Part shown: piece by piece, positions 1 through 64,000 of the stretch
Layout of the letters: the number at the start of each line of letters is the position of its first letter
Numbering within the stretch: position 1 is the first letter of the stretch
Assembly (NCBI RefSeq): GCF_019649055.1
Contig: NW_026570239.1
Coordinates: 868,001-932,000 of the forward strand
Length of the DNA: 64,000 nucleotides
Direction of reading: 5' to 3'
From: Paramacrobiotus metropolitanus
Taxonomy: Eukaryota > Tardigrada > Eutardigrada > Parachela > Macrobiotidae
Program-made: the position numbers and the translations under genes
Notes under the pieces: model-generated
Database searches by the model: none
Told to the model about the DNA's origin: nothing
Seen by the model: only the letters and a program-made list of their open reading frames with translations

Positions 1-504
1 AGCGCGCACCACCCGGTGCCGGCGGCCCAACCGAACCACCATGGCGCTGACGAATTTGGATACTACGCAATCGAAAATCTGTATCTGAACATACGCGTAT
101 CTGTTCCACAGGACGCGGCGCACCAGGAACACCGCGGGATACCACGTCCATGGGCGGTCAGGGTCTATCCGGGCGAGGATCTCAAAGCTGGCCTGGGATG
201 ACGGATAACTCAACTGCCCGTTGTATTCCTCGTCCCAGAAGCAGCCCGTTACGACATGCTCCTGCTGCGAGCTGAGACAGTGCAGCGCCTTTTTGTACTC
301 GACGAACTGCGAGCGCCGGCCAGGTACGCCAAAATCCACGATCACACCGTCAGGGACGGTGTTAATGACCAGACCGCGCTCGAAGAGTCGCTCGTCATTG
401 GGCACATCTACCGCGTTCCACTGATATATGTCGGCGCCAGAATAAATTTCACAGAACAGCGATGAGTCCGAATAACCAAACGATCGTATTCCACTGGTCT
501 CCAT
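1..504 (-). CDS. N-terminal exon of YQWNAVDV/F-box-like family protein (partial, runs off window)
   Basis: Open minus-strand reading frame from ATG at 504 to the window edge, 168 codons without a stop. It begins METSGIRSF, followed by CEIYSGADIYQWNAVDV, then the family block VDFGVPGRRSQFVEY, then RPWTWYPAVFLVRRVLWN. These blocks match the first exons of the genes at 38305-39027, 44842-45562 and 56157-56882, so this is the fifth member of that family. In the complete members this exon is about 241 codons and is spliced to an F-box-like exon, which here would lie beyond position 1. The function is unknown; an SCF-type substrate adaptor is only an inference from the second exon of relatives. The LTR element at 598-5974 is inserted 94 bp upstream of the ATG and may separate the gene from its promoter. 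Confidence 0.8.
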   Translation of the reverse strand, partial: METSGIRSFGYSDSSLFCEIYSGADIYQWNAVDVPNDERLFERGLVINTVPDGVIVDFGVPGRRSQFVEYKKALHCLSSQQEHVVTGCFWDEEYNGQLSYPSSQASFEILARIDPDRPWTWYPAVFLVRRVLWNRYAYVQIQIFDCVVSKFVSAMVVRLGRRHRVVRA

Positions 505-597
505 TGTCGTGTGTGTAAGGTGTGAGAAAAGTATATGGCTTAATTTATTTAACTCGTTAAAAATCAACTCCCGGAAAGTATGTTCCCTATATGGCAT

Positions 598-950
598 TGT
601 TACATGATAAATGTGGCAGAGCTAATTAGAGAACGGGAAAAGGTCACGACCAGACCGGCCGGCAGCGCATGTGAAGTAGCTTTATTAGGAAATTATCGTT
701 AGATGGCAAGTCAGTAAAACAGTAAGAAAAGGAATCAACATACTGGTTAGTACTGCTGCAAAGAAATGTACCATCCGTAGTTCTAATGGTTGTGATGGTT
801 CTGATGGTTGTAATAATAATGGTTGCATTACGGTATAACAGTCATTTAAGTAGGCATAAACAGACACAGTCAGGTTAAAGGCTAGGCATATCAGGGCATA
901 CATCAGGTATTAGTAAGCTATACATTAGGACTTTGAAACATTACGTGACA
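598..950 (-). repeat. 3' LTR of the LTR retrotransposon
   Basis: 353-bp copy starting TGTTACATGA and ending CGTGACA on the plus strand. On the element's own (minus) strand it is the 3' LTR, because the polypurine tract lies at its inner edge (951-961). It contains a GGTTGTGATGGTTCTGATGG low-complexity stretch near 785-825. Confidence 0.87.
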
Positions 951-3778
951 CTTCTCTCCTCAAAAACAGACTGTCCACAGTCATAACACAACATGTATGT
1001 ACAATAAGAGAAAAATATAGTCAGCCAGCCGTGGATGTACTAAATATTTAGATAATTTTAAAAGCAGAAAACGAATGCCCTTTTTTAAAGTTTAAAATAA
1101 ACTGCTTTATTCTCTGATTAGTGCCGTTTGAAATTTACTTAAACGAGATATTAGCTTCCTCATGTTGGACTTTGCTACTTCACAAATTTTCTGTATGAGC
1201 TTTTCAAATGTTAAAATTTTATCTTCTCAGCTAATCAACCGTGTGTAACCGCAATCGTCTCACCGAATTAAGCACGGATAACATTGTACTATAGTGGTTC
1301 GATTAATTAGCAAGTTACTGTAGCAAGTTACTGTAGCAGTCGAAGTTTATTAATGCCTTATGCAACCGGTTTTTGGCACGGGCTATTTTACGCTTTCGTA
1401 GAGCGGCATATGAGCACTTGTTGCACATTCCTTTTCCCCTTTGAGAAAAAGAAAATTAAATTTAAAGGACCAAGAAAATTGGGCACCTAAAAATGCGAAT
1501 CAGCTGTTCTTAATTAAAATTTTTTTTTTTATATTTCGTGATATTTTAGCCACTGGATATCAGCACGACACCTTTTTGAGATTCAACCTTATCTCCAGTT
1601 TTTTTTATTCCGCTGTACAGTCATGTCGCGTTACTTTGAACACAGCACCCGGTTAACCAGTGCTGCGCGCCAAAGCTAAAGTTGTTAACGCGGCGGCTCC
1701 GCTAACATCATCACCCATGACCGACATTATCGTAACTGTGTTTTTTAGGAGATAGGTAATCAGATGCTGCATAAAGTGCGGCTGTATCGTATAGCTGTGA
1801 GTTATCGATCTGATAATCAAACCCTTTTTTTTTAATTAAAAATTCATTAGGCCAACGCGCGTGATGTGACTGCTAGAAATCGTAAAGGGCGGCCACACCA
1901 TAGCTGCATAGAGACCTTTTGTTCGACTGCTAATTTTCAATCATCAATAAAAAAAGAAAGGAAAAACATTTTTTTGTAGCGAAATTATAATTTTTTTATA
2001 GATTTTAGTTAATTAAAAAAATATTATTTGTGACAAAATATTATGTAGTCAGGAAAAAGAAAAGAATTTAATAAATTGTTATTTTTGGAATTTTGCGGAA
2101 AATATTAAACGGATACTTAATGAATATAACTAAATAAAAACAAAAACGAATAAAATTAAATTTTTTTTGAAAATATTTAAACTAATGTACGGCGGCTGAC
2201 TTTACACGAGCTGAAGTTTAACACGGGGAAAATGGTTTCCCTTTATGGAGGAGTTCCCCAATCCAACCAACGTTTATCGGGCTTCATCCAGTCCATGAAT
2301 AGGATACGAACATTACTTGTAAATCTGGACTTCGGACTGATGAATGTTTGAATCGTCGGGCGGGCTTCATTATTTTTTTTTGGAGACTTCTTAAAAACAT
2401 CACGTTTCGCGGAACTCCATTACTAAAAACACACTTAACAAACATACACAAATTGCATACCATAAAACAATAACCGTCAAAGCAATAAATTTATTAAAAT
2501 ATGGTTTGCCCGTTGCCGGATACACAGTTATTAGGAACATCAGAATATCAAAAACGCACTTTTTTTAGCACCAAGATAAGAACTGTTTTTTTGGCTCTAT
2601 CAACCTTACATTAACCAATCCGTGATTACGAAATCATTATCAGTTTTGTGCACCTAAGATACACAGTGTAACAAGTTTATGCGTAGACGCTACTTCCAAT
2701 TTTTCATTGCACAGGGGATTCATCAAGATTCTGCCAACTTTTACTGCGGTCCATGGTATAGCTTTGCCGGACTGAGTATACTCTTTTCAAACAATCAAAC
2801 ATTAACTTGACTCCGAGGCTTCTGCCTTTGATTAAATACAAGAATTCAATATTTTCCCGGCTGGGTCACTACGCTCTCCGGACAAGTCTGTAGTTTTTCC
2901 CTCTAGGTATTACTAAAGTTTTAAAAAGAACGTGCACTTTCCTTTTAAACACTAAGTCAACCTTTTCGTTAACCATGTATTCACATGATTATTTACAGCT
3001 ATACGTCACCCACAGCGCAACGGTCTAAAGCTTTTAATTAATATTTAATTTAAATCAATGTAAATTCTAGTCTGCAGTTCTAGAGTTAACAATGATTTAT
3101 TTTGTTGCATATCAAAAAACGTTAATCCAGACTCGCACTCTGGTAATTTTAGGCTATGCGAATAAAGTATGTACATCGAGCACAACGTTCGTCCAATCTG
3201 TCACCTTGACCTACTTGTTGTGTCTATCCAGTGCCGTCGCTTTGCGGAGTCATTTATTCTCTGGCCAGTTCAACAATAAAAATTTCAAAAACACAAGCAC
3301 GTGCATTTCCTCAAAATAAAAACTTCAAAAACATAAAGTGCGCACGTGTATTTCTTCAAATAATTCATTCGCCATTATGCTTCTTCCTGGATAAATAATT
3401 TTAACTTTTGCAGAATCGTCGCTTTTATCCCTTCCCCTCATTGATAAAAAACTTCATACAGTCATTTTAAAAACCAATTGTACCTTTGGTCGGATGCGTC
3501 GATTATTTGAGCCAAACATTTTATGAAATCAAATGATAAGTAATTAAAAGGTTACAAAGTTAAGTGCTAAAACAAAAGGTTATTTTTTTCACCAAATTTT
3601 AGACGGTCATAATATTCCCACAAAACGATGCACTAAACGCATATCCACAAGCAGTATTAAGGCAGGACATTAATAATTTGAAAACGGAAAAATCACATAA
3701 ACATTTTTTTAGTGTTTCGTAAATAATTCGATACAACTTGGCATATATACAAGCATATATACAACAGCCTCATTAACA
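951..3778. other. AT-rich interior of the LTR element, no pol recognised
   Basis: About 2.8 kb between the Gag-like frame and the 3' LTR where protease, reverse transcriptase, RNase H and integrase would normally lie. It is AT-rich with many homopolymer runs, and no frame above about 75 codons resembles these enzymes on either strand. I read it as non-coding filler of a deletion derivative. Confidence 0.6.
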
Positions 3779-4315
3779 TCAGTGTGGCTGTCCCGGTGCA
3801 CTTGCCGAACATGACGGTGATCTGGCTTGCGTGGCCGAATGCTCACCGCTTGCAGACTGTTGACGTGCACCACTAACTTCGGTATTGTTACGTGTACCTT
3901 TTTCAACAGGCTTGTAATTACGGCTATTAGGATTTAAGTAACACACGGCATAAAGGTGACCAACCTTGTGGCAGTAGTTACACGCACGGCTTTCGCGTTT
4001 ACGCTTAGGCTTGGACGGCGCATTTAGCTGATTCAAAAGAGAACTGTACTCATTCGAAAATTTGTTAACTTTGGCAACCATCGATAACAGAACCGGAGTT
4101 TTAATAACTGTAACAAGCCCTAGTACATCGACGACCGGGCTACATGGAGCAAAGTCCTTGAGGAGCTCGTGGTCCATGACTGCAACTGAATGCCGACGTG
4201 TACAAAGCTTTCCTGATGATTTCATGGCCAACAGAAATGACTCAACCAAACTTTGACCTGCTTCTCCTGACTGGACAGTGGGAGGATAGTTACCAGTTCT
4301 TTTGGGCTGATTCAT
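3779..4315 (-). CDS. Gag-like protein of the LTR element (CCHC zinc knuckle)
   Basis: An open frame of 178 codons starting at an ATG and ending just after GQPH. Around residues 112-125 it has CNYCHKVGHLYAVC, a perfect C-x2-C-x4-H-x4-C zinc knuckle preceded by a basic stretch KPKRKRESR, typical of the nucleocapsid part of Gag that packages element RNA. The tail is rich in Ser, Ala and Gln. It is short for a full Gag. Separate short frames at 4381-4599 and 4739-4930 on the same strand may be the broken capsid part, but I see no motif in them. It lies in the first half of the element when read from the 5' LTR, where gag is expected. Confidence 0.7.
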   Translation of the reverse strand: MNQPKRTGNYPPTVQSGEAGQSLVESFLLAMKSSGKLCTRRHSVAVMDHELLKDFAPCSPVVDVLGLVTVIKTPVLLSMVAKVNKFSNEYSSLLNQLNAPSKPKRKRESRACNYCHKVGHLYAVCYLNPNSRNYKPVEKGTRNNTEVSGARQQSASGEHSATQARSPSCSASAPGQPH

Positions 4316-5621
4316 TTCAGTAAAGCTGCAGACTTAACAACCAAGAAAAAACGTTTAGTAATATGGTTCGGCAAGTCTGATTAATCAGATAGATTCGAAG
4401 TTATTTTAGGAACGGCCAGGAACGTTGAACTAGGTTGGGTAAGGGATTGGTCACAAGAAAAGAAATTATTCAGAAAAAGAACATTATTATCAAATCGGTA
4501 ATCAGTAAACAAGCCCCGTAACTTCTGAAATTGTCCGACAATGAGAGAGGGTGCAGGTGGGGTCGGCAGTTCTAGATTCTGGGTAGGGCACATAAACATT
4601 TACTGACTCAGCTAGTCAAAATCTGATCTGAGCAAGGCGATAACCGATGAACAAGAATAGCAAATCGTATTATCATTTCCCGAAAGCAAAGGTCACCAAA
4701 AACAGAAGAAAGGAAATATACATCTTGCTAACGGATTATTAATTTTCAAGCGCAGAGAACAGATAGTTCGATTGTTCGACAGAAATGTCGTAGCCAACAC
4801 ATGCTGCCAAGTAAAGATTATCATAATAACGAGCTATCGTTTTTCGGAAGCACTGATGCGGGATCGACGTAAACTTAACCCATTCAGCGTTCATGGAAAA
4901 ATCAAAATGTAAAAATGTTTTTAACAACAAAATACAAAAGCAACATTAGAGAACTGTTACGCAGATGACCTTTCTGGTTTCAGAACAAAATCAGTTAAAT
5001 GTTCTTAGATTTGGAAACAGTACAGTCCGGCATATTCAGAATATGTACGGTGATTTAATAGCAAAAAACACATTTTTGTTGCAATTCCACTCTGCGACAT
5101 CAAAGTATGACAGAAATTTTATTAGGTTACCAAAAGTGCAATTTATCGGAAGCAATGCAAATTTATTTTTCATAAAGATACATCTCCAAGAACAGAATTA
5201 GCAATTGTTGCAAAAATATAGGGCGTAGACACGTTTTTTTTTTCTACGAGAAACATTTTATTTAAAAGACGAGCGGTGACGGAAGAATAAATTCATCGAT
5301 TATATTGCACTCGGTTTATCGTTACCGAATTTATAAAATGGCAAATGTCAAGGATACTCACGACGGAACATGGTTAACTGTATTACGAAATCGGAAAGCG
5401 CGGGTAAACAGCAGTTCCCGGTTACGGCTAGTTAGCGCTTGGAAAATCACGCTGCTTGAATGAGGCGTAGTACAAACGGCAGTGGCAGCGGCAGCCGCTG
5501 TGAAGGGATGATGGTATCGTCGTATTAAAGCATCGTACATCAAGAAAAAAAAACAATAATACAAATAATAACTGACGGCTGAAGTAACCAACAGGTACTT
5601 CTCAGTCGACACGGACCAGTT

Positions 5622-5974
5622 TGTTACATGATAAATGTGGCAGAGCTAATTAGAGAACGGGAAAAGGTCACGACCAGACCGGCCGGCAGCGCATGTGAAG
5701 TAGCTTTATTAGGAAATTATCGTTAGATGGCAAGTCAGTAAAACAGTAAGAAAAGGAATCAACATACTGGTTAGTACTGCTGCAAAGAAATGTACCATCC
5801 GTAGTTCTAATGGTTGTGATGGTTCTGATGGTTGTAATAATAATGGTTGCATTACGGTATAACAGTCATTTAAGTAGGCATAAACAGACACAGTCAGGTT
5901 AAAGGCTAGGCATATCAGGGCATACATCAGGTATTAGTAAGCTATACATTAGGACTTTGAAACATTACGTGACA
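5622..5974 (-). repeat. 5' LTR of the LTR retrotransposon
   Basis: Second copy of the 353-bp repeat, matching 598-950 over its whole length as far as I can read. The inner edge carries the candidate primer-binding site at 5605-5618, and the outer edge is followed by GCAT, the second half of the target-site duplication. Confidence 0.87.
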
Positions 5975-5978
5975 GCAT

Positions 5979-8440
5979 TACAGTTACTGTGCAAGTCGCA
6001 AGATACTACTACAGGCACAACCATACTGTACTTTCCCATTGCCTTATGTTCCCCTGTCTATGGTATACGAAAACTGCGGTGTCATGTCACATGTGGGCAG
6101 TGGGCAGAAGCTGAGGCAAAAATCAATAATCCAAGGCAGCAGACTGGATGCCGCTTATAATCCGATTCCAGTGTGCGCAGTCAAAACTGACCCGAGGACA
6201 GCAAGAATAGGAGGCGGGTGAGTAAATACTGCGATGCCGCTCAAAGCGCCCATTCAAATTACACTGGACGCGGTGCTTATGTGCTGTCGCATTAGGCATG
6301 ATTGGTTCGGAGATAATCGGCTTGTCTACTAGAGTAGCATGCCTTTCAGGAACGCCCTACCGTTGTTACAATAGAAGGAGGAGAGAAATGTCTCCATCAG
6401 CTTTTGTATCAATCTATTCACGTTATCACCGAGCTGGCAATACCGCCAAAATAGCCAACAGGTGACAAATTTTTTCTCTAGAAGCGCTTCGATGTCATTA
6501 AAGTGTATAAACTTGAAAGTTCAAACGTGCTAAAATAATACCTTGTGTTTTTATTTGAAAATTCAAGGCAATAATTAACTCAGTTGAATTTAAAAAAATC
6601 TCAAACATTCCTGAGAAGCCGTAGACAATTGACCGTGGTTCACGTGTTATTCATTCAAACCACTTGGAATCAAGTGAGATTCTCTGCTATGCATTGACTA
6701 AGGAAGTTAGCCGAAAGAAATTCCCAGTTCAAAGCGATTTTTTTTAGATTTTAAAATAATTTTTGAAATTCGTTTTAAAATTTCCAAAACTGGGTGAAAA
6801 ACTGGTTGGTGTAAAAACGATGTTCCTGGTGATGCACTTTTTTATGCAAAGTTTGAAGAGTTCGTCCGGGACCGGTTCATAACTTTAAATTGAAACTTTC
6901 GGTACACCTACATGTGTTTAAAAATTTATTATTTTATTTCACCGAGAAATCCCTAACCGGAAGTTGCGCCAAAGTTTTCACGCCAAAGTAAACAAATTAT
7001 TGGACTATAGAACGTCATAAGACAAGGCAAAAATTTTTTTGGAGGTGCGTGAAAGCGAAAGTTATAGCACCTGTACCCAATTTTGTTATTTTGTATCGGC
7101 ACAGCACGTAAAACACAAAACACGCAAGTATAAAACTTTGTGTGAATAACATGCCGTGTCAACAAGCAAAATGTTTCGGTAAACACGACAAGAAAACGGT
7201 CTGGCAAACTGTGAAACCCGATAAACAGGAATGTAAAAAATGGCTGCATGCCTCGTATACTATGAGCATCACTGTAACATAACACGGTCATATAATTAAT
7301 GATTTCGTCACTCCTCAATTGAACAGGCTTCCATAGATTAAACATGCTTCAGAAATCAGAGCCAACCTCGCCGTAAGGAGAGAAATACTCGTACATTTAC
7401 CAACAAACGCGAAAGAAGCTGCGTTGTCTTGATCCAGACACGTTGACCACAGCGGCAACGTGACGGTTGTTCAATCGGTACAGAGCAAAGAGGACCAAGA
7501 TAATCCAACATCAATGGTGGTCGAATCGGTCAGAGCATGATGGTAGTGTTTCCAGGGAATATTTACCCTTTCCTTGGTTAAAGAGTTCAGCCTTCACGAA
7601 ATAACATTATTCGGTAGATTTTGAATGATTTTGTATGTTTTCATGTTACGTTTAACCACTGTAATCGTGTCAACTTAATTTCTTGACGCACGAGCATCTT
7701 CTCTGATCATTGTCATGGATTTTACGGAGGTACGTTTTCAATATGCATCTTTTATTCAAGCCTATACGGTGTATATGAATTTAAAGAATTACGCAGAACG
7801 TTCCATTAGACACTACGATCACAAGCACTGTATTCCTCACAATTACTTTAGCATTAGCTTCATCTACATCAGCATTCAACCGGCGTGTGATCCCTTTGTT
7901 AAGTGCATTTCCTGCTCCTTCATGTGCCGGAAGCGAAATCCCTCTGGATCCCGTATTAAATGACGCCTCCCTCATTTAGCCTTTGCCTGCACCGCTATCA
8001 AACGGAAGTCAGGAAAATTAACCGCTTAATAGCCGCTATTTAGTCCGAACAGTCTTGTGTTACCGTTTGTGTGGCCCCATTACGCCGCCCCAGCCGAGAC
8101 CGGCATCCAGGAATTCCCTTGATTGTTGCGCATTCCTCTGCTGCGCAGTTACATCGGATGGACAAATTACACTGTTTGCTTGTGCCTGTGTTGTGACAGT
8201 GATCTCCGCGTCTCATACCTCAACCAATTTGCATTGGGTGTGCTTATTAACCTTCCCTGATTTTTCATTGCGGCTGATCACGAATTTATTGACTGATCCT
8301 TTTGTGCAAATCTCAGTATGGATAAAACCGAGGCGCTTCCAGCACTGCTGTTAATTATGGCCACTAACGCCAGTCAAGCCCAGAAATTTATTTTATAAAT
8401 GTTTTGGCTGGGTAATTTGTTATAGATTATTCTGTGTAAT
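5979..8440. other. Intergenic stretch with a fold-back element fragment
   Basis: No gene recognised. The part at about 6800-7110 resembles one arm plus centre of the TTAA fold-back elements at 21053-21740 and 43021-43704 (for example GGTGCGTGAAAGCGAAAG and a CGGTTCATAA block). A 130-codon frame on the minus strand at 6953-7345 overlaps that arm and is most likely fortuitous. The rest, including short frames at 7715-7963 and 8055-8354, shows no domain I know. Confidence 0.5.
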
Positions 8441-8455
8441 ATTGGAAGAACTGCA

Positions 8456-9644
8456 ATGAAGAATTTCAGTGTTACCGATCGTTCTATTAATTTAACGGTA
8501 TTAGCTATTGGAATGGACGCTTTATCGTACACCGTTCATTTCGGTGTAGCTTCCGTCGTTCTCTCTGTCATCGGAACTGTGAGCAGCGTTGTGTGCATCT
8601 GGCATACCAAGCGTCAATTACAGCAATACCGGGAAAAATCCGCCGCCAGCCAAATTTTATTAATCAGCTTATCACTAGCGACTTTCCTTTTCTGCGGATT
8701 TTGTCTTCCAGTAAACAGTTACACCATGATCCAAGGTCCGCTGAATTATCTAGGGGATAAACTACCGCTATGCTTAGCGCATACTTACATTTACTATTTG
8801 CTTATAACGGTTTGCGCGTTTTCCCACAGTTCCATGGCGATTAACCGGCTTTTACTCGTTGTCATTAATCCATGTGGATTTGCAGCAATAACAACGTCAT
8901 TATTAATCTCTTGCTGGATTTTTCCTGCCATTATTTATCTATTTCCGTTGCTCTCCATCGGAGGGCGGTTCGGCTATTCACCCACAAGAAATAGGTGTGG
9001 ACTGGTGGAGATTGACACGACGTATCATTTGTTCTGCAAGGTTATTTACGCTTTTATCCCCTTGATGATCGTTGTTGTGTGTTATGGGTGGATCATTGTG
9101 AATGAGGTGCTTGTTAAGCGCCGCGTGGACAGAGCATGCTCGGTTGTACCGCGGGTTCGGAGTGCCAAACGCGGGCGGCTGCAACGGGATTTAAAGGCGA
9201 CGAAGGTGGCCTGTGTGATGTCGATAGTCTTCATGGTGTGCTATTTACCGTTTGCGGTGTACGGGATTGTGGTGCGGCGCTTAGAGGGACTGGAGTCGGT
9301 GGTGGGGATGGGATTTGACTTGTGGGTGTGGATAGGTGCGTCGTCGTTTAAAAAATGCCTTTGCTAAGAGTTACTATGTTATAAGGAATGCATTCAATAG
9401 ATTAACGTGGTAATTCGATTATTATTATTAATAAAATCATGAGCAATAAATTATGGTTACAGGTTGTTCAATAAATCCCATCGTCTACGGGGTGCTGACG
9501 CAACTGTTGCGACGGCAGAAACGGCTACTTACCGGCGTCACCCATTTAGAAATGGAGATGAGCAAGACGCGCTCCCTGGGTGCCGGTGTTATGTGCGTGT
9601 TTCCCGGCGCTAATCGAGTAGATGATATGGCGCATCGTGATTAA
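8456..9644 (+). CDS. Rhodopsin-class G-protein-coupled receptor (two exons)
   Basis: Exon 1 is 8456-9335 and exon 2 is 9463-9644. The 127-bp intron has a GT-AG pair (TAG|GTGCGT and TTACAG|GTTG), and joining restores one frame of 353 aa. Seven hydrophobic segments are visible: about residues 29-50, 63-86, 105-130, 145-167, 192-216, 250-273 and, across the splice, DLWVWIGCSINPIVYGVL. TM7 carries NPIVY (the NPxxY motif). TM3 ends SMAINRLLLVV, so the usual DRY is NR-L. TM6 has CYLPF in place of the commoner CWxP. Cys106 at the top of TM3 and Cys181 in ECL2 could form the conserved disulphide. An asparagine at the DRY position and the NPIVY form recall the Tre1/Moody orphan group, but this is only a suggestion; the ligand is unknown. 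The second Met (residue 20) is an alternative start. Confidence 0.85.
9336..9462 (+). other. Intron of the GPCR gene
   Basis: GTGCGT donor at 9336 and TTACAG acceptor ending at 9462. Removing these 127 bases joins ATA-G to GT-TGT and completes the seventh transmembrane helix with its NPIVY motif. Without splicing, exon 1 reads into a stop at 9365. Confidence 0.85.
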
Positions 9645-10188
9645 GTTTGCTTGTACGCTTTTAAGAGATGTCCTAGGCTGGCTGATAAGCTGACAGCTAG
9701 TTTGAATTCAATAAAACAAATTTTTTCCGGAATATGATTAAGGAAATACTTTGTGTCTTTGTGTCTTTGTTCGTGTCTTTGTCATCTAAAAAGTCTTATT
9801 AATCTTGAGTATCAGATGGAGTTTCACAAAACAAATTTTCAAAAAGGGGAGGGAACACAAGTTCCCTTAAACGTTTAGTGAAACGCAAAAGCAGCCATTT
9901 TTAAAAATCCGCTTTCGCGAAGCGAAAGATATTGACGAACTTTCTGGCGGGAAGATACTTGCAAAGCAAAACACATACAAACGACAACTGCGAAATATAA
10001 CAGACTGCACAATGTTAGTGAATACTGCCGGCATTTGGTTAACTATTATTACGCCCATGTCATGAAAGTCATTGCACTATGCAAGCAACAGCAATACGCT
10101 ATGAACAGAATATAATGATAACTGTTAGCATATTTTAACACAGATTTATTAATAACTGTGTGTTATCATGATAACGGTTAACATAACA
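9645..10188. other. Intergenic region between GPCR and kinase-Kelch gene
   Basis: Convergent 3' ends flank this stretch. It contains an AATAAA signal (9709-9714) shortly after the GPCR stop, a short GTGTCTTT microsatellite near 9752-9782, and a small palindrome around 9910-9928. No gene seen. Confidence 0.5.
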
Positions 10189-13100
10189 TTATAATCGGCA
10201 GCAGTTGATATCCACTCTGACGGCGTACGTAACGTTGAGGTTGGGGTCCGTTTCCACATCATCCAAGTCTGGCAGCGGGAAAGCTGACCACTGACAAGTT
10301 GTCGCATATATACTTCCATCTTTTGCGATAGCCCATTCTTTCCAACGATACATCCGCCGAAAACGTAAATTTCATCGCGGTTAACGAAGGCGCAGTGGTT
10401 GGCTCTGGGATGCAGTAGGCTACTCACTTTTTTCCATTTGCGTGTGGTACGCTCGAACCGGAAGCAGGTATGCAGCAATTCAGCGGAAGGATCAGAGCCG
10501 TTCCGACCGCCTAACAAGTATAGTTCTTTTCGGAAAATAACGGCAGCAAAACCAACTCGGTCATCTGGCAGCGATAAAACCGATCCGGACGATTCCCATA
10601 GCTGTTTCTTCGTATCGAAGCGTTCCACCAATCGAGCACCATCACTTAAGGATGTTCCGATGACAACTAGTTTTGTCCCGTTGGAAACTATGCAGTCCAC
10701 TTTCTTAATCCTGAATGCAGTAAATATTTTCTTTTGAAATTTAATGCTTAGCAACAACGAACTTATAAAGTAAAAACCCAAATTACATGATTAAACCAGA
10801 TTCATCTCAAATTATTTTAACTGTAATTACTCTTACCAATGCGGCATGGGAAGCGGGCATACTGAAAAACTGTTCGTGTCAAGCTTCTTGAACGACGTTT
10901 GAAGATCGTTTTCCTCCCAGAAATAAATATTATCGTCAACGGTAACAGCACATTTTCCAATCTTTACCAGTTCTTCTCGGTCGACCTTACGCCAGCTCTG
11001 TTTGGCTATATCGAGTTCGATGGCATGGCTCTCTTTGTTAGTATCATCTTGTGTTTGGCAGATGATATTGTTGCCCAATGTGGCAAAACCATTGCCAAAA
11101 GGTTTGTCTTCCAAATTTCCAGCAAACAACAAAGGCTTAAGAATGCCGGTCAGCGGCTCGAACGATTGCATTAACACCGGCGAAGCTTGACTTTCCTGAT
11201 GGCCGTGAAATATCACGAATAGTTCCTTCGGTACCTTCTTTTCGGCTTCCTCTAGCAAGGTCAGCACTTGATCCGCTGATGGCCTATCCTCGCTCGCCTG
11301 GCTTAAACACTGCCGAATGCAGCTGGAGAGGTAATTTGGTATCAAATCGGAAACAACAGGAACAAAACCGTTCACCAGCTTCTCTTCGAATACATGGTCG
11401 GAGATGCTCCTTCCTGCGATGACCTTTTCGGATCGCTCTAACTCGCTCTTTTCCAACCATTTTTCTTCGTTCTTAAGGACGCAGTCTGCCAGATCCAGAA
11501 TTACGCAGCCTAAGCTCCAGATATCCATTTTTCGTCCGGTATTTATACTTTCGCCATCAATAGTTTCTAGCAAGCCTCTTCGGAATCTTTTGAACATTTC
11601 CGGGGGTAAATAGCGAATCGTTCCATGAAAATGTGGCACATCTTCTAAGCGAGTTACGGTTCCCGTTATCTGCGAATGCTCGTCCAAATCTCCGATGAGC
11701 AGCCTTTTATGGCGATTCCCTTCTTTCACCAGGATGTTTTTCGGTTTAAGATCACCATGAATTATCTTATTTTGGTGCAAAAAAGTTAAGCCTCTGGTAA
11801 CATCCATGGCATATTGGATAGCCGTTGCCAGTGAAATGCTCGATTCCGGAGACGAAGAGCCATTTCTCGATCGATTAATTAGTTTTTCCAGATCGCCTGA
11901 AATTTCATCGATAGGTGAGCAAGCTGAGAGCAAGAACAAAACCTTTTAATCAAATAAAATCAATTATTTGTTTTAAGGCTTAATCGATAGACCGTAATTA
12001 TCATACAGAAGAATAGAAGCGATCCAAGATTTTCTTTAGTACGAAACATGCCATAGCCTACAAGTACATCCTTTATAAATTAGCGAAATTACTTTAAGCA
12101 GCCAAAAATTATTGTACAGTGATATAAATTTCTCTGTTTGTCAAGAACAACAGACCGTCACAATAATCCATCATCAGTTCAATGTAAGGCACTCCATCCG
12201 TCGTTTTGAACACGCTAAACTTATGGTATGCCAGCAGGCTGGGATGGCGAAAATTGACTATTGTCACTAGTCGGTTACGAAGCCTTGGCCAGTTCTGATT
12301 GGAGTCGCTTGACCATTTGTAATGGTTTTGGTTATCTAGGTGTATCACTTTAACGGCCACCATGGAGTTTCCGGAAAAGTTTCCTCGTTTTGTTATCGTT
12401 GCTCTATATACTTGGCCAATGGCACCGAATCCGATACGGTCACGTATTGAATAGCTGAACTCACAGTTGGTACCAAAAGATTCCTCGTTGATAACGGATT
12501 CAGGAATATGTCCGCTTGACTCAGAGCCTGTGGTGACTCTCGGTGAAGCCGGAGCGGCGGTAACACTCAGCGTGCTGGCTTGGCTATACCTTATTAGTTC
12601 AAGAAGCTCGCTTGCAGCTATTCTGTCCTTACTGTCGATGCGTAAACACTGCCTAATCCAGGCAGCTACTTCCGGTGGTATAATCTCATCCACAAACGGG
12701 ATGTAACCATTCCCCATCCGAAGGGCAACCGTATAATCTTCCAGGTCCCGCGTGTTCAGAAAATGTCCGTCCTTCTCAAGTAACCATTGCGATCGGTTGA
12801 CACGGTTAGCTGGGCAAGTTTAAGCAAAATGCACCCCAAACTCCAGATGTCTGTTTTTCTCCCAACATTGCGTGTTTCTAATCCAGCGAACTTAATCATC
12901 TCCGGTGACATGTAGCGAACACTTCCCCGAATGTGACTTAAGTCCCCAGTTACCGTGACTTCGCTTTGAATCTGAACAAAGTCATCGCAGTCCCCAATCA
13001 AAAGTTTTCCTGTGCTGTCGACCAAGATATTTTCTGGCTTTAAATCTCCGTGTATAATTTCCTGCTCGTGTAGATATGTCAAACCATCTGTGATGTCCGC

Positions 13101-13586
13101 AGCATAACAGATGGCTTTTACCGGATGCAGTGGACGGCCGGTTTTTTGGATTCGGTGTAATAATTCTCTCAAACTTCCGTCTAAAAAAAAGATATTACCG
13201 GATAAAAAATTACCAGGCGATAAAATCATTTACACGAAAAAATTATGATAGTTTCTCTAAAGCCTACCAGGAAAATAATCCATAAGCAATTCAATGGCAA
13301 GAGACACATCATCATCGTCCCTGTAAATGGTCACCTTGTGATACCTAACCAGATGGGGATGGCCCAATTCCAGCAATTTTCTCATTCGCGCGACATAGGT
13401 TTGTTCAAGTTTTCGTCGATTTTCGGAATTGAGCTGCAAAACTTTTACTGCCGATTCCGTGTTTCCTTCAAAGTCACCGCGGTCTGTAATCGCCGCTTTG
13501 TATACAATTCCAAAACTTCCCCTTCCGATAAACGATCCGGAGTCATAAACGTAGCTGCAAGAACTACCCAGTGTTTCAATTAACAT
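10189..13586 (-). CDS. Tandem protein kinase - protein kinase - Kelch protein
   Basis: Exons on the minus strand: 13586-13268, 13180-12156, 11896-10837, 10710-10189. Splice phases 1, 1 and 2 agree at each junction and the joined text reads MDYFP-DGSLREL, DYCDG-DLEKL and PMPHW-IKKV. Kinase 1: glycine loop GRGSFG, VAIK-like lysine in SAVKVL, catalytic loop HGDLKPEN, then GDCDD where DFG is expected, SPE, and DIWSLGC. Kinase 2: GFGAIG, AVKVIH, HGDLKPKN, GDLDE in place of DFG, PPE, DIWSLGC. The single exon 13180-12156 holds the end of kinase 1 and the start of kinase 2; the exon 11896-10837 holds the rest of kinase 2 and the first Kelch-like blade. The last exon has Kelch signatures LYLLGG and IYVFGG. 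Two apparent frameshifts (about 12785 and about 10305) mean this copy may be a young pseudogene or hold sequence errors. Substrates are unknown. Confidence 0.8.
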
Positions 13587-13639
13587 GATAAATTTAATTT
13601 ATTAAGATAGTTGATTATAAACGAAAAACATTCGAATTC

Positions 13640-14195
13640 TGCAAAGCTGGCACAAAAAAAAACGATGAAATCATAAATTAATAGATTTCTTAAACACTTT
13701 GCGCCTGTATACGTTAACTGTAGTAACGTTATCCCGGAAGGGCCTAGACTCCAACTCTGACTCTGATTCTGATTCTGACCACTCAAACTCTGACTCTGAC
13801 TACACAAAGTCTGACTCTGACCGCTCAAAGTCTGACTCTGTCTCTGAAGGTTTCTTAGGTTTCTTAATAGGTTTCTTAGGTTTCTTAGGTTTCTTAATAG
13901 GTTTCTTAAGTTTCTTAGGTTTCTTAGGTTTCTTAGGTTTCTTAGGTTTCTTAGGTTTCTTAGGTTTCTTAGGTTTCTTAGGTTTCTTAGGTTTCTTAGG
14001 TTTCTTCGGTTTCTTCGTTTTCTTAGGTTTCTTAAGTTATTCTTAGGTTATTCAGTCAGAGTCAGAGTTTGGACAGTCAGAGTCAGACTATGAGTAGTCA
14101 GAGTCAGATTTTGAGCGGTCAGAGTCAGAGTCAGAGCTTGAGCGCGGGCCCTTGTTTCCGCTAGCCAAGCGGTTGCAGAGAAAGGGTATACATAC
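13640..14195. repeat. Fold-back with GACTCT arms and 9-bp loop repeat
   Basis: Left arm 13747-13850 is a degenerate array of GACTCT / GATTCT units. The loop 13850-14045 is a tandem array of the 9-mer GGTTTCTTA, interrupted by TAATAG-type variants. The right arm 14053-14145 is AGTCAG / AGAGTC units, the reverse complement of the left. Outermost bases also pair loosely (GGGCCTAG on the left, GCGGGCCC on the right). It lies about 160 bp upstream of the kinase-Kelch gene start, where it could form a large hairpin. The in-frame Gly-Phe-Leu translation of the loop is not a gene. Confidence 0.8.
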
Positions 14196-14199
14196 GTTT

Positions 14200-16530
14200 G
14201 CACATAAAATTATGTTTTAACGATTACAATGCAGTCCCACAAACTGCTACTATCTTCTCCGCCGTATCTGCACTCTGTATTTGGCGTGTAATGGCTTCCT
14301 GTGATCACTTATCACAGGTGCCAAAACCATGTGAATGCAGTTGTAGTCACAAAACCGATTTTAACTGCAGATATCTGCATTATTTCGTTTTGTATGCTCA
14401 CCATCAGTTCTCGCAACTGTAAAGTTGTCGCGCTGCCGGCAGAGTTCTTACCCTTATCAGATCTGCGAGGACTGTTGTAATACGGATGCACAGGCAAACC
14501 TGCCTTTACGTAATCGTGCTAAAAAATGCACACGTGAAGTGAATGCGCTGGAATCTTATAAACCGGCGCGTCCCGTAGACTGTAACACAGAGGAATCCTG
14601 TAAAGTGAATACACCTGCATAATAGGCTTACGTACATTTTTAATTTGAACCGGATAGGAAAACCCATGTAAAAGAACCTGCTAGCGACATACAATCTGGC
14701 TGTAAATTAAATTCACCTGGATAATAAATACGCCGTCGGCCTTAACCGTCAATGTATTTAGGATTCAGGTTTTACTGTATCTGGATTTGATAACGTTCAC
14801 CTCAAATCAACTGCCGCTATGAGTGCACAGCCGGTCCTTTATTTCAGCAACCAGCCAAAGATTAAGTAAATACTGTCACGCTGTGTGCTTGATGTATGGA
14901 GCAGCCGCCCCAGGTGGCTACTGGTGTAGAATTTATGCATTTCCTATGGAAATGCTCGGTTTACTGGTTCCTTTTTTCCTTATTTCTTTATTTTTTCCTA
15001 TTTGGGCAATAAACTCTTCTTTTGTGGGAGACCCGTGTTCTCCCACCTCCAGATTTATGTATTTTCGAGGGGGTGTTAGACCTTCCTCGTGACAATACGT
15101 TGCACAGTAACCACAGAATGTGGCAGGTGTATGGGCGTCACCAATAAAATTTTTCACGCGACTTTGATTTGATCAAGCCAGCTACTCGGCGAATGTGATT
15201 GGCAAGTGTACCTTCTGTAGAAATTGTTGAATTCGGACGTATTTCCGAATACGTCTACATGTTCTTTAAACCTTGTTGTCAAGTGCTCTGTTTGTGTTGT
15301 ACGTAATACCCTTGTTACACTTTCAACATACTATAGCTTGTGATGTTCCATGCAACCGGAAGATGTGAACATAATCGTATTATTACAGATGGCCTGGTGT
15401 CGGGTTCTGTTTACAGTGGTTTGGCTGCATGCCGCGTCATGACGCTAACAGCGGTGGTCTGATTCTCCCGTAAATTTGGATGTTAAGTAAACAGAAAACT
15501 ATTTTGCGCTTCTCAAGAAGCATCGTTGTGTGGAAGGAGGACGAGGGGAGGAGGAGTTGTGTGGAAAAACGAGAGGTTGCTACGATCGAACGAACGACAA
15601 AAAGTCCAAGAACAAATTTTAATTCATTGAAAATTCTAATCAACGACTGATTATCGTCACAGTTCTTCCGTTTTTATCACACCGGTAAAACAGATCAGCT
15701 AACCAGCTGTAACTCATCAGTTTCAATCAAATAAGGTTTAATTATTTGAAATAACAACACTTTGCTATGGTACGCAATACGCAACATGTGAATCGGAGGC
15801 AGCTAACCTAGTAAGTAATTGTTAAAGGGAAAAGCCCGGTATGAGATTTTTAAACTAAGGCTATGCTGGAATCCTTGAGCACTAATCAGCATGTCGCAGG
15901 AAATATCCACACTTGGAATAACGGGCCCGAGTTCTTTACTGTCGAGGGCGGAAGCTCGAAGTTCCCGCCTCCGTCTTATTTTTCTTTAGCAACCATGAAC
16001 TGCGGCTTATACTTGAGGGAGCCACGCGAACTCACAGGAATGGTGATTAACAATGCCAGAACTTTATAGTAACGTACGAGGATTATTAATCCCGGAAGTA
16101 CCTAGTTCCCGGCTGAAGTAATCATCCTGCAAGTTTTTCGATTTTGTTATCAGTTCGCACTCGAAAATTGGTTTTCTTAGCCGCGATAGGTCTGTAATCT
16201 TAACGCTCCTAACTAAGCGATTGCAAATGAGTGCAAGCGCAGTTTACCAGCGAATTAATTAAAGCTTCCATAATATTGGTTTGAGTCATCAAGCGCTGCT
16301 TGCAATTGGGTGGTTTGTTTTGTTCTCGCCCCTAAAAGGCTTTCTGTACATAGCAGAACAACTTTGTCTGATAAATAAAACGATTCCTTTGCTGGAATCG
16401 AACATTTTTATTGGATTGTCTGATTCTAATAATGTCAAGAATTTTTTTACCATAGGACAAGGCCGTTAACTACTACCGAGTGGTATTTTAAAGAAAAAAT
16501 GAAATCCAGCCTTTAACGGTGCAAAGTTAC
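14200..16530. other. Intergenic stretch, no convincing gene
   Basis: Mixed sequence between the two kinase-Kelch copies. A minus-strand frame at 14933-15157 contains HTPATFCGYCATYCHEEG and a lysine-rich end and might be an exon, but nothing supports it beyond composition. 15029-15051 has a small hairpin, GTGGGAGACCCGTGTTCTCCCAC. Two similar stretches at about 14595-14624 and 14697-14726 (TGTAAA-T/G-AATNCACCTG-ATAATA) look like an old duplication. Confidence 0.4.
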
Positions 16531-18283
16531 CGTGCTTAGTTGCAGTTAATTTTAGCGTTAACGGCGTAAAAAACATTGAAGTCTGGATCCATATCAAAGT
16601 CGCATAAGTCAGGCAGTGGGAAGGTCGTCCATTTAAAATCCCTCGAATCGTACACTTCCATCGTTTGCGACAAGCAATCTGTATCACAGATGCGCCCACC
16701 GAATATGAATATTTGGCCGTCATAAACAAACGCATAGCTGATGGGCCTGGCCTGAAGAAGGTCACCCACTTTTTCTCAGTTGCGTTTATTAAGGTCAGAT
16801 CGGAAACATGTTTTCAACGCTGAAGCCGAGGGATCAGAGCTGCTTTGACCACCTAAAAGATGCAGTTCGTTGCTGAAGAAGAGGGCAACAAACCCAATAC
16901 GGTCATCTGGAAGTTGTAGCACTGATTCCGCTGGTTCCCACTGCATTGTTGCCGCATCAAAGAGCTCTAACACTCGAACAACCGTCTTCGGTGAGGTTCC
17001 AATGACGACAATTTTTTCATATTGCAAACAATGCAGTCCGCCGTTTTAAACCTGAATGCAGATAGAAATTGTATTGCCCAAATTGTCATTCAATAAGACA
17101 ATCATAAGTCGTTTCGGCTCATCTCAATATGCTTCGAGAACTCTTACCAAAGCGGCATAGGAAGCAGGGATAGAGAAAAACTGGTGTTGTCGAACATTTT
17201 AAAGGGAGCTTGTAGGTTGTGTTCGTACCAAAAGTAGACATGATCGCCAGCGGTAACAGCAAATTTTCCAAACAGCCCCAGTTGCTCCGCCCTTCCGATA
17301 GAATGCAAGCTCTCTTTGGCTACATCTAGGACGACTGTGTGATGCTCCTTGCTTGATTGATCGTATATCTGGCACACAATATTATTGTCCAGCTGGATGA
17401 AACCATGGTAGAAATACTTGTGTTCCAAAACTCTCGCATAACAACGGTTGAAATGCTCCAGTCAGCGGCTCAGACGACTGCATTAGGACTTTCGAAAACT
17501 GACTTTTCTGATGGCTCTTTATTATGACAACCAGTTCCTTATCAGCTTCCTCTAAATGCAACAGCAACTGTTTCGCCAAAGGTCGCTGTTCGCTATCTGG
17601 AGACAAGCACCGTCGAATGCAGCTCGTAAGATATCCTGGAATCAAACCGGAAACGAATGGAACAAAACCGTCCAACCGTTTCAACATGTATTCGACTCTC
17701 GTCATGCTACTTCCTGCCAGGATTTTCTCGTACTGCCCTGAGTCGCTTTTTTCCAACCATTTCTCATCATTTTTAAGAACAGAACCTCCCAGCTCCAGAA
17801 TTACGCAACCCAGGCTCCAAATGTCGGCTTTCCGTCCCGAAACTGCAATGTTGTCCTGTGAATGTATTACTAATCTTTTAAGCATTTCCAGAGGTTGATA
17901 ATGAATTGTTCCATGGAAGCTTGTGATTTCATCAAAGGACGTGTCGGTTCCAATTACTGGCTCATCCAGATCGGCGATAAGCAGCATCTTGTGGCGGCTT
18001 GCTACCCAGTAGTGCTTTCACCAGAATATTTGAGGGTTTAAGGTCACCGTGGATGATTTTGTTGTGGTGCAAAAAGCTTGCGCCTCTAGTGATATCCGAT
18101 GCGTAGCGAATAGCTGTGGAAAAGTGAAGGCATGGCTCCGAAGAGGAAGTGTCGCTTCTTGATCGTTGGAACAGCTCATGCAAATTGCCTTAAACATTAA
18201 ATATTTTTCGAGGATTAGACAGAAATCAAAAACCTAATCTTTTCCAACTGCTTGAACGCTACTAGGAAATTGCGCGACAAATC

Positions 18284-18474
18284 TAGTACTGCGGTGGTAC
18301 TGTACTGACACGATATTAAGGGTCAGTAAAATCCCCTGGACCGCCCGCGCTAGTTGTCGGTTCCTTTGACATCAATGGAGCCGACGCCTAGTGCGGGCGG
18401 CTCCATTGATGAGTACTTAAATTCACGTGACCAGCTATATTAAGTCAATGAGCGACCACCGCCAAGCGCAGTAC
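18284..18474. mobile_element. Small inverted-repeat (MITE-like) insertion
   Basis: Ends are complementary: GTACTGCGGTGGT near 18285 and ACCACCGCCAAGCGCAGTAC at 18454-18473, with a further pair at TGACACGATATTAA and TTAAGTCA. Internally CATCAATGGAGCCG (18370-18383) pairs with CGGCTCCATTGATG (18398-18411), and CCGCCCGCGCTAG pairs with CTAGTGCGGGCGG. It sits inside the broken kinase region of the pseudogene. Family and target-site duplication are not certain. Confidence 0.55.
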
Positions 18475-18689
18475 AGAATTATCTAAACCAAACATACCGT
18501 CACAGAGATCCATCATTAGATCAGTATGAGGCGCTCCTTTGGGTGGTTTGACAACTTTAAACTTATGGATTGCAACTAGGCTTGGATGGCGCTAACTGTC
18601 TAATATCACCAGTGGATTGCGCCGCTTTGACCAGTTTTCAATGAAATGTGGGTTGTGTTCATCCAAACAAAGATTAACCCGTTTAGGGT

Positions 18690-19430
18690 AAGAAGGGCCA
18701 TTAAAGTTCCATTAGTTCCGGTAGTTCCACTGGTTCCATAAGTTCCACTGCTGCAAATGTTCTTACATTGTTCTTTGGCGACAATAGTGTAACAAGTGTA
18801 GCGCTAATGGAACCCAAAGGAACTACTGTGGATCGTCTCACTGCGCCCTCGTTTGCCACCAGTGGAATCTATGAAACCTTATGGGAATTTATTGGAACTG
18901 TTGGAACAGAAACTCTGTCACATCATGTCGCAGTGAGACAATGTATAGTAGTTCCAAATGTTCCAGTAAGTTCCAATAGAGTTCCATAGGTTCCATTGGT
19001 GTCACATCCGGTCGCAATTAAACGATGTACAGTAGTATCAACAGTTCCAATAAGTTCCCATATAGTTCCCTAGGTTCCACTGGTGTCACATCAGGTCGCA
19101 AATTAAACGATGTACAGTAGTACCAACAGTTCCAATAAGTTCCCATATAGATCCCTAGGTTTCACTGGTGCCACATCATGTCGCAGTTAAACGATGTACA
19201 GTAGTTCCAACGGTTCCAATAAGTTCCAATAGAGTACCATAGGTTCCACTGGTGTCACATCAGGTCGCAATTAACGATGTACAGTAGTATCAACAGTTTC
19301 AATAAGTTCCCATAGAGTTCCATAGGTTCCATAGGTATCACATCAGGTCGCAGATAAACGATGTACAGTAGTTCCAACGGTTCCAATAAGTTCCAATAGA
19401 GTACCATAGGTTCCATTGGTAACCGAGCTG
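18690..19430. repeat. 84-bp GTTCCA-rich minisatellite inside the kinase pseudogene
   Basis: The landmark CGATGTACAGTAGT recurs at about 19023, 19108, 19192, 19275 and 19359, a period of 83-85 bp, with more diverged units back to about 18860. Each unit holds shorter repeats of GTTCCA and GTTCCAATAAGTTCC plus GTCACATCAGGTCGCA. It replaces the segment where the end of kinase 1 and the start of kinase 2 should be encoded. Confidence 0.85.
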
Positions 19431-20774
19431 GCTGGGCGGTTTTTCAGCACTTTAAGAAGTTCGCTTGCAGTGATTCGATCTATGCTGTTGACGCATAAAG
19501 TCACCGTAAACACTGCCGGCTTTAAATCACCATGTATAATCTGCAAATCATGCAAATATGTTAAGTTAAGCATTCAGTTATACAGTATCTCTCGTGTGAT
19601 AGGTGACTTTCGCAGGGTGTAGCAGACACCCTCTTTCTTGTGCCGTTTTCTGGATTCGACGCAGTAATTCTTCCAGATTTCCATTTATGCACAAGGGAGC
19701 AAATCACGAAAAAACTCCAACATGGTTATAAGTACCTGTATGCCTTTCTAAAGTTTTCTTGCTTACCGGCAAAGTAATCCATGAGCAGTTCAACGGCAAA
19801 GCGACTGTCGTCTTTTCGCTCAAAGGTTATCTTGTGGCACTTTACCAAATAAGGATGATCTAATTCCAACAGTTTTCTCATTCTAGGCACCCTCGTTCGT
19901 TCAAGTCGTTCAAGTTCTACCCAATCTTGGTAATGCGAGTGTATAACTTTTACTGCTGATTCTCCGCTTCCAGTAAGATCACCACGATCCTTTATCAAAG
20001 CTTTGTATGCCGTCCCATTCCCTTCGCTTCCGATATATGATCCGATTTCGTAACTGTAACTACTGCCAACGATCCTAAGAAACATTCTCAATTTACAAAA
20101 AACAGTTATGGCAATCAATAAAATAGCTGATGCAGAAATTATATCAAACGCGAAATATGAAATTTTTTTTTGGGAGGATGTTGCTGGCTTTTCCAGCGAT
20201 ACTAAGCACGGCAAAGGAAGAAAGCGCCAAAAGGCCGGAGACGTAATTGTTCCTTTAAATATTTGACCAAAACCACGGTTTGAGTAAAATTTAAACAAAA
20301 ACTTATTTTCTCCAAAAAATTATTCGGGACTCGAGAATGTGGCTGAAACGCGATGGACACAACAGCAGCAGAATCTGTTTTAGCGTACGCGATTTTTCCT
20401 ACAGTTGAAGTGTTTATGAATTTTAATAAACAGCGAGAATGTTTTCACTTTAAGAGAGCGAGACAATGAGACCTGCCAAGTGCAAGGAAAGTTGCTATGA
20501 TGAAAAAGATATGGCCAACTGTCTCGGCTTCTTTCATTTTCCAACGGCGCTGCTAAGTCAACAGTATAAATTCTCTCTCAGGATGTTAAGCAAGAAAATG
20601 ATAACAACCAGAAAACAAACAAAGTTGCAAAGACTGATAACCGAGCCTATGTATTCGAAGTTAATCATTTCTCATGCATGCAGAGAGGAATTGCGCGCTG
20701 TGGCAGCCGCAGTAAATACCGCTCTCACCTGCGATAGCAACCCGCGCTCGACGCGTTGCCGGTATGACACATGG

Positions 20775-22055
20775 AATTCTTCGCTTTTACTCGCGTTCCG
20801 ACCGCTCACAGAATACACTTTCACGTTCCGTCCACCTGTCTGCATTAGTAAACCCCCCTGCGCGCATTAATTACATTTCCTACGTAGCGAAGCCTTCGCT
20901 TACTGTTAAATCTGCATCATTCGCTCACTTCAAACTAAAAGATGGAGAAAAATTTACAAGATTTTTGATTCCAAATAAGTGCAAATTTATGGCGATTAAG
21001 AAAAGTAATAGTCATTTTCCTTCACATAGACAGCTTCGCCGTTGATTGTATACTTAAAGGATTTGGCCCGGTACATAGCACCAAATTCGTGTACATACAC
21101 GGTAACTTTCGCTGTCGCGCACTACCAAATACGTTTTTGCATTGCTTTATGGTATTTTGTAGCCAAAAGATTTGTATACATAGGCGTGAAATCCGTTTTT
21201 GCGCACAATATCCGGTTCGGGAGTTATGGCTGTTAGAAAAATCCAAAAAGTTTAAATGCATTCAGGTGTACCAAAAGTTTCATTATGGACCGATCCCTTT
21301 CACATTTTGCAGGTAAATGCGCATAACCATGAAGATCGTTCTTACACCGATCCACTGTTCTAGCATGATTTTCAAATTTTAAAATGAATTTCAAAAAATT
21401 TAAAATTTATTCTAAAATTCGAGAAAAATCTTGGAAGTCTGGATCCGTGTAAGAACGATCTTCATGGTTATGTGCATTTACGTGCAAAATTTGAAAGGGA
21501 TCGGTCCATAATGAGACTTTTGGTACAACTAAATGCATTTAAGCTTTTTGGAATTTTGCTACCCTCATAATGCGCAACCGGATGTTGCGCGCGAAAACGG
21601 ATTTCACGCCTATGTATACAAATCATTTGTCGACACATTGTCAAAAAGCAATCCAAAAAAGTGATTGGAAGTGCGCGAAAGCGAATATTCCCGTATATGT
21701 ACACGAATTTGGTGCTATGTACCGGGCCAAATCCCTTAAGCGCACGAAAAATCGCCGATGTCTATAACTTCTTTTGATTTCCATGAATTGTCACTTACTT
21801 AGGCTTGAAAAATTTATAATTTTTTTTCACATATCTTAAATTACTGTTTTAGCGTATTTGCTTCGTAGTTTACGAAGGATGAGCATTAAAAGTGAGCCAT
21901 ACGATATGGATTCCAGTATTTTCACTGGCAAAGCCTGCCGTCGCTACCATTCAAATGTAACCGCGCGCTGGGAAGGTTTACTAGTGCAGACAGGTTGTCG
22001 GAACGAGAAAGTGTAATCTGTAAGCGGTCGGACCGCGAGTGAAAGCGAAGTCTGT
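20775..22055. mobile_element. Outer fold-back element containing a nested one
   Basis: The left arm around 20778-20930 (CGCTTTTACTCGCGTTCCGACCGCTCACAG..., CACCTGTCTGCATTAGTAAACC) is the imperfect reverse complement of the right arm around 21890-22050 (GGTTTACTAGTGCAGACAGG, CTGTAAGCGGTCGGACCGCGAGTGAAAGCG). The space between is largely occupied by a second inverted-repeat element (21053-21740), so the inner one probably inserted into the outer. No transposase frame seen. Exact ends and target-site duplication were not resolved. Confidence 0.7.
21053..21740. mobile_element. TTAA-flanked fold-back element, copy 1
   Basis: The two halves are near reverse complements over about 320 bp. The left end reads TTAA-AGGATTTGGCCCGG and the right end CCGGGCCAAATCCC-TTAA, so both are bounded by TTAA. 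The arms share ACATAGCACCAAATTCGTG, GTATACATAGGCGTGAAATC and CATAACCATGAAGATCGTTC with their complements. The centre (about 21360-21430) is AT-rich. TTAA target duplication is the hallmark of piggyBac-type transposition; here no transposase is encoded, so it would be a non-autonomous derivative. Confidence 0.8.
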
Positions 22056-22429
22056 AAAAGAGAAAGGAAATGGACAGAACGTTTCAACAAATGGTCGCAC
22101 TCAGAAAACAAGCATTATCGTATTACTAGGAAAATGCACCGATAGGCCCATTGGAAGACCGGAGCGCAGCGCTTAGCATTCAATATTTTCCGAGTTTAAA
22201 AATCCTGAAGATTTGCAGTTTTCCGCTGCTTGCTTAATTTTAAAAAATGTTTCGTACGAATTTTTTGAAAAGAAATGACAAAAATTAGTTAAAACAGTTT
22301 TTTGCTGCTTTGTTCTACCGCACATAACGTCACATTTGAATCGATAGTTGAGTGGCATTTTATTGTGAATATACGAAATGATGGTTTTTAATTTCCGTAT
22401 AACGTTGACCTCAGGCATTATGCAACCCG

Positions 22430-22730
22430 AAATCCAGATTCGGTTTGTCTTTCGGGATCTACCTGCTCAAACTGACCGAATTTTTTAAGCGGTTCCGGTG
22501 ACAGATAGCTTTCCTAATCCACGCAGTTGCAAGATGTCTCCAGAATTAGTAATACTTTCCTACATGTGAGCCAAATAGACCAAATCACCGAGTAGCAGCA
22601 TCTTTCCACTCTCGTTCAGACGTTTCACTAAGACGTTGCCAGGTTTCAGGTTAGTTTAATCGTGTATCATTCCGATAAGACGACAGAAATCTTGTCCCGC
22701 AGTAATTTCTCTGCAGCAACGTGCACTGCA
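22430..22730 (-). pseudogene. Third relic of the kinase family (kinase domain fragment)
   Basis: Translating the minus strand gives REITAGQDF ... a stop ... LKPGNVLVK ... KMLLLGDLVYLA, then YLSPEPLKKFGQFEQ. These match DITDGLTYL, LKPENILV, KLLIGDCDDF and YMSPEMIKFAGLE of kinase 1 at 12756-13180. A stop codon sits where the HGD of the catalytic loop should be, and another follows GDLVYLAHM. The flanking blades and N-lobe are not recognisable. It extends the kinase-family remains to three copies in about 12 kb. Confidence 0.65.
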
Positions 22731-23109
22731 CGTTATTGCAAAGAGATAACAACGGGGCTTTTCGTATCGTGCAGTAAGGTCTTTGTATTTGTTCAGAATA
22801 GTTACCTTTTCCTGATCCTGCTTCAGAAGGAGTATGCGGTCACCTGATATCAGCCATAACAAGCTCCAAGAAATCAAAGCATAACTGCGGGTTTAAAACA
22901 AGACCACCGATTGCTATTACTAATAAATAGGGAAAAGACCACCATAAGCTTACGTTAATAATGTGATTACCGCTAAAGCGCTCCATCACTATCTCAAGTG
23001 TCGTTCGTCCGGCAGAAACAATCGAGTCGTGAGCATTTTGCAACGGCGAGCGTCGAGCGATAAGATAACAGGTAAGAGCTGCATGAAAATTAATGGCTAG
23101 CAATAACAA

Positions 23110-23156
23110 GTGGTTCGACAAGAATTCAGTATTACACTGAATTCTTGTCGAACCAC
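23110..23156. repeat. Perfect 21-bp hairpin
   Basis: GTGGTTCGACAAGAATTCAG-T (23110-23130) is exactly complementary to 23136-23156, with the 5-base loop ATTAC. No poly-T tract or gene end adjoins it, so it is not an obvious terminator. It may be a remnant of a small palindromic element. Confidence 0.85.
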
Positions 23157-23599
23157 AATACTTGACTTTTGATAACTGATTGACGTTGCACGTAATAAAC
23201 CAATCGGCAAGCGCTACAAATTAACAGCAACAGTACTCCCTGAACTAATAACGTTCTAACTGCAGTGAAAGTTTGAGACTTAATCTTCGAAAGCGTATAT
23301 TATGGTATCGTACAAAAGCAGCGGATGAGTCGCACTGGTAGCAAGTAGCGGTGGCGGAATATTTGACATCGCAGTCTATGTTAATAAAACCGCATGCCCG
23401 TTTGCGCATTGAAATCTTTAAATTAGCGTTAACAAACTTACCAAAAGTCTCTCTTACTTGGCTGTTTTTGCCAGTTTTATGAGTATTTTATGGTTCTTTT
23501 CTGCTAAGAAACTGCTACATATTCAATAACATACTGTAAAAACTGAAAAAAAATCGAAAATAAAAATCTGCTCAGTATTAGCCTGGCAATAGTAAAAGA

Positions 23600-23800
23600 C
23601 GAACTAGTAAGGGAAGTGGGCCGGTGCATGGTACCAAATTCGTGAACATGCACGAAAGGTTACACTTTCGCGCACTCCCCAACACGTTTCTGTTTCGGTT
23701 TATGACAATCTGTAGCGAGAAGATTAGTATCCGCTGGTGTGAAAACGCAACATCCGGTGTGTGTGCGCGCAACATCCGGTTCGGGTGTGTAGCAAAAAAG
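23600..23800. mobile_element. Arm fragment of the TTAA fold-back family
   Basis: AAGGGAAGTGGGCCGGTGCATGG, then CCAAATTCGTGAACATGCACG, CTTTCGCGCACTCC and GCGCGCAACATCCGGTT follow the order seen in the left arms at 21053 and 43021. The matching right arm is absent, so this is a single-armed remnant. A 65-codon frame here is a by-product. Confidence 0.6.
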
Positions 23801-25085
23801 CTAGCTTTATCAGTATGCTGATTTATGCTTATTGTTAGAACCCAGGAAATAAAGTCGCCGTCTCCCGGTAAACACAAAACAAAGCATCTGTGAGATTCCT
23901 CGCTAAGAACTGTAGTACAAACCCTAGACAAAATTAATGGTTATTACTACGCCAACAATGACAATTGCAAGCTTAACATAAGAATACGTAAACAAGTCGC
24001 CGAACACAGAAAGCGAATATCTGAGAAATGTTTAAATAAAACGCTGTTTCTTGTTTTGTGCTCCTGGTGTGAGTGTCTGCACTACCAAATCTCGATGTAA
24101 GGCATGCCCAGGCTGTGGCAGCGCTCCAGCTACCAGTCCCATCCCGGCAAGTCGCTCCTGCTGCTTGCAATCCGCAGACTGACCGCACCCTTCAACTTCG
24201 ACCTCAGGTTCCGTAATACGAATGCAGTGCGATGATGGGTCCGTAACGACTCCGAATGTACGAACAAAATCGATATGCGCGCGGCTGCACGTAAAATTAA
24301 CGCATGTGTCGGTGCTTCGCTTAAAATTGCCTTTGCTAAATAGTTAACTGTTTACCGATTTTGTCAGCGTAATGCAATTTGCTAGTTTGCTGCTCGGTAT
24401 GCAACGCAGCCAACGCTTGATGTTTTGAAGTGCTACCCGATACGTTGATGTCATACATTAAAAGGGCAATTACTATTTGGATGCCGAGATATCATTAAGA
24501 TACTTTAAAATGTCTCTACCAGACCGTTGTGGTGGGGTTTTGGTTGTTGACGGAAAGCTGGTATCCTAACAACATAGTTATCAAATTAAGTTCATAGTTC
24601 TGATCATGTAAGCAGCTTTACTACACTGCTTTACGTAACAGCAGTTCCGCAGCAAAACTTAAGAAAAACTGGTTATACAGCCCAAGAAACTTGTTTGGTG
24701 TAACAAAGTTTTTTCTTGCCAACATCTCTGTGTAGCAATTAATAATGATAGTCTGAATGATAATAATGTTAAATATTGACTGAGTTTTTCTTTGTTGTTT
24801 TTCTTTTTGATGATTTCGTAGACATTCTGCGTAGTAAGGTTGGTCGGCTTATCTTTAAACGCGAAGCATATGTTGAGGAACAGGAACTGAAGTCAGAGTT
24901 CATCACTGCGATTATTTTTTTATCAGTTTAGTTGAAAGTTCTGCTAAAAGGGATGGACTGGCGTTGGCTATGGCAATGCTCCGATACATGAATAACGTGA
25001 CAGTACCGGTTTGTCGTTTTTCCAGTTTTTATTTACTTAACATAGTTTTTTAGGTTTAATGAGTGTCCTACCTGTAAAAGTCAAA
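23800..25085. other. Intergenic, nothing recognised
   Basis: Mostly AT-rich. A GC-richer block at about 24060-24250 has short frames on both strands without any recognised motif. Confidence 0.4.
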
Positions 25086-25090
25086 AAATA

Positions 25091-25813
25091 GGTATGGTAC
25101 GTTTTCTACACGCTTATTTTTTGGGTTGCGAAACGCGTTATCTGCCTTACCACCCGTTGTCTATCTATTGTCTTGAGTTGTTTACCCGTTGTCTCGCGTT
25201 GTCTGACCGTTGTTTTGCGTTGTCCTGCCGTCGACGCTACTTAAGACAACAGGCAGACAATGCTTCGACAACCCAAGACAACGGGAACACAACGCAAGAC
25301 AACGGGAACACAACGCAAGACAATGGGTAAACAACGCAAGACAACGGTTGGGCAATGCAAGACAACGCAAGACAACGGTTGGGCAATGCAAGACAACGCA
25401 ACGCAACTGAAAACTGGAAAACCATCTTAAAATTCGAATGGACCAAGTCAACAGGATGGCTACAGGCGGACACTACAAGTCAACATGGGATACAGAAAAC
25501 AACATGAAGGATTTTGTTGCCGAAAAATGCGACGTGTAGAAAACGTGCCATACGTGCATTTTTCCCGTTGTCTTGCGTTGTCTGACCGTTGTTCTGCCGT
25601 TTCCTGGCTATGTGTAACCATTGACTTGCGTTATCGAAGCGTTGTCTACCTGTTCCTAGTTGCGTCAACGACGGGACAACGCAAAACAACCGTCAGACAA
25701 GGCGAGGCAACAGGCAAACAACGCAAGACAATGGAATGACAACGGATGGCAACGCAGACAACCCGAATAATTTTGTAACTTAAAAAACTAACGTGTAGAA
25801 AACGGGCCATACC
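25091..25813. mobile_element. Fold-back element with GTTGTC/GACAAC arrays
   Basis: The left end GGTATGGTACGTTTTCTACACG (25091-25112) is complementary to CGTGTAGAAAACGGGCCATACC at the right end (to 25813), and a second inverted copy CGTGTAGAAAACGTGCCATAC lies inside at about 25531. Between them are degenerate arrays of (T)GTTGTCTNNCG on one side and CAAGACAACGG on the other. It looks like a composite of two overlapping fold-backs. The many short frames here are by-products. Confidence 0.75.
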
Positions 25814-27660
25814 AAGTCAAAGACATCGGAATCGATTTGGAAACCGACAAAACGGATCCGCTTCTCAACTCCTGCTCGACGACACCCTCAGCCATATCCA
25901 AAATAATAGCACACAGTTATTCTGGAAATGGCAAAATATGTCGTCACCAAGAATAATTTTCCGGTGCAAAAAGTAAATTTTTTGGTCAACTTTTGGCTAT
26001 GAAGGAAATGGCTATTCGACCACCCTGACCCCTCTTTTGGCAGTTCTAACATCGTCTTCGATGTTAGAACTGCGTCTTCCGGTTCAAATAAAATTGACGA
26101 TAGAAGGTATGTAACGCACGTTGTCTCTATCGTTATGTGGTTTTATTACGTTTAAAGAATGAAAGAAAAGCAGTGTGGTAATGTATATCATTGCCGCGAA
26201 CTGGATGCAAAACTTTGCCGGATGGAAGCTCCGCGAGAAGAAGCTGCTCGGCAACAGCTAGCAGGAGCTTTGGTCATGAAATGCAATGAATTTAGCGTTG
26301 TTACATTCTACTTATCATGAATATTGTGCAAATACGTTGGTTTATCGCTATACAAATACGTTACAAATATGACTTTGCTGGTAAGAGCCTGCAACGGACG
26401 TATTTTCCAGCCTTTCTCGCTTGCAGCTTCGCTGTATGACCATAATTACTCAACTTTGTTTCGACAGCAGTGAAGAGCAAAGTGGTCCACTAAGCATAAG
26501 CACTAAGCATAATTTATCATCGAAGCAGAAACGTTAAAGGTGCCAGCACAGTATTTACTTAGGCATGGATGGTAAACGAAACTGCATGAAACATCCTACT
26601 CGAAACACTTTACCGGCCCCAATTTACTGAAGCGCATCAAAACCAGCTCGTGTCTAACAAACACAGCGCGAATATACAGCAATGCTCTGGAGACAGCGGC
26701 AACAGCAGTATTTAAACTGCGATAAGATATTAAACGCAACGACCACAAAACCGTGTCAGCCTGTTAAACCTGCTCTACAAACAGTCGCAGTGAAAGCAGA
26801 AGCCGTAAAATACCGCAACGGCCCCAAAGTCATGCCGGTTGTTGGCCCTGCTCAGGAACAGGAGTATTAACAGCAACCGCTGCTCGAATCGTGTCGGTCA
26901 ACTTCGCCTTAGCCACCTATCTGCTTTTGCGTTTCAGTTTTCGTTTTTTTCAGAGATTTACCTTTGTCGTTGCCGATAGCCAACTAATTTGCCGCTTCTG
27001 AATGCCGTCGCTGAAAGCTTTAGAAGTTAGAAAGAAGAATTTCCGCCAGCTCATTGCTCTTTATATATTTTCGTGCTGCTTCCGGCATTGCTTTTTTTTC
27101 GCAATATCTTTACACGTTATCTGCACAGTCCATCAGCCAGAATTACAGATTTCTGAATTTTTATACCTGTAGTCACCGACGTTACAAATTTTCTAGGTTT
27201 TACAACATAGTGTAACATCCTACTGTAAAGATGAATACCGCATAATCTTTGCATTTGCACAGAAAACGATTACTACGAAGTTTTTGACACGCCGGCAAGA
27301 TCTTCCACATACTTTAGTGTTCATAAATGTTAAGTTGTAATCGAAGAATAACACAATAAATTACAATTACGGAAAAAATGGCGGAAATAATTAGGCTAAT
27401 TACGATACGATTAATTATTTCATTTAGTTGATTACATTATATTACGAACAAACTACAATCAAGCGGAGCGCACAATAATCGACGATTCTTTGAATAGAAG
27501 ACCCTTAAGAAACATTTGAGCGTATTCCTTCTCATCTCCATTTGCAGTTATACGAAACACTGAATTCGTGAGCGGAATTTAACTCCTTGTGAAGTTTTGT
27601 CCATGCGGAGGCGCATAAGATCTGCACGTGTTAATGCCGGATATGCTTAGCAGTCTCCTT
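25814..27660. other. Intergenic stretch upstream of the non-LTR element
   Basis: No gene recognised. CAGTTCTAACATCG (26041-26054) and CGATGTTAGAACTG (26059-26072) form a perfect 14-bp hairpin with loop TCTT. A 62-codon frame at 26682-26870 has no recognisable motif. Confidence 0.45.
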
Positions 27661-27870
27661 TTGGAATTTAGACTAACCGGATTAACCCTCCAGCGGGCGG
27701 TACCCGAAGGAGTGAGAGTCTCCTATTGAAAATCGGGATTTCCCGATGAAAAAATTCAATTAAGAAAGGGAATTTTTTGTGAGCTTTCGCTGACCATAGG
27801 TCAGCGGGGGTTTTTTTTTTTTCTTTTTTTTTCTTTTTTTGCCTACTCCATTTGCTTGTAAATACTTAAC

Positions 27871-29045
27871 ATGGGTAATGATGATAATGAAGATGAAGAT
27901 TTGTCTAATTTTACTTTCGTCGGGCTAACCGATGTGTTACACGGTATCTTGGATGAATTATTCGCTGTATCCAATGGAAACACCAAACTGGGAAAACTCT
28001 TGAACAGCCACAAAGACGCCCTGCTGCAGATTCCATCGCTGCTGAGAAATCACCACATTCGCATCCATGAAGTCGCGTTGAAAGCAGAAACAGAACTGAA
28101 GACGGAAAAAGAGAAGCTTGCGAAACTACTACTCGAGGTCGACCTCCCATCGACACTGGACCAAACCCTTTCCCATGTTCCTCAGCAACCTGAATCTCGT
28201 CATGCAAATCGGACCTATGCCGAAGCGGTTAACACCAAAGCTCCGCCACAGCCTGCAAATAAAAATGTCCTGCTGCTGAAACCGAAGACCATAGCGCCAT
28301 CCAGCCGCGCCCGGAAATCTGCAACCGAGATGACGTCATTCTGTCAGACGCTCACCAACGTGCTCCTGAAGGAATGGATTCTGCCAATATTACCCGCATC
28401 CGACCGGCATCCGGTAAGTCTGTACTTGTTGAGTTCAAAAGTAAAGAAGATGCTGAAAAAGGCGAAACCATGTTTAACCACCATGCCGATAAGCTAGAAA
28501 TATCTGTTCAGAAACCAAAGCCGCGTAAGTTCAGGATGATTGTTCGGAGAGTACCACTTAGCATGACAACGGAATCTTTCATTAATGAACTGATCTCGAA
28601 AAACCTTTCCGATCACAGTGAGGTGAAAATTGTAACTACGCTGAAAAGTAGCAAAAAGGACCGCGAAACGTACGCTATTGTTATTGACGTTGATGAGTTT
28701 TCAAGAGCCGTTCTGAATGAGAAAAGTTCGATTAAATTGGGTTGGTTTCTGTGCCCTGTTATGGACCATTTTTATGTACCGCAGTGCCTAAAGTGCTGCG
28801 AATATTTCCATGTCGAGCGCACCTGTAAGAACAAGCCGGTGTGTGCTTATTGTGCGAAAGATCACATTTCGTCCGAATGTCCTGAAAATGATCAGTTTGA
28901 TTGCATTTGCATAAACTGTCAAAAAAATGAAAAATTCTCGCAGCAAAAACCACATTCGGCCTTTGCCCATGATTGGTGTGACCTTTACGTTAATCTGAAA
29001 GATTCGAGAACTTTTTACAATTCTTATCGAAAAAACGGAGCATGA
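27871..29045 (+). pseudogene. ORF1 of the non-LTR element, CCHC zinc-knuckle protein (frameshifted)
   Basis: Begins ATG GGT AAT at 27871 with an acidic stretch (NDDNEDED). It is continuous to about 28370, where one base is gained or lost and reading moves to the frame that continues SANITRIRPAS to the stop at 29043-29045. The C-terminal half (about 28770-28920) holds clustered cysteines: CLKCCEYFHVERTC, then CAYCAKDHISSEC, then CICINC, typical of zinc knuckles in ORF1 proteins that coat the element RNA. The central part (KFRMIVRRVPLS ...) resembles an RRM-like fold by pattern only. The stop overlaps the ORF2 start as ATGA. Confidence 0.75.
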
Positions 29046-31960
29046 ACCCGGAACTAGAGAGAGTTCTTAGCGATACTACGAATGTTACTAATTTCCCAAA
29101 CAACAGTGCATTTTTGAAAAAAAGTCGTGACCGTAATATAAAGATCCGTTTACGATGTTGTAACGTCAATAGCGTAAAAAATAAAAGAGCCCAGGTAAAA
29201 TTGTTCTGTCGCGACAGTGATGTAACCGTTTTAACTGAGACGTGGGACAAGTCATCTTACCCGGATGCATGGTTCGCTGACCTTCGGTCGTTTAATGTTT
29301 TTCGTCAGCCAAGAAAAGATGGTCATGGTGGTGTAGCAATTGTTGTTCGCAAATCGTTGAATGCTTTTCGTAGAACTGATCTGGAAGATTCTTCTCTTGA
29401 AATTGTTTGTGTTGAATCTGTAACCCTGAATATTTTTATTCTTGGTTTTATGCTCCACCCTCCACTTGTAAATCTTCCGTTCGCACTTTAATTGAGCATT
29501 TACGTAAGCGCTTTTCGCCGGCAATGTTTGCTAGAACTATCATTATGGGTGACTTCAATCTACCTGATATAGATTGGCATAGCAAAACAGCAGCTATGCC
29601 AGTTAGTCGGGAACTGCTACGCGCACTTAAAGAATTTAATTTGTCCCAGTTGATTAATTTTCCTACCAGGGAATCAAACTGTCTTGTCCTTTGTTTGTTA
29701 AGTACTAGCTTCGTTTACGAGGCAGCCGTACCCATTTGTCCACCTTCTGTCACTAACGATCATATTGGATTTCAGTTTTGCTTAAGTGTAAAGCGTTTTA
29801 AGATAAAGATTCGATCGTTGGCAAAATGGAAAATAAACAGCGGCAACATAGCAGAGTTTACACATGCATTAACAGTACTCGATTGGGCAAAACTTTTCAA
29901 CATGCCAATGCCGACCAGCGTGCATCCATTTTTGAAGAAACGTTCTTGAGTGTTGCTAAAACATTTTTCAAATACGAAACTGTTAAAGTACGTGTTGGTT
30001 CACTTGAGTATCCTAAAAGTCTGAAAAAATTGCTAAGATCGCGCGATCGGGCTTTTAATCGCTACCGTAAATCCCATCGCTTTCAAGCTGAACTTAAAGA
30101 AAAGTGGAAGTCCCTGTCTAAAAATGTGAAAAATGACAAGACAATTTGAAAATCGAAAACTGTATGAAGTTGCAACGTCTCATCGTAATAATCCGTCCAA
30201 ATTTTGGCAATTTCTGAAATCAACAAATGATCGCTCAGCTATGCCTCCGTTACAGCAACATACTGGTGCTTTAGCGACTAACGACGTCGATAAAGCCAAT
30301 ATGCTGAACAACCAGTACTACGAGTCCCAGTCGAAGTGCGATGAACATTGCTTCAGAGCAGATACGGATTTATTGTGTTCAAATAATGATAGATGGGAAA
30401 TTTCTGAGCAGTTAATTTTTGAACAATTGGCAACGCTGTCCACCAAAACGTCGAGCGGAAAATTTGAAATTACAAACTATTTACTAAAAATTGCAGCTAA
30501 GTCAATAATATTACCGCTTAAGCTTGTTTTCAACGCGGCTATTAACGAAGGTAAATTTCCGTCTGTGTGGAAGCTTTCCTTTATTACTCCTATCCTGAAA
30601 TCCTCAGCCGATCGCAAACTTCCAGCCAGCTACAGGCCCGTCTCGCTGTTGAATCCTGTCTCTAAGGTCTTTGAACGATGTTTAAGTCATTTGATGCGCG
30701 ATCATTTGAGTAAAAATCGCATTCTTAGAGACTATCAGTTCGCGTACCGAGAAAAAAGGTCAACAGAGTTGCAGTTGTTTATCTTCACAAAAATTATTAA
30801 CGATTTCATAACAAACGGTATCGACGTCGACGCAGTGTTTTTGGATTGTTCAAAAGCTTTCGATAAAGTTTCACACGCAAGCATACTGTCCGCTTTAAAT
30901 TCTATGAACTTTCCTAGCCAAATTGTTCATCTGATATCGGATTACCTAAAAGAACGTATGCAATGTGTTACGGTAGATAACGCAATTTCCGATTCAAAGC
31001 CCGTTCGCAGTGGTGTACCGCAAGGGTCAGTTCTTGGCCCACTTCTGTTTATTTGTATATTAAACTTCATTCTTAAAGCGCTTAAAAACGGCAGTGGTCT
31101 TTTTGTCTTTGCTGATGATGTAGTAATGTTCCGTCCCTTAGCAAAAGCAATGATAGTGAACTCCTGCAGGAAGATCTAGTGTGTGTAAAAGACTGGCTTG
31201 ACGAAAACAGTTATCTCTGAACCCGGCAAAATCTGCTCACATCCGCTTTTCGAGAAAAACTTCTGTAAAATCGGCATTTCAGTATCAGCTTAACAGTGTA
31301 CCAGTTCCTTTCAGTGAACACGTGAAATATTTGGGTGTTTATGTCGACCGAAAATTAAGCTGGAAAATTAACTGTGAAAATCTGGCGAAGAAATGTAATA
31401 AGAGAATCAGTTACCTAAACCATATTTTCAAATTCAGTGATGGTGGTGCCCGTATAAAGCTTTTCAAATCTCTCGTCCTCCCTATTGTTGATTACTGTTT
31501 GTCAGTGGCGTATTGTTATTTTAAAACATCAAATGACTTACTTGAACGTTGCCAAAAACGGTTCACAAAATCGGTTCGATTGGGAAGTGATCTCTCTAGC
31601 TATTCTGAACGGCTAGCTGAACTAGACTGGGATAACTTAAGCAAGCGTCGCTTAAAAAAGGCCTTAGAATTTATTTATAAGCTTAAGTTCTGCAAAGTTC
31701 CACTTTGTGAGCTAATGTTTGTTCCCTTGGAAATTCCCTTTTCTGCGCTTAAGTCTGTTTCAGGTCACACCCGTTCAACTGCCCGTCTCCACGACCATCC
31801 ATGTCCCGTCAAACCGGCACCTACAACCATCTGCGGTACTACTGTTTTTTCGCGTTACGGATCACATGTGGACAGTCTAGCATCGATATGGAATGAATTG
31901 CGCCTTCCCCGAAGCTTACCTATCACTGACATCCTTTCAAGCTGCACTTCAGGATGTTGA
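29042..31960 (+). pseudogene. ORF2 of the non-LTR element: endonuclease and reverse transcriptase (broken)
   Basis: The start ATG at 29042 overlaps the ORF1 stop by ATGA. The endonuclease part has CCNVNSVKNKR, LTETW, GGVAIVVR, then after a frameshift near 29446 MGDFNLPDIDW and NDHIGFQF, the expected catalytic order of APE-type endonucleases. The reverse transcriptase spans about 30540-31150: YRPVSLLN, DCSKAFDKV, SGVPQGSVLGPLLF and FADDVVMF, with the catalytic Asp pair present. A thumb/C-terminal part with VKYLGVYVDRKLSW continues to 31960. Frame breaks near 29900, 30135, 31140 and 31217 make this copy inactive. Confidence 0.85.
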
Positions 31961-32199
31961 CTGGAGCAGTCTAACAGTGGCTAAACGACTGCTGGAGTTT
32001 AAATAACTTTGTTCCTGTTTTTGCATTAAATTTTTGCTTTCTGTTTTAGATCGCTTCCGAATAAGACAATTTTTGTTCTTCGTTAGTTGTGTACGTACTG
32101 CATGTTTAAATAACCCTCTTGCCGACCTACTGTCTGTTGCCTCGAGGGGGCTGTTCGCCCCGTTGCAAATGACATTAAAGCATTATTATAGGGGTGACT

Positions 32200-32880
32200 A
32201 TGTCGCCTGCTAAACGCCAATGCCCATGGACGGTCTACAGCATAAAAACGTTTAATTCTGTAATAACAAGGCTAACAGGAATTACGTAAACGCAGTAACA
32301 TCATTAAATAGCACAAAATAAGCACTTGAAACAGACATGCAGAAATGGTCAACAAACTGACCACTGGTCAGTAAAAAATTAAAAACTACCAAATCACGTT
32401 TTCCATGCATTTTGACCAGTAATACAGGTGAAAAACACAAAATAAACGACCCTAGCAATAGTTCATCCCAAAACTTTCGCTACGCTTGCATATGGTACTT
32501 CATGAAGCAGTCCTTGTGCAATTTAACATTGCACTTGCTGCATTTATGACTGGCCAAGTTCTTTTTACACTGCTTGCATCGCGTGCGCTTGCATTTTGCC
32601 TGGCAGACGGTTTTCGCGCGTTGTGCCGCGTGTACGGATACAACATCCGCTTAAAGATTAGGTATTTGTAGAAGCTCAACGTTTCTATCTTAATAACTAT
32701 GTCAGCGAGAATCATTACAGAAAGTACTGTGAATAGGCCACGGGAGTACGAGGGTCATCATTTTCACAGTCGTCACAACAACGTTCGACATAATACGTGT
32801 TATCGGTTTTAAAATATTTTGATCATCAGAGATAAAGGAAATTATTCGACGGTATCGTCGAATGGAATATTAATGGAATG
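32200..32880. other. Intergenic between retroelement and gene-family copy
   Basis: No gene recognised. A short frame at 32486-32671 lacks any motif. Confidence 0.4.
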
Positions 32881-35221
32881 TTTCTTGCTCAACGGAGATG
32901 TTGGAAATATTCCCCGGTCCCGTTATATACCAGTGGAACGCTGTGGATGTTCCGGACTCCGACGGACTACTGCAGTACGGGAAGGCAGTCGACGCCCCGG
33001 AAGACGGGCACGTGGTGGACTTTGACTGTCCGGGCCAACGCTCCCAGTTAGTGAAGCCCGGTACAGCACGGGCATGCCGCAGTTCTCCAAGAAAGCTTAG
33101 GGCCTTTTTTACCTCAAACGATGGCATTTGCGAGGATAAACGAAATCTCCAGACACCGCTGCAAGTTCTGGCGCGGACCGCTGCCGACCGCCAATGGACC
33201 TGGTATTCCGCAATAGGTCTCCTGCGGCGACTAATGTGGAGCCGCTGTATATTTATTCGCATTCTGATTGGCCACAAGACCTTCGACAAAGCCGTTAGCA
33301 CCAAAGTAGTTCGGCTCGAGCATTGTCAACGAAGTGTCTGGGATGACGATGGTCCTGTACGCTTCTGGGTGCGATCATGTTAACTGCCGTTCTTGTACTA
33401 CGCGGGAGGCACCACTGAGCCGGCTATCTGGTCTTTGTGGACCAAGGAGCTTATGTTCCATAGAACGTACCCTCTGCGTGTGGAAAATGGACAACTCTTG
33501 TATTTGACGAGTGACAGCGAGGCGGATGGCTCAACCTTAACCGCTCACTTGGTAAATCCCTTAACTGTTCTTCTTTATCTCTCAGCAATTTTGAAATTGG
33601 AAATAATTATAGCACAACTAAAAAAATGCGCATTGGCATGCACTGGTAGACTGGAGCGCTGCTAAAACGTATTTGGCAAAAATTGCGTTAATATCTACTG
33701 TCACTTCCGTAACGAACTTCCGTAACCGTAACGGGCCAGACACATTGTTGTATTTGTGCTGAATTTAGATTTTAGAGGACTTCCGCTAGGCTCCGGTCGA
33801 TACAGTAACTAAACTACGTAGGTGAAAAACTTTATTTATAACTGAAAGGGAAATCTTTTTAGTATAATATTTACTTAAATTTCACCATCAGTCAAGGCAG
33901 TTTCGTTACTTCTAAAATAAATTTAAATTTACTTCAGATAATTTATATTTAAATAACTTTTACCGCAAATAACTAAGTTGAGCCAGTTACTACTTTTTAA
34001 ATAATTTCATTCTTAAATAAAATTGTAATCAACTTAAGTTAATTTACATTTAAAAAACTTTTGCCGTAAGGTTACTTTATTAATTTTTAATATAGTTATT
34101 TGTGTGTTTAGTTATATGCAATGCATCGCATGCATACTTTAGGAGCACTGGGCATCAAAAGATGAGCATTTAAAAAAGGGTGGACTTTATTCGACGGGTG
34201 TTTGGAATCCCTTCCAGAGAAAGCGCTAGTTTGTTCTCTCCCACCAGAAATACTCTGTATTACAGATCTATCAGCCTTATCCCTGCATATCCTTGACTGC
34301 GTCTTCACCGCACTTGGCACGATCGAATATGCAAGAATGCGCCGAGTTTCCCTATTGTTGAACGCGTTGATCAGTTGGTCGGAGGATTCTACCACCATAT
34401 GGGTGACCTTTGAAAACTCTCAGAACCCCGCCCTTGCAATCGGGTCAAGGATAGTACAGCGTATGAGTGCACCACCCCGGCGCGTTATCGTTGCTTGTGC
34501 CACACAGGAACCCAGCGACTCTGTTTCCACTTTACCCGATTGTCTGTTGCTCCTGGCGGCGGCGCACGCCCAGCTCCCGCTACGGCCGAAGAAGAAGCTG
34601 CAGATATACTGGAGCCAATGTCGGTGACTCGGTGGAATCTGGGAGGCCCTGAGACGCTCCACAAAGAAGTGCTGAGAATGGCCGATGTGCTCCGGCAGTG
34701 TGCCGCCGCTGCGACGAGCGTTGTATTGCGAAACTGCCGGTTGGTTGGACTGCGTCGACATGTCGGCCAACAGATGGTCGTCTACGACAAGATCGGGCTG
34801 AACGAGGATTGCGCGCGGATGGTGACGGTTTTGTATGCGCTCATAGAAAGGCAACTGCAGCCCCGGGAGGACTGTCTGCCGGCTGCGGCAAAATGGATTA
34901 CTGAATGCGCCGACGCTGGTATTAACTTATCAAGTTTCGTCGCTACTCGTGTTGATAAGGTAAAAATAGTGAAAAGGCCAAAAAATAACTTCAGATTATT
35001 GTATTCCGTATCCGTCGGACCATTCGACTACAGATAGCGAGTCCAAAATTTATTCGGGAAGCGGGCGTTCAGTTGGCATATTACAATCAAACTCTTCTAC
35101 TTAGGTTTTGTTGGTGTACGAGAAAGACCGGACCGATTCTCCGCATCATGCAAAATGTCAATGGACGCCGCAAGAGCTGCGCTGTCTCGACCCGCAATCG
35201 TTGAGCACCATCACATTGTGA
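32880..35221 (+). pseudogene. YQWNAVDV/F-box-like family member, plus strand, degenerate
   Basis: All four family exons are traceable in order. Exon A 32898-33551 has VIYQWNAVDVPDSDGLL, QVLARTAADRQWTWY and EPAIWSLW, ending at a conserved phase-0 donor CACTTG|GTAAAT. It carries an in-frame TAA at 33381-33383, in the position where relatives read CAL. The F-box-like part at about 34202-34627 retains SLPPEIL but lacks the usual N-terminal piece and has diverged strongly. The third exon (frame of 34618-35000) keeps VLRNCRLVGL and LYALIERQL. The fourth starts after TACTTAG at about 35105 and keeps WTPQELRCLDPQSLSTITL before a stop at 35219-35221. It is the only member on the plus strand, head-to-head in orientation with none and tail-to-tail with the intact copy. 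Confidence 0.75.
33780..34110 (+). repeat. AT-rich diverged direct repeat inside the pseudogene intron
   Basis: Two related blocks (about 33890-33980 and 33990-34080) share TTTACxT..AATTTA.ATTTAAA.AACTTTT.CCG. They lie between the first and second exons of the degenerate family copy. Confidence 0.4.
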
Positions 35222-35224
35222 GCG

Positions 35225-36170
35225 CTGGCCCGGCAAATGGAATGGTTCAAGCAGGGTGCCGATGCCTGCGAGAACAGGATCGGGATCAAGTGCAAAGAAC
35301 CGCCGTGATCCGTCGGCATGATCCGTTCATCCGTAGTGATTTATGAGAGAAAATCCTTGCTTTTATGAGAGAAAATCCTTGCTTTTCCCGTTTTTGGCAG
35401 GGCAGTGGCACTTGCCACTGCCATCGGCTTTGGCAACTGCTACAAAATCATTAAAAGATCCTTTTTCTTTAAATAATAAGAAAGTGCACCGCTATCGGCA
35501 GGCACTAAGAGACCAAAGCGAAACCCGCAACTAAAATTCAAATCAGTAACTGCATTTACCGTGTACGATAATTATGTTGCCTAATCACGCCAGATTGTAC
35601 ATAATACTACCAAGTTCCATTTGCGTACTCTTATAGACCACCGTACATTGTGGGCACTTCTTTTCGATTCTGCTTATCATTTAAGGCACGTTTTCTTAAT
35701 GCAAGGTCAAGCAAAAGTAACAGTAAAATCAGAAGCGCAGTTTCATTTCCTTTCTGTGAACGATTGGAAAATATTATTTTTCAAACATAAAACTGGGGTT
35801 TGGAATGTCTGCTAGTTAAGAGCGCATTATAAGCACAGCTGCCCCAGCAATAAACTGGTTATCTCGGGCATTCCAACCAATTCTCGGTTTTCTTCATAAT
35901 CGCCTTAATCATCGTGAATTTTTTATCATTTGCGCCCACTAGTTGTTCTCTGTCGCAGCTGTGGAGGCCTGATAAAGCCCTGCAGTTTCATATAATATGA
36001 ATATCATGGTTGCAGAGAAAACATCGGCCTGTGCCATTCAGATTAAACAACTGTAAGTTTATAAAGATGGCTACATGACTTTTTAAGAATACTCCCGCTG
36101 ATGAGTCATGCAGTTAATTATCATTCCAAGTTCAATAAAACGCCAGTAGAACTAGCTCAGCCGAACATAT
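35225..36170. other. Intergenic between the two tail-to-tail family copies
   Basis: No gene recognised. ATTTATGAGAGAAAATCCTTGC is repeated twice in tandem at about 35338-35385. Confidence 0.4.
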
Positions 36171-36177
36171 CGGAGAT

Positions 36178-39027
36178 TCAAACGGTATTTTGTGCGTGAG
36201 CTTGTTGCTGATCCCGCTGTGCGCGCGACAACATGGCGAAATTCAATACCCACAAGGTCAGAGGGGACAGTGTCGTCAGATCCAGTCGGCGCAGATCGTC
36301 CCCACTCCAGCAATGCTTCCACTGGTAGCGGTTTGTCAGACGAGGGTCCCCGCACTGATATTGCGTCAAAATCTGGATAAGGTATTCAAAAAACACGAAA
36401 TAAAAGCGACTAATTTATGAGCAATCTTACTATTCTAATGGTGGCGCAGCTTTCCGATGCTTCGTTAGCCCACGCTTCCTGCGCCACCCACCGCGCTATC
36501 TCGCCGACATCCAGCGGAATCCACTGATCCATCCACAATAGATGCCGCTCCAGCAGCGCATACAGCCCCGTCTCCATCTGCAACACCGTATTGCGGATGA
36601 CGGTGAATTCACTGGGAATAGTGATGACGTTCTCTTGGCGGCCAATACCGCAGAAGCGGCAGTTGCGCCATACGATCCATTCCACGGATGATGCCGCATC
36701 GGCACACTCCTTAGCCAGCAGCTGCACCTCCGCCGAGAGAAGATTCTGGCTGAAATCCCAGCGGCACCGGTTGAATGTCACCTGTCGAATAACCGGTCGC
36801 TTGAATATTTATTACTTCTTTAAGATAAATGGTAAGCCAAATAATTCGACGAAAAAATTCGTGCCGGCTTGCGCTGTGAGAAGTGAGGGTAATCTTCAGA
36901 CAGCGAAAAATACTACCCTAGTAATAATTATTGTAATATGAGTACGCATTTTTTCCCACACCACATTTTCCCGTTACCACAATTTTCCCTTTTACCATAT
37001 ATCTATCGCAGGCTTTGCATTGCGCGAAGGAATGTTTTCGCGGATATACGCGAAACTGCAATAAGAAACTCTCTCTCTCTGTATAAAGCTTCACCTTCAA
37101 CTTTTTCTTGCGGTTACCGCGCTGCTTATAAATGGCGCTGACCAAGCGCAAGCAGTCGCTGATTCCCTGGAGCTGCCAGTTCTGGAAGGCGTTGGTTATG
37201 ACGACCGTCTCCGTGGCAGCGGTTAAACACTGGACGATGCACATACCCACGGAGTACAGATAGGTTGCATTGCCGGCGGCGTCAAAGTTGAGCGCCAGGC
37301 GGCGGCTGGTGTCATCCTGCTTCATAACCGCATCCCACAGGGGGCTGACACGGCGGTAGAACCAACGTTCATTTGTCCCGCACCAGGACAGGATCCCACG
37401 CAAGATTTCCGGTGGAAGTTTGGCGGCTATTTGACAGGATACCTGTTCCGGTGCATTCCGCAAAAGAAAACAAACGTCGGGTTGGATTTTGGACGGTATC
37501 CAGTGCCCATTGGCGTAAGTCCAGTCGGTCTGCATGCGCCATGCCATTTCCGCTTTGGCCTTTTCATTCAGCTGCTCCTGTTTAAGCGCAATCACAATAA
37601 TTGTCACAAATTCACATAAAAGGTTGCTGTGCCAAGTTCAGGCAGTTGCGTAAAATAAATTACAAAATATTCCCGTTCGCGATTTAATTATTAGTTTTCA
37701 CTTTTCCAGTACCAGTTTCTCTTGCCAATCCAACAATGTCAAAACTGTAATCGCTGGACATGGGAGATCATAAGGGACAGGCAGATCATAAGGGGCGATA
37801 CCACCCTACCGCGCTAATCACCACCACCCCAGACGGTCCTTTTCGTCCCCAGATAGGGGACGAAAAGGTAGGGAAGGAGCTTTGGAAAACATGCTAACAT
37901 CTCATAATGGTTTTCAAGGTCCTCCGATTTTTAAATTTCGGTCGAAGGAATAAGATTGTTTCTTGCTAGGCTTTGTGATTTTTGTACAAAAAATTTGATT
38001 CTCTCTGTACATCCGCTTTTTGCATAGAAATAAAATTACCAAAGTTTGCACAGTACCAGAAATGCAGTCTGTATCATGCTAAAATTAAGCAGAAATAAAA
38101 GACTTCATTGGTAGAAACAAAAGAATTTTTGTAACTGCCAGAACTTGTCGTATCAAGGCTGTACATGGCCGGATATTGTTATATAAGTTTCAATTTTTTC
38201 AAAAACGACTTGTGCGGATAAATACTATTTTGAAATTGATTTGATTCACAATTCTTACGGTTATACCAAACGCTATTGCTTCAAACTTTGTTTAAAAACC
38301 ATACCAAATCATCGTCCGATAGCGGTGATAGTATGGCGGGCTTACTCCGATCCTGGAGATACAGCAGGCTTTCGTTCAACACGCACATGGGTAGCGCCGT
38401 GCAGGCCGGCACCGACATCAACCCTTCCACCCACAAACTCCACAACGCTGGCTCCAACGGTCCCCCTGTGCGATACTCCCACGGCAGGGCACACGCCCTT
38501 ACCACGTACTCCTCCTCCTTAACAGGCCGAAACTCCCCTTTACGACGCACCAAACGGACCGCGTGCGCGCTGGCAAACTTAATCACAGAGCTCTCACCCA
38601 GCTGGATTCGGATATATGCGTATTCATTCCACAACACCCGGCGTACTAGGAAAACCGCCGGGTGCCACGTCCACGGGCGATCGGCGGCCGTCCGCACCAG
38701 CACTTCAAATTCTGGCGGGATCGCAGGATTGGTCAGGGCCCCTTTGTACTCTGTGTCCCAGTCATTCAAAGGAGCAAATTTTAATTGCCGAGAACTGAGA
38801 CAGTGCAGCGCGTTGCTGTATTCGACAAACTGCGAGCGGCGGCCGGGGACGCCGAAATCAACGAGCAGTCCGCCGTGGACGGTGTTGATCACCATACCGC
38901 GCTCGTATAGTCCGCCGACATTCTTCAAATCCACTGCGTTCCATTGGTAAACGTTAGCGTCGGGGAAAATCTCACAGCAACGTGAAAAGTCAGAAAAAAC
39001 AGATGATGTGATACCGTTGCCGTTCAT
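36178..39027 (-). CDS. Intact YQWNAVDV module + F-box-like + LRR-like protein (four exons)
   Basis: Exons 39027-38305, 37577-37095, 36781-36431 and 36372-36178, all joined in phase 0 by GT-AG introns (donors GTATGG, GTGAAG, GTAAGA), give a 583-aa protein without a break. Residues about 1-241: YQWNAVDL, VDFGVPGRRSQFVEY, DRPWTWHPAVFLVRR, EPALWSLW; the repeated W-x-PA-V and VDFG patterns hint at a Tudor/Agenet-like fold, by eye only. Residues about 242-402: KLPPEILRGIL...FYRRVSPLWDAVM, an F-box-like motif expected to bind Skp1. The rest: IVWRNCRFCGI, LYALLERHL, LRRLDLTTLSPLTL, LRR-like strands that could bind a target. A role as SCF ubiquitin-ligase adaptor is inferred, not shown. It is the only fully intact member seen here and the best reference for the family. 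Confidence 0.82.
37610..38280 (-). other. First intron of the intact family gene
   Basis: Lies between exons 1 and 2 of the gene at 36178-39027 (full intron 37578-38304, 727 bp). It holds AT-rich sequence and a GGGACGAAAAGG / CCTTTTCGTCCCC inverted pair near 37838-37868. No embedded gene seen. Confidence 0.6.
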
Positions 39028-39029
39028 CG

Positions 39030-40420
39030 TGGCTTAAATGCTTTTAACGGTATATGGGATGCGTCATCAAAATACTTTTCTGATGGCAAAACCAGCACCT
39101 AGAATCCTAGATGCCCTAAGACGGGTACAGGAGATCTATGACAACACCACCCTGGCTGCTCACTTATGACTTGAACTGAAAGGCCTGCGCTGTCCGCAGC
39201 ATCAGTTGTGGGTGGAAAAAGACAAAGGAAATCATTCGAGAGGGAGAAGTGGCGCCTTCCTTAGGTCTGTGTTATATGTCTGTCTGTTATGAAGTCTCTT
39301 GAGTCTCACTGTTCTGTTAGCCAGAAAATGTATGAATTGGGCGCTTCTATGCTGCTGCACATATATGACTTGGCAGATGCTATGTTACAGTCTAAAAATA
39401 AGCTGCTTAAATGAATTACCGTACTCAGTACGGTAATTTATTTAAGCAGCTTATTTTTGTACTGCAAAGAATGTTTTGCCTGCTCACCTTATTAATACTC
39501 GTAGATTGCTGAATGCTGAGCATGCACCTTGAGCCGTTTTCGAAACACTAAGCCGAATAAAGCGATGACAATGTACATCAGCATTATTTGTACTTGTGGT
39601 ATCGCGCTTAAACACAACACATCACTATGTAAAAGGGGGACTGGATTTTATTGCCAAAACATCCAGGGTGAGGTAACACGCCGAGCCGGAACACCCACAA
39701 AAACCAAACAAACAACAAAAAAAAATTTTTGCGAACTGCAAATGACAGCAATGCGAAAGGGAATGACAGAGTACGCCGGCCTTTTATACTCAACGCTTAT
39801 ACTGGCTAAGCAAACCACACGACAGACCAAGCAGACCAAAGGCGGATCTTGTACGTCCAAATAATATACAGATTTCCTTACCAAAATCTTACACGTTCTT
39901 ATTCATTCAATACTTCTGCATCCAGCAAGCTTCTTGCAGAGTGATTCCGATTATGATGATACAACGTCAATATCAACGATACAACGATACAATATACAAC
40001 GATACAATATACAACGATACAACGATACGATATGCCATATCATATTGCATGTAGTAAGTACCCAGGACTGCACAATATGCCGCATACGTATCTACATGTA
40101 TAACTTAAGCAATACATATTATCGGCAATGCCCAAGCGGTGGAATTTCCAAAAGGCGCTTAAATTTTGAACTGCAGCACAAAAAAGGGAAAAAGATAGTT
40201 GAATTCATGATTATTGTTGCACGTATTTGGGTACTAAGAATGTTATAAAATTTGCAGATATATTAATTAAAAGACAAAAGTATTTTGTTCACTTCACTAC
40301 ACACTACACAGTACACACTATACACATTCTTCTGTTGGACATTTGGTTGCGTCCTCTTGTGGTAAAATGCGCTCCCCTATCCGGCCGGCTCAACAGTCCA
40401 TCGCGTACGCGTGTCAAACA
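39030..40420. other. Intergenic between family copies, with long hairpin and microsatellite
   Basis: No gene recognised. It contains the long hairpin at 39388-39464 and, at about 39965-40032, a tandem ACAACGATACAATAT-type microsatellite. Short frames at 39529-39864 have biased Lys/Thr composition and no motif. Confidence 0.45.
39388..39464. repeat. Long near-perfect hairpin
   Basis: The arm 39388-39425 (CAGTCTAAAAATAAGCTGCT...) pairs with 39427-39464 with about three mismatches over 38 bp and a single-base loop (39426). Such an arm length and tiny loop are unlike a typical microRNA precursor, so a palindromic element scar is more likely. Confidence 0.85.
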
Positions 40421-41590
40421 ACAACGATCATACAAAATGATCAGCGAGAGTCCACTGTACTGGCGACCGTATGGTGAAGCCAAGCATGAGCACCCACAAC
40501 GTCAATGTGGACAAGGTCATCAGATCTAAGCGACACAGTTCCTCTCCCGTCCAGCTGGACTTTCCACGATAGCGGTTTGTCCGCCGTGGATCTGCGCACT
40601 GGTTGGTCAGCAAGATCTGGAAGAATATTTAACATCAGAAGCAATGATTTTCAGATCCGCATACTAGCGGTATTTTTAAAAAAATGACGCCACCCACCCG
40701 TCGAATATTGCCGCAATTGACTTGCGTTTCGTTCACAATCCATCGCATCAACCCGAATGCATCCAGCGGGAGCCAATGCTCTTCCCATCGCAAACTCCGT
40801 TCCAGCAGTGCATACAACTCCGTCTGCATCTCCAGAAGCATGCCGGAGAGGGCGGTGACGTCGCGCAGCACAATGAATTCCGTATGCTCGGCGCCGATAC
40901 CGCGAAAGCGGCAGTTGCGCCAGACAATGCGTTCCACGACGGCGGCTGCTCCGATACACGCCGTAGCCAGCAGCTGCACCTCCGCAGGGAGACGGTGATT
41001 ACCCAAGTCCCAGCGACAGCGGCTTACAACCACCTGCCACAAAATGTGGAGAATTAAAGGTGGCGAGCATTTTAAATCGCAGCGCATTTACCTGCAATTT
41101 GTTCCGACGGTTGCCGCGCTGCTCGTGCACAGCACTGATAAGACGTAGGCAGTCGCTAAGTTCTTGCAATGAACAACGCTGGCTGGCGTTGTTAATGACA
41201 ACCATCTCCGTGGTGACGGTAAGATAATGGATAATGGCCATGCCTACTGAACAAGCGATCGTGCCGGCGTTGTTGAAGGTGAGCATCAGGCGTTTGCTTG
41301 GATGGCCCTTTTGCATGACCGCATCCCACAGCGGGCTGACACGGCGGTAGAACGACCGCTCATTCGTACCGCAACAGAACAAAATCTCCCTCAGAATCTC
41401 CAGTGGTAATTGTGCGGCAGTTTGGCGAGATCGCTGTGCTGATGTAACATTAAAAGTTGATTGGATTATGGGCGGTGTCCACTGGCCGTCGATGAAGGCC
41501 CAACCGGTCAGCGCGCGCGGTGCCATAGAAGCTTCGGACATTTCATTCAGGTGCTCCTATTTAGTTTTTAAAAAATAAATAACACGCGGT

Positions 41591-42937
41591 TGTCATCGGC
41601 AGAAAGGTTTACGGGTTAATGGTTTACGATCAAAGAAGCCACATAAACCTTTCTGCCGAACTGCATAAACCTTTCTGCCGGAGCCGTAAACCTTTCTGCC
41701 TGCGGCACCTTTGAAGCTTGAACTTTCTGCCGGATGCGTAAAACTGTTAATTGGCAGCGTAAACCTTTCTGCTGGGCATTTATTTTCATTTTATGATTCT
41801 ATCAAGCACGTTATTATGTGCATTCAGGCACATCAACCTTCCGGTTAGCCATCAAACATACGCAGTTTTATATTAAGACATTTTTGAAGCAGTGTTTAAG
41901 CTTGGCTGTTTTTAAGGGAAATGCTCCTGCCTCGTTAGAAACAGAATATGCGTCCTTAAAACGCCGGACTACGCTAACAATTTCAGCAGTTTTCTTAAGT
42001 GAAAATATGAACCATTTTAAGACGTGTATGCACTTTTTTAATTAAAGGCTCTCACCAATAGAACCAAGTGATTTTTCATCAAGCGATCAAAGTTTTAATG
42101 CGGCGAGCTACTGCCCGGTTTCCGCCTATAATAGCCATACATCATTTCAATACGTGTGTTAAGGAATGTTCGCCGGGCCAACTTTCAACCCTTCTGTGCA
42201 AATAAACAGAACACTGAAACAGCAACAACGTGAGTACGGAATGCATACGGCATTTCCCTTTCCAGTGAGGCCGCCTTTTTTGTCGTTGCACACCTCTTTA
42301 TGACTGCTTGCGAGCCTTAATGCGCACAATAACGTCTTTGTAACATCACAGAATGGAAACAATGGCCCCTTAGAAAGGTTTACGCAGTTTGACGGAAAGA
42401 TTCGCATCAAAGATGCCGCCGGCAGAAAGGTTTACGGCTCCGAAAGAAAGGTTAATGCTTCAAAGGTGCCGCCTGCAGAGAGGTTTACGGATCCGGTAAA
42501 AAGGTTTCCGCTGTCAATGAAAAAGGTTTACGTATCAATGAAAAAGGTTTACGTGTCAATGAAAAAGGTTTACGTATAAATGAAAAAGGTTTTCTTAGCA
42601 TAAACCTTTCTGCCGCACCATGTGCCGGCATACTGTACTTAACCAACAGACTTAGGCAGTTTCGCTTTGTAGTGGGCGAATTTTTTAGAATGTTTTTTTC
42701 CAATCCAATCTGACTGGTAAAATTTACTACTTTTCAAGAACGATCTAGTTCTGCCACTGGTTGGATACGCACAATGGCTCCGAATGGCCATAGTGGTGTC
42801 GTTGTCTTTTCAATGGATGCCGCCAGCAGTCCGGCAGAAAGGCTTACGCATCCGGCAGAAAGGTTATCCTTCCGGCAGAAAGGTTTACGTGGCGCCTTTA
42901 ATCGTAAACCATTAACCCATAAACCTTTCTGCCGATG
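41591..42937. mobile_element. Fold-back element with CGGCAGAAAGGTTTACG repeats, 9-bp flanking duplication
   Basis: The ends are inverted copies: left CATCGGCAGAAAGGTTTACG with GGTTAATGGTTTACGAT, right ATCGTAAACCATTAACCCAT with CCTTTCTGCCGATG. The 9-mer ACACGCGGT lies directly outside both ends (41582-41590 and 42938-42946). About fourteen copies of the motif CGGCAGAAAGGTTTACG or its complement are scattered within, plus a 20-bp tandem TCAATGAAAAAGGTTTACGT at 42513-42590. A 9-bp duplication suggests Mutator-like transposition. No transposase is visible. It lies in the first intron of family member 2. Confidence 0.8.
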
Positions 42938-43020
42938 ACACGCGGTCACTAAAGAACTATTAAAACAACGTCGAAGCCACGTGCAAGTTCTCACTATGTG
43001 TACGGTTAAATTCTTTATTT

Positions 43021-43704
43021 TTAAGGAAAATGGCTCGGCACATGGTGTCAAAAATGGGACACATACACTAAAACTTTCGCTTTCGCGCACTCCGAATGAC
43101 TTTTTTGCCGTACTTTAAGTATTCTGGAGCTTAATGATTTGTTTAAATTGTTCTGAAAATCGTTTGCGCGCGCAACATCCGGTTGCCGAGATATGGCCTA
43201 CTAAAATGGTCGAAAAGTTTAAATGCATTGTTGTGCACGAAAGTCTGGTTATTACCCGATATTTTTGAAACTTTGCTGCAAAAAACACTTGGCCATAAAG
43301 TCGAAAGTGAACCAATTCCAGGTTCATAGGACTTCCCCATAATTTTAAAATGAATGATAAATTTTTGGAAATTCATTTTAAAATCGGAAAAAAATTCTAT
43401 GGATCTGATATTGGTTCACTTTCGACTTCAAGGCCATGTATCTTATACAGCAAAGTTCAAGAAGATCGGGTGATAACCAGACTTTTGGGACACAACAATG
43501 CATTTAAACTCTTCGCCCATTTTAGTATGCCATATCACGGAAGCCGGATGTTGCGCGCGCAAACGGTTTTAAGCACAATGTAACAAATTATTTTGCTTTG
43601 GAAGGACATCAAGTGTTACAAAAAAGTGATTCGGAGTGCGCGAAAGTGAAAGTTTTAGTGTATGTATCCCATTTGTGACGCCATTACAGGGCCATTTCCC
43701 TTAA
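43021..43704. mobile_element. TTAA-flanked fold-back element, copy 2
   Basis: The left end TTAA-GGAAAATGGC and right end GGGCCATTTCCC-TTAA bound two arms that are reverse complements over about 300 bp (for example ACACATACACTAAAACTTTCGC and its partner near 43645-43670, and GCGCGCAACATCCGG with CCGGATGTTGCGCGC). Layout and motifs agree with 21053-21740 though the sequences are diverged. It sits in the same intron as the element at 41591-42937. Confidence 0.8.
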
Positions 43705-43709
43705 AGCCG

Positions 43710-44835
43710 ATTTTTGCGTTGGATATATGGCGGCAGAAACGAAGCGCCTAATTCATGGTAATCTGATAACGAAACTTGAAGAGGAAGGGGTGGGTGTGGT
43801 CAGGGAGCGGTTCTAAAAACACAGGGGCGTTAAGTAGGGTGGCTCTATAGATCACCGCAGTTTCTACAGGTTTGACCCGGGAACGGCAACATTCGGACCG
43901 GGAATGGTGCGAGATCATATGAAGGTAGCATTCGGGACCATGAATATCAGCATCACACCATTTCCTCCTAACACCGACTGGGTTAATAAAAGTCTCACCC
44001 AGTAGACATATATTTCCTTAAATACATGTACCTTGATTATGGCTTACTACAAAATATCTCTCAAAAGCGCTGAAAAATTATTCGTACTAAAATTAGTTAA
44101 AGTCGAAGTAAGTGCGGAAAACGGCTCTTAGTCATACAGATACAGTAACTCAGATTAGAAACTTCAACATTATTCAGTAAATACTTCATTATTGAAATCT
44201 AAATGTCCGGACACTCAGCCAAAACCTGTGCGGACTCAGAAATGAAAAAGCTCATTCGTACAAACAGCCATACTGTTAAAATTATTTAGAATTCATTATT
44301 GAGTGCCCCGGCACTCACCAGTACAGTACCAAATTCGCATAGACAGAAGCAAATTTATATTGGATGACGAAAGTTTCTTATAAACGTCGAACAGGCGGTC
44401 AGTGGACCGCAAATTTATCCAGACCAGTAAAAAAAAATGTAAAGCGATACCCTTAAAACGTATAAGAAACAGCAAAAAAACTTACGCATACTGCGCCTGC
44501 TATCGAGTTTTGACTGCCGCGGGTATAGATCTTGCTAACGTCGCCGGACACCAATTAGAGATACAATTTAAAAATTTTGCCATATGTCAGATGTATTGGT
44601 ACAGTATATTAATCGTAAGTACAATTATGTATGAAGTACAGTATATTTAAACATACATATCTTATAATTAAGTATATACCTGTTCCTTGTAGTTGTTAGA
44701 ATGCTAACAATTTGCAGAGTACAAGCACAATCATAAGAAATTTTAGGAGTATGGTTTTATTACTACTACAACTATGTACAATCACCTCGCGACAATTTTT
44801 TTTCTGGTTAAATCTGATATAAAGTGCATATGCTG
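43710..44835. other. Remaining part of the large intron of family member 2
   Basis: No gene recognised; an 82-codon frame at 44402-44650 lacks motifs. Confidence 0.45.
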
Positions 44836-45779
44836 CCTTACCAGCTCCGCATCCGATAGTGGATTCCGCTTCGCTGGCCTCCACCTATCACGGAAGTGGA
44901 GGTACTGCAGGCGGTTGTTCACAACACAGATGGGATACGCCGGATGGACGAGCACCTTCATCATCCACTCCTCCCACAGACTCCACAACGCCGGCTCCAC
45001 CGGCCGCCCCCTCCGATATTCCCGTGGCAGGGCGCAGGTCTCCGTGAAATAATCCTCCTGCCTGACAAATCGCACCCTCCAATCCCGGAGCGCAGGACGA
45101 ACCGCGAGGGCGCTGGCGTATTTGACCACGTAGCTATCTCCCAACTGGATCCGTATGAAGACATATTTACCAGCAACACCGCCGGGTACCACGTCCACGG
45201 GCGATAGGCGGCCGTCCGCGCGAGGACCTCGAAACGGGCCTCCGGCATAGAATTATTTAACGCTGCGCTGTGATCTGCGCCCCAGTCGTGGAATGGAGCG
45301 ATACGGCATTGCCGGTAGCTGAGGCAGTGCCTCGCCTTTTTTAGATCGACATACTGCCAACGTTGGCCCGGCACGCCGAAATCCACGATAAGGTCCCCGC
45401 CCCGCCGTGGTGGGCGGTGTTGATGACCAGACCGCGTTCGAGATGTCCGTTGGCATTTTGTACATCCACTGCGTTCCACTGGTAGACGTCGGTGCCTGGA
45501 TAAACCTCACAGGGTGGCGCTGAGCCCGCACAATCAAACGATTGGATTCCGTTGGTGTACATCGTCCTGGTACTTGCCAAAAGGAGATCGACTTGATTGC
45601 AGTCGCTGCAATCACGAAACGGAAAGTGACAACTGCGCTTTCCATTCGTTGTTCCATGGCAAGTTGGCAACTTTGACGGAATCCAAGGGGAAACACCAAA
45701 CACTGTTAATCGCTCTCAGCTTATATCGATATTATACTCTTGATGCTGCGGTGCCATGAGACACATAGCCCAAAGCGTT

Positions 45780-46640
45780 ATCAGGAATACTCACGTAGGG
45801 AATACACGAAGACCATAGGGAATACACGTACACATACGGGCCATTGGGAATACACATAGACCATAGCGTTGCCACGCTCGGTTGAGCATTCCCCAGTGGA
45901 TGGACGGTAGACAGTAGTCAAGCTGTCTCTCTGTTTATGATCAGCTGGGCTGTGGCTTGAGCCACTTGACTGCAGCTGACCAAAGGATAGTATAGTGCCA
46001 AGAGGGAAAGAGAGCAGCAAATAATTCCGCCCATTCACAATATACGCCACAGACAGTGCATTGTTTTAATATTGTATTTCTCTATGGACTATGGCCTATG
46101 TGTACGAGTGTAATCCCTCATGGCACCGCAGCGTCAGGAGAGTATGCTCACTATGCTCTCTTTTCTCTTCATAGTTTACATCGTATACTGGCACATTAGC
46201 GGTCTGTCGGGTAAGCGCTGCCTCTTGATGGAGCAGCAATGCGATCAGCTTTCCTGAGGAAAGCAGAGACATAGAGAGTAATAGTCAATAGGATAAAGTC
46301 CGGGTAAAAGTAATGGCAGTCTATCGAGTGTACAGTATGTCGGCACTGCGTCCTGTAGTGCTGTAGGTAATCCCTGTAGTGCTGTAGCGATGTCCCCAGG
46401 GAACGTCTGTGTCCCGCCGAGGCCTCCATGCTTCGGTATCAAGCAACAGAAGATATCAATAATTATTGTTGACAGGAAAGAAAGACTGAGTCAAATCACA
46501 ATAATGTGCCGGCTTAGAGCGCCGCCATTGAGACGCGCTGATTCGGTGGAGGCGTTATTGTATAATTACGGTATTCTACTTTTGACAGGTTAATTAAATT
46601 CTCTCATAATTAACTTAAATCATCATTTAATTAACAGTTC
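45780..46640. promoter_or_regulatory. Upstream region of family member 2, partly conserved upstream of member 3
   Basis: CAGCTGACCAAAGGATAG ... GAGAGCAG ... AATTCCGCCCATT (about 45972-46034) resembles CAGCTGACCAGAGGACAA ... GAGAGCAG ... AATTGCGCCCATT (about 57184-57241), 410-470 bp and 300-360 bp upstream of the two start codons. The stretch also has GGGAATACAC repeated several times (45798-45860), and TGTAGTGCTGTAG is repeated at 46352-46390. Whether it is a promoter or simply co-duplicated DNA is not known. Confidence 0.5.
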
Positions 46641-46654
46641 ACTGACATCAGACA

Positions 46655-47697
46655 CTAGCAATGCGCCATGGAATAACAAGAAGTGTTGTATGAGAAATCT
46701 GTACCAGCTCGAATGTTATCGTACGTCAGGTCACGGGAACAATCCACACTGAAGATAAGCGGCCACTCATCCCAATAGTGCCCAACCGATGGCGTCGTGT
46801 AGCTCTCGATCACCACCACTTCGCCTTGTCTCTTAGAGGTTGTCAAGTGCGACTTGTGCTTCAGAAAGTTGCGGAACCACGCCAGCGAGCAGTCACAATG
46901 CAGACGACGTACGACGACAAAAATCAGCCTGAGTCAGTAAAACTGGTAGCGTGTCACGGGGATCTTTCTGTAGTCGCTGCAAATCCCACCCCAGTCCGTT
47001 CTCCAACGCCAGGAAGTCGAGCTGCGGCAGATCGGTGAACGTGTACGCTTCCAGTGAAGCAATCGTGCATTCGTGCAATCGTGCAATCGTGCAATCGTGC
47101 AATTATAACACGTGATCTGTCGTACTTGCGGCATCCCGGTAAAATGCTGCTTTTTTATTACCAGATTCCGGCCGAGCTCCAGCTCTAGTGTAACCAAATG
47201 GGGCAGTGGCCCGACAGCGTGGATTTTGGCCGTGACATGCGGTGTGACGCAGGGCGTTATGCTCAGTTCCAGTAGCTGATCACGCACCGGGCCGATGACG
47301 TCAGGATGAAGTGAATCGTCCGCATCAGCGCCTTCATTGAACAGCAGGAGCACCGCACGACCGGGGCTGATCCGGCGGATGTGGCGGGTCAAGCGGGCGG
47401 TGTCGGACCGATTGTAATAGGAACACCACGCGCGAATGAACGTCGGAGCATCAGGTATCGGTCCCGGCCGCCCGTCGTCAGGACAGTAGATGTTTATATC
47501 TATATACTGTGAATGGATTTTTTTTTTTGGATAGTACAGGGACGTTGTGCTGTTCTTCAAAGCAACATATGCATGACATTCCTCTTGCGTTAGCAGATCC
47601 GTGCGGAAGGTGAAGTTATCCGACGACAGCAACGAGTCAGGAGATAGAGCGGAGGCTGTTGGTGGGCTGCATTCGGCTTCCAGTTCCCTGGCGGGGT
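46655..47697 (-). pseudogene. LRR protein with C-terminal LRRCT cap, frame broken by an 8-bp repeat
   Basis: The minus strand reads from about 47697 (after a TTTTCTAG acceptor) through ELEAECSPP, CPDDGRPGP, LLELSITPCV, LVTLELELGRNLV, MPQVRQITCYN, then into the repeat at 47059-47103. After it, in another frame, come LEAYTFTDLPQLDFLALENG and later LHCDCSLAWFRNFLKH, a typical LRRCT start (CDC-x-L-x-W), and IFSVDCS before the stop at 46655. The leucine spacing is LRR-like. LRRNT/LRRCT-capped LRRs are usually extracellular. I see no transmembrane segment after the cap. The region between about 46880 and 46920 also needs a frame change or short intron. Possible alternative: a variable allele whose normal repeat number keeps the frame. 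Confidence 0.6.
47059..47103. repeat. 8-bp tandem repeat (GCAATCGT)n in an LRR coding region
   Basis: Five tandem units of GCAATCGT (one with GCATTCGT) plus a partial unit. Because 8 is not a multiple of 3, each added unit changes the reading frame of the LRR gene. In protein terms it produces the repeated text CTIARLHD. Confidence 0.9.
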
Positions 47698-47969
47698 CTA
47701 GAAAACAGCGAACTGATTTACAGCAAAGCCTCAGTAATGTGAGTTCGGCGACGCACCAGCAAATGTTGCGCCCGAGAGCAGAACGATGGCGAACAGACAG
47801 GGTCGGGAAGACTTATACATGCTGCCTAGAGTGTGCTAGTCGTGGTGTCTCCAGCGCGCTGGTGGCGGGTATTGCGGACAAAATTGCCGAATGCCACTGG
47901 CTGCTTCTGAAACGCTTTCTTACACTCTGTATGTTATCCGCGTTGGAACATCCAATGAGAGTCTGAGAC

Positions 47970-49130
47970 GCTTGACCAAGCTTTCCTAGGTTCGTACGTC
48001 GGGAAGGCGGTGTGATCGACTAGACTTCAGTATTTGATAGCTATCTGGACTTACATGGAACATATGGTTGGTTAGATACCGTGCTCACAAAACTTTGAAA
48101 CCGATAAAACAAAGGGAGTGTTGTTGTTGCTAAATCGGTCCAAAGGACTCGAAGAAAAGGCAGAATGCTGTATATGAAAATATGAAAACGGAAGTGACTC
48201 CACGCAGCAGTGTGTGCTACATACAGCGTATGCTGTATGGACACATAATGTGGTTATGCAAGAACTCGTTTTGATTTGCCTTGTCGGCGAGTGTTGCCGC
48301 TGGCATTGTTTAAAGAATTCTGCGTGATACGCTGTCATGCTGTGTTCTGTGGAGTATAAAATGCGAGAAAATAAAAGATAGTATTTCCGTACATTTAAAC
48401 CAACTCAACAAGCCTGCGTTCAATCTTTTGAAACTGAGTTAAGTCGTCGATTATACATGTTAAAGTAATTAACAATGTGAGATTAAAATTTTTGAGGGGA
48501 ATGTAGAGCCTTCGCAAGCTCTACCCGCGCTTACACTGCGCACGACACGCAACTGGCATTTTGGTACTGTTCAACATGTTTACAGTATAGTGAACGATGT
48601 ACAACTCAATTTACAAAAAAATGCAAACTGGACTTGGCGCTTGAGTATAGTAATTCACTGATAATTATGTCAGTGCATACGCAGCCAGTTGTAAACGAAC
48701 TGATGGTGGGTATTCTCTGGGTAATGTCCCCTTCATTCATAAAATTAATCATAATTAGTACTTATCACACCGGATCCGATAGCGCTGAGGCGTGCGACAT
48801 TTCTAAACTTTTCTTATTCTGATCTTGAAAATTATTTACGGAAATCAAAACAAGCACAAGCTAAAATCATTTTCGCCAGTAGTAAATTAAAATATCTAGG
48901 AACACAGATGAAACAGTTTTACTGCTATTTTTTGATGGATCCTTTCGGGGCGAACCAAAAATACTATGCACCCAAGCCCATCGATACATGCTTTGTACAA
49001 AGTTGTACGTTATACACCGCTTTAAAAATAATATTTCGCCAGGTTATCATCGTAAATTCTGTGCAAACATTGGCGGTGCGGCTGTCTGTGGCAAATAAAT
49101 CTCTTTTAAAAGATAATTTTTATATGCCGT
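47970..49130. other. Intergenic, nothing recognised
   Basis: Mixed AT-rich sequence with short frames lacking motifs (48634-48822, 48908-49135). Confidence 0.4.
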
Positions 49131-49131
49131 T

Positions 49132-52100
49132 TTAGCAGGGTGTCCCCAGCGCCCTGTCTTCCTCTGTCGTCGAAAGCAGCGCCTCGTCTTCCTCTGTCGT
49201 CAACAGCAGCGCCTCATCTTTACCTTCAGCATTCTCACGGAGAACACGATCGCTGCTGACCGCGCGCATTCTGCGCCACATCCAGCCGATACATTTCCAA
49301 GCATAGTAATAGAGGCCGCCTTCGACTACACTCAGCAACAGCAGCAACACCGGCAACTGGAACTGCTCCGGGACAAGGAGTCCCAGCACGGGAAAGGGCA
49401 GGAACATCCAGAACACCACACGGGAAACTAATACCAGTAAGCAACCCTCAAGGTCCGCCCACAGAGCGCACACGCAGAACGGCTTCTTGTTGGCCTGGCG
49501 AGATTTATCCGGGTCGGTCGTTTTCTCCTTGCTGCCTTCCACATCGTTCCCAGCGGTTTTCGGCTTCCTGTTGAGAAATAAACGTGCTAACTAACGCCTA
49601 AATGTTGGCGAGAATTCCGTCCACTTCGGTGTTTTCCTTATGGAAAAGATTTTCGTTAAGTACTGTATCACAAACAGAAGATATTTTTGGGAACGATATA
49701 GCTATCGCTTACAGAAGCCAGCCAATCAGGCAGTAGCATCCAAACCCAACAGCGAAAGCCACTTCGGCAAACAATAAGGCAGTCATCGGCAGCCCGATCA
49801 ACGCCGCGATGCCCTCGATCCACACCGTATAGAAGCGTTCCGTCGCCGGCGAGATGACCGTGTTAAACAGCGCCAACATAACCGGGTTATGGGTCGACCA
49901 ACGGGGATAGTGTATATCTACATAGTACGAAAGCATCACGGTCAGCTGGCTAATTCCCTAAAAATATTTTATATGCACAAAAGTCTCGCAAGGAAACGCC
50001 GCAGAGAAGGGACTAAATGCTGTTAAAATTGATTTCATCCATTGTACAATCCACACGAATTTATCAGTTACCGTATACTTAGCAGAATGTGTGCATTCTA
50101 CGACTGCGCCCGCTTTGCTGTGCATCACCAGTTCTTGAAGAACACAAGAAGCGTTTGTTGCTTAGTACTTCTTGGCGATATCAAAAATTTTCTTTGTTGT
50201 TTTTTTTTCGGGACCTAAAATAAGTACTAAGGAGCGTATATAGCTTTCCTACCGTTCCGAAATTGTCACAACACTCGGTGCAGTTGATGGTGGTCCAGTA
50301 GCTTTTTGATTCGCCTGGTCCACGGGACGATGGTAGGAATGAGAAGGAATTGTACCACTCGAAAACTACCGGCACTCGAAACAGCATCTCCAGGCCGCAG
50401 TAAATTAAACACTGAAGCGCTGGAATCGCTACAAACACAAAAATCTAATTATGGATGAGCTCTTGTACTTTATATATTGTACAACTGTGTCCACGATATC
50501 TCACATTATATATCCTCAACGTGCGTCCTTGGTACTTGTACATATTCTACTTCTATTGTTGTTTTTCTATTTAAGCGCCGCACTTCGCTTTAGCTGAGTT
50601 TCTTAGTACATAGAATTTTAACGTTTACGGCGTATGGCTCCTGTATCCTCAGCGGATAAAGCTTCTATAACGGCCAAAAGAGGGCAGAATACGTAAAAAT
50701 TACACTGCGGGCGCGCTGTGATACTGTAGCTTTAGAGCATGCAACTACCAGCTGGCAACCCATATTTTACACTTTAAACGCTGTTAACGATGTCTTCCAC
50801 AGTGCTACAACAACATCCTTTAGGGTTAGGTGTCCTTTACGTAACCTGCTGTTTGAAGCTTTGATGGTAACAAAAAGGGGCCGACATGGCTTGAATAACT
50901 AATCCTTGTACTTGCTGGAGCATACCAGAAAATGAGCAAACTTCACTTGAATTATGTAGCATTTACGAAGTATCTGTACGCACCGTGCCATAGGTGGAAC
51001 TTGTTCAGCCATGACCAGCGCATGTAATACGACGGACAAACAGCCGGTGATTCCGTTTTGATGGCGACTTCCAGCGGTCGACCAGCCGCGAACGGCTGCA
51101 GGAGCCGGACTCCCGTTACCTTCCTTTGGGAGATACAAAAACCCTCTATCAACTGTCTGAACGCTCCATCGGCACAAATTCGGCTTTTCTAACTTCTGAG
51201 TGGAAAACGATTCACGGTGTCAAAAAAATCCAGTTTTCTACCTGATGATTTCGTGCACCCACATGAAATACGTCTCTTCCATCCACAATCCCCAGATCCT
51301 TCCGGTGCAGTGCCAACAGACAGAAGCCGGCAGCAGTCACCGGGAACATGGCGTCGTCAATGCAGTGCCCAATACACGCAACGGTCAGTGCAGATACAAT
51401 AACCGCCGGCAACGCGCAAAAGACCGCCCAGATTCCTAGGACCGCGCTCATACTGGCCATGAACAGGACATTCAAGATTTCAAAGCGGCATCTGGACGTA
51501 TCGGGATCCGCGTTCCATCCGTCGCTGTCATCTGGGTCGTTGGTCATACTGTAGCCCAAGAAGGCCGTGATGCGGTGACAGCAGGGAAGATGCTGTGTCC
51601 AGCGGGGAAATCTCCAGTGACGGTTGACCCAGGCGGAGCAGGCAATGGACACGCCCAGCAGCACGGTGATGACGACGGTGGCGACGGCGCCGATGTAGCC
51701 GATATTGGCTCGCGCTGCGCTCAGTAGTGAGCCGGCAACTGTGCTGGTGACCGCCTGGGACGAGGAAGGCTTCCAGTTGGAGACCAGATCATCCCAGACG
51801 CAGCCGGTTATATTCTGTTGATGGAGAGAGCAAGTAGAGAATTAATTCTGCCAAACGTGTATAACAAAAACAGGAATGTTGCAGTAATTCAAAACTGTTT
51901 ATGTGAAATAAGTTCCCGTAATGTTAATGTTAGGAAGAACACAGTACAACGCTCGTATGCACAACAGTGAACGGCTATACATGCCCGATCAACAATTAAA
52001 CTCGCATTTGAACAACGAATATAAAATTTTTAGACTACTCAGAATTTCATTCCATGACACGTCATGCCACAGTGTTTACGTGTGCTTGCATTTGATATGG

Positions 52101-52620
52101 ATGGTGCCCGGCGAATCATAATAAAATTATATAAAATATCCTAATAATTTTTTTTTGGTTACGTGTTGCGCTGGGTTGCGTTTGACGTTTCGCGATGTTG
52201 CTAGTCGTCAGATATTTCAGAAGTTGGCGAGATTATGACATATTGGTACAATAGTGCGTATTAAATTTGTCTTCATGATAATTCTACTGTTGTGATCATT
52301 GTCTTGAGCGACAGCATTATGTCACTTATTTATGTGCAAATATATTTATTAGCTTACAAAAATAATACAATGACAAAAAGCGGTTTTATCGGGAGCAAGC
52401 CAACCTGACGAAGCAGAAACCAGAGCAGACCATCCAGTCCCGTGTAGTTGTCGGGATCAATGCGTGTTAGTTCCCAGTCAGGGAAGAAACGGGTACCAAA
52501 CTTCACCGACAGATGGCAGCCGATCCACAGTACGGCCAGGGCTTCCGTGATGATCTCGTGGTAGGCCCAGGTCAGGTCGCGGTTGAGGACCACCGTGAAC
52601 GTCTTAGCCGGCTTCCCCAT
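49132..52620 (-). CDS. Multi-pass membrane protein of unknown family (six exons)
   Basis: Exons 52620-52405, 51814-51242, 51152-50984, 50428-50253, 49957-49713 and 49567-49132 have GT-AG borders and compatible phases (0, 0, 1, 0, 2), giving about 604 aa. Hydrophobic spans: ALAVLWIGCHL in exon 1; IGAVATVVITVLLGVSIAC, then a long one from FEILNVLFMAS through ALTVACIG in exon 2; IPALQCLIYCGLEML in exon 4; ALIGLPMTALLFAEVAFAV in exon 5; LVLVSRVVFWMFLPFPVLG and LPVLLLLLSVV in exon 6: about eight or nine membrane helices. A luminal NITGC start in exon 2 and NCTECC in exon 4 suggest glycosylation and disulphides. The C-terminus carries two acidic repeats, TTEEDEALL and TTEEDRALG. The start is uncertain: the frame is open upstream of Met 52620 with a signal-like stretch, so a 5' exon may be missing. 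Family not recognised. Confidence 0.65.
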
Positions 52621-52739
52621 TGGAGTACAATTACTTGCAGCCGGATAAACAGACGTAAGAACACCGACAACTGTCAAAAACACCGCAGAAGGGGAGGTAT
52701 TCCTCGTCCGTTGCCGAATCGTTATGAGTAATCCCAGAT

Positions 52740-53800
52740 TTTCCTTGCCTTTGAGAACGTGGATCGTGCCTATACGATAGAGATATTTCTTCGAGGATTA
52801 ATATACAAAATTTGGGTCGACAATCGTGGATATTCTGGGCTACACAATATTCCGATAAAAACCTTCACACTGGCAAGGGTAGGAATATGGAGCAGTTCCT
52901 CTGAGTAGCGCCGTTGCGAATCTCTAAATTCTAATCTAATAAAAGCTGGTCGTTAAGCGACTTACGTCAGTGATGTTGCCCGCAGTCCAGGTTTCCCGTT
53001 AATCATCAATAAATCTCCTCTGGTTTGGGTGCAGCTCACGCTGCTCTCCACTTATTAATACATGTTGTTGAATCCTACGGTACATTCAATACGGTATTTA
53101 TTGTGAATACAATACTCTGCACGCGCGGCTGCGTGGGAGAAAACACAACGGAAAGCGAGAATGCCATACAGCAACTCCTTTCTACCTAAATGGCAAAATG
53201 CAGAGAAGAAATCAATACACATCTGCGCAAATCGCGATCACGCGGTGATCGCCGTAAATATCGATAGCTGAATGGGTCTTATCCCGTGCGACTTGCTGGA
53301 TGACGGGAGATGTTTGCGTGAGCGGGACAGTGCATCCGTGTACAACAGGAGAGTTATGCACAATACACAGCCGCAGCTAGTGTAATCGTAACGCAGTACC
53401 TTAAGCCGATCGGTTCACCGAAAGAAGGAAATGAATGTTAAATCTCGCACACATGATACAGCGGCTTTTGATCCCTTCGTCCAGATCTATATATGGCACG
53501 ATGTTATTGTGAACAGTTTGAATTTTAAAGCGAGCACATAGACGTATATTATTAATTTCTTGCAACAGTTTAACCATATGACACAGGGTAATTCTCGGAT
53601 CTTTTTCGAAATAAATTACAGTTCATAACCTATACGCGCATTGGTTGCGATGCCGGCTGCTGCAGCAAATCGTGCTAATTGAGAAGCCGTCCTTCCGTGT
53701 TTGGAACACCATACAAGGCAATCCCACACGACGCTTTCATTTTTTCCAGCGAGCAAGTTAGATAAGTTCTAAAGCAGCGAAGTTCAAAATTTGCCCTGGT
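52740..53800. other. Intergenic, nothing recognised
   Basis: AT-rich spacer upstream of the membrane-protein gene. No open frame of note. Confidence 0.4.
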
Positions 53801-53810
53801 TTCCATATGG

Positions 53811-54090
53811 TCAGTCTGTCTGACCACCGAGAAAAAATATGGGTATTTCGTTGTGCAGAAAGATTTGGAGTAGCACGGACTTATCGTGCGCTAGGTTGTG
53901 GAAACAATCCACACTGAAAACAATGGGTGTTTCGGTTATTTTGTTATGACTGACAACGGCAGGCATCATAGAGTTAGTTGCCATCGGCGCCTTTTTCTTC
54001 CGCTTCTGTCTAGTGCCGCCTGAGCTTGGGAAAGTTACGGAATCACGCAAACGACTGGCGCCATACGACGATAAAATCCGAACTGAAGAC
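53811..54090 (-). pseudogene. LRRCT-end relic related to the gene at 46655-47697
   Basis: The minus strand reads FRNFPKL in one frame and TPIVFSVDCFHNLAHDKS in another; these match FRNFLKHK and WPLIFSVDCSRDLTYDN of the LRR gene. DNA-level similarity is visible around AACAATCCACACTGAA and CGTACGACGA / CATACGACGATA. A TGA follows the SFA before FRNF, and the frame changes between the blocks. Only the last exon is recognisable. Confidence 0.6.
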
Positions 54091-54099
54091 GTAAATCAT

Positions 54100-54840
54100 C
54101 AAGGCCATCCAATGTATAATAACCGTCATAAGCCCCGACCACCAGTACAGCCAATAAACTCAAAGCAGTTTAACAGAAATCACAAGTCTGTACTAAATCC
54201 GATGCCGTTGACGTGTAAGAAATTACTCCGCCATCTATTTCTGAAAAGTAATGTACTGTGGAGAAAAAGATCTGGTCAGATAGTTATAAACGGCCAGCTC
54301 CAAAACTAGTAAAAAAACCATTCAGTCATCACGTCATATGGCGTTCGTGCAAAACATACCTCGTTCCCCAACGCTTTTGCTTGTACAGTCATTTGGTTCT
54401 GTAATTTAAATTTGGTTTTCGCTGAAACTACTTTACAGCCCCGTAATGACTAATTTTAACAAGGCCCGGCTGCAAAGTTCGAATAACGTTAGCATCTACG
54501 TTATTTTATTAATAATAATAATATTAGTGTTCAAAGTTGTAAACTGTGAGCCAGTTTGCACTTGAAGATCTATGCTTTTCATTTCATTGAACGCGTCGAT
54601 AACGCTACCAACATCAGCATCATAATAACCATTAATACCAGTGCCACCATTGCATTACTACATAATACCGTACATACTACCACCACCACTATCCATCACT
54701 TGTACATGTTGCCCGCAGTAGTGGCAGGGCACGCGGTACAGCATTACCTACACCTAAAATGCACAGCAACTTTATTAACATAAATTATAACAACATTCAA
54801 AAGTAAGTTCATTAATCCACACAACCAGCTCGCGAGAGAA
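54100..54840. other. Spacer downstream of family member 3
   Basis: AT-rich; includes a CAT/CCA-rich low-complexity run at about 54598-54705. The fourth family exon expected here is not found. Confidence 0.4.
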
Positions 54841-54847
54841 GAACCAT

Positions 54848-56882
54848 TCATCCATTCAAGCACATTGCCGTTGGCATAGCAATCATAGTGCCGCGGACGA
54901 TCGTCATATCGCTCAGCACAGTGTTCTCGGTATGTTCACCGCCGCTACCGGCAAAGCTGCAGTTGCGCCAGAAGATGCGCTCAACGGCGACCGCCGCGTT
55001 GGCACACGTGTTGGTCAGCAGGCCCAGCACCTCCCCCTCCGAGACCAGGTATTTATTACTCACTTTCCAGTTACAGCAGTAGACCATCACCTGCGCAAGA
55101 AAACAGAGTTCCACGCAAAGGAACAGTGTGCAGATTAATATTTCCCTATAATCGTAAAAGATTCGTGCAAATTACCGTCCGCCATGCTGTCATTATCTGG
55201 CCGTTTAATATAGCGCTGGTCTACTTCAAACTTCACCGCGTTCAATGAATCATCCTATTGTTATTTTCTTCTTTCATCTAATTCATTATATAAACATAAG
55301 TTACCGGGAAATACTGTAGCCGCCTGCACACGTTGCATCGCTATCAGATCCGGCCGTTGCCTTTTCCCTGCTGGGCATTGCACACGCTGTGTTAAACAGC
55401 GAGCAAGGTGAGTGCAGATATCGTGCATTTCAATCTGTGGTGCAACTTGTGCGGGCGGCTACAGTAAAAATATTATAACTAGTTCGTAATTCTCCGGAAA
55501 AATCGAAGTCTAAGTTTAGTGGCGCAAACCTGCAACCTTCGCGGGCGGTAGCCGAGCTGTTGGTATAAGGCGCTGATGAGGCACAGGCAGTCGCTGAGGT
55601 CATTTAGCGTCCTGCGCTGTTCGGTGCAAGTAATAACGACCATCTCCGTGGCGGCAGTTAAACAGTGGACGATGCATATGCCCACGGAGCGGAGTACCGG
55701 GCCGCGGTTGCCGAAGTTGAGCGTTAGGTATTGGCTACTCTCTTCATGTTGAATAATCGCGTTCCACAGCGGACTGACACGGCGGTAGACGGAGCGCTCG
55801 TTTGTGCAGAAACAGGTGAGAATCTCGCGCCACAATTCCGGTACAAGCGCGGCTCGCCTTTGATTGAACGGTGGTACCGGTGCAGCATACCGAGCAACGC
55901 CATTTCCGTACTGGATTTTGGGCGGGATCCACTGGTCTTCGCTGTAAATCCAGCCAGCTTTCAAACGCCGTGCCATCTTCCCTTTGGCCAATCCATTTAT
56001 TCGCTTCTGTTAGATTACAACACAATCAATTTTTTAAACCAACCGAATTTCTTTCCTATGGTCTGCTACGTACGACTTACATCTTCACTTAGAGGAAGAC
56101 AAATGCAGTTAGGTAATAACATTAAATTAAAGATAATAAAAAATTAATGACCATACCAAATCTTTTTTTTGTACTGGTGTCAGTGACAGATCCTGAAGAT
56201 ACAGCATGCTCTTATATACCACACAAAGGGGATGCCCGGTGTCGACCTGCTTCGACATCGTTTCCTGCCACAAACACCACAACGCCGGCTCAATCGGAAG
56301 TCCCGTCGCATACTCAGGCGGCAGGGTGCACGCCCGCACAACATAATCCACCGGCCCGACAGCGCGACTCACCCCGTCCCGGCACGTCCACCGAACAACC
56401 TCGGCACTGACAAACTTTTCCACGAAGTGAGGACCTAATTGGATCTGAACGTAGGCATATTTATTCCATAAGACCCGGGGCGCCAGAAACACCGCCGGAT
56501 ACCAGGTCCACGGGTGGTCGGTTGCCGTCCGCGCCAGAACCTGAAAGTCTCCCAGAGACATGGACTGGCTCAGCGCTCCGCCGTATTCAGTGTCCCAATA
56601 GGCAAACGGGGCGTAGCGCTTGTTCCGGGAACTGCGACAGTGAAGCGCTTTTTTATGCTCGACAAACTGCGAGCGACGACCAGGTACGCCGAAATCCACC
56701 AGCAAGTCACGGTGATCCATATCGATGACCAGACCGCGCTCGAGAAGTCCGTCGGTATTCTCCACGTCCACTGCGTTCCATCGGTAGATATCGCTGCTAC
56801 TGCCAGGATAAATCTGACAAGGAGGCGACGCGTTCGAACCATCGGACGATCTGGATCCTTTGGTAGTCGTTGTCAAATCCAT
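54848..56882 (-). CDS. Family member 3: YQWNAVDV + F-box-like protein, C-terminally truncated
   Basis: Exons 56882-56157, 56006-55530 and 55090-54848, joined in phase 0 (donors GTATGG and GTTTGC; acceptors CTAACAG and TTGCGCAG). Start MDLTTTTKGS, then DIYRWNAVDVENTDGLLERG, VDFGVPGRRSQFVEH, HPWTWYPAVFLAPRVLWN, EPALWCLW; second exon ALVPELWREIL, VYRRVSPLWNAII; third IFWRNCSFAGS. It then stops at 54848-54850 soon after MIAMPTAMC, where relatives continue LYALLER and a fourth exon with LDL(T/M)TL. About 110 residues of the LRR-like end are therefore missing. The first two modules are fully open, so a shorter protein may still be made. In the F-box-like motif LPPEIL has become VPELW. Confidence 0.7.
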
Positions 56883-57119
56883 GGCCAACAAATTTTGGTC
56901 TACAGTGATACACACCAAACGTACGTTGCGAGTTGCAACCTTGCCACCGGGAGAAAGTAATAAAATCGTTCTGCGCAGTGTGTATCCAGAAATAATTTTG
57001 CCTACCGTAGACAAAACAGTATTTTGCGATTACTTTATTCTGCCGTTGCGTGACAGCTTAGCAAAAGTACTGTCTAGCTATACTCAGGCTGATACACTCA
57101 TCGCGAGAGGAACATAAGA

Positions 57120-57690
57120 ATACAAAGTACAAACGGAGCAGTCTGCCTGTCGCTCAATGGGGATTTCCCGTTGATCTCAACTACAGCTGACCAGAGGACA
57201 ATGAGAGCAGGGGGGATGTCGGAAAACAATTGCGCCCATTTAGAGTAAGGCGGGACAATGATCTGCCTGGCTGTGGCTTTACGTTCACCATAACATGATC
57301 ACCCTACATTGCGCCAGATGCAACCGAAGAAAGGCCAAATGCTGCAGTCGACGATCTGCAAGCTGCTAACTTAACCGGAGAGAGACCTGATAAGAATCAT
57401 ATGAGTTCATGAGCAGTCTCGATGAGTGAATGCCAGCATATGCGCAATCACGATTTAGTAATTTGAATAGTCATATAATTTTTGTTGACCTATTGTTCTT
57501 CATCGGTGTATGTTTGGTGGTAAATAATTTATAAAAAGCCACCACTCGAAAATAAAGAGAATAAATACAAAGTAATATGACGAGGTTGACTATGTTTGTG
57601 ACAAGCAAATCGTCCAGATGCTGTTTTTTTCCAGACACTTTTGTAGAATAAAATGCTCCGTATTTGTCAAAATTCGTGTTTTTTTATATA
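57120..57690. promoter_or_regulatory. Upstream region of family member 3
   Basis: Holds the CAGCTGACCAGAGGACAA ... GAGAGCAG ... GCGCCCATT block (57184-57241) shared with the region upstream of member 2. Otherwise AT-rich, no gene. Confidence 0.45.
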
Positions 57691-57722
57691 ATTACTGACG
57701 CACAGACGTCAGTAATTATATA
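57685..57722. repeat. 16-bp perfect hairpin
   Basis: TATATAATTACTGACG (57685-57700) pairs exactly with CGTCAGTAATTATATA (57707-57722), loop CACAGA. It overlaps the end of a possible minus-strand coding exon. Confidence 0.85.
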
Positions 57723-58290
57723 TGGTTCCATCTTGTCTGACGTCCTCGCAGGCGTTGCGCTGGCGGCACGGGATGTAGCCTCCCTCCGGAAGGGTTGCAA
57801 TTGGCTCCATCGTGCACAAATCCACTACATAACACTAAGCTGTACTTGACTGCTAGTACAATGTAAATTATACGAAACAACGGAAATTTGAACGGATGTT
57901 CCGCCAAAGATGTCATGCAGACCAAATTACTTCGACAGATCGGAAACAAATTGACTAAAACTCCAAATTATCAGTGGCAATCGTACATATTCGTGTATTC
58001 GCGCATTGCAGAGACAGTGAACGAGTTGCGCTTACCGTGCCATATTTCGCCGGCCGTGGCTCACCGATCGCGATACTCATAGGGTTCGGTCTGGTTCACT
58101 GGGGACAAATGGAAGCGGTACGGAAGAACATCGTGGAGGTTGCGGTTAATCTTCCAGGCCCAGTAGTGCGAGAAGCAGCACTGCGTCTGCACAAAATTAC
58201 TGTCCGCATGTCCTGGCACGCAGTCCCGACAGTAAGATCGATATGTAAGGATCGCCGTCCACGGGGCACCTAATCTGCCCCGGGTTCAGA
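57710..58290 (-). CDS. Possible cysteine-containing protein exons (uncertain)
   Basis: The minus strand is open from about 58290 to a good donor CGATCG|GTGAGC near 58063 and reads YRSYCRDCVPGHADSNFVQ, then TQCCFSHYWAWKINRN and LPYRFHLSPVNQTEPYEYR. A second open piece at about 57824-57710 reads EPIATLPEGG and YIPCRQRNACEDVRQ before a stop. GC content is higher than in the surrounding spacer, and the cysteines suggest a secreted protein. I could not fix the acceptor of the second exon or a start codon, and no family is recognised. Confidence 0.3.
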
Positions 58291-58368
58291 CCATCGTTGG
58301 CAAGCTCCTCGTTCTTCTTCATCGACCGAAGCGTAGCGAAGGTCCTCTATGTTCAGCGTTCATGAAAC

Positions 58369-61300
58369 ACGTGGTGTCTGTCGGTCACCGCCATCTAATG
58401 CACATATGCGCGGCGTTTTAATGTCAAATGCACATATGCGCGTTGGCCGTATATACTCAAGGCGCGTGCAAACTGTGGTGTCTGTCGGTCACCACCATCT
58501 AATGCACATATGCGCGTTGGCCGTATATACTCAAGGCGCGTGCAAACTGTGGTGTCTGTCGGTCACCACCATCTAATGCACATATGCGCGTTGGCCGTAT
58601 ATACTCAAGGCGCGTGCAAACTGTGGTGTCTGTCGGTCACCACCATCTAATGCACATATGCGCGTTGGCCGTATATACTCAAGGCGCGTGCAAACTGTGG
58701 TGTCTGTCGGTCACCACCATCTAATGCACATATGCGCGTTGGCCGTATATACTCAAGGCGCGTGCAAACTGTGGTGTCTGTCGGTCACCACCATCTAATG
58801 CACATATGCGCGTTGGCCGTATATACTCAAGGCGCGTGCACACTGTGGTGTCTGTAGGTCACCACCATCAATTCACATATGCGCGTTGGCCGTATATACT
58901 CAAGGCGCGTGCAAACTGTGGTGTCTGTCGGTCACCACCATCTAATGCACATATGCGCGTTGGCCGTATATACTCAAGGCGCGTGCAAACTGTGGTGTCT
59001 GTCGGTCACCACCATCTAATGCACATATGCGCGTTGGCCGTATATACTCAAGGCGCGTGCAAACTGTGGTGTCTGTCGGTCACCACCATCTAATGCACAT
59101 ATGCGCGTTGGCCGTATATACTCAAGGCGCGTGCAAACTGTGGTGTCTGTCGGTCACCACCATCTAATGCACATATGCGCGTTGGCCGTATATACTCAAG
59201 GCGCGTGCAAACTGTGGTGTCTGTCGGTCACCACCATCTAACGCACATATGCGCGTTGGCCGTATATACTCAAGGCGCGTGCACACTGTGGTGTCTGTAG
59301 GTCACCACCATCAATTCACATATGCGCGTTGGCCGTATATACTCAAGGCGCGTGCAAACTGTGGTGTCTGTCGGTCACCACCATCTAATGCACATATGCG
59401 CGTTGGCCGTATATACTCAAGGCGCGTGCAAACTGTGGTGTCTGTCGGTCACCACCATCTAATGCACATATGCGCGTTGGCCGTATATACTCAAGGCGCG
59501 TGCAAACTGTGGTGTCTGTCGGTCACCACCATCTAATGCACATATGCGCGTTGGCCGTATATACTCAAGGCGCGTGCAAACTGTGGTGTCTGTCGGTCAT
59601 CACCATCTAATGCACATATGCGCGTTGGCCGTATATACTCAAGGCGCGTGCACACTGTGGTGTCTGTAGGTCACCACCATCAATTCACATATGCGCGTTG
59701 GCCGTATATACTCAAGGCGCGTGCAAACTGTGGTGTCTGTCGGTCACCACCATCTAATGCACATATGCGCGTTGGCCGTATATACTCAAGGCGCGTGCAA
59801 ACTGTGGTGTCTGTCGGTCACCACCATCTAATGCACATATGCGCGTTGGCCGTATATACTCAAGGCGCGTGCACACTGTGGTGTCTGTAGGTCACCACCA
59901 TCAATTCACATATGCGCGTTGGCCGTATATACTCAAGGCGCGTGCAAACTGTGGTGTCTGTCGGTCACCACCATCTAATGCACATATGCGCGTTGGCCGT
60001 ATATACTCAAGGCGCGTGCAAACTGTGGTGTCTGTCGGTCACCACCATCTAATGCACATATGCGCGTTGGCCGTATATACTCAAGGCGCGTGCAAACTGT
60101 GGTGTCTGTCGGTCACCACCATCTAATGCACATATGCGCGTTGGCCGTATATACTCAAGGCGCGTGCAAACTGTGGTGTCTGTCGGTCACCACCATCTAA
60201 TGCACATATGCGCGTTGGCCGTATATACTCAAGGCGCGTGCAAACTGTGGTGTCTGTCGGTCACCACCATCTAATGCACATATGCGCGTTGGCCGTATAT
60301 ACTCAAGGCGCGTGCAAACTGTGGTGTCTGTCGGTCACCACCATCTAATGCACATATGCGCGTTGGCCGTATATACTCAAGGCGCGTGCACACTGTGGTG
60401 TCTGTAGGTCACCACCATCAATTCACATATGCGCGTTGGCCGTATATACTCAAGGCGCGTGCAAACTGTGGTGTCTGTCGGTCACCACCATCTAATGCAC
60501 ATATGCGCGTTGGCCGTATATACTCAAGGCGCGTGCAAACTGTGGTGTCTGTCGGTCACCACCATCTAATGCACATATGCGCGTTGGCCGTATATACTCA
60601 AGGCGCGTGCAAACTGTGGTGTCTGTCGGTCACCACCATCTAATGCACATATGCGCGTTGGCCGTATATACTCAAGGCGCGTGCACACTGTGGTGTCTGT
60701 CGGTCATCACCATCTAATGCACATATGCGCGTTGGCCGTATATACTCAAGGCGCGTGCACACTGTGGTGTCTGTCGGTCACCACCATCTAATGCACATAT
60801 GCGCGTTGGCCGTATATACTCAAGGCGCGTGCAAACTGTGGTGTCTGTCGGTCACCACCATCTAATGCACATATGCGCGTTGGCCGTATATACTCAAGGC
60901 GCGTGCAAACTGTGGTGTCTGTCGGTCACCACCATCAATTCACATATGCGCGTTGGCCGTATATACTCAAGGCGCGTGCACACTGTGGTGTCTGTCGGTC
61001 ACCACCATCTAATGCACATATGCGCGTTGGCCGTATATACTCAAGGCGCGTGCAAACTGTGGTGTCTGTCGGTCACCACCATCTAATGCACATATGCGCG
61101 TTGGCCGTATATACTCAAGGCGCGTGCAAACTGTGGTGTCTGTCGGTCACCACCATCTAATGCACATATGCGCGTTGGCCGTATATACTCAAGGCGCGTG
61201 CAAACTGTGGTGTCTGTCGGTCACCACCATCTAATGCACATATGCGCGTTGGCCGTATATACTCAAGGCGCGTGCAAACTGTGGTGTCTGTCGGTCACCA

Positions 61301-61975
61301 CCATCAATTCACATATGCGCGTTGGCCGTATATACTCAAGGCGCGTGCACACTGTGGTGTCTGTCGGTCACCACCATCTAATGCACATATGCGCGTTGGC
61401 CGTATATACCCAAGGCGCGTGCAAACTGTGGTGTCTGTCGGTCACCACCATCTAATGCACATATGCGCGTTGGCCGTATATACTCAAGGCGCGTGCAAAC
61501 TGTGGTGTCTGTCGGTCACCACCATCTAATGCACATATGCGCGTTGGCCGTATATACTCAAGGCGCGTGCAAACTGTGGTGTCTGTCGGTCACCACCATC
61601 TAATGCACATATGCGCGTTGGCCGTATATACTCAAGGCGCGTGCAAACTGTGGTGTCAGTCGGTCACCACCATCAATTCACATATGCGCGTTGGCCGTAT
61701 ATACTCAAGGCGCGTGCACACTGTGGTGTCTGTCGGTCACCACCATCTAATGCACATATGCGCGTTGGCCGTATATACTCAAGGCGCGTGCAAACTGTGG
61801 TGTCTGTCGGTCACCACCATCTAATGCACATATGCGCGTTGGCCGTATATACTCAAGGCGCGTGCAAACTGTGGTGTCTGTCGGTCACCACCATCAATTC
61901 ACATACGCGCGCTGGCCGTATATACCCAAGGCGCGTGCAAACTGTGGTGTCTGTAGGTCACCGCCCTCTAATGCA
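58369..61975. repeat. 74-bp satellite array with higher-order periodicity
   Basis: About 48 tandem copies of a 74-bp unit containing GCACATATGCGCGTTGGCC, GTATATACTCAAGGCGCGTG and CTGTGGTGTCTGTCGGTCAC. A 73-bp variant ending CATCAATTCACATATG recurs every 3, 5, 6 or 7 units (spacings 221, 369, 443, 517 bp); from about 60799 a regular 369-bp five-unit block is repeated three times. Units at the edges are diverged. Apparent 95-codon frames are artefacts of the period: stops recur every three units and no start context is shared with other genes. Confidence 0.95.
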
Positions 61976-63166
61976 CGTATGCGCGGCATTCCTACTATTA
62001 AAACGCATACACACACGGTCACCCACCGCTATCTAATGGGTATTTGTACGGTCACTACATACTATGAAACGCACACATGCACGGTCACTTTACTATCAAA
62101 AACAAAAATGCTGGCTGTTCGTATATACTCGGGACGCGTGTAAATGTGGTGTCCGCTGGTCACCATCTCTACTACTAATGTGTCCAGAGGCGCGATAGCC
62201 GTATAAAAATCCTATGCTGGCTGCTGGTGTTTCAGAGACTGTATGTTTTATCTCTTTGATAACTCAAGGTTAGCATTTTGCATTCCTATTTTTGCACCAT
62301 ACTTAAACCATTGCGTTTGTTTGTCGGTCACCGCCACCCCACTTAAAAGGGTAAAGGCGCAGTGTCCATTTGTACTCGAGGCTAATGCACATATGCGCGT
62401 TGGCCGTATATACTCAAGGCGCGTGCAAACTGTGGTGTCAGTCGGTCACCACCATCAATTCACATATGCGCGTTGGCCGTATATACTCAAGGCGCGTGCA
62501 CACTGTGGTGTCTGTCGGTCACCACCATCTAATGCACATATGCGCGTTGGCCGTATATACTCAAGGCGCGTGCAAACTGTGGTGTCTGTCGGTCACCACC
62601 ATCTAATGCACATATGCGCGTTGGCCGTATATACTCAAGGCGCGTGCAAACTGTGGTGTCTGTCGGTCACCACCATCAATTCACATACGCGCGCTGGCCG
62701 TATATACCCAAGGCGCGTGCAAACTGTGGTGTCTGTAGGTCACCGCCCTCTAATGCACGTATGCGCGGCATTCCTACTATTAAAACGCATACACACACGG
62801 TCACCCACCGCTATCTAATGGGTATTTGTACGGTCACTACATACTATGAAACGCACACATGCACGGTCACTTTACTATCAAAAACAAAAATGCTGGCTGT
62901 TCGTATATACTCGGGACGCGTGTAAAATGTGGTGTCCGCTGGTCACCATCTCTACTACTAATGTGTCCAGAGGCGCGATAGCCGTATAAAAATCCTATGC
63001 TGGCTGCTGGTGTTTCAGAGACTGTATGTTTTATCTCTTTGATAACTCAAGGTTAGCATTTTGCATTCCTATTTTTGCACCATACTTAAACCATTGCGTT
63101 TGTTTGTCGGTCACCGCCACCCCACTTAAAAGGGTAAAGGCGCAGTGTCCATTTGTACTCGAGGCT
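61602..63166. repeat. 782-bp tandem duplication of the array end and its unique flank
   Basis: 61602-62383 is repeated at 62384-63166. Each half has about five satellite units, then a unique tail with GGTCACCCACCGCTATC, degenerate satellite pieces (GTATATACTCGGGACGCG), and CACCCCACTTAAAAGGGTAA. The halves differ by one A in GTGTAAATG / GTGTAAAATG (about 62140 vs 62922). The first half ends ACTCGAGGC and jumps straight back into a satellite unit. Confidence 0.92.
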
Positions 63167-63169
63167 TGT

Positions 63170-64000
63170 GGCTACCGCAAGGTCTTTTTTTTGGTAACCG
63201 ATACGACGGTACCTTTCTGCCGTTGCACTACTATCTACCGGGACCAGCGCACTGCTGGCATGCCAAGCTGCGTTCTGATCTGACCGTTGGTAGGGCTTCA
63301 TGGAGGGCTACAGTAGTTTAACGTGTAGTGCTAAAACCGCTTTTAACAGCCAGCTCATGTGGAAAATATTTTGGTATTTCGCCGGGAAGCTTACCGCCAC
63401 CTACTCGAATGGCGATCGAGTAAAATAAACAAGTCTTGACGTTACCTGATTCTTCAAAAAAAATTGTGGGAATTGCATTAAAACACGTTTAGACCCGGTG
63501 AAACCATGCAATGGCATGCATTCGCCGGCCCAGAAGGGCGTTCACCATAACTAACGAATTTAACACAGATTTTATACTATGCAATGATGTACAGATAAGT
63601 CTCAATTTTTGAGGAATATGGCTCTATCGTGGCATTACTGGTGAGACCGTAAATACCTCCAAATAGGCTTTACTTTAACACAATGTTTTTCAATATGACT
63701 GGCAAAAATGTCCGATTCAAAACTTTAGCCATATTCCGAGAACAGCGAAATGTTGATCTGCCAGGGAGGCCTCACCGGTCACATGGTTCTGCTCTACGGA
63801 CACTGTACACACCTTTAAATTGTAACATTTATTCTACAAATTTTTGCTGATAAGTATGTAGATAAAAATTATTCGTAATAATTTAATGCTACGCTTCGGT
63901 CACTCAGTGCCCGCCAGAAGCGAGTGCACTTTCCTAGTGTTACTACTAACTCGACCATTGTTTGCTAAACCATTCATTCGGGTAGGGTTGTTCAATCAGG
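63170..64000. other. Region beyond the satellite, nothing recognised
   Basis: No coding frame of note. AGGAATATGGCT (about 63612) and AGCCATATTCCGA (about 63728) form a loose inverted pair. Confidence 0.4.

Follow-up and report, generated by a model that had tools for sequence, protein, structure and literature searches.

The Fragile X proteins FMRP, FXR1 and FXR2 carry two Tudor units in tandem, and to our knowledge Tudors of this type are otherwise known only in Fragile X proteins. The accessible text of PMC2970552 describes weak binding of trimethyl-lysine peptides by the second of these Tudors (Kd of about 0.4-0.7 mM). F-box proteins that have multiplied together with a captured domain are described in Caenorhabditis, where the F-box A2 class captured a transposase HTH, according to the part of PMC12062965 considered here. 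SCF components have been linked with defence in nematodes, again in the accessible part of the source (PMC4063957), and the KSS antidotes of C. tropicalis are presented in that of PMC12680543 as fast-evolving F-box proteins with clustered relatives. Here we describe, from 64,000 nucleotides of contig NW_026570239.1 of the tardigrade Paramacrobiotus metropolitanus (hereafter the window; GC content 44.0%) and from the rest of that genome, what appears by sequence comparison to be an FMRP-type tandem Tudor joined to an F-box and multiplied into a very large family. The likeness to the Caenorhabditis families lies in the multiplication of F-box proteins with a captured domain, but the A2 class has a transposon HTH, as far as the accessible text of PMC12062965 goes, whereas here an FXR-type tandem Tudor precedes the F-box; likewise, the accessible text of PMC12680543 mentions no Tudor module in the KSS antidotes. 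Among the papers listed by literature searches, which covered mostly open-access articles, none describes such a Tudor-F-box family by its title and start of abstract.

Five places in the window bear related first exons according to a six-frame self-comparison of the window, in agreement with a preliminary description of five loci with a shared N-terminal module. The longer first-exon copies have 38-59% protein identity to each other. We designated the copies A to E, and their parts are as follows.

1..504, minus strand: copy A exon 1, an open frame cut by the window edge
32898..33550, plus strand: copy B exon 1 region with an in-frame TAA (window self-comparison, genome search and frame reading)
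34199..34603, plus strand: copy B putative F-box-like stretch, very weak (PF00646 E 0.71 on ORF 34166-34624)
34626..34959, plus strand: copy B putative exon-3-like stretch (ORF 34414-35034 resembles copy D exon 3)
36178..36372, minus strand: copy C exon 4, up to TGA (AG acceptor and stop; resembles copy D exon 4)
36431..36781, minus strand: copy C exon 3, C-terminal region without assigned domain (AG/GT borders, phase 0)
37095..37577, minus strand: copy C exon 2, predicted F-box (acceptor AG 17 codons before DWTY; the family profile matches F-box structures)
38305..39027, minus strand: copy C exon 1, predicted FXR-type tandem Tudor module at about residues 27-160, plus tail (open frame, donor GTATGG; family-profile homology)
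40428..40616, minus strand: copy D exon 4, to the stop (border reading)
40698..41033, minus strand: copy D exon 3 (border reading)
41092..41556, minus strand: copy D exon 2, predicted F-box (PF00646 E 0.032 on ORF 41002-41556, sub-threshold)
44842..45562, minus strand: copy D exon 1, across three reading frames (read as is, nothing mended)
54848..55090, minus strand: copy E exon 3, with an early stop (border reading)
55530..56006, minus strand: copy E exon 2, predicted F-box (PF00646 E 0.0017 on ORF 55482-56009, sub-threshold)
56157..56882, minus strand: copy E exon 1, predicted tandem Tudor module, open (58% identity to copy C)

The four phase-0 exons of copy C (36178-39027) join into a protein of 583 aa, and each of the three introns begins with GT and ends with AG; its first exon ends in about 70 residues without an assigned domain, and its second matches PF00646 at E 0.027, below the cut-off. 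Copy C is the only complete open model among the five, since copy A is cut, copy B (32880-35221) has an in-frame stop in exon 1, copy D (40428-45562) has its exon 1 in three frames and copy E (54848-56882) ends early in exon 3; the four-exon gene of the preliminary description is therefore found whole in copy C, but not in the cut, broken or shortened others. Phase-0 junctions at the same places had been claimed for four loci. This holds for copies C, D and E, in which exons 2 and 3 have the same borders and exactly 17 codons separate the exon-2 acceptor from the [GD]W motif that follows it, but not for copy B, with its in-frame stop and uncertain borders. The exon 1 region of copy B is likely to be a pseudogene, judging by its reading frame. 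In copy E the exon-2 donor, GTTTGC, is weak, and an exon 4 was not identified there. Beyond the window copy A continues as locus L018, where an F-box exon and an incomplete exon 3 follow. Interspersed repeats of a GGCAGAAAGGTTTA-like unit lie at 41600-42900, in the long first intron of copy D.

Elsewhere in the window, tandem-duplicated protein kinase genes lie on the minus strand at 10152-11945, 12112-13598 and 16539-18189. ORF 10836-11945 continues past the kinase domain into propeller-looking sequence (by eye) and is followed 45 bases on by a Kelch ORF, which 16539-17045 resembles; this arrangement suggests a kinase-Kelch fusion. ORF 19729-20319 matches 13260-13598 and no Pfam model. A large minisatellite with a 74-base unit (about 48 copies, 97% match) occupies 58427-61985, with a second short block at 62382-62767. 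The stretches 647-909 and 5671-5933, about 5 kb apart, have identical ORF translations in three frames and thus represent, by this identity, a recent duplication. Rfam gave no match in the window.

The exon-1 module, which had been thought unassignable to any family, is, on the evidence of family profiles, a pair of tandem Tudor (Agenet) units of Fragile X (FMRP/FXR) type in divergent form. Single sequences give little indication of this: the copy C module alone had no match in the PDB, and window copies A, C and E had no match to Pfam PF18336 or PF05641 up to E 10. Each of these two models matched one of the 31 members of a profile chosen solely by similarity to copy C (A1; best E 0.18 and 0.034), and three and two, respectively, of 27 more diverse members (profile A3, which includes four pre-picked ones; best E 0.001 and 0.00062). 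Profile A1 against the PDB returned FXR1/FMRP tandem-Tudor chains as the first five of eight matches (E 0.013-0.053), and with A3 six FXR1/FXR2/FMRP tandem-Tudor chains came first of 11 (E 5.3e-6 to 4.9e-4), the alignments spanning both Tudors and the next match being uL24m at E 0.061. Since four rows of A3 (L046, L048, L052 and L053) had come from Agenet or Tudor_FRX1 searches, we checked for circularity by repeating the PDB search without them. The remaining 23 rows (A6) again led with the same six FXR chains among 10 matches (E 2.4e-4 to 6e-3), with a small gap between the weakest of them (0.006) and uL24m (0.021). FXR tandem-Tudor structures thus come first in the profile search proposed earlier for the N-terminal module, which makes it assignable.

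The two Tudor/Agenet units also align in order, as homologs, with those of the FMR1 protein encoded in the same genome (L041, C5:3433812), which was found with PF18336 and matches FMRP structures at E 5e-26. The hhalign alignment of A1 to this protein covers 132 columns (probability 96.8, E 3e-10), and the score of 64.7 for the FMR1 Tudor region compares with at most 19.9 in 100 shuffles of the same region and 11.0 for FMR1 residues 151-350 as a control. As a further control, we scored 56 other ORFs of L042-L057, loci fetched for Tudor or Agenet matches: scores were 125-221 in family members and 31-57 in other Tudor-like ORFs, while none of the remainder exceeded 23.4. Some of the weak matches to Agenet and Tudor_FRX1 in this genome, namely L046, L048, L052 and L053, proved to be family members. 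In the second repeat, one tryptophan hardly varies between family members. An AlphaFold model of exon 1 from four window sequences, in which the strands form two groups, was poor (pLDDT 41.1).

The family shares with FMRP, FXR1 and FXR2 the order of its two Tudor units, and the profile homology remains colinear until shortly beyond Tudor 2, but it differs from them in a longer inter-Tudor insert, the absence of a KH match, the joined F-box and its far divergence. The joined 583-aa protein has no KH match up to E 10 in Pfam, and as no KH match follows the Tudors, we do not class the family as FXR proteins. The idea that the exon-1 tail is a KH0 remnant of FMR1 is not supported, the hhalign alignment ending at FMR1 residue 138.

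Several other Tudor-bearing loci came to light in these searches. The FMR1 orthologue at L041 is a single 610-aa ORF with Tudor, KH and RGG parts (the latter two by eye), apparently without introns across this length. A second Tudor/Agenet-like family (YGNTVLV..WWLGYVQDI), found in long ORFs at L044, L045, L049, L051 and L055, matches the module profile weakly, and F-box ORF matches near it are weak except at L049 (E 7.5e-5). L042 (C106:65813) and L043 (C209:97496) have ORFs of 98 and 94 aa above the Pfam cut-off for Tudor_FRX1, which break off near the start of the second Tudor; in the surrounding sequence retrieved, no F-box ORF was seen.

The second part of the family proteins is an F-box, as judged by the family profile and by PF00646, which bears out the F-box-like exon of the preliminary description. 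PF00646 matches 24 of 25 members at E<=1 (best 7.8e-9; nine of the 25 were chosen by F-box match), and the F-box is thus recognized at the level of the family, the window copies C, D and E being sub-threshold (E 0.0017-0.032). When the profile of F-box ORFs was compared with the PDB, all 13 matches fell on one short F-box stretch, the closest F-box structures being those of FBXL and KDM2A/B. The exons that follow had been called LRR-like. However, LRR models matched none of the 25 members at E<=1, and since the 13 PDB matches also cover the F-box only, the LRR label is unsupported; we rejected it for exon 3, judging by sequence only, and on the same basis the family differs from FBXL in lacking an LRR model match. 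Models of nematode F-box C-terminal domains had no match among the 25 members either. A second AlphaFold model, from only three window sequences, was poor (pLDDT 40.5).

We also inspected 20 dispersed module loci, taken from exon-1 matches together with mostly downstream sequence. In 17 of them, an ORF on the same strand matches the copy-C F-box exon (E<=1e-3); among the rest, an F-box is visible by eye in L034, and none was seen in L036 and L039. Exon 3 has 60 matches genome-wide and in several dispersed members lies after the F-box in the same ORF: an exon-3 match (E<=0.01) occurs inside the F-box ORF in nine of the 17 loci, and weaker ones in four more. The split between exons 2 and 3 in the preliminary description is on this evidence a property of the C19 clade.

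To see how far the family extends, we searched the genome (169,799,020 bases in 533 contigs). Of 742 first-look candidates for copy C exon 1, 150 were scored, and the search gave at least 156 matches at E<=0.01, a number that excludes a chance origin of the module. The 145 module matches listed correspond to at least 144 separate places on 43 contigs, 40 of the matches being on contig C19, so that the family is far from the local cluster first supposed. PF00646 has at least 150 matches, all above the cut-off (150 of 1080 candidates scored). Both counts are minimum values, and a first-look candidate should not be taken for a gene. Peptide-pattern scans, which reach close relatives only, found no relatives of the family in viral contigs or in one genome per prokaryote species.

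Taken singly, the exons all have open frames, long introns occur in a few cases (e.g. in copy D), and 57 of the 145 listed module places have no downstream F-box place among the matches listed, as might be expected if module exons and F-box exons were separate neighbouring genes. We regard this reading as very improbable, because the exon borders are conserved, two loci have both parts in a single ORF, the parts have diverged together and their strands are biased. A phase-0 donor is found, by reading, at the aligned exon-1 end in about 40 of 50 copies (18/20, 14/20 and 8/10 by group; L048 and L065 uncertain), and all 13 ORFs that a GW-motif pattern selected have an AG exactly 17 codons upstream of the motif. 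In L053 and L062 a single ORF runs without a break through module and F-box, the L062 match being without the first Tudor. Distances between exons 1 are correlated with those between exons 2 (r 0.90 over 34 loci, 0/2000 permutations), with r 0.38 in 18 loci of L001-L020 (3/2000) and r 0.62 in 16 dispersed loci (0/2000). An F-box place lies downstream on the same strand within 3.5 kb at 88 of the 145 listed module places, compared with 12 upstream on the same strand and, on the opposite strand, two downstream and four upstream; for the 105 listed places outside C19 the numbers are 54 and seven on the same strand, and zero and three on the opposite strand. Viewed from the other side, and at odds with this, no more than 14 of 150 F-box matches have an upstream module among the matches listed; a profile more sensitive than that behind the listed matches found an upstream same-strand module in 10 of 12 F-box loci sampled at roughly even list steps (one beside a known module was skipped). 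Two loci of this sample have no upstream module, L061 and L058, the latter resembling a classical F-box protein, and L059 has a partial module about 2.4 kb from the F-box. Borders, fusions and co-divergence together indicate that module exon and F-box exons are parts of one protein, as the preliminary description had proposed.

For exons 1, 2 and 3, pairwise dN/dS has medians of 0.31, 0.37 and 0.33, respectively (NG86, L001-L020; pairs with dS <1.5: 190/190, 152/153 and 14/15), which points to constraint on the protein sequence and overall purifying selection. Together with tandem clusters, broken copies and clade-specific divergence, this fits birth-and-death evolution, as in the F-box repertoires of nematodes and plants.

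Beyond the homologies, the exon joining and the multiplication with decay, which the comparisons above demonstrate, we infer that the most likely role of these proteins is that of substrate receptors of SCF ubiquitin ligases. The F-box of each protein would dock on Skp1-Cul1, the client would be chosen by the tandem Tudor pair, the C-terminal region or both, and the clients would be ubiquitinated and degraded. Skp1 (PF01466) has four matches in the genome, beside a very large F-box repertoire, which means that the adaptor exists and is not visibly expanded; nematodes, in contrast, have about 20 Skp1-type genes according to the accessible text of PMC12680543, a difference that counts against this role. 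As a whole, a very large FXR-type tandem Tudor plus F-box family of SCF substrate receptors under birth-and-death evolution is in our judgement the probable explanation.

What drives the expansion is more speculative. Since Tudor 2 of FXR proteins binds trimethyl-lysine (PMC2970552, accessible text), the module is a plausible reader of clients or addresses, and that weak binding and the nearly invariant second-repeat tryptophan would both agree with housekeeping readers whose Tudor pair still binds methyl-lysine and tunes the turnover of methylated proteins or RNP components; a large and diverging family is unlike housekeeping genes, however, and we think this rather unlikely. We conjecture that the driver of the SCF receptor family is a changing set of clients, such as intracellular parasites or selfish elements. 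The size of the family, its clustering and its broken copies would suit an intracellular defence in which parasite or viral proteins are recognized and sent to the proteasome, an idea already advanced for nematode SCF ligases; defence may be the likeliest driver, although a median dN/dS near 0.3 speaks against it and we put it forward only tentatively. FMRP relatives are active in germ cells, which lends something to a role in the germline, with family members as antidotes or suppressors that degrade early-embryo proteins like the C. tropicalis KSS antidotes, but the genome-wide expansion exceeds the needs of such elements, and we consider this role improbable.

Such a family is easily missed, the window copies being without a Pfam Tudor match and with an F-box that is only sub-threshold. 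It is conceivable, if somewhat doubtful, that tardigrades hold a repertoire of hundreds of SCF receptors in which a captured FMR1 tandem Tudor, freed from RNA binding, became the part that varies and binds clients in a degradation system resembling innate immunity or directed against selfish elements. If FXR-type Tudors do stand first in the proteins of a very large F-box family, this would be an unexpected domain capture and a candidate tardigrade counterpart to the F-box arsenals of nematodes and plants, and the family would offer many natural variants from which the ligands of FMRP Tudors may be learned.
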